23,654 nucleotides of DNA from a virus (IMGVR_UViG_3300005563_000625:1-23654), one strand, 5' to 3'; shown: positions 1 through 23,654, numbered from the stretch's first letter. Notes: a model not told the origin generated them from the letters alone. Program-made: numbers and translations.

Positions 1-25
1 CCAGGCTGAGTTCGGGCTTGGTCAT
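1..25 (-). CDS. Start of next leftward gene, cut by window edge
   Basis: Only the first eight codons are inside the window, reading MTKPELSL on the minus strand. The ATG overlaps the TGA of the gene to its right in an ATGA arrangement, the same coupling used between most genes of this leftward operon. That coupling is the reason to call it. Nothing can be said about function. Confidence 0.5.
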
Positions 26-240
26 GGCATGTAGTCAACCGTTGAATTTCGGGCCTTGAGTTCCTGAACGATGTAGCTCTCTGGAACGTATTCGCCATCA
101 ATCTTCATGACGGCCATCCCATCCCACTCGTTCCACATGCGCTCAAGCTCATCGAGCGACGTTTTGTGAATCAGTTCCCACCAGCGCTTTTGGCGCAGTT
201 GGTCAGCGACGAACTGATTCAGTAGTTCGCCGATGCTCAT
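22..240 (-). CDS. Small hypothetical protein of the leftward operon
   Basis: This encodes a 72-residue soluble protein starting MSIGELL. I chose the ATG at 240 because it overlaps the stop of the upstream gene (ATGA); the frame stays open to 312 but that extension is inside the neighbour. The N-terminal half is rich in charged and aromatic residues (QLRQKRWWELIHK), followed by an acidic helix (SLDELERMWNEWDG) and a short C-terminal part with VPESYIVQELKAR. There is no signal peptide, membrane segment or cysteine motif. I do not recognise the family. The position suggests a phage early or accessory protein that is translated together with its neighbours. Confidence 0.7.
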   Translation of the reverse strand: MSIGELLNQFVADQLRQKRWWELIHKTSLDELERMWNEWDGMAVMKIDGEYVPESYIVQELKARNSTVDYMP

Positions 241-563
241 CTCGCCTCCTCGCTTGCGGATTTTTGGGAGGCGGATTTGAGGGCTGCTTCGATTATTGCC
301 TCCACGGGGCATGGTTCGCCAATCTCATGCCGATGGTGCTTCGCGTGGTGAAGAGAATCGCAGCGACGGTCGCAAAGCCGTAGCGCCTCCACCAGCGCGG
401 CGTTCTCGCATTCGAGCCTTTCAATCTTCGCTCTGTAGCCGGGGCCGCATTCATGCGATCCGCTTTGACCGCGCAACCAAGTGAATCCGCATTCGCAGGT
501 AAACTGCTCGCTCGGCGTCGCCTCTTTGGTGGGTGGGTCAGGGGTCATAGGGTCAGTTTTCAT
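237..563 (-). CDS. Small putative zinc-binding phage protein
   Basis: This encodes 108 residues. A cysteine cluster near residues 23-39 (C23, C25, H37, C39, in FTCECGFTW and GSHECG) looks like a small metal-binding knuckle. It is followed by a helix with heptad spacing (residues 45-63, KIERLECENAALVEALRLC). Further cysteines and histidines (CDRRCDSLHHAKHHRHE, then CPVEA) could bind metal as well. The layout of a metal knuckle plus a short coiled coil is common in accessory phage proteins of unknown role. The ATG at 563 has no clear SD; its upstream context resembles that of the gene starting at 1104 (CACGATGAAAAC in both). The stop overlaps the next ATG. Confidence 0.65.
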   Translation of the reverse strand: MKTDPMTPDPPTKEATPSEQFTCECGFTWLRGQSGSHECGPGYRAKIERLECENAALVEALRLCDRRCDSLHHAKHHRHEIGEPCPVEAIIEAALKSASQKSASEEAR

Positions 564-577
564 CGTGCTTGGGGGTG

Positions 578-838
578 TTATGGCTCTAATGACCTCAGCA
601 GGTCGTGCACTGGCTTAGTGGTGTTCGCCATGATCCATCCGCGCGCGTTCGCCAACTTCTCTTTTAGTCGCTCGATTTCACAAGCCGCGCACTCCGCGCC
701 AGTGGCTTCATTCTTGTTGTATTGAGGAACGGCGCGGTGGCCCATGCAGCGAATCATGCCGACCGATTCCACGCCCTTGATGAAGAGAGTGTATTCGTCG
801 TCGGTCATTCGATGGGGTTCGTTTGGTATTGTTTTCAT
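578..838 (-). CDS. Small hypothetical protein with a CxxC and short coiled coil
   Basis: This encodes 86 residues starting MKTIPNEPHRM. The ATG at 838 overlaps the stop of the gene to its right (CTATGA), so it is preferred to the upstream in-frame start at 880. The middle holds GAECAACEIERLKEKL, a CxxC directly followed by a charged amphipathic helix. The C-terminus is KPVHDLLRSL. It shares the cysteine-pair-plus-helix plan with the 237-563 gene, which may point to a common ancestor, but they are too diverged for me to align. The family is not recognised. Confidence 0.65.
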   Translation of the reverse strand: MKTIPNEPHRMTDDEYTLFIKGVESVGMIRCMGHRAVPQYNKNEATGAECAACEIERLKEKLANARGWIMANTTKPVHDLLRSLEP

Positions 839-1104
839 AGCTTGGTGGCCTTTGCGATTGCCGCCCGAGCCATGTTGCATTCAGCGACATGAAACGCGGC
901 TTTTGCTTGTCCGATTTCAAGCAGATCCCTGAGCGCCGATAGAAGGTCTGGAGCCGCCGCCAAGAGTCTGGCGTTAGCCTCTCGCTGTTCGGGTGGCGCT
1001 TCATATCCACCATCTGTCTCAATATTAGCGATGCAAAAGGCATCAGTGATGATGCTGTCACCGCTTACGATCCATGTTCCTTCGCTGTGGTTTTCAGTTT
1101 TCAT
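835..1104 (-). CDS. Phage accessory protein with 'ANARLLAAAPDLL' motif
   Basis: This encodes 89 residues. The N-terminal part (GTWIVSGDSIITDAFCIANIETDG) resembles a short beta sheet. It is followed by the block REANARLLAAAPDLLSALRDLLE, which is very widespread in small accessory proteins of phages and prophages of Gram-negative bacteria. The role of that family is unknown. The block makes this a confident protein-coding call. Its stop overlaps the ATG of the next gene. No SD is evident before the ATG; the upstream bases are CCAACCAATCACG. Confidence 0.8.
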   Translation of the reverse strand: MKTENHSEGTWIVSGDSIITDAFCIANIETDGGYEAPPEQREANARLLAAAPDLLSALRDLLEIGQAKAAFHVAECNMARAAIAKATKL

Positions 1105-1119
1105 CGTGATTGGTTGGGG

Positions 1120-1329
1120 TTAGGACATCGAAAACAGCGCTCCAGCGTAGCACTCGCCCGCATGCCTCAAGTCGAGCGTAATGCATGGCATGCAGTAGCC
1201 GTCATCATCGGTCTGCATGGCGATGGAGCCGGCGACATCCACGCCGCCCACGAGCGCCACGTCGTCAGGCACAGGTGATGATCCGAGCGGCATTGTGGTT
1301 ACGGATTTGGGTTGGGTTTCGTAGGTCAT
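1120..1329 (-). CDS. Small hypothetical protein
   Basis: This encodes 69 residues from the ATG that overlaps the stop of the gene at 1326 (AAATGACC). An in-frame start at 1359 would lie inside that neighbour. The sequence is mildly acidic in the middle (VPDDVALVGGVDVAGSIAM) with three cysteines toward the C-terminus (CMPC, then ECY). No family is recognised and no membrane segment is seen. Its place inside a run of overlapping genes is the main support for translation. Confidence 0.55.
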   Translation of the reverse strand: MTYETQPKSVTTMPLGSSPVPDDVALVGGVDVAGSIAMQTDDDGYCMPCITLDLRHAGECYAGALFSMS

Positions 1330-1523
1330 TTGGCGGGGGTCTTTGTGGGTGGAGTCCACCCGGTAAGTTTGGCCAGGAGCTTCGGGCCTGAGAGTTTTTC
1401 GGCCTTCATCATTTTGCGGATGAGCTTCAGTAAGCCGGGGTCGAGTTTAACGGTCCATGCGACCAGTGGCGTTTTGCGTGGCTTGCGGCCGGCGCCTTGG
1501 CGAAATCCTCCACGGGGGCTCAT
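1326..1523 (-). CDS. Small DNA-binding-like protein (GAGRKP / ribbon-helix-helix type)
   Basis: This encodes 65 basic residues. The N-terminus carries RGGFRQGAGRKPRK, a basic glycine-rich nucleic-acid-binding segment seen at the start of many phage small terminases and small regulators. The rest (VAWTVKLDPGLLKLIRKM, then GPKLLAKL) fits the strand-helix-turn-helix pattern of ribbon-helix-helix proteins: a short beta strand, a helix, and a second helix beginning at a small residue. I infer DNA binding, possibly self-regulation of the leftward operon or of the dyads near 2012-2097. Both ends overlap neighbouring genes by ATGA. Confidence 0.7.
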   Translation of the reverse strand: MSPRGGFRQGAGRKPRKTPLVAWTVKLDPGLLKLIRKMMKAEKLSGPKLLAKLTGWTPPTKTPAK

Positions 1524-1789
1524 AGGGCACGAATGACCATCTGCGCAAGTTGCTCGTCAATACTTTCTGAGATGCTGTCTCCATAATCACGGGATGCACA
1601 GGGGTGCTGCTCCAAGCCCAATAAATGGCGCCGCCTGCATGGCCAGCGATTCATGTCGGGAACAAAACTCTCGTATGCAATATCGGCAAGGCAGCGGCAG
1701 GAATAGTCACCGGCAAGATCAGACAGTGATGCGCCGGTGTAATGCTTGCAGAGTGGCTGACCAGGAAGTGGTTTGAGTGGGGTGTTCAT
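1520..1789 (-). CDS. Small cysteine-rich hypothetical protein
   Basis: This encodes 89 residues from ATG (MNTPLKPLPG). A TTG two codons upstream at 1795 overlaps the previous stop and is an alternative start. Cysteines and histidines occur in spaced groups (CKHYTG, CRCLAD, CRRRHLLGLEQHPCASRD), consistent with a compact metal-binding fold. The C-terminal part (DSISESIDEQLAQMVIRAL) is a helix. The family is not recognised. Its stop overlaps the start of the RHH-like gene, so the two are probably translated together. Confidence 0.65.
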   Translation of the reverse strand: MNTPLKPLPGQPLCKHYTGASLSDLAGDYSCRCLADIAYESFVPDMNRWPCRRRHLLGLEQHPCASRDYGDSISESIDEQLAQMVIRAL

Positions 1790-1791
1790 TT

Positions 1792-1992
1792 TCAAAGTCC
1801 GGTGTCGTAGTTGTGATCCTTCTCGGCGCTACGCAGGCCATTCATCCACTCCTTGTGAAAGTTGCTGCCCTGAAGGTATGGGCAATTTCCGTTGTTGGAT
1901 TTGCCTCCGTTGAAGTTCTGTCGGTCGCCTTGAATGCGAGCCACGGCGAACGCGTAACCTTGCTGGAAGATGTCGGATTGGGTCGTTTGCAT
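1792..1992 (-). CDS. Rmf/CrpP-like small protein
   Basis: This encodes 66 residues and is the first gene of the leftward operon. It has the pattern of the ribosome modulation factor/CrpP group: a GYAFAVA helix, then NCPY at residues 36-39, then W49..G52...A56 (KEWMNGLRSAE). In E. coli Rmf the matching blocks are GYQAGIAG, MCPY and W.GGW.EA. Rmf dimerises and inactivates ribosomes in stationary phase; CrpP-type relatives on mobile elements have been linked to quinolone modification; most phage copies have no tested role. The insert between the first helix and CPY is longer than in Rmf. Family membership is by motif only, so the function is uncertain. Confidence 0.65.
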   Translation of the reverse strand: MQTTQSDIFQQGYAFAVARIQGDRQNFNGGKSNNGNCPYLQGSNFHKEWMNGLRSAEKDHNYDTGL

Positions 1993-2011
1993 GAGAGACC
2001 AATACTACCGC

Positions 2012-2097
2012 GTATGAATACATGCAAGCATTATTTCAAATAATCATGAGACGCTGAGTTTACGCGATCACGTAACCATATTGATACGTGCACGTAT
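2012..2097. promoter_or_regulatory. Cluster of four dyad symmetries (candidate operators)
   Basis: Four inverted repeats occur within 86 bases upstream of the leftward operon: GTATGAATAC at 2012-2021, ATTATTTCAAATAAT at 2030-2044, TTACG/CGTAA arms at 2060-2064 and 2071-2075, and the perfect ATACGTGCACGTAT at 2084-2097. Such clustering just outside the first gene of an early operon is typical of repressor binding sites. The protein that would bind is not identified. The RHH-like product of 1326-1523 is one candidate. Confidence 0.45.
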
Positions 2098-2433
2098 TAT
2101 GTGCCGATCACTCGCAATCGACCGCAGACCAAGTGTTCATCAGTGCTGGTGGTCAGTTGAACATTAATTTTCTTGACGACTTTGGCATGAAACCGCAAAA
2201 AGGCCTCGCGGGCGCGGACTTCGAAGCAGAGTCTTCACGGTGGGTCTTTGGGTGGGACCAGCGCAGCGCGAAGCGCCAGCCATACGCAAAAGAGCGCGTG
2301 TGCCAGTCCGGCAGCGAAGCGAGAGGACACAAGCGGAGCGCAGTCGCGGGAACGCGGCGCGGAGCACGTAGGCTGTCAGGGTTCGCTATGCTCATGTGGT
2401 CAGGCATTGCGTACTGACTTCGGATTTCGCTAT

Positions 2434-2454
2434 TGGTGCACTCAGGTTGCACCA
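2434..2454. repeat. Small inverted repeat / hairpin
   Basis: The arms TGGTGCA and TGCACCA (7 bp) flank a 7-base loop, CTCAGGT. There is no T-run after it, so it is not a standard terminator. It lies in the leader region of the small terminase gene and could be an operator or an RNA hairpin. Confidence 0.4.
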
Positions 2455-2613
2455 CTACGAGCGTGCGCAAAAGGAGATCCTACCATCCAGTAATTATAGC
2501 AGGCATACCCCCTACCAAGGAATCTCTTTATCAGATGGGCTAATGCAGCAGTCAAAGCTGATTCCCGTACTTTCATGCGCCTGACCCGACTGGAACTGCC
2601 ACACTGCCACAGG

Positions 2614-2619
2614 ATGACA
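2614..2619 (+). promoter_or_regulatory. TGACA-type box before small terminase
   Basis: ATGACA followed by C, ending 14 bases before the ATG at 2634. The bases between (CCCGCCGGCAGTGA) have no SD. The GC-rich spacer resembles that before the large terminase gene. Confidence 0.4.
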
Positions 2620-2633
2620 CCCGCCGGCAGTGA

Positions 2634-3548
2634 ATGACCGATCCGAACACGCCACAGAGCGATATTGAACTCGCCGAAGCTCTCGGCACTGACCGCAAGA
2701 GCTTGAGGCGCTGGCGCGAAAAGCCCGGGAATGCCCCACAGACGCGAGACGTGGGGCAATGGGTCGAATTCATGCGCAAGCACCTCCTTGGGCCGTATAG
2801 CCCTCAGCGCGGCTACGGTGGATTGCCGCGCCCTGGCGCCGAAGATCCAGACGAGGAAGAAGACGACGCGCCCGGCGCCGAGAGCATGTCGCCACCTCGC
2901 TACCGCGGCAGCATCGAGGACTGGAAACGCGCCCAGATTGCGAAGGTGGTCGAGAAAGACTCCATCGGCATTCACACCCTCAAGGGCACACTCTTGGAAG
3001 CTTGCGAGATGGAAGTCCTGATTGGCTCGATGCTGAGCGCGATCGCGACCAAACTTCACCAATTCCCATTCACGGCCGCGAAATCCATGATCGGCCATCG
3101 TGACGCAGGCGACGCGGAGAACGCGCTTCGGTATGAGATGGAGGCGGTGATTCTCGACATCCACAACAGCGCCTACACAACAGAGCGCGCGGTTGCGGAT
3201 GCGGTCGCCTCGCTGCCATTCGACGCCGAGACAGAATCGCTACTGACCTTGATTCTCTTCGAAGGCCAAGACCGCGCTGCATTCCTGCAACTCGTCACGT
3301 CGGTTGCGACTCAGGCGCTTCGGCAGATTGGCCGGCGGGTGATTGAGACGGGCCAGCGTTCGCAGGAGTCACCTGAATTGGAGCCGACCACTCCCACCGA
3401 ATCAATCGGTGAACGAATTGCACCCTCCGTAGAATCTCGCGGCGCTCAGCAGGAGTCAGCAACGAGCGGAAAGAAATCTCGGAAGCGTTCACGCCCGCAG
3501 CCTACACCACCGCCCGGAGAAGTCGAGGGCGCTATGGTGGAGGGTTGA
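2634..3548 (+). CDS. Terminase small subunit-like protein
   Basis: This encodes 304 residues. It should recognise the packaging site and hand DNA to the large terminase. The N-terminus has a helix-turn-helix of the Nu1 type (residues 9-30, IELAEALGTDRKSLRRW), followed by an RDVGQWVEFM helix. After an acidic linker (about residues 65-85, EDPDEEEDD) comes a helical core (DWKRAQIAKVVEKDS to about 235) suited to oligomerisation. The tail is basic (GKKSRKRSRPQ). Lambda gpNu1 is 181 residues, so this protein is large for the family. The call rests on the HTH, the domain order and the position just before a GpA-family large subunit. The adjacent coding sequences are separated by 402 bases, whereas lambda Nu1 and A overlap. 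Confidence 0.75.
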   Translation: MTDPNTPQSDIELAEALGTDRKSLRRWREKPGNAPQTRDVGQWVEFMRKHLLGPYSPQRGYGGLPRPGAEDPDEEEDDAPGAESMSPPRYRGSIEDWKRAQIAKVVEKDSIGIHTLKGTLLEACEMEVLIGSMLSAIATKLHQFPFTAAKSMIGHRDAGDAENALRYEMEAVILDIHNSAYTTERAVADAVASLPFDAETESLLTLILFEGQDRAAFLQLVTSVATQALRQIGRRVIETGQRSQESPELEPTTPTESIGERIAPSVESRGAQQESATSGKKSRKRSRPQPTPPPGEVEGAMVEG

Positions 3549-3574
3549 CAGCGCCCGTAGCTTGTCAGCAGTTA

Positions 3575-3710
3575 TTTAAAATTTGAGTTGAGGCGCCCAT
3601 GACACAGGAACCAAGCGCATTCTAGAGGCCCGCCAGATGAAGGTGATTCCGTGCACGCGTCTAGGCCATAACGCACAAAACGTGTCGGGCGTCTCAACTC
3701 AGATTTTAAA
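3575..3710. repeat. 24-base inverted repeat forming a long hairpin next to the tRNA
   Basis: The left arm at 3575-3598 and the right arm at 3687-3710 are reverse complements at 22 of 24 positions. In RNA both mismatches become G-U wobbles (U with G, and G with U), giving an unbroken 24-bp stem. After a 2-base bulge the stem continues with GACAC (3601-3605) pairing GTGTC (3682-3686). The remaining 76-base loop (3606-3681) includes the palindrome TCTAGA. The right arm ends at the base just before the tRNA. It could be a structured leader, a packaging-related RNA or DNA site, or a mobile-element remnant. Confidence 0.75.
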
Positions 3711-3782
3711 AGCGGGGTCGTCAAGTGGTAAGACGCGAGGCCCATAACCTCGTTATCGAGAGTTCGATTCTCTCCCCCGCCA
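3711..3782 (+). tRNA. tRNA with CAT anticodon (Met or Ile2 type)
   Basis: This folds as a 72-base cloverleaf: acceptor GCGGGG/CCCCGC, three-bp D stem (GTC/GAC) with GG in the loop, anticodon stem CGAGG/CCTCG with loop CCCATAA, variable TTATC, T stem GAGAG/CTCTC with loop TTCGATT, and discriminator A. The anticodon is CAT. Three oddities are seen. Position 33 is C rather than the near-universal T. Base 1 is A facing C72, an unpaired first position reminiscent of initiator tRNAs. CCA is not encoded. The anticodon stem lacks the three G-C pairs of initiators, so elongator Met or lysidine-modified Ile is more likely. It sits between the terminase genes. Confidence 0.85.
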
Positions 3783-3822
3783 CTTCTTTGAGCGGTAGCC
3801 CTAAAGTTTGGGGCCTTGGGAT

Positions 3823-3872
3823 GCAACGCAAGCGAGATGCTGACCACGCAAGTCTGTAAGGTCGCTTGTTGC
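3823..3872. repeat. Imperfect hairpin downstream of the tRNA
   Basis: GCAAC and AAGCGA (separated by a GC bulge) pair with TCGCTT and GTTGC, giving 11 pairs around a loop of about 27 bases. No T-run follows. With the large inverted repeat on the other side, it means the tRNA is flanked by structure on both sides. The rest of 3783-3950 shows no gene. Confidence 0.45.
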
Positions 3873-3931
3873 CTTGTTCGGAAAGTGCGTGCGAACCGAA
3901 AGCAGCGTAACGAACTGCCCGCTCATTCTCG

Positions 3932-3937
3932 CTGACA
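3932..3937 (+). promoter_or_regulatory. TGACA-type box before large terminase
   Basis: CTGACA followed by C, ending 13 bases before the ATG at 3951. The spacer ends GGGCA directly before ATGTC, exactly as in front of the gene at 7462. Confidence 0.45.
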
Positions 3938-3950
3938 CGCCCGCCGGGCA

Positions 3951-6092
3951 ATGTCAGCAACTCGAAACCCGCGAGGCTTCCTCGACGCCCGCGCATGGCT
4001 CCGCGGACTCATCAAGGCGGTCATCCGGCCACGTCCCCGCACACGGCTTTGGAAGTGGATTGACCAGCACGTAAAGATCCCTGAGAGCAGCGGCGGGCCG
4101 AATCCTGGCCGGATGCGCACGGGCCGCTTCCCGATCTTCCGAGGGCTCTACGACCTAGCGCAGCAACGACAGGTCCATTTCCTCACGCTCTGCTCCAGCG
4201 CGCGCGCTGGCAAGACGCTGTTCTCCATCTGCCTCGTCCTCTACTGGATCGCTGAGCGGTTCGGACAAGTTGTGTGGCTCGATCCCACGCGCAATAGTGC
4301 GCGGAAATTGGTCCGCGATGAAATCGAGGACTTCCTTTTGGAGTGCACGCCGGTCCGATCGCTGGCGGTCATCACCAAGAAGGCTTGGACCACGCTGGAG
4401 AAGGCGTTTCGCGGGAAGCGGTTTCGGCTGGTAGGCTCCGGCGCCGAGGCTGACTTGCACGGATTCAACGCCGAGCTTGCAATCGAGAACGAACTTGACC
4501 GCTGCCGAGCGTCCACGTCGGACGACGCGGCCAGTAGCGATAAGATCGAAGCCCGCACGGCGCTTTTCGCGTCATCGCGGCTCATCGTTCGCAACTCCAC
4601 CCCAGGCGAGAAAGGCGAGTTCGGGCCAATCTGGGTCCACTTCCAAGCGGGCTCGCAGCACTACTGCTATCTCCCCTGTCCGCATTGCTCGGCAGAAAGA
4701 GAGAAGGAAATGGGTGTTGGTCCGCAATGGAAACCACTGCTCCCAACGGAAGAGGAAACCGAGCCTGGGCGCTCGCCGCTCAGCTACGACCCGCGGCTCG
4801 CAGGGTGGCAACGCCTCACATTCTTCGTTGAGAAGGCAATCGTGCCCTTCGACATCGATCTAAACCCGCTGAAGGACGCCAACGCCAACGTGGCGCCGCG
4901 CACCGAATGGCGCGAGGAAGTCACTGGTAAGGCGCTGTTCGAAAAGTTCGCCATCATGGAGGACCGGCCAGCGGACGCCGACCCAACACGGCTGGAGAAG
5001 AAACGCGTTGGATGGAGAATCGACGGCGTTCGCAAAGGCACAACTTTCGAATGCGCCCACTGCAAAAAGGAAATCGAGCAGGTTGACCAAAAGTGGATGT
5101 TGGACCGTTACCGTTGGGTCGCTCACAACCCCTACGCCGATGAGGAGCACGTCAGCGCCCACACATGGGCCTTCTACTCGCCATTCCAAGCGTGGGGCGT
5201 GCTGGCGGTCGAATTTCTCCAGGCGAAAGGCAATCTCGGGCTGCTCATCAAGTTCTGGAACCTCGTCCTTGGAAAACCCTTCATCCGCAGTGGCACGGCC
5301 ATCAAAGAGGATGACCTTGACCGCGTAATCGGTCGCTGCCCGGTGCCGTATCTTCAGGGTCAGATCCCGCTGGAAGCCGAATACCTCACGATCACGGTTG
5401 ACCGGCAGGGAACGTCCCGCTGGTACACAATCCGAGCGTGGGGCATCCTGTGGGACCATCCCGAATTACAATCATGGTCCGCGCTCATCGATTGGGGCGA
5501 GATTGGAGGGGACAAGCAGATTCCCGAAAAGGCCGGGCATGTGCCGGATGCCAACGGCAACCTTCGCCGCTTCAAATACACCTCCAAGGACGGCCAGACC
5601 GCCCGCGAATATGCCGTGCTCTCCGGCTTGTTCGATGCCGGTTACGAGAAGGATCAAGTGTGGGAGTTCTGCCGCACTCAATCAACATGGCTTTCCCCCT
5701 CGCGCGGCATGAAAGACACCAATATGGGCGGGAGTCTCATACGCGTGGAGCCCGTGATGGACGGTGAAATCGATGAGGTTCGCTACTGGTCAAACTACTT
5801 CGCGGCCGATCTCTATTATTCGTGCATTCTCGACGGCAAGAATTCAGCCGGAGTCATCAACTGGTGGCTTCCAACCAACATCGATGCCGACTATCGGAAG
5901 CAGCTCACGGACGAATACCAGGGCGAGGACCGCGGCAAACGCGTCTGGATGACCCGTACGAAGACAAACCACCTTGGCGACTGCGAGAAGCTTCAGCGGG
6001 TGCTTTCAGGCAAGATCGAGGAGGCGCTGGACGAGCTGCGCGACGCCCGCGCAGCCGCCGAAGCGAAGAAATCTGAGCCGCCCCCGGTATGA
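3951..6092 (+). CDS. Terminase large subunit, GpA family
   Basis: This encodes 713 residues. It is the ATP-driven DNA translocase and nuclease that fills the prohead. The N-terminal ATPase has a Walker A motif at residues 81-89 (CSSARAGKT) and VVWLDPTRNSAR at about 107-118. The Walker B region reads LAIENELDR at about 176-184, where the usual Asp-Glu appears as Asn-Glu. A zinc-ribbon pair follows: CPHC at 243-246 and CAHC at 368-371. The roughly 120-residue spacing is far larger than usual for the family. Next come GpA hallmarks (HVSAHTWAFYSPFQAWG, FWNLVLGKPF) and the nuclease domain starting LTITVDRQG. The length is close to lambda gpA (641) plus the insert. The start lies 14 bases past a TGACAC box and no SD is visible. 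Confidence 0.93.
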   Translation: MSATRNPRGFLDARAWLRGLIKAVIRPRPRTRLWKWIDQHVKIPESSGGPNPGRMRTGRFPIFRGLYDLAQQRQVHFLTLCSSARAGKTLFSICLVLYWIAERFGQVVWLDPTRNSARKLVRDEIEDFLLECTPVRSLAVITKKAWTTLEKAFRGKRFRLVGSGAEADLHGFNAELAIENELDRCRASTSDDAASSDKIEARTALFASSRLIVRNSTPGEKGEFGPIWVHFQAGSQHYCYLPCPHCSAEREKEMGVGPQWKPLLPTEEETEPGRSPLSYDPRLAGWQRLTFFVEKAIVPFDIDLNPLKDANANVAPRTEWREEVTGKALFEKFAIMEDRPADADPTRLEKKRVGWRIDGVRKGTTFECAHCKKEIEQVDQKWMLDRYRWVAHNPYADEEHVSAHTWAFYSPFQAWGVLAVEFLQAKGNLGLLIKFWNLVLGKPFIRSGTAIKEDDLDRVIGRCPVPYLQGQIPLEAEYLTITVDRQGTSRWYTIRAWGILWDHPELQSWSALIDWGEIGGDKQIPEKAGHVPDANGNLRRFKYTSKDGQTAREYAVLSGLFDAGYEKDQVWEFCRTQSTWLSPSRGMKDTNMGGSLIRVEPVMDGEIDEVRYWSNYFAADLYYSCILDGKNSAGVINWWLPTNIDADYRKQLTDEYQGEDRGKRVWMTRTKTNHLGDCEKLQRVLSGKIEEALDELRDARAAAEAKKSEPPPV

Positions 6093-6127
6093 GGCTTGAC
6101 AGCCATGCTTCCATTGATCTCACAAAT

Positions 6128-6319
6128 ATGAAGTACTGCCAAATCGGTATCGTGCTCCTTCAGGTTTTAGGCTTCTTAGCTACCCTCCGCACTGATGTTT
6201 GCGGTCGCCCAAAGAAAGACCCCGGCGGGTATAGTGATGTCGTCTCTACCGTCATCGTTTTTGCCCTTCTGGCGTGGCTATATTGGGGCGCTGGAGCATA
6301 TTCGCACGTATCCGAATAA
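6128..6319 (+). CDS. Small two-helix membrane protein
   Basis: This encodes 63 residues with two hydrophobic segments: CQIGIVLLQVLGFLATL (about residues 3-20) and STVIVFALLAWLYWGAGAY (about 42-60). A short charged loop (RTDVCGRPKKDPGG) lies between them. The ATG at 6128 puts the first membrane segment right at the N-terminus, which fits small membrane proteins. The alternative ATG at 6089 overlaps the terminase stop and would add 13 polar residues; the choice is not settled. A TTGACA box lies at 6096-6101. Function is unknown; a role in lysis timing or exclusion would be a guess. Its place between terminase and connector genes is unusual for a lambda-type order. Confidence 0.6.
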   Translation: MKYCQIGIVLLQVLGFLATLRTDVCGRPKKDPGGYSDVVSTVIVFALLAWLYWGAGAYSHVSE

Positions 6320-6320
6320 C

Positions 6321-6860
6321 ATGATCGACCGAGACGCCGCAGAATCGTCATTGGCAAGTTACCGGCCCGACTTCGCCGAAGGCATCGACACCCCCGCCGA
6401 CAAGTTGCGCGACATCGTTGCGCCGTTTGTTCCAATGGACCGCCGCGCGCGTGTGTTTGCTGAGATAGACGCCGTTCTGGAAAGCATCGATAGCGACTCG
6501 AAAGCATCGCCAGAGGATGAGATGCGGAAGATTTTCGAGTTCCTTCGGGCTGTCTTCGGTGACTCGCGACTACCGGAGGACGTGCGGCGCCGCGCCTGCG
6601 CTACGGCCATCGGCGCGAACGATCCAGCCTTCGGCAAGAGTTACCAGCACTACGCAGATTTCTTCGGTGTTACCCGCGCCTGCGTCCATGCGGACGCTCG
6701 GGAGGCACAGCAGCGTTATGGGCTCCATGCACGGCGCGACAAATGCCCTGCGGCGCGCGAGAAGAGCCGCGAACTTGCCAGCACTCGAAAACCCGCCATC
6801 ACCAGCGCCGTGGCGGTCAAGAATGCACGCGGTGCGCTCTCGTTCTTCCCTGCACTATGA
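6321..6860 (+). CDS. HTH-like putative DNA-binding protein
   Basis: This encodes 179 residues from ATG (MIDRDAAES), one base after the membrane gene's stop. The frame is open further upstream, but that part overlaps the membrane gene. The first 80 residues are helical and acidic (ADKLRDIVAPFVPMDRRARVFAEIDAVLE). At about residues 107-133 the sequence HYADFFGVTRACVHADAREA looks like a helix-turn-helix, with FGVTRA as turn and recognition-helix start. The C-terminus is basic and low in structure. The plan resembles small sigma-like or regulatory HTH proteins, but no family is identified. It could control the late genes or be a second DNA-recognition factor for packaging. Its stop overlaps the next ATG. 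Confidence 0.65.
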   Translation: MIDRDAAESSLASYRPDFAEGIDTPADKLRDIVAPFVPMDRRARVFAEIDAVLESIDSDSKASPEDEMRKIFEFLRAVFGDSRLPEDVRRRACATAIGANDPAFGKSYQHYADFFGVTRACVHADAREAQQRYGLHARRDKCPAAREKSRELASTRKPAITSAVAVKNARGALSFFPAL

Positions 6861-7369
6861 GCGACCTCCTTGCCCTCACAGACTACGATTCCGCGGAATT
6901 CATAGGCCGCATTCGCGGGATTTTCGCCCATTCGATGCTGTTGGCGATGAGGGCTCAAAATCTCAACTCTCAAGTCGAGAAGCGGGTTGGCGGGATGAAG
7001 CGCCACATGTTCGACGGGCTTGCAGAAATCGGCGAGGCGCTTTTGCGAGTGCAGGAGGCGCGCCCTGGCGAATTCGAGGACTGGTTTTCGATCCATGAAG
7101 AGCAACTTGGATTTTCGCTCCGCTCTGCCGAGCGATGCAAGAGCGCCGGAAAGATGGTCCGCGAGTTCGGCGCGGATAAGGCATACGAGCGCAGCCTTGA
7201 GCGCCCTAAATCTACGACCCAGCCGCTCCTCTGCCTAACATTCCGGCTGACAAAGCCGCCAGAGCAGATGGACGCCGCCGAGCGCGAGCACGCAATTAGG
7301 CGTCTTGAGCCGATGGCTGCGCTTTTACAGCAGCTTCAGGCGATGCAACAGTCAATCGGGCAGAATTGA
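6857..7369 (+). CDS. DUF3102-like phage protein
   Basis: This encodes 170 residues, mostly helical. The block GLAEIGEALLRVQEARPGEFEDWF followed by LGFSLRSAERCKSAGKMV (about residues 54-101) fits the DUF3102-type pattern seen in phage and plasmid proteins: an IGE.L...K helix, a G.F..W turn, then S.R.A......A. Those proteins are thought to be DNA-associated, but no activity is established. The C-terminal part (about 120-170) is a charged helix ending with a glutamine-rich stretch. The start overlaps the upstream stop (ATGA). The gene forms a three-gene insert between terminase and connector together with 6128 and 6321. Confidence 0.6.
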   Translation: MSDLLALTDYDSAEFIGRIRGIFAHSMLLAMRAQNLNSQVEKRVGGMKRHMFDGLAEIGEALLRVQEARPGEFEDWFSIHEEQLGFSLRSAERCKSAGKMVREFGADKAYERSLERPKSTTQPLLCLTFRLTKPPEQMDAAEREHAIRRLEPMAALLQQLQAMQQSIGQN

Positions 7370-7395
7370 CGTAAGGCGTTCAAAATCAGTATAAG

Positions 7396-7417
7396 CAGCC
7401 GCCAAAATTGGCGGCTG
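7396..7417. repeat. Perfect 10-bp inverted repeat before the connector gene
   Basis: The arms CAGCCGCCAA and TTGGCGGCTG are separated by AA. As RNA this gives a 9-bp stem with an AAAT loop. No T-run follows on either strand, so a simple terminator is unlikely; an operator or an RNA processing hairpin is possible. It lies inside the 92-base gap 7370-7461, which holds nothing else but a TTGACA box. Confidence 0.65.
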
Positions 7418-7442
7418 ACCGGAAAACAGCGATTCCGAGGCA

Positions 7443-7448
7443 TTGACA
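7443..7448 (+). promoter_or_regulatory. TTGACA box before connector gene
   Basis: TTGACAC ends its six-base core 13 bases before the ATG at 7462. The spacer ends GGGCA, matching the large-terminase leader. A -10 element is missing at the expected distance. Confidence 0.45.
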
Positions 7449-7461
7449 CCCTGCGCGGGCA

Positions 7462-7749
7462 ATGTCCGACATCGCCCGATTTACAAAATTCCTTGTCGCC
7501 GAGTGCGAGGACACGGGCACTACGGCCTTTGTGGATGAGCTTTTGGCGAAGGCGAAAGAGCAGATTATTGCCGGCGGCGGATCGGTCGGATTTCTGCAAA
7601 GCGCGAGCGGTAACGGCAAGAGCGTGACGCAGACCTCAGCGTTCACTTGCGATGAGGTTGCCAGTGCGTGCCGTGTGGCGTTGCGGCTCTACGCAGACAC
7701 CGCCGGCACGCGGGAAATCACCGTTCTAGACTTCTCTCTCAACCAATGA
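7462..7749 (+). CDS. Putative head-tail connector (gpW-position) protein
   Basis: This encodes 95 residues, placed directly before the portal gene. That is the slot of lambda gpW, the small protein that finishes DNA-filled heads. Two helices (IARFTKFLVAECEDTG and TTAFVDELLAKAKEQI) precede a middle block GFLQSASGNGKSVTQT. A third helix (CDEVASACRVALRLYAD) follows. The helix, 'S.S..GKS', helix order is similar in general layout to gpW-type joining proteins, but I cannot show homology. The portal ATG overlaps its stop, so production is probably coupled. Confidence 0.55.
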   Translation: MSDIARFTKFLVAECEDTGTTAFVDELLAKAKEQIIAGGGSVGFLQSASGNGKSVTQTSAFTCDEVASACRVALRLYADTAGTREITVLDFSLNQ

Positions 7750-9386
7750 CGCTGAATCCGCTTTCGCTCATTAGCTGGCTCATCGGACGCGGCGGCAGTC
7801 CCGCGTTTGCCGACACGCTCAATTCGTCCATCGATCGCGCCAATGTGCGCTTCATCGTGCCGGATGATTCCAGGCTCTACATTCGCCGTTGGACGCGGAA
7901 AAACCTGATCGATAAGGCGGAATGGCTCTGGCAGAACTTCGGCATCGTGAAGGAGGGCGTGGCTGGCATCGCTCGCCATACGGTCGGCAAGGGCATCAAC
8001 CTCCAGATTGATTCGGACGATGATGAATGGAACCAACTCGCCGAAGATGATTTCGAATCCTACGCGCTCACCAAGGAGCGATGCGACCTCGCCGGCCGCC
8101 GCACGTTCTACCAGGCGCAAGAGCACGCGATCTCGCAGCGCATCCTCCGCGGTGAGTTCTTTGCCGCGAAAACCGAAAACCCCGATTGGGGCAACGAGCC
8201 GTGTTTCCAGATTTACGACACAGAGGAAATCATCTCGCCTCCGAACCCGCCCGCAAACAGCTATGTTGTGGACGCACCTTCACTCGCCATTGCGGCGGTC
8301 GCCCCCGGGTCGGCCCCATCTCAAGACTCGATCATCTTCGACGGCGTTGAGCTGAACCGCAATAGCCGAGCGGTTGGCTATTGGGTTCGCACGGTCGGCT
8401 TTGAAGCCGCACGCGTCCCGCGGGAGCGAATGATTCATTGGATGAAGCCGCACGCGACCAACCAAGTGCGCGGCATCACCGAACTCGCGCAGGCGGTCAA
8501 TTGCCTTGTGGACATCCACGAACTTAAGCGACTGACCACGCGAACGGCAAAGGCGCAGCAGCTTATTGCGCTCGTGCTGAAGGGTGTTGGCAAGAGCAAG
8601 GCCCGCGGCGCCATCGGTGCGATTCGCAACGCTGGCGTGAAGGACGATGGAACGCCAAACCCCGACACTGCCCAGCTTGAGCAACTGGCCGGCGGCGCGG
8701 GCGCTGGCATCGCCTACCTCGATTCCGACGGGGACGCGAAGATGATTTCTCCCAACTCTCCCACTCCACTTGTGGAGGGGTTCATCACCGACCTACTGAT
8801 GCGGGATGCCACATCGGCACTCGGCGTCATGTCGGACTTTCTGTGGAACCCCAAGAACCTTGGCGGGTCGCAGATGCGTTTCGTACTGAGCAAGACGGAC
8901 CTTCTCTTTCAGATCCTTGGCTCTGACCTAATCGGCGAGTTTTGCACGCCGATCGCGTTCAACTACCTCCTGAATCGAATCGCTACCGGCAAACTACGAC
9001 CGCCGACGGACAAGAACTGGATGCTAAAACTGTCCTGGCAGACGCCACCTCGCGTCACGGTCGATAACGGCAACGAGGGCAACCTGCAAATCGAACTGTT
9101 GGCTAATGGGCTCATCACGCTTCGCCAGTACTGCAATGCCCGCGGGCTGAACTATCGCCACGAAATGCGGCAATGGATTCGCGAGCCCATCGAGTTCATC
9201 AAAATGGCCGCGCAGGAATTGAAAGACAGCAGTCTCGATCCGGAGCAGCAGCAGGCGATTCTTGAGCGCTGGAGCATGAACCTTCCGCTCTGGCGCCCGA
9301 ACAAACCGGGAGCGGTCGCGCCGCCGCAGGAAAACGAGCAGCCATCGAAAGACGGCGGAAATGACAAGGAGCAACAGGCGGCATGA
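7746..9386 (+). CDS. Portal protein, lambda gpB family
   Basis: This encodes 546 residues. Twelve copies form the ring through which DNA enters and to which the tail attaches. I placed the start at the ATG overlapping the connector stop (ATGA); the frame is open 26 codons further, but inside the neighbour. The N-terminus shows the family's pattern: a DTLNSSIDRANVRF helix, an RRWTRKNLIDKAEWLW helix, then GVAGIARHTVGKGINLQ at about residues 76-92. Later blocks include GELNRNSRAVGYW-like sequence, HWMKPHATNQVRGITELAQ, and the core helix LKRLTTRTAKAQQLIALVLK. The C-terminus is an acidic, glutamine-rich tail after PLWRPNKPG. Length matches gpB (533 residues). Confidence 0.92.
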   Translation: MTLNPLSLISWLIGRGGSPAFADTLNSSIDRANVRFIVPDDSRLYIRRWTRKNLIDKAEWLWQNFGIVKEGVAGIARHTVGKGINLQIDSDDDEWNQLAEDDFESYALTKERCDLAGRRTFYQAQEHAISQRILRGEFFAAKTENPDWGNEPCFQIYDTEEIISPPNPPANSYVVDAPSLAIAAVAPGSAPSQDSIIFDGVELNRNSRAVGYWVRTVGFEAARVPRERMIHWMKPHATNQVRGITELAQAVNCLVDIHELKRLTTRTAKAQQLIALVLKGVGKSKARGAIGAIRNAGVKDDGTPNPDTAQLEQLAGGAGAGIAYLDSDGDAKMISPNSPTPLVEGFITDLLMRDATSALGVMSDFLWNPKNLGGSQMRFVLSKTDLLFQILGSDLIGEFCTPIAFNYLLNRIATGKLRPPTDKNWMLKLSWQTPPRVTVDNGNEGNLQIELLANGLITLRQYCNARGLNYRHEMRQWIREPIEFIKMAAQELKDSSLDPEQQQAILERWSMNLPLWRPNKPGAVAPPQENEQPSKDGGNDKEQQAA

Positions 9387-10213
9387 GACTCCAGCGCATC
9401 ACCGAACTCGTCTATCACCGCCCTTGGCTAATCACGCCGCAGGCGCATGAGTCGATTCGCGGGCTCATAGAGCGGAAACTTTCGAGCGACGACACTCAGG
9501 CCGGCTTCTTCGATGACTTCGTTGTCTCGCGCAAGGAGCCGAAGGTAGAGAACGGCGTTGGAATCGTTCACATCATGGGGCCAATCGGAATTGGTCTTTC
9601 CTCCATTGAAAAGACGTGCGGAAGCACAGACTTGAACGACCTCGGCGACGAGATTGATGCCGTTCAGAAGGAAGGGGCAACCCGTCTGATGCTGGTTGTT
9701 GATTCTCCTGGCGGAACGGTCGGCGGCGTTCCCGAGATGGCCGACAAGATTGCGAATCTCTCAATTCCTGCTTTCGCCTACGTCCCGCCCGGCGGAATGA
9801 ATTGCAGCGCCGCATACTACCTCACCGTTGGCTGTGATCGTATCTACGCCAGCCCGTCGGCTGACGTTGGTTCCATCGGCGTCTATCTGCCGTGGGTGGA
9901 TCGCACGGCCGCATTTGCGGCAATGGGGTATTCGGTCGAACTCATCACCAACAAGGAGGGCGACCTGAAGGGCGCTGGTTATCCAGGCACCAGCCTGACC
10001 GATGAGCAACGCGCCAATCTGCAAGAAGGCGTGCAGCAGGTTTTCGATGATTTCGCCGCGCACGTTCGAGCATGCCGACCGGACAGCATGAAAGACGATA
10101 GCATGCGGGGGCAATCGTTCTTGGCGCGAGAAGCGTACGACCGCGGACTCATTGACGGCGTTACGGATTACGACTCTGCAATGCGAACCCTACGGAATTT
10201 CCGTTGCCGTTGA
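9383..10213 (+). CDS. Phage capsid protease, S49 (gpC/SppA) family
   Basis: This encodes 276 residues. It is a serine-lysine protease that trims portal and scaffold inside the prohead. The typical sequence order is present: GIVHIMGPIG (59-68), VDSPGGTVGG (106-115), the nucleophile in NCSAAYYL with Ser142, SADVGSIGVY (159-168), and Lys196 in NKEGDLKGAGYPGTSLTDEQ as the general base. The length is shorter than lambda gpC (439), whose C-terminal part encodes the scaffold in an internal frame. Here the scaffold is a separate gene just downstream. The start overlaps the portal stop, and AAGGAG lies 11 bases before it. Its stop codon lies inside a TTGACA box. Confidence 0.93.
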   Translation: MRLQRITELVYHRPWLITPQAHESIRGLIERKLSSDDTQAGFFDDFVVSRKEPKVENGVGIVHIMGPIGIGLSSIEKTCGSTDLNDLGDEIDAVQKEGATRLMLVVDSPGGTVGGVPEMADKIANLSIPAFAYVPPGGMNCSAAYYLTVGCDRIYASPSADVGSIGVYLPWVDRTAAFAAMGYSVELITNKEGDLKGAGYPGTSLTDEQRANLQEGVQQVFDDFAAHVRACRPDSMKDDSMRGQSFLAREAYDRGLIDGVTDYDSAMRTLRNFRCR

Positions 10214-10215
10214 CA
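10210..10215 (+). promoter_or_regulatory. TTGACA box containing the protease stop codon
   Basis: The TGA stop of the protease gene is bases 2-4 of TTGACA, followed by C. The ATG of the scaffold gene lies 17 bases beyond. No SD is present in the A-rich spacer apart from a weak GAAG at the ATG. Confidence 0.4.
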
Positions 10216-10232
10216 CGAAACAAAAGCCGAAG

Positions 10233-10673
10233 ATGAAAACCGATCTCGAAAAACTCCAAGAAGCTGAAGCCGAAGTTGCGCGCCTCAAAGGCGAACTTAA
10301 AACGGCCGAGGCCGACTATCTGGCCGAGGTCGAAAAATCCTCCAAGCTCGAAACCGAGCGGAACGACCTCAAGGTGAAAGTCGGCGAACTGGAAAAGAAT
10401 CTCTCTGCGCAGACCGAGGCCAATACCACTCTCAAAACCAAGCTCGAAGATGCGCAGAAGCTTTCCGAGAAGTCCGCTGCCGACCTGAATACGGCTGACG
10501 AACGTGCCGAAACCCGTCTCCGTGAAATCAGTGCCCGCAACGGCGGCACGATCCCCGGCAAGGACGTTGGCAACCTGAAGGACTTCACCAATGCCGACGC
10601 CGGCAAGAAGAACCTCACTGGCTTTGCCGCTGTGCAAGCCGCCATCGCCGAGCAGATCGGCGAAACCAAGTAA
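10233..10673 (+). CDS. Putative capsid scaffolding protein
   Basis: This encodes 146 residues. Residues 1-105 are an almost unbroken coiled coil with heptads of Leu and Val among Glu/Lys (LEKLQEAEAEVARLKGELK and onward). The C-terminal part (about 106-146) is GTIPGKDVGNL, then a helix FAAVQAAIAEQIG. A coiled coil with a small C-terminal capsid-binding head between the S49 protease and the major capsid gene is the hallmark of scaffolds. The ATG was preferred to an upstream in-frame start at 10152 because that part overlaps the protease. Long antisense open frames here are shadows of the biased codon usage. Confidence 0.8.
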   Translation: MKTDLEKLQEAEAEVARLKGELKTAEADYLAEVEKSSKLETERNDLKVKVGELEKNLSAQTEANTTLKTKLEDAQKLSEKSAADLNTADERAETRLREISARNGGTIPGKDVGNLKDFTNADAGKKNLTGFAAVQAAIAEQIGETK

Positions 10674-10709
10674 CTCTCCCCACTCACTCTCTCCTAACCG
10701 CTCCGAACT

Positions 10710-11663
10710 ATGGCCTACCAGTACCTCACGATGCTCGATCTCGCGAAGATCAACAAGTCCGACCAGGCTGTTGGTTTGATCGAGGAAAATCTCAACTCCG
10801 CACCGGAGGCCATGGTTCTGCCGGCGCGGACCATCGTGGGGACGAGCTACAAGACGCTCGTCCGCACCGATTACGCCCGCGGCTCTTTCCGCTCTCCGAA
10901 CTCCGGTGTTGAGCCCACGAAGAGCACGTATGTGAACAAACAGTTCGAGACGTTCTACTACGATGGCCAGATGGAGATGGACAACGCCATCGCGACCGGC
11001 GACGACCAGGGTGTCGCGCATGCTCTCGCGCTGGAAGCGGACGGCCATGGCCGCGGCTACCTTCTCCAGATCGGCAAGCAAGTCTGGTATGGCATCAACA
11101 CCATCAACGGTGATGCCCTCGGCTTTCCTGGCGCCCTTCAGTCCGTCGATTCCTCGCTCGTTGTGGATGCGGGCGGCACGACCGACAGCGTAGCCTCCAG
11201 CGTGTGGGCCGTCGTGGCCGATCCGCGCTTCATGGGGCTCACCTTCGGCAATAGCACCGTCCTTCAGGTCGGCGAATGGCGCAAGCAGAGCGTGACCCGC
11301 TCCAGCAAGGAAATGACCGCGTGGAAGAACAGCCTTGAGGGGTGGATCGGCATCGAGGCGCTTTCGAAATACGCCTTCGGTCGCATCAAGAAGCTCACGA
11401 CCGACAGCGGCAAGGGCCTGACCGATACGCTGCTCTCGCAGCTCATCGCTAATTTCCCGGTTGGCGTGAAGCCCACCCACCTCTTCATGACCCGCCGCAG
11501 CCGCCAGCAGCTCCAGGCGTCCCGCACGGTCACGCTGTTCGGTCAGGGTTCCGGCAAGCCTTCCGGCGCACAGGCAACCATCGCCCCGGTTCCGACGGAA
11601 TACGACGGTATCCCGATCATCGCGACCGACTCCATCCTCAACACGGAAACCCTCGCCCTCTGA
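10710..11663 (+). CDS. Major capsid protein (HK97-fold, GP7-like)
   Basis: This encodes 317 residues. It should form the icosahedral shell after scaffold and protease have acted. Support comes from position (protease, scaffold, then this gene), length and pattern. The N-arm (MAYQYLTMLDLAKINKSDQ) is followed by a long E-loop-like segment (GSFRSPNSGVEPTKSTYVNKQFET), then helices rich in Ala and Gly (HALALEADGHGRGYLLQIG). SSVWAVVADPRFMGLTFGN at about 171-189 corresponds to the 'SVW.V......G' block of GP7-type capsid proteins. HLFMTRRSRQQL and YDGIPIIATDSI near the C-terminus are classic for HK97-fold coat proteins. The leader (10674-10709) is pyrimidine-rich and has no SD or TGACA box. Confidence 0.88.
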   Translation: MAYQYLTMLDLAKINKSDQAVGLIEENLNSAPEAMVLPARTIVGTSYKTLVRTDYARGSFRSPNSGVEPTKSTYVNKQFETFYYDGQMEMDNAIATGDDQGVAHALALEADGHGRGYLLQIGKQVWYGINTINGDALGFPGALQSVDSSLVVDAGGTTDSVASSVWAVVADPRFMGLTFGNSTVLQVGEWRKQSVTRSSKEMTAWKNSLEGWIGIEALSKYAFGRIKKLTTDSGKGLTDTLLSQLIANFPVGVKPTHLFMTRRSRQQLQASRTVTLFGQGSGKPSGAQATIAPVPTEYDGIPIIATDSILNTETLAL

Positions 11664-11666
11664 TAT

Positions 11667-12086
11667 ATGGCCAACGAACTCGCACGCAACATCCAGGACG
11701 CTTCGCTGAATCCAGCGGCGTTCGCGCTCCCCGCCGCGGCATCCAGCTCCACCACGTCTGCCGCCATCGATCTCGGCACCGATACCTTCAAGCCTGAGAA
11801 CGTCGAGTTGGATCTCGCGATTCCTGCGCTGTCCACCACCATTGCGCCCGACACGCGCACGGTGACGCTTATCGCGGAAACCTCGACCACCTCCAATTTC
11901 TCGGCGGTCGCCCAGACCATCGCGAGCAAGATTCTGACTGGCGCTGGCGGCGCGGGTATCTCGGCGACTTCGGTCCGCTGCCGCCTGCCTTCGAACTGCG
12001 AGCGGTATGTGCGCTTCAAGGTGACTTTCGGCGCCAGCACGACCGACGGCTCCGCGCTCAACGCGACCGGCACCATCCGGTTCTAA
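11667..12086 (+). CDS. Capsid-associated protein (decoration or head-fibre candidate)
   Basis: This encodes 139 residues, three bases after the major capsid gene. It is rich in Ala, Ser, Thr and short beta segments: VELDLAIPALSTTIAPDTRTVT, then SNFSAVAQTI, GAGGAGISATSV and RYVRFKVTFGAS. This is the look of a beta-sandwich structural protein. Its place between the coat gene and the terminator means it is transcribed with the coat and is probably made at similar levels, as expected for a decoration protein. The exact family is not recognised. Confidence 0.65.
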   Translation: MANELARNIQDASLNPAAFALPAAASSSTTSAAIDLGTDTFKPENVELDLAIPALSTTIAPDTRTVTLIAETSTTSNFSAVAQTIASKILTGAGGAGISATSVRCRLPSNCERYVRFKVTFGASTTDGSALNATGTIRF

Positions 12087-12111
12087 TCGAGAAGAAACAC
12101 TTCCAGGGTTG

Positions 12112-12149
12112 ACCCCGGTGGCCGCACGGTCGCCGGGGTTTTTCCTTTT
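12112..12149 (+). terminator. Rho-independent terminator after the capsid block
   Basis: The arms ACCCCGGTGGCC (12112-12123) and GGTCGCCGGGGT (12128-12139) form a 12-bp stem with two G-U pairs and a GCAC loop. TTTTT, CC and TTTT follow directly. It should end or strongly reduce transcripts made from the scaffold and coat genes before the tail genes. Confidence 0.9.
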
Positions 12150-12155
12150 CTGACA
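12150..12155 (+). promoter_or_regulatory. TGACA-type box just after the terminator
   Basis: CTGACAC begins on the base after the T-run and its core ends 13 bases before the ATG at 12169. Because it comes directly after a terminator, the box is either retained in a read-through transcript or part of a new start region. Confidence 0.45.
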
Positions 12156-12168
12156 CCGCAGCAATCGT

Positions 12169-12519
12169 ATGGCCGCATTCGATCAACTCCTAGGCCGCGG
12201 GTACGAACTCCGATCCCGCGTAATCGCGACCGCAACCATCACGGTAAACGAAGTGTCGGCGACGGTCGTCAGTAGCCCATTGAAGCGCGAGCGAGTTCTG
12301 ATGGAAACAGGATACAAGGTCTACGTTCATGGAATGGTGGAAATGACGCGGGCTGACTTCATGCGCCTCGGCATCAAGGATCGCACCGTTTTGACCTACA
12401 CCAGCCCGGCAGATGATAACCAGTCCGAAGTCCTATACGCGCTCGACATCGAGAACGACGGCGCAGATCCAACGATTACCTTCCGGGTTGAGCGCGAGCA
12501 GGGCGGAAAGGCGGGGTGA
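12169..12519 (+). CDS. Putative neck protein
   Basis: This encodes 116 residues. The sequence alternates short strands (TATITVNEVSATVVS, YKVYVHGMVEMTRADF, TVLTYTSPADDN, TITFRVEREQGG) and has one helix at the N-terminus. It is the first gene after the capsid block, a slot usually filled by a head-tail adaptor or stopper protein. The role is inferred from position and size only. The start is 13 bases after a TGACAC box, and its stop overlaps the ATG of the next gene (TGATG). Confidence 0.6.
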   Translation: MAAFDQLLGRGYELRSRVIATATITVNEVSATVVSSPLKRERVLMETGYKVYVHGMVEMTRADFMRLGIKDRTVLTYTSPADDNQSEVLYALDIENDGADPTITFRVEREQGGKAG

Positions 12520-13325
12520 TGAGCGAAGGTGAGGTTGATCCGTCAGGATTCCTGACCATGTGCGAATCGCTCGCGCATGTGGCCGCAACCACTTACGAGC
12601 GCTCCCTTGTCTCGCAGGTGGGCGCGGTCTTGAAGAATTGCCTCGCTCACACGTCGGTTGCCAGCGCGGAGAATATCAAGCTGATGGTCAAGAAGCGCCT
12701 CGGCTACGTCGAGTTCTCGGATGGGACGGTCATTGCGCAGTGGCGAAAGGCGGGCGACGCCGAGATGTTCCTCTCACCGTCCACATTTCCAAAGTACCAG
12801 AATCGATGGCCAAAGAAGACCCCGAAGCCAGCAATGAAGGGTGGTATGTCTTGGCATCAGATGAACGACCCACAACGACGCTGGGCCGATACCCGGTGGG
12901 CTGACTTCCAGCGGAAAGACTCGCGGCTGGAGAAGCAGGCCGAGAAGAACCGTCGATCAGATCTCAAGAAGGCGCTCGCCGCTCGCGGGCTCGCGAAGCA
13001 ATCCTGGCTCCAAATCGCTGAAAGCCTCGGGCTCACCGCCGAGCAGATCGGCGCTGCGGCGTACGTGCTCCGCGCCAAGCCTTCGAACGGCAAGACCTAT
13101 CAGAACGGGACGAGCAGCAAAATGGGCGGCACTGACGAAATCGTGATAGAAATCGAGAACAGCAGCAACCTGCTCACCCATTTCAGCAGGCCGTCGGGAT
13201 GGGACATCCTGCAGCAAGCGATGGACGCCCGGGTAAGCGCATTCGAGCGCGACCTCGCCAACGACGTTTTCAATGACATGGAGAACCGCATGAAGCGGTA
13301 TCCTGGCATCTACATTGACTCCTGA
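12519..13325 (+). CDS. Hypothetical neck/tail-junction protein
   Basis: This encodes 268 residues from the ATG overlapping the previous stop; a GTG one codon upstream is also possible. The first third holds helices (TMCESLAHVAATTYERSLVSQVG). The middle is very basic (NRWPKKTPKPAMKGG, then RKDSRLEKQAEKNRRSDLKKALAARG). It includes an HTH-like stretch QIAESLGLTAEQIGAAAYVL at about 165-184. The C-terminal part (RPSGWDILQQAMDARVSAFERDLANDVFNDMENRM) is helical. Genes at this place in other phages often encode neck or tail-completion proteins related to gpZ or HK97 gp10. The basic middle and HTH-like part are unusual for that role. No family assignment is possible. Confidence 0.6.
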   Translation: MSEGEVDPSGFLTMCESLAHVAATTYERSLVSQVGAVLKNCLAHTSVASAENIKLMVKKRLGYVEFSDGTVIAQWRKAGDAEMFLSPSTFPKYQNRWPKKTPKPAMKGGMSWHQMNDPQRRWADTRWADFQRKDSRLEKQAEKNRRSDLKKALAARGLAKQSWLQIAESLGLTAEQIGAAAYVLRAKPSNGKTYQNGTSSKMGGTDEIVIEIENSSNLLTHFSRPSGWDILQQAMDARVSAFERDLANDVFNDMENRMKRYPGIYIDS

Positions 13326-13333
13326 CCGCCTGT

Positions 13334-13879
13334 ATGCCCGCCGCGAATCTTGGCACGCTGTTCGACCCCGGCCCTCTTGTTCAAGAGGCGTGCAAGGCGC
13401 TTTTTGAGCAGACGCCCGCGCTTGCGGAGGTGAACATTCCCCGCGGTGCGGATGACCTCGAACCAGAGCGCATCGAAGTGTTTTTCACCCTCGGGCAATG
13501 GGCGAACCGATGGGGTGTGGACCGTGACGGCGTTCTCCATCAGAACACATGGGGATTCAGTCTCATCTGCAACGTGTGGACGAAACGCAGCGCACAAGAT
13601 CCCACGCGGCATGTCTGGATTCGGCAACAGATCGCGCAGCGGCTTGAGGCGGCCGTGAGGACGCCAGATTTCCTTGAATACCACTCGATCCCATTGCTGA
13701 AGGCCGAAGGACGCCCAGAGGATCGCGAGTCGAGTGACGACATGGACAGCACGCAGCTTCGCTTTGGCGGGCTGATTACGATTCGGAGCGATGCCTGGCC
13801 GCTGACAAACGTAATCGTTGAAGACAGCGCAGGGAACGTTGCGATGGATGACTACCAAATGATTCCCACTTCCACATGA
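13334..13879 (+). CDS. Putative tail terminator/completion protein
   Basis: This encodes 181 residues. The order of elements is an N-terminal helix (GPLVQEACKALFEQTP), strand (ERIEVFFTLGQWANRWG), strand (WGFSLICNVWTKRS), a long helix (WIRQQIAQRLEAAV) and strands (FGGLITIRSDAWPL). This helix/beta mix resembles tail terminators (gpU type) that cap the tail tube. The slot between neck and tail-tube genes also fits. The start follows TTGACT by 13 bases, a weaker form of the TGACA box. Sequence homology to a named family is not evident to me. Confidence 0.5.
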   Translation: MPAANLGTLFDPGPLVQEACKALFEQTPALAEVNIPRGADDLEPERIEVFFTLGQWANRWGVDRDGVLHQNTWGFSLICNVWTKRSAQDPTRHVWIRQQIAQRLEAAVRTPDFLEYHSIPLLKAEGRPEDRESSDDMDSTQLRFGGLITIRSDAWPLTNVIVEDSAGNVAMDDYQMIPTST

Positions 13880-14190
13880 GCCAAAACATTAAAATTTCAG
13901 ACCTTGCGGCAGCTACTACGCTCTCCAGCACAGATGCTTTGGCCGTCTATGTCTTCACGGCCGGTACGTTTGGGCTGCGGCGTATCACCTTCCAGAACTT
14001 TGCTGCTACGCTTACGGTGAGCACCGCGACGCAAGCAGCCCTAGATGCGCTTTCCGACAGGATTGCGGTCCTTGAAGCAGGCGCGATGAATAGGGATGGT
14101 TCCAACGCAACCCTTCCCGACTCTGATCCGGCAACTGGTGGTTCGTTGTTTGGGGCTCATGGCGGCTCTGTCACGGTTTCCGCAGGGTAA
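13876..14190 (+). CDS. Small fibre-like structural protein
   Basis: This encodes 104 residues. The N-terminus KISDLAAATTLSSTDALAVYVFTAG, with RRITFQNFAATL, is the well-known capsid- or tail-anchoring pattern of phage fibres ('IS.LPAAT..T..D..PV...G.T.R.T...L'). A short coiled coil (AALDALSDRIAVLEAG) follows, then a glycine-rich end (LFGAHGGSVTVSAG). It probably forms a short trimeric appendage or decoration. The ATG overlaps the upstream stop. It is much shorter than a complete fibre, so it may be only an anchor. Confidence 0.6.
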   Translation: MSQNIKISDLAAATTLSSTDALAVYVFTAGTFGLRRITFQNFAATLTVSTATQAALDALSDRIAVLEAGAMNRDGSNATLPDSDPATGGSLFGAHGGSVTVSAG

Positions 14191-14196
14191 TTGACA
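14191..14196 (+). promoter_or_regulatory. TTGACA box directly after the fibre-like gene
   Basis: TTGACAC follows the TAA stop with no spacing. Its core ends 14 bases before the ATG at 14211. The spacer ends GAGAGCAG, which has GAG but no good SD. Confidence 0.45.
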
Positions 14197-14210
14197 CGCC
14201 GCGAGAGCAG

Positions 14211-14687
14211 ATGAAAACCGCTCTCCGCTTCCTCACCCTTCTCCTCGTCCCGCTGTTCCTTGCGGGCAACCTGCTCGCCACTGACTACAGCGTCACGGCA
14301 ACGAGCGTCCTCGCCAGCTCGAACGCCTCGACCACGAAAGGCACGGCTGGCACGACCATTACCGCCGGCCAATCGCTCGCCAAGGCTGCGGATGGCTCGC
14401 TCATCCTGTTCGACGCCAACGCCGCAGCCCCTGCGTTTACCTTCGTTGGCATCGCCCTCAATGGCGGCGCGACCGGCCAGCCCATCTTCTACGTCACTGG
14501 CGACACCTCCTTTACTCCAGGCTTCACCGTGGCGGCTGGAGCGATCGTCATCGGCTCCTCGACGGCTGGCGGGCTCTGTCCCGCTGCCGACCTCGCGACT
14601 GGCCATTATCTCACCATCATCGGCGTCGGGATCGGCTCGAACAAGATCAAGATGCAACCCCTCGCGTCTGGCGTCGTCACCCCGTAA
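14211..14687 (+). CDS. Exported structural-type protein with signal peptide
   Basis: This encodes 158 residues. The N-terminus is a good Sec signal peptide: MKTALR, hydrophobic core FLTLLLVPLFLAG, and likely cleavage after LLA near residue 23. The mature part is a beta-rich Ala/Gly/Thr sequence. Its order (TITAGQSLAKAADGSLILF, FVGIALNGGATGQPIFYV, then FTVAAGAIVIGSS and HYLTIIGVGIGSNKIKM) resembles DUF2190-type capsid decoration domains: 'G..V..G.......G.vGia.....aG....v...G'. A signal peptide is unexpected on a virion protein. It may be exported before lysis, or the hydrophobic part may be a membrane anchor. Homology is by pattern only. Confidence 0.6.
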   Translation: MKTALRFLTLLLVPLFLAGNLLATDYSVTATSVLASSNASTTKGTAGTTITAGQSLAKAADGSLILFDANAAAPAFTFVGIALNGGATGQPIFYVTGDTSFTPGFTVAAGAIVIGSSTAGGLCPAADLATGHYLTIIGVGIGSNKIKMQPLASGVVTP

Positions 14688-14696
14688 GCGAACGCG

Positions 14697-14702
14697 TTGA
14701 CA
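14697..14702 (+). promoter_or_regulatory. TTGACA box before tail-tube gene
   Basis: TTGACAC with its core ending 16 bases before the ATG at 14719. The spacer CTCACACGGAATCACC has no SD. GACACTCAC is also found at the 18410 box. Confidence 0.45.
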
Positions 14703-14718
14703 CTCACACGGAATCACC

Positions 14719-15099
14719 ATGCCTGATCCAACCGGAACCTACAACGACGGCGGAATCAAATTCGTTCGTCAGACTGTCACGGCGAACGACGACTCCAGCG
14801 TCTCCACGACCTACATCGTCAAGGATGGCTCGCTGAAGGCTGGCACGAAGCGGATCGTCTCCGATAACGAGAACGGCGTCGAACGCTCGCAGGCGTTCAT
14901 GGGTCAGATCCGCACAGGTACCCTCTCCCTCCAGTTCGTGAATGCCGCCGACAAGCCGCCCGCTCTCATGCAGGTGATCGACATCCAGGACACCACCGGA
15001 ACCACGGTGCATGTGATCGTGCATGACGTGAGCCAGAAGTTTGGCGCGGGTGAAGAGGCCACCGTGACTCTCGAAATCGCGGAGAAGAAGGGAACGTAA
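14719..15099 (+). CDS. Putative major tail (tube) protein
   Basis: This encodes 126 residues, compact and mainly beta: FVRQTVTANDDSSVSTTYIVKDG, GTLSLQFVNAADKP, LMQVIDIQDTTGTTVHVIVHD, and ATVTLEIAEKKG. Short tube proteins of tailed phages have this plan. The place two genes before the tape measure and one before the probable chaperone is the tube slot. No tail knob or Ig-like addition is seen. The assignment is from position, size and predicted strands. Confidence 0.55.
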   Translation: MPDPTGTYNDGGIKFVRQTVTANDDSSVSTTYIVKDGSLKAGTKRIVSDNENGVERSQAFMGQIRTGTLSLQFVNAADKPPALMQVIDIQDTTGTTVHVIVHDVSQKFGAGEEATVTLEIAEKKGT

Positions 15100-15103
15100 A
15101 ATA

Positions 15104-15118
15104 GGGGCTGAGCGCCCC
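15104..15118. repeat. Small hairpin between tail genes
   Basis: GGGGC and GCCCC pair around the loop TGAGC, nine bases before the ATG of the next gene. There is no T-run. It could reduce translation of the following gene compared with the tube protein. Confidence 0.4.
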
Positions 15119-15126
15119 GCCGCTCT

Positions 15127-15813
15127 ATGCTCCTCGACAAAATTCCAGGGCTGAAACGCGCTGAGGCACGCGCGAAGCAGAAAGAGGAAGAGATTCGCCG
15201 CCGGGCGTTCCTTCCGTGTTGCCTGCAAATCTGCGGCATCAACGTGCGGGCGCTCACACCGCGGCACTACATCCTGTTGGATGAGATGCGCTCGCCGTTC
15301 TTCCATGGGGGCGATGCACTCCCAGAAGACGTAGCGGCGTTCCTGTGGGTCGTCTCGACCGAATTCCTGCACCCTGCGAACGAGATTCCATCGAAGGAAC
15401 TGAAGGCCGCACGCTCGGCGTTCATCCATCGCATCGGCCCAAAGGTGAAGTTCGCGAAAGCGGTCAAAGAGATTCGCGCCTACGTCTCCGATGCGCTCTT
15501 CGATGCGCCCGCCGCAGGTGACGATTCCTCACCGCAATACGCATCGTTCGCTGCGCATCTGGTCGAACGCTTCCACCCGTTGCCAGACGGCCAGTTCGAT
15601 TCTCGCGGCCAGCCGATCCCCGGCGCTGGAACCCTCGATATTCCTTTCGCCCAAATCTTCCAGCGGCTCCGCGTGAAGGACGCAAAGGCGAATCCCGACT
15701 ACACCCCACCGAACCCGCTTTCGGACAAGGTTGTCCGCGAATGCGTTCGCAAGCATGTCGCGCAGACAGCCAAACGCAAGGCCAGCCGACACGCCTCCAT
15801 GACTAAAGAATGA
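15127..15813 (+). CDS. Putative tail assembly chaperone
   Basis: This encodes 228 residues, helical throughout. It starts with a charged helix (KRAEARAKQKEEEIRRRAF). LQICGINVRALTPRHYILLDEM at about 36-57 resembles the 'L.....L....L..L...' part of chaperones that coat the tape measure. The C-terminus is highly basic (KHVAQTAKRKASRHASMTKE). Location directly before the tape measure is the main support. Most siphoviruses express two chaperone forms by a frameshift. Here I see one reading frame and no obvious slippery heptamer near its end. The tape-measure ATG overlaps its stop (AATGAG). Confidence 0.55.
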   Translation: MLLDKIPGLKRAEARAKQKEEEIRRRAFLPCCLQICGINVRALTPRHYILLDEMRSPFFHGGDALPEDVAAFLWVVSTEFLHPANEIPSKELKAARSAFIHRIGPKVKFAKAVKEIRAYVSDALFDAPAAGDDSSPQYASFAAHLVERFHPLPDGQFDSRGQPIPGAGTLDIPFAQIFQRLRVKDAKANPDYTPPNPLSDKVVRECVRKHVAQTAKRKASRHASMTKE

Positions 15814-17840
15814 GTGCTGGAAAATCCATTGTCGCCAAGTTTGGGCTCGATAACAAGACGCTCCGGAAAGACCTCGTTGATGCCCAGACGATGGTCAAGA
15901 ACTCGGCGTACCAGATGTCCTCCGACATGAAGCGGGCCATAAAGCGCGGGACTGAAAATTCCGGCAGCGGGCATGGTGGGGTGTCTGGCGCTCGCATGTT
16001 TGGAGACCCCCTGAATGCGATTACTGGCACGACTGGCAACGTCTCAAAGATCGGAATGCTTTCGCACCTGACGGGAAGCGCTGGAGCAGCCACCGGAATA
16101 GTCGCTGTCGCGGGTACGATTACCGAGATAGTAAAAGCCATAATTCGGCTGGAGGAGTCCACCCAAGAGGCAAATAAGCTGATGGGGAAGGGCACCCAGC
16201 GCTGGCAGGACAAGTTTCTGCCAACCTCCCTGCAGGAAGGAATGCAAGCTGGTGATCCGAATATGACAGGGCTGGGAGGGCTGCGCGAGCGAAGCGGCGC
16301 ATTGAAGGACAAATCCGAATCGATGCTAAAGGAATGGTCTTCTCCAGGCTTCTGGACATCGCTGGGCGCAATGGCAGCGCCATCGCTCGTGAACCCCGTT
16401 GTTGAGCGGTTTAATAAAGCCCAGCGGGACATCGAGGATGAGCGGCTGAAGATCGACAAACAGATTGCAGAATGGGTAAACAAGGAAGCGGCGGCGAGGG
16501 AGACTCTTGTTCATAAGAGCGAACGGCAAGGCCAGCACGCGCAAGTGCAGCTCGAAGTGGAAAAGAAGATCGCGGACGCCAAAGACAGGCAGAAGAAACA
16601 CGAGATTAATCCCGCAGAATCCCGAGCCATCCAAAAAGCGGCTCTTGAAGAAGGCGGTCAAAAGGATCAGGCGATAGACGTAAAATTCGATTCCGAAGCG
16701 CGATCCATCGAGCTTCAGAAGAAGCTGAATGAGTTGCGCGTTATCGGCGATGACGCAGGAGTTGAATCCGCGCGCGCCCGCGTTCATGCAGCCAATGACG
16801 AAGTAGAGGCTGCAAGCAAGCTGACCAAGGAAGATCAGGACAGGGCTGGAGCGAAGCTGATCGCGGCCCAGACCGACCTGACTCTTGCTGAACGCGCGCG
16901 AGACGTGCTGCATGCACGCCAAGCAACCGAAAAGGACATCGCTAATAGCGAAGAGGCAGTAGACCAAAAACATCTCGACGCCCTACGGCGCGAGCGAGCC
17001 GACTTAGAGAAGGCAAAAAAAGCTGAGCCCAATAAGGACCGTAAAAATGAGCTTGATGTGTCTCTGGCCAAGAATGCGGAAGCGATTCGGGCCGCGCAGA
17101 ACACGATTGAGATGCGGCCTTTCGATGTAAGGAACTCAAAGATCAGTGCAGGGCAAGGAGTCGGCCAAGGAGAAGCCCAACGCGCCACCCTAGAGCAGAT
17201 CGCCAACGAGTCCAAGCGTCTGGAGAAGATGAAATCAAAGCCGGAGTTTAACTCTCCGGACGCGATAGCCAACCAGGCAGCGAAGGTCGCACAGATGAAG
17301 CGGGCGTATGACGACGTGGCGCATTCCATCGCTGTGGGCAACACCGCAGCAGCGGCGCACACGGTCGCAATGAATAAGGAGCTTGGCCACCAGACCACCA
17401 TTGCGCACGCGGTGGCTGAGCAACTGGAGTATCAGCGCCAGATCGATGAAGCCCAGCGCAATAAGAACGACAAGCTTGCGGATGAACTGAAGCAGCAGAA
17501 GGAGATTGCGGCGCTCACCGCGGCGCAACGCGCAGATGAGGCGCGGCAGGAGAAGAACGGCTTGAGCCTCAGCCAGCTTGCTTCCATGCACGGAGCCAAT
17601 GCTGCCGCCGCCCGCCGTATTGAGCGCATCGAGAACCGCGCAGACCGCGCTCGCGCTCGCGGAAATGTCGGACGCAGCAACGAACTCCGCGCCGATGCGA
17701 ACCGGCGGCGGGTTCGGTTGGAAGAGCGCGGTATCTTGAAGCCATCCGAAGCGAACAAGGACCTTGCGGCGAATATGGACAAATCCGAGGTGTTGAAACA
17801 GATCCGCGACAACACCGCGCAGCCGCCCGTTAACCGATGA
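15810..17840 (+). CDS. Tail tape measure-like protein
   Basis: This encodes 676 residues. The N-terminal part (KSIVAKFGLDNKTLRKDLVDAQTMVKN) is typical for tape measures. A glycine- and alanine-rich hydrophobic stretch lies at about 88-112 (GSAGAATGIVAVAGTITEIVK). From about residue 190 to the end the sequence is nearly all charged helix and coiled coil, with repeated Ala, Gln, Glu and Lys. It should be the ruler for tail length; at about 1.5 angstrom per residue, the family rule, this would give a tail near 100 nm. It lacks a clear peptidase or lysozyme domain. It is short for the family and its gene overlaps both neighbours. Confidence 0.75.
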   Translation: MSAGKSIVAKFGLDNKTLRKDLVDAQTMVKNSAYQMSSDMKRAIKRGTENSGSGHGGVSGARMFGDPLNAITGTTGNVSKIGMLSHLTGSAGAATGIVAVAGTITEIVKAIIRLEESTQEANKLMGKGTQRWQDKFLPTSLQEGMQAGDPNMTGLGGLRERSGALKDKSESMLKEWSSPGFWTSLGAMAAPSLVNPVVERFNKAQRDIEDERLKIDKQIAEWVNKEAAARETLVHKSERQGQHAQVQLEVEKKIADAKDRQKKHEINPAESRAIQKAALEEGGQKDQAIDVKFDSEARSIELQKKLNELRVIGDDAGVESARARVHAANDEVEAASKLTKEDQDRAGAKLIAAQTDLTLAERARDVLHARQATEKDIANSEEAVDQKHLDALRRERADLEKAKKAEPNKDRKNELDVSLAKNAEAIRAAQNTIEMRPFDVRNSKISAGQGVGQGEAQRATLEQIANESKRLEKMKSKPEFNSPDAIANQAAKVAQMKRAYDDVAHSIAVGNTAAAAHTVAMNKELGHQTTIAHAVAEQLEYQRQIDEAQRNKNDKLADELKQQKEIAALTAAQRADEARQEKNGLSLSQLASMHGANAAAARRIERIENRADRARARGNVGRSNELRADANRRRVRLEERGILKPSEANKDLAANMDKSEVLKQIRDNTAQPPVNR

Positions 17841-18427
17841 GCGACCCAGCCAACGCCCTCTACGACGGGAACCATGAGACACCGTTCCTCTGCAAGCCTC
17901 CGCTGCCGTGGATCGATGCGGAGACGCGGGCGAACATGCTGCAGCTCACCTACCGGGTGCGCGTGCCGTTCTACAAGCGGTTTCCTCGCAGTGCACGGAA
18001 TGCGCTGGCCCGCTTCTCCTACTTGGTCGAGCAGCCGAAGCCGCGGCCCGTTGGCGGTGACTTGCTGGAATACGATTTGGTTTTCTCGACTCTTCCGGTT
18101 CGTCCTGACGAGCCGCTTCCGTGGGTAATGAACTATCAGGTGATCACGGCTGGCGGCACTGAGATTGCGGAAATCGCCGTGCCGCTCACCGCCCGGGCGA
18201 GTTGGAAATACTACTACACTTCCGAGCCGTTCAAGATCCAACTCAAGAAGGCATGGAAGGCCGTCCTGATTGGCGGCGCGATTCTCTACACCGGCACGAA
18301 ACCGAAGGACGGCGCTACTACGTGGCTCGCTGAAGACGAGTCGTTCGAGCGGTGGAAGGATTCGGACATTTGGGCCGTTCGCACTGTAACCGTCCCCTCA
18401 CCGGAAACCGTGACACTCACAAGCTGA
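17837..18427 (+). CDS. Putative distal tail protein
   Basis: This encodes 196 residues. It is proline- and aromatic-rich, with beta-type segments: LQLTYRVRVPFYKRFP, YLVEQPKPRPVGGDLLEYDLVFSTLPV, WVMNYQVITAGGTEIAEIAVPL and YYYTSEPFKIQLKKAW. The C-terminus has SFERWKDSDIWAVRTVTVPS. A gene directly after the tape measure usually encodes a distal tail or tip protein. The family is not recognised. The start overlaps the tape-measure stop. The last codons contain a GTGACAC box used by the next gene. Confidence 0.5.
   Translation: MSDPANALYDGNHETPFLCKPPLPWIDAETRANMLQLTYRVRVPFYKRFPRSARNALARFSYLVEQPKPRPVGGDLLEYDLVFSTLPVRPDEPLPWVMNYQVITAGGTEIAEIAVPLTARASWKYYYTSEPFKIQLKKAWKAVLIGGAILYTGTKPKDGATTWLAEDESFERWKDSDIWAVRTVTVPSPETVTLTS
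18410..18415 (+). promoter_or_regulatory. TGACA-type box inside the end of the previous gene
   Basis: GTGACAC spans Val-Thr codons at the end of the 17837 gene. Its core ends 13 bases before the ATG at 18429. It is conserved despite lying in coding sequence, which argues for a function at the DNA or RNA level. Confidence 0.35.
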
Positions 18428-18428
18428 T

Positions 18429-18833
18429 ATGGGCAACGAACAATCCGTCAGGGTCAAGAAAGGCGAATCGTCTCCGTCGATGATGGAGGCCGATTTCGTG
18501 AACGAGAACGTCCTCGATCCCATCCAGGCGTTTTGCGAGCTGTCGTTTATTCCAGCCGGAAGCGCAAAGCTGACCGTCAATGGAGCAAAGGCCACGCTCG
18601 ATCTCTCCAAACTCGCTAAAAAGGGCACATTCAATTCGCCGCATGTGATGCCTCCAGCAACCACGGGGACTGATAACACCTCGTGGTTCCAAGATTCCCC
18701 GCCGCTAGGGACAGATGGCGTAGTCCTCCGAGTGGTTGTCGGTTTCGACTCGGTCACCGGCAATCCGATATTTCGGAGTCTCGGGTTCGATAACCTTGGG
18801 GTGCTCTACACGATCAGTCCGCAGGGCTTCTGA
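18429..18833 (+). CDS. Hypothetical tail-tip region protein
   Basis: This encodes 134 residues. The sequence is beta-rich in the middle (AFCELSFIPAGSAKLTVNGAKATLDL) and at the C-terminus (TDGVVLRVVVGFDSVTGNPIFRSLG, VLYTISPQGF). NSPHVMPPATTGTDNTSWFQ is a loop-like segment. No family is recognised. Its position between a probable distal tail protein and the fibre suggests a baseplate or tip component. The gene starts one base after the upstream stop, with no SD. Confidence 0.5.
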   Translation: MGNEQSVRVKKGESSPSMMEADFVNENVLDPIQAFCELSFIPAGSAKLTVNGAKATLDLSKLAKKGTFNSPHVMPPATTGTDNTSWFQDSPPLGTDGVVLRVVVGFDSVTGNPIFRSLGFDNLGVLYTISPQGF

Positions 18834-18836
18834 CGA

Positions 18837-18842
18837 TTGACA
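18837..18842 (+). promoter_or_regulatory. TTGACA box before fibre gene
   Basis: TTGACA followed by T, ending 15 bases before the ATG at 18858, three bases after the previous stop codon. The spacer TCCTGACGGGTTCGA has no -10-like bases. Confidence 0.45.
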
Positions 18843-18857
18843 TCCTGACGGGTTCGA

Positions 18858-20165
18858 ATGCGCTTCTACTTCAACACGGCCAACGGGGCACTTGGCACTT
18901 CGCTGAACGATGGCAGCGGTGACGCGTCCGGTGCGGTAAAGCGCGGCGACACGGAGCCCGTAGAAGTCGTTTTCCACAAGAACGGCGTCCTTCTCGACCT
19001 CGACCCCGTTGCGAGCGCGGAGACGCTGAAGTTCGGCGTGAAGGTGCCGACGTTCGAGGATGGCTCGTACGTGTTCGCGGCGACCTCGGGATGGGTGAAG
19101 AGCAATGGAACCGTTTTCACGGACTGCGGCACGACCAGTGCGAGCGCAATTATCACCAGCGCCACGGCGGTTTTCAACGAGGGCGACGTTGGCCTCAGCA
19201 TCACCGGGGATGGTATTCCGGCAGGCTCAACAATCATCGCCATTGGCGACGCCACGCACGCGACCATTTCCGCAGCCGCCACGCTGACCAGCGGCGGCTC
19301 GCCAATCACGCTGACCATCATCGGCCGCGAGACGGTCTACACCGCTTCCCCCTCGTTCAATACCACCAAGGGCAACAACCTACTCGGCTACGACCCTGAC
19401 GGATTTGCCGAAGTCACCGAAATCAGGACCGTTGCCGGGAACGCTACCGGGGTCGGATTCAAGCTCTACGACAACGCCGGATCGGTCGGCGTCTGGATCG
19501 ATCTCGACAACGGCGGGACCACGATCCCAAGTCAGGCGTCGGCGTGTGCGCGAGCGATTGAAATCACGACCATTGCAACGGGCGACAGTGCGCCGACCAA
19601 GGCGACCAAAATTGCCGCAGCGCTTACCTCGGATGGCAAGTGGGTCGCGACCGCTTCTGGTGATGTCGTCTCGATTATTGACGCGTCCATTGGCACGCGG
19701 ACGAGCGCGGCAGACTTCACGGGCAACCAGGCGACCACCTTCAGTTTCCTCCGCTGGATTGCCGGGAGTGCGCCCAACACAATGGCGAACGTGCTGGTCT
19801 ATCCGCTGGAGGCGGAAATTACATACACGGCGCTCGGCAACACGAAGAGTTCGCAGACGTTCGAACTCGACCTGATTTTCCGGCTGAACAACGGCGGCGA
19901 GTCTGACCCGATTCCGAGCTACGGCAGCCAGTGGAACCGCACGGCTATCAGCAATGGCGCGACGTATGTTGACGTGACTTTTGCGACGGCGTTCGGAACG
20001 GCTCCGCTGCTCCTCGGTCCAACGGTTGTGAAGGCCAGCAACTCCGATGACAACATTTTCGCATCAGGCGCGGTGATCCCGACCACGACCGGATTCCGCG
20101 TCTACCTCTCCGGCGCCACGCCGAACGGGAACTACAAACTTGACTGGTTCGCTTACCCGCTTTGA
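18858..20165 (+). CDS. Tail fibre with lectin-like C-terminal domain
   Basis: This encodes 435 residues. Residues 1-80 (VKRGDTEPVEVVFHKNGVLLDL) look like an upper-baseplate attachment domain of the BppU type. Residues about 87-157 are a beta module with ITGDGIPAGSTIIAIG and TISAAATLTSGGSPITLTI; it separates SYVFAATSGWVKSNG from YTASPSFNTTKGNN, as if inserted. The middle (YDPDGFAEVTEIRTV...) is beta-rich. The C-terminus (about 350-435: NGATYVDVTFATAFGTAPLLLGP, then TTGFRVYLSGATPNGNYKLDWFA) has the pattern of H-type-lectin-like or tip domains that face the receptor. It should be a host-binding fibre. The fold assignment is inferred. Confidence 0.7.
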   Translation: MRFYFNTANGALGTSLNDGSGDASGAVKRGDTEPVEVVFHKNGVLLDLDPVASAETLKFGVKVPTFEDGSYVFAATSGWVKSNGTVFTDCGTTSASAIITSATAVFNEGDVGLSITGDGIPAGSTIIAIGDATHATISAAATLTSGGSPITLTIIGRETVYTASPSFNTTKGNNLLGYDPDGFAEVTEIRTVAGNATGVGFKLYDNAGSVGVWIDLDNGGTTIPSQASACARAIEITTIATGDSAPTKATKIAAALTSDGKWVATASGDVVSIIDASIGTRTSAADFTGNQATTFSFLRWIAGSAPNTMANVLVYPLEAEITYTALGNTKSSQTFELDLIFRLNNGGESDPIPSYGSQWNRTAISNGATYVDVTFATAFGTAPLLLGPTVVKASNSDDNIFASGAVIPTTTGFRVYLSGATPNGNYKLDWFAYPL

Positions 20166-20168
20166 TCC

Positions 20169-22163
20169 ATGGACACGCTGATTAACAATCTGAAGGTGAC
20201 GGGAACGCTCAAGCTCCCAACGAGCGCGGCGAGTTATGGCATCGTGGGCGATGGCGTTGTCCTGTCTGATGTTTCAGCTACGAGCGGTAGCCCAACTGTT
20301 ACCTCGGCTGGCGCTTCATTCGTTGCGGCTGATGTCGGCAAGGCTGTTACGCTATACAGCGGCAAGCATCAATCCTTCGCCTGTTCTTTCACTGGCAGCA
20401 GTACAAGCGTAACGTGCTCCAGCACGACCAACCTCGTTGCGGGAATGCGGGTGAGTGCGTGCAAGTCGGTTGCAACCACGGGGAACCTGACGAGCAATTC
20501 TACTACCATCTCCAACTTGGGGACCACTACCGGATTGGTCGTTGGAATGGTCGTGAGTGGCGACGGCATCCCTGGCGGCGTCACAATCAGCAGCATCAAC
20601 ACGGGTGCAAGCTCGATGGTGATTTCGGATGTCGCAACTGGAACGGGAACCGGCGTGAGCCTCACGTTCTCGAAATACATCGTTCCGTTGGATGCGACCA
20701 TTGCCAGCATCACCAATTCTACGACGTTTGTCCTATCTGCCGCGGCTACCAATACACTGACTGGATTGACGGCGGATTTCGTGCCGGGGTATTTGCAGAC
20801 GACCGTCTCAGCGGTCAACAGCGCAACCAGTATTACCTTGGCGAACAACGCAGCGGCCACGGTGACGAATGGCCGGCTGGTTTACGGTACGGACAACACG
20901 TCCGCTCTGACCTCGGCGTTGTCCACTATTAAGACAGCGGGCGGCGGAAAGCTCCAATTTGATCACGGGCTCTACATCATTGCCGGTGCGCTTCAGGACG
21001 GAAGTGTTCGTAATGCGGTGATTCTCGTTCCCAACGACACGACCGGCCAAATCACAAGCCTTGAACTTTGCGGACCCTGCGTGCCCGCGCTTGAAAGCAA
21101 CGGCTTCCTTGATTATCCGCCGTCGCTCACGGGCGCCGTTATCTTCTGCCCTACTGCGGCGAGCGGCACCGATCCTTGTATGTTTGGCGGAAACTGCTCC
21201 GCATCTCCGGGGGCGGTCTCTTCGATTGTGCTTCGTTGCGCAGACCTCACATTCCGGCGCCCGCAATGGTCGCTGCTTGGGGAATTCAATTTCAGAACGG
21301 GCGGTGCGCTGGCGTTCGAGAGGTGTGTGATCGAGCCGGATTACGTGCTCTACTCGGAGTTTTTGGCGCACGCCTACCCGTCCGCGCAGACTTCCATCAT
21401 CTTCCCAAATTCAAACAACGGTGGATACGTTCGGTTCATCTCCAGTAGGATTGGCGGAAGCGGCACGGCCATCAAAGGGGCGCAGCATCTTTCTATCATC
21501 AACTCCGAGTTTGCCGCCTGTCGTGTCGCGGTGATGATCGATAGTGGCGGCGGCGGCGGCTCGATCGAGGCGATGAACTGTCACATGGTTGGGTGCGGAT
21601 ATAACTTCTACGTTCCGTCTGGAGGTGTGACTGGAATCTTCAGCGTGTTCGGGACTGAGTTTGAGAACCAGGCTGCTGGCCCGTTCGTCAATTTTTGGGA
21701 TTTCTACGACGAGTCAGGCTCTGCGATGTCTGGAAACTGCACCATTGTTCTTCTGGCCTCCGCTCAAGCTCGCGTCTCGTCATCCAATACCTGCGTCAGC
21801 TACATTTCTGGATCTCATCGCGAGATGATTAACCCGCCGACGTTGCTCCTCAGCGATTCGCAATACCTAGTTCTGCGTGGCAATCGTGACGGAGCCGGAA
21901 TGGGATTCCAGTTGCAAGGGTTCGACGCAACCGTGTTGGGCTTTGCTCTGGCAACTCCGTCCTTCGGCGGCCAATTCATCCTGCAATCTGGAAACGGAAA
22001 GACGGTCTTCGTGCGCAATAATAGCGGGGTTGGACTGAGCATTGATCCCACAACCGGCCAGATCGTCGGAAGCACGCTCAAGCTGTCCGCGCTTCCAACC
22101 AGCGCCTCCGGTCTTTCGTCTGGTGAGATTTGGTCCAACTCGAACGTCCTCACCAAAGCATGA
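20169..22163 (+). CDS. Tailspike-like receptor-binding protein (pectate-lyase-type beta helix)
   Basis: This encodes 664 residues. The N-terminal part includes an AADVGKAVTLYSG segment (residues 53-65) and the module GMVVSGDGIPGGVTISSIN at about 126-144. YGTDNTSALTSALSTIKTAGGG, then KLQFDHGLYII (about 239-271), is the start motif of right-handed beta-helix tailspikes of the Pectate_lyase_3 type. The following 300 residues (ELCGPCVPAL, VILVPND, RCADLTFRRPQW, HLSIINSEFAACRVAVMID) show the strand-turn repeats of a beta helix. The C-terminal end is short (LSALPTSASGLSSGEIWSNS), with the sequence of a common phage fibre terminal segment. It probably binds or cleaves surface polysaccharide; catalytic residues cannot be named. 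Confidence 0.8.
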   Translation: MDTLINNLKVTGTLKLPTSAASYGIVGDGVVLSDVSATSGSPTVTSAGASFVAADVGKAVTLYSGKHQSFACSFTGSSTSVTCSSTTNLVAGMRVSACKSVATTGNLTSNSTTISNLGTTTGLVVGMVVSGDGIPGGVTISSINTGASSMVISDVATGTGTGVSLTFSKYIVPLDATIASITNSTTFVLSAAATNTLTGLTADFVPGYLQTTVSAVNSATSITLANNAAATVTNGRLVYGTDNTSALTSALSTIKTAGGGKLQFDHGLYIIAGALQDGSVRNAVILVPNDTTGQITSLELCGPCVPALESNGFLDYPPSLTGAVIFCPTAASGTDPCMFGGNCSASPGAVSSIVLRCADLTFRRPQWSLLGEFNFRTGGALAFERCVIEPDYVLYSEFLAHAYPSAQTSIIFPNSNNGGYVRFISSRIGGSGTAIKGAQHLSIINSEFAACRVAVMIDSGGGGGSIEAMNCHMVGCGYNFYVPSGGVTGIFSVFGTEFENQAAGPFVNFWDFYDESGSAMSGNCTIVLLASAQARVSSSNTCVSYISGSHREMINPPTLLLSDSQYLVLRGNRDGAGMGFQLQGFDATVLGFALATPSFGGQFILQSGNGKTVFVRNNSGVGLSIDPTTGQIVGSTLKLSALPTSASGLSSGEIWSNSNVLTKA

Positions 22164-22339
22164 GCCACCCCACCCACACCGCAACAAACGGCATCCTCGG
22201 AATGATCGGCAGCCTTTTCGGCCTGATCGTCTCCGCGATTCCGTATGTCGAGACGGGCCTGCGCCTCGCCTCGCTGGTGGTCGGTATCGCCGTGGGTGTG
22301 TTGACAATTCGCAATCTGTTGAGGGGACCAAAGCAATGA
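22160..22339 (+). CDS. Small two-helix membrane protein, holin candidate
   Basis: This encodes 59 residues from the ATG overlapping the tailspike stop (ATGA); an upstream in-frame start at 22130 would lie inside the spike gene. Hydrophobic segments cover about residues 11-29 (GILGMIGSLFGLIVSAIPY) and 35-52 (RLASLVVGIAVGVLTIRN). The end is basic (RNLLRGPKQ). Two short helices with a basic tail and a place next to another membrane protein and a lipoprotein fit a holin or antiholin. No family-specific motif is seen. Confidence 0.6.
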   Translation: MSHPTHTATNGILGMIGSLFGLIVSAIPYVETGLRLASLVVGIAVGVLTIRNLLRGPKQ

Positions 22340-22548
22340 AAACCACCATCAGCGGAATCCTCGCGGCACTCAGTTCGTTCTTGGCCTTCATCGCACTCGC
22401 GCCGCCCGAGCTCCAGAACCAAATACCGCAGGTGTTTCCTGAGAAGTATCGAGGAACGATTGCGCTCATTCTCGCCTTCCTCGCGTTCGGCTTTCGCTCC
22501 TACCAATCGCACGCCACGGCTGACAAGCCGCCACAGAAGGAACCATGA
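22336..22548 (+). CDS. Holin-like membrane protein
   Basis: This encodes 70 residues starting MKTTISG. The ATG overlaps the previous stop, with GAGGGGA about nine bases upstream as a possible SD. Membrane helices lie at about 4-22 (TISGILAALSSFLAFIALA) and 40-55 (GTIALILAFLAFGFRS). A periplasmic or cytoplasmic loop with PPELQNQIPQ lies between them, and the tail is charged (ADKPPQKEP). Two-helix proteins of this size in pairs are typical for holin/antiholin genes. The open frame continues far upstream to 22042, but only as a shadow of the spike gene. Confidence 0.6.
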   Translation: MKTTISGILAALSSFLAFIALAPPELQNQIPQVFPEKYRGTIALILAFLAFGFRSYQSHATADKPPQKEP

Positions 22549-22838
22549 CGCGAATCCTCCCACTACTGGCCTTCGCTCTGCTCGGCTGTGCTGCCCCAAA
22601 CGTCCCAACCGTTGGCATCGTGCCAGACCCAGCCGATGCGCGGTGGACCTGGCAGAACACCGGCTACAGCCGCTCGTACGGAACGTGGTCGGATTGGCAG
22701 CGCTATTTGAACTCTCGCAACGCAGTGCTGAAGCCGGTTCCAGCGTGGCCCCACTACGACGCGAACACCCGATACACGCTCCAGCCGGGCCTTGAATCTC
22801 TCGATCACTACCTAACCAGACAACCAACCGACCCATAA
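22545..22838 (+). CDS. Small lipoprotein (outer-membrane spanin candidate)
   Basis: This encodes 97 residues. MTRILPLLAFALLGC is a lipoprotein signal with Cys15 as the lipidated residue. The mature part is rich in Pro, Trp and Tyr (DARWTWQNTGYSRSYGTWSDWQRYL, then PAWPHYDANTRY). It has AAGGAA before the ATG, and its start overlaps the holin-like gene's stop. The place after holin-like genes suggests an outer-membrane spanin of the Rz1 type, but it lacks the proline-rich form of Rz1 and a matching inner-membrane partner is not evident. Superinfection exclusion is another possible role for a phage lipoprotein. Confidence 0.6.
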   Translation: MTRILPLLAFALLGCAAPNVPTVGIVPDPADARWTWQNTGYSRSYGTWSDWQRYLNSRNAVLKPVPAWPHYDANTRYTLQPGLESLDHYLTRQPTDP

Positions 22839-22840
22839 TT

Positions 22841-23083
22841 ATGCACTACAGAAACGGCAGAGAAGCAAAGAACGGCGACAAGATCGTCCGCTTGAACGGC
22901 GGAAACATCGAAGCATTCGGCGTGCTGCACAGCGCGATACCCGGCAACGACTACTGCAACGGCAGTATTGCCGTGGTTCAGTCCGCTCAGGAATACGCCT
23001 GCATGTGCGACTGCATCCACATCGAAGACCTAGCGGCACTCCTCGCGGAGAAGGGGCTCGATAAACGCCCGGAAGGGAAGTGA
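22841..23083 (+). CDS. Small conserved-type phage protein (SH3/KOW-like)
   Basis: This encodes 80 residues. The N-terminus NGREAKNGDKIVRLNGGNIEAFGVL has the GD-hydrophobic pattern of small beta-barrel (KOW or SH3-like) domains. DYCNGSIAVV and YACMCDCIHIEDL add four cysteines toward the C-terminus. The end (LLAEKGLDKRPEGK) is a charged helix. Similar small 'NGR.AK.GD' proteins are scattered in phage accessory regions and have no known function. The ATG comes two bases after the lipoprotein stop and no SD is clear. Confidence 0.65.
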   Translation: MHYRNGREAKNGDKIVRLNGGNIEAFGVLHSAIPGNDYCNGSIAVVQSAQEYACMCDCIHIEDLAALLAEKGLDKRPEGK

Positions 23084-23088
23084 CCACT

Positions 23089-23457
23089 ATGAAAAACCTC
23101 CTCCTCTCCATCACCCTCATCGCTGCCGTCATTTGCCTGCCCGGCTGCGACACCGCCGGCAAGCTGACTCCGCAGGGTCAAGCCGTGCTCGATGTCGCCA
23201 AGCCGATCGCAGACGCGGCCATTGTCGCAGCCGCCGCGCATTACGGCGTTCCGCCTTCCTCATCCACGGCAGTAATTGCCGCAGTCGATTCCATTTGGGG
23301 CGCCTACATCCAAGCGCAGAATGGTCAGCCCGTGGACCAAGGCGCGACCGCACCGGAGATTGGGCGGGCCATCTCTTCCAACGTGCCTGCGGGCGCCACA
23401 CCGGCTCAGACAACGGCCATCCTGCAAGCTGCCGCGCAAGCTCTGACCGCCAAGTAA
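23089..23457 (+). CDS. Second small lipoprotein
   Basis: This encodes 122 residues from ATG (MKNLLLSITLIAAV). A GTG at 23080 overlapping the previous stop is an alternative start. The signal peptide ends in CLPGC with Cys20 as lipid site. The mature part is Ala-rich and helical (GQAVLDVAKPIADAAIVAAAAHYG, then TAVIAAVDSIWGAYIQ, and TPAQTTAILQAAAQAL). It resembles bacterial and phage putative lipoproteins of unknown function. It could act in lysis or exclusion. Two lipoproteins within 1 kb is uncommon in a phage late operon. Confidence 0.65.
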   Translation: MKNLLLSITLIAAVICLPGCDTAGKLTPQGQAVLDVAKPIADAAIVAAAAHYGVPPSSSTAVIAAVDSIWGAYIQAQNGQPVDQGATAPEIGRAISSNVPAGATPAQTTAILQAAAQALTAK

Positions 23458-23462
23458 CCGCC

Positions 23463-23537
23463 GTGAAACTCGCAATCGCAATCATCCTGGCAATCGGCGG
23501 GGTTGCCGTGTTGACAGCGGCGGCGATGCGAAGATGA
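23463..23537 (+). CDS. 24-residue membrane micropeptide
   Basis: A GTG start gives 24 residues: a VKLAIAIILAIGG core with one hydrophobic helix and an RR end. It lies five bases after the lipoprotein stop and overlaps the next ATG (ATGA), which supports real translation. The size and single helix resemble small phage membrane peptides. The last part of the gene contains TTGACA. Confidence 0.5.
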   Translation: MKLAIAIILAIGGVAVLTAAAMRR

Positions 23538-23638
23538 AAGCAGCCGCCAAACGTGCAATCGCGCATTTAAAGGCCACTCTGGCAAAGTGGAAGCGCGAGC
23601 GACGCGAGGCGGTGAAGAGAGGGAAGGTAAGGCGATGA
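23534..23638 (+). CDS. 34-residue basic peptide
   Basis: This encodes 34 residues starting MKAAAKRAIAHLKATL. It is very basic (KWKRERREAVKRGKVRR). It overlaps both neighbours by ATGA and has TTGACA 17 bases before the start. The function is unknown; nucleic acid or membrane binding is possible for such a cationic helix. Confidence 0.5.
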   Translation: MKAAAKRAIAHLKATLAKWKRERREAVKRGKVRR

Positions 23639-23654
23639 GACCTCGCCGAATCCG
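23635..23654 (+). CDS. Start of next gene, cut by window end
   Basis: An ATG overlaps the stop of the basic peptide (ATGA) and opens MRPRRI before the window ends. An endolysin would be expected somewhere downstream, but the visible residues do not show it. Confidence 0.4.

Follow-up and report, generated by a model that had tools for sequence, protein, structure and literature searches.

A TGACA box at a near-fixed distance before late-module start codons in an uncultured tailed phage and its relatives

The late promoters of phage T4 consist of a single short element, TATAAATA, which stands before many late genes at variable distance, while Com of phage Mu is a translational activator that works near the start codon of one gene only, mom. 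The box described here, with the consensus (T)TTGACA(C), resembles the T4 element in being a single short element before many late genes and differs from it in sequence and in the variable distance of the latter; it differs from the Com system in standing before many genes rather than acting on one. The sequence TTTGACA also resembles the 3' half of some boxA sequences, and in some leaders a small hairpin follows the box in the manner of boxA/boxB (nut) sites, although the upstream boxA half is not conserved here and many copies lie at start codons. With the Shine-Dalgarno (SD) sequence the box shares its shortness and its fixed distance before start codons, but it has another sequence, a longer spacing and no known complement, and SD sequences themselves are present in the early genes of the boxed phages.

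Non-SD initiation in Flavobacterium johnsoniae and the Bacteroidota is characterized by an A-rich stretch at -14 to -11 and Kozak-like adenines at -3 and -6 (PMC6847099). The likeness lies in SD-poor starts accompanied by an upstream signal, there perhaps read by bS1, whereas the Bacteroidota signal is a genome-wide A-rich bias and the present one a late-only hexamer at -19 to -14, followed by a C-rich spacer. Phage-encoded bS21, found in phages of up to 331 kb, has been tied to late-stage replication (PMC9723584), which offers a parallel in the idea of ribosomes turned toward late phage messages; it differs in that no bS21 was found above the cut-off in 20 relatives of the phage studied here.

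Few defined non-SD boxes are known, and non-SD initiation in bacteria and phages is still an open question. A literature search for the box found no paper describing it. A TTGACA-like box about 19 bases from the start codons of late (capsid and tail) genes, in the place that a ribosome-binding site would take in most bacteria, hints at a mechanism, so far undescribed, by which late phage proteins are started or switched on. Such a box, compact, found in late genes only, anchored to the start and kept across widely diverged phages, would provide a clear sequence for reporter tests, improve start prediction in a group of uncultured phages, and point to a late expression switch.

Position of the box in the window

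The window, meaning the whole stretch of DNA analysed (23,654 nucleotides), is, according to its virus record, a 23.7 kb fragment of an uncultured tailed phage; its G+C content is 58.8%. PHROG profiles place the large terminase, portal, head protease and major capsid genes in a late module on the plus strand; further genes 3' of the capsid gene in this module mostly lack named families, and short genes at 22-2023 run leftward. GenBank held no phage near the fragment at the DNA level, the window terminase shares less than 30% identity with the named-phage matches listed, and every match in a named phage or plasmid is remote. An Rfam search returned tRNA only, and bacterial genomes scanned twice, with protease and terminase profiles, yielded neither a prophage nor a relative.

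The box stands before twelve rightward starts (Table 1). The first-pass annotation had measured the gaps between box and ATG by eye, and on recounting all twelve proved exact, including that of the TGACT variant before 13334. Its nine plus-strand copies of TTGACA were likewise confirmed, with none on the minus strand, as was the placement of TGACAC before starts, which holds for eight of nine plus-strand copies, the ninth, at 3600, preceding no start, and the minus strand carrying none. The statement that seven TTGACA copies lie between genes is correct only if those at 3545 and 10210, which overlap the upstream stop codon, are counted; the copies at 22301 and 23511 fall inside short ORFs. SD sequences are missing from 11 of the 12 boxed starts, as had been claimed for most of them, the exception at 9383 being the sole boxed start that also carries AAGGAG. 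This ATG is the correct start of the protease gene, because the N-terminus MRLQ is conserved from the boxed ATG onward. No sigma-70 promoter match starts at any of the boxes, in agreement with the reported lack of -10 elements, and the leftward short genes are indeed without a box, the only exception being a doubtful ATG at 1043, inside a gene.

Table 1. Boxes before start codons of the window, with the unboxed capsid leader
Feature	Position	Strand	Distance to start	Gene or context
TGACA(C) box	2615..2619	+	14 nt to ATG 2634	Putative small terminase subunit, first gene of the late module
TGACA(C) box	3933..3937	+	13 nt to ATG 3951	Large terminase, PHROG 15
TTGACA(C) box	7443..7448	+	13 nt to ATG 7462	
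TGACA box	9362..9366	+	16 nt to ATG 9383	Head maturation protease
TTGACA(C) box	10210..10215	+	17 nt to ATG 10233	Overlaps TGA stop of the protease gene
TGACA(C) box	12151..12155	+	13 nt to ATG 12169	Directly 3' of a terminator-like hairpin
TTGACT variant box	13315..13320	+	13 nt to ATG 13334	
TTGACA(C) box	14191..14196	+	14 nt to ATG 14211	
TTGACA(C) box	14697..14702	+	16 nt to ATG 14719	
TGACA(C) box	18411..18415	+	13 nt to ATG 18429	Within the 3' end of the upstream gene
TTGACA box	18837..18842	+	15 nt to ATG 18858	
TTGACA box	23511..23516	+	17 nt to ATG 23534	
Major capsid leader, G-poor, unboxed	10674..10709	+		Capsid gene at 10710-11663

A count against shuffled sequence had been proposed as a check. 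The raw frequency is not raised: dinucleotide shuffles predict 38 copies of TGACA and 9.7 of TTGACA, where the window holds 28 and 9. Enrichment by position is strong. With the box defined as TTGAC/TGACA and the T of TGAC required at -17 to -23, it occurs at 12 of 29 curated rightward starts and at only 2 of the 511 remaining plus-strand ATG or GTG codons (Fisher p = 4e-15), the T of TGAC lying at -18 to -22 in the boxed cases. Random rotation of the start set along the sequence yielded a mean of 0.34 boxed starts and a maximum of 13, the latter probably from rotations near the true register. What stands out is thus the strand and position of the box, not its overall frequency.

Recurrence in related phages and anatomy of the box

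Scanning of viral contigs with protease, portal and terminase profiles yielded some fifty related loci, most of whose terminases are 43-67% identical to that of the window, and the same box is present in them. In a set of 479 non-redundant genes, from which the window and its near-identical twin (L005) were excluded, TTGACA is the most enriched 6-mer at -26 to -8 (20 observed against 0.83 expected), with TGACAC and TTTGAC next in rank. Of the 786 genes in an enlarged set, those of the window among them, 73 carry the box, which exceeds all 180 permutations of its letters (median 6) and whose position peaks sharply at -18/-19 and at -21. The pattern TGACA-N(11-16)-ATG occurs 146 times in 29 viral records, some of them redundant, as against 14 for the reversed pattern, and even three loci whose terminases are only 23-26% identical (L053-L055) yielded 12 hits versus 0 for the reversed-pattern control. 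Starts in the relatives were called by a simple script that takes the first plausible ATG, or else GTG/TTG, and this crude calling weakens the signal rather than creating it; genes shorter than 90 codons were missed in most counts, and the probabilities assume that genes are independent once homologues at 60-70% identity have been removed.

Outside this group the box fades. Four unrelated annotated phages carry it at only 3 of 155 starts. Across all viral contigs a 17-base box pattern was found five times and its scrambled version four times, so the box is not common across viruses at large.

Within the consensus, a T precedes TGAC in 74% of cases and an A follows it in 70%, after which C is the commonest base. 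The spacer of 13-17 nt is C-rich, with T reduced to about 10-13% from 20-24% in the surroundings, and often ends in GGC before the start. Neither the 70 nt upstream nor the first codons hold a second clearly conserved element. No -10 hexamer lies 16-18 nt after TTGACA at any box, nor is any position conserved at that distance, and the usual sigma-70 promoter is therefore excluded, the more so as transcription would begin within the gene if the box played a -35 role. Nor does the box behave as an SD sequence, for TTGACA lacks the SD core, which is complementary to CCUCC of the 16S 3' end, and its spacing is 13-17 nt as opposed to 5-9 nt. The box could also be thought to supply the TGA stop of the upstream gene, which holds for only 5 of 68 cases. 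The box, its spacing, its restriction to the late module, its scarcity at coupled starts, and the missing SD and -10 elements are all established by the sequence itself.

Use in the late module and at uncoupled starts

When 14 longer records were mapped in the orientation of their terminase genes, and divided into early and late by position relative to these, the boxes fell in the late module. With homologous genes counted once, 42 of 177 late genes are boxed and 0 of 93 early genes (p = 5e-9), and the difference persists when only genes preceded by gaps of at least 10 nt are considered (34/126 late, 0/57 early; p = 8e-7). SD-like 5-mers follow the reverse trend, at 11 of 177 late and 23 of 93 early genes (p = 3e-5). 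The early modules encode methyltransferase, ParB-like, HerA-like and DUF932 proteins. The standard zone is without a box in about three quarters of the late genes, a share that is to be read with the crude start calls and the missed short genes in mind. Seemingly boxed integrase genes turned out to be matches to internal coding sequence.

Most boxed starts lack tight coupling to the gene before them. In the window the box stands at 9 of 12 starts with a gap of at least 8 nt (the first gene included) and at 3 of 17 others (p = 0.006); in the relatives it stands at 19 of 94 starts with gaps of 10-60 nt and at 6 of 122 overlapping ones (p = 9e-4). Strict SD sequences in the relatives show the opposite distribution, being present at 24 of 85 overlaps of -1 to -4 and at 0 of 94 starts with gaps of 10-60 nt. 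It is generally known that SD use at overlapping gene pairs can differ from that at de novo starts (PMC6728339).

The first-pass annotation had left two readings side by side, a late-gene regulatory site and a non-SD ribosome-binding signal. The specificity for the late module, at 42/177 against 0/93, supports the first; distance, SD replacement and uncoupled starts fit the second, which is opposed by the capsid leaders and the non-coding element.

Capsid leaders, terminators and readings of the box

In the capsid genes of seven relatives, the first T of a full TTGACA lies at -25, -38, -46, -48, -49, -50 and -69, and the leader between it and the ATG is A/C-rich and G-poor; more such leaders were seen. 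In some twenty loci a non-coding element adjoins the large terminase gene, mostly just downstream of it, and consists of TTGAC[A/T], about 27 nt, a stem of about 10 pairs, and usually a T-rich tail, with no start codon. The stem, a terminator, shows compensatory changes at seven pairs, and TTGAC[A/T] also heads seven copies that were found by a covariance model and were not selected for that sequence. Five copies lie on the opposite strand, and of these the ones in three loci (L045, L026 and L019) come close to the box that belongs to the following gene. That a non-coding element begins with this sequence too offers a second handle on the reader of the box. Boxes also follow terminators directly, in the window, where a hairpin at 12111-12140 with a T tract lies immediately 5' of the box (12111-12155 in all), and in two relatives (L032 and L046). 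Capsid copies at -25 to -69 and a terminator-ended element make a pure start-anchored ribosome-binding site insufficient, and together with the terminators they favour a transcript-head signal or a broader function as an RNA site.

The best reading, which we hold tentatively and at slightly less than an even chance, is that the box is a late-gene, non-SD initiation element on mRNA; spacing, uncoupled starts, loss of SD sequences and use by unrelated genes all lead to it. We infer that the box acts on RNA and on translation, and that a reader exists. TTGACA, at about -19 to -14, lies on the 5' side of the place expected for a Shine-Dalgarno helix, and would mark start codons that need de novo entry rather than coupling to the preceding gene. 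On the mRNA, UUGACA may be recognised by the platform of the host 30S subunit, through a non-SD rRNA contact or a protein such as bS1, or alternatively by a late factor of phage or host that recruits the 30S subunit to it, and the outcome would be raised initiation of structural genes late in infection. To cover the capsid leaders, this reading requires that the 30S subunit can travel along a leader without structure; to cover the non-coding element, it requires that the element be a decoy or work through a binding factor in common with the box.

A reading that handles these last features more easily, though on balance we consider it rather improbable, takes the box as the sole conserved part of a late promoter, which host RNA polymerase would use together with a factor from phage or host, with transcription starting just downstream and leaders of a few bases, longer for capsid genes. 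It accounts for the varying distance of TTGACA from capsid start codons and for its place at the front of the terminator-ended element in either orientation, and agrees with terminator-like hairpins just 5' of 13 of 112 boxes compared with 15 of 327 controls (p = 0.013) and with a helix-turn-helix family behind the terminase gene that weakly resembles sigma region 4. Such a promoter, however, would have no -10 or other fixed-distance element, and the C-rich, T-poor spacer makes the sequence GC-rich where melting would occur, so that it would melt poorly; it would be needed before nearly every uncoupled late gene, at a spacing from the start codon that is constant to within 5 nt; and in 20 relatives no phage polymerase family (in a search run without a positive control) and no clear sigma factor or convincing sigma region 4 was found. 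Boxes that directly follow terminators or head a terminator-ended element would also suit an RNA antitermination or processing site of the late operon, with a logic like that of boxA/nut, placed before genes and terminators to let polymerase continue or to have messages cut and protected. We regard this as unlikely: it leaves the fixed distance to the start codon unexplained, and the upstream extension typical of boxA (CTCT) is not conserved beyond TT. A short hairpin does often follow the box, stems of at least 5 pairs numbering 12 against 2.2 expected when GTG starts are included, but in the ATG-only set the excess is nearly gone (4 against 2.2). It depends on the GTG starts, many of which belong to homologous terminase leaders, and a hairpin between box and start is not claimed, since it is significant in one set and not in the other.

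Should the box be the ordinary non-SD ribosome-binding signal of the host, it would be expected before most host genes too. Distantly related phages have it in common, and some bacterial groups, including Akkermansia, are SD-poor (PMC10783764). Its absence from early genes (0/93), where SD sequences are commoner, disfavours this reading, as does an Akkermansia phage in which none of the examined starts has the box in the zone and the only TGACA match falls one base outside it, at -24; we think the reading quite improbable. Chance or composition could appeal to the fact that neither TGACA nor TTGACA is over-represented in the window overall, yet it is refuted, with a negligible residual probability, by the positional enrichment there (p = 4e-15) and the independent replication in relatives. 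A wider scheme would give these phages two initiation codes, SD sequences with coupling for early genes and UUGACA for late ones, with a late factor, either a phage protein or an altered host ribosome, that would switch the ribosomes of the cell to the second. We consider this scheme doubtful.

Candidate readers were sought among the proteins of the relatives. For bS21, the 20 relatives gave one sub-threshold match. The small helix-turn-helix family is encoded at 6321-6860 in the window, and its structure model is of low confidence (pLDDT 62). A detectable copy is missing from some boxed phages. As a putative box reader the protein is a lead only; the family also lies behind the terminase gene in many relatives, and cousins occupy other positions in others.

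Non-coding sequence around the terminase genes

Close to their terminase genes, related viral contigs carry, in either orientation, a non-coding element that is conserved and spans roughly 90 nt, in which TTGAC[A/T] is followed by approximately 27 nt, often containing YGGCRACTAG, and then by a covarying terminator stem. The six copies tabulated are examples, with further loci also carrying the element. It may represent a gene for a small RNA, or else a site involved in packaging. When the window, L017 and L021 were scanned against Rfam, the tRNA was the sole family matched.

Flanked by the putative small terminase gene and the large terminase gene of the window, a 24-nt inverted repeat (arms 92% complementary, 88 nt apart) ends exactly one base ahead of a tRNA-Met (CAT) gene.

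Other features of the window and its relatives

Directly after the large terminase, the window and many relatives encode a conserved small helix-turn-helix protein bearing the motif RSxxEIGxxFGLxRAxVS (three of its orthologues are tabulated; others exist), which in several relatives weakly matches sigma-70 region 4. The major capsid genes tabulated possess long G-poor, A/C-rich leaders without a Shine-Dalgarno sequence, in which they differ from the other late genes. A TET-associated glycosyltransferase domain (PF20691) encoded in one relative, L063, hints at modified DNA bases in the window's phage group.

Coordinates of features in the window and in related viral-contig loci (L numbers)
Feature	Locus	Position	Strand
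Non-coding element	L018	12350-12443	
Non-coding element	L020	9761-9850	
Non-coding element	L032	12529-12618	
Non-coding element	L037	1863-1955	
Non-coding element	L046	10642-10731	
Non-coding element	L045	12009-12104	(-)
Inverted repeat arms	window	3575-3598 / 3687-3710	
tRNA-Met	window	3711-3783	
Helix-turn-helix protein	window	6321-6860	
Helix-turn-helix protein	L038	12215-12745	
Helix-turn-helix protein	L043	6376-6888	
Helix-turn-helix protein	L051	1547-2053	
Major capsid gene, long G-poor leader	L018	16558	
Major capsid gene, long G-poor leader	L072	6368	
Major capsid gene, long G-poor leader	L010	9198	
Major capsid gene, long G-poor leader	L062	7472	
Major capsid gene, long G-poor leader	window	10710	
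Glycosyltransferase domain	L063	8550-9521	(-)
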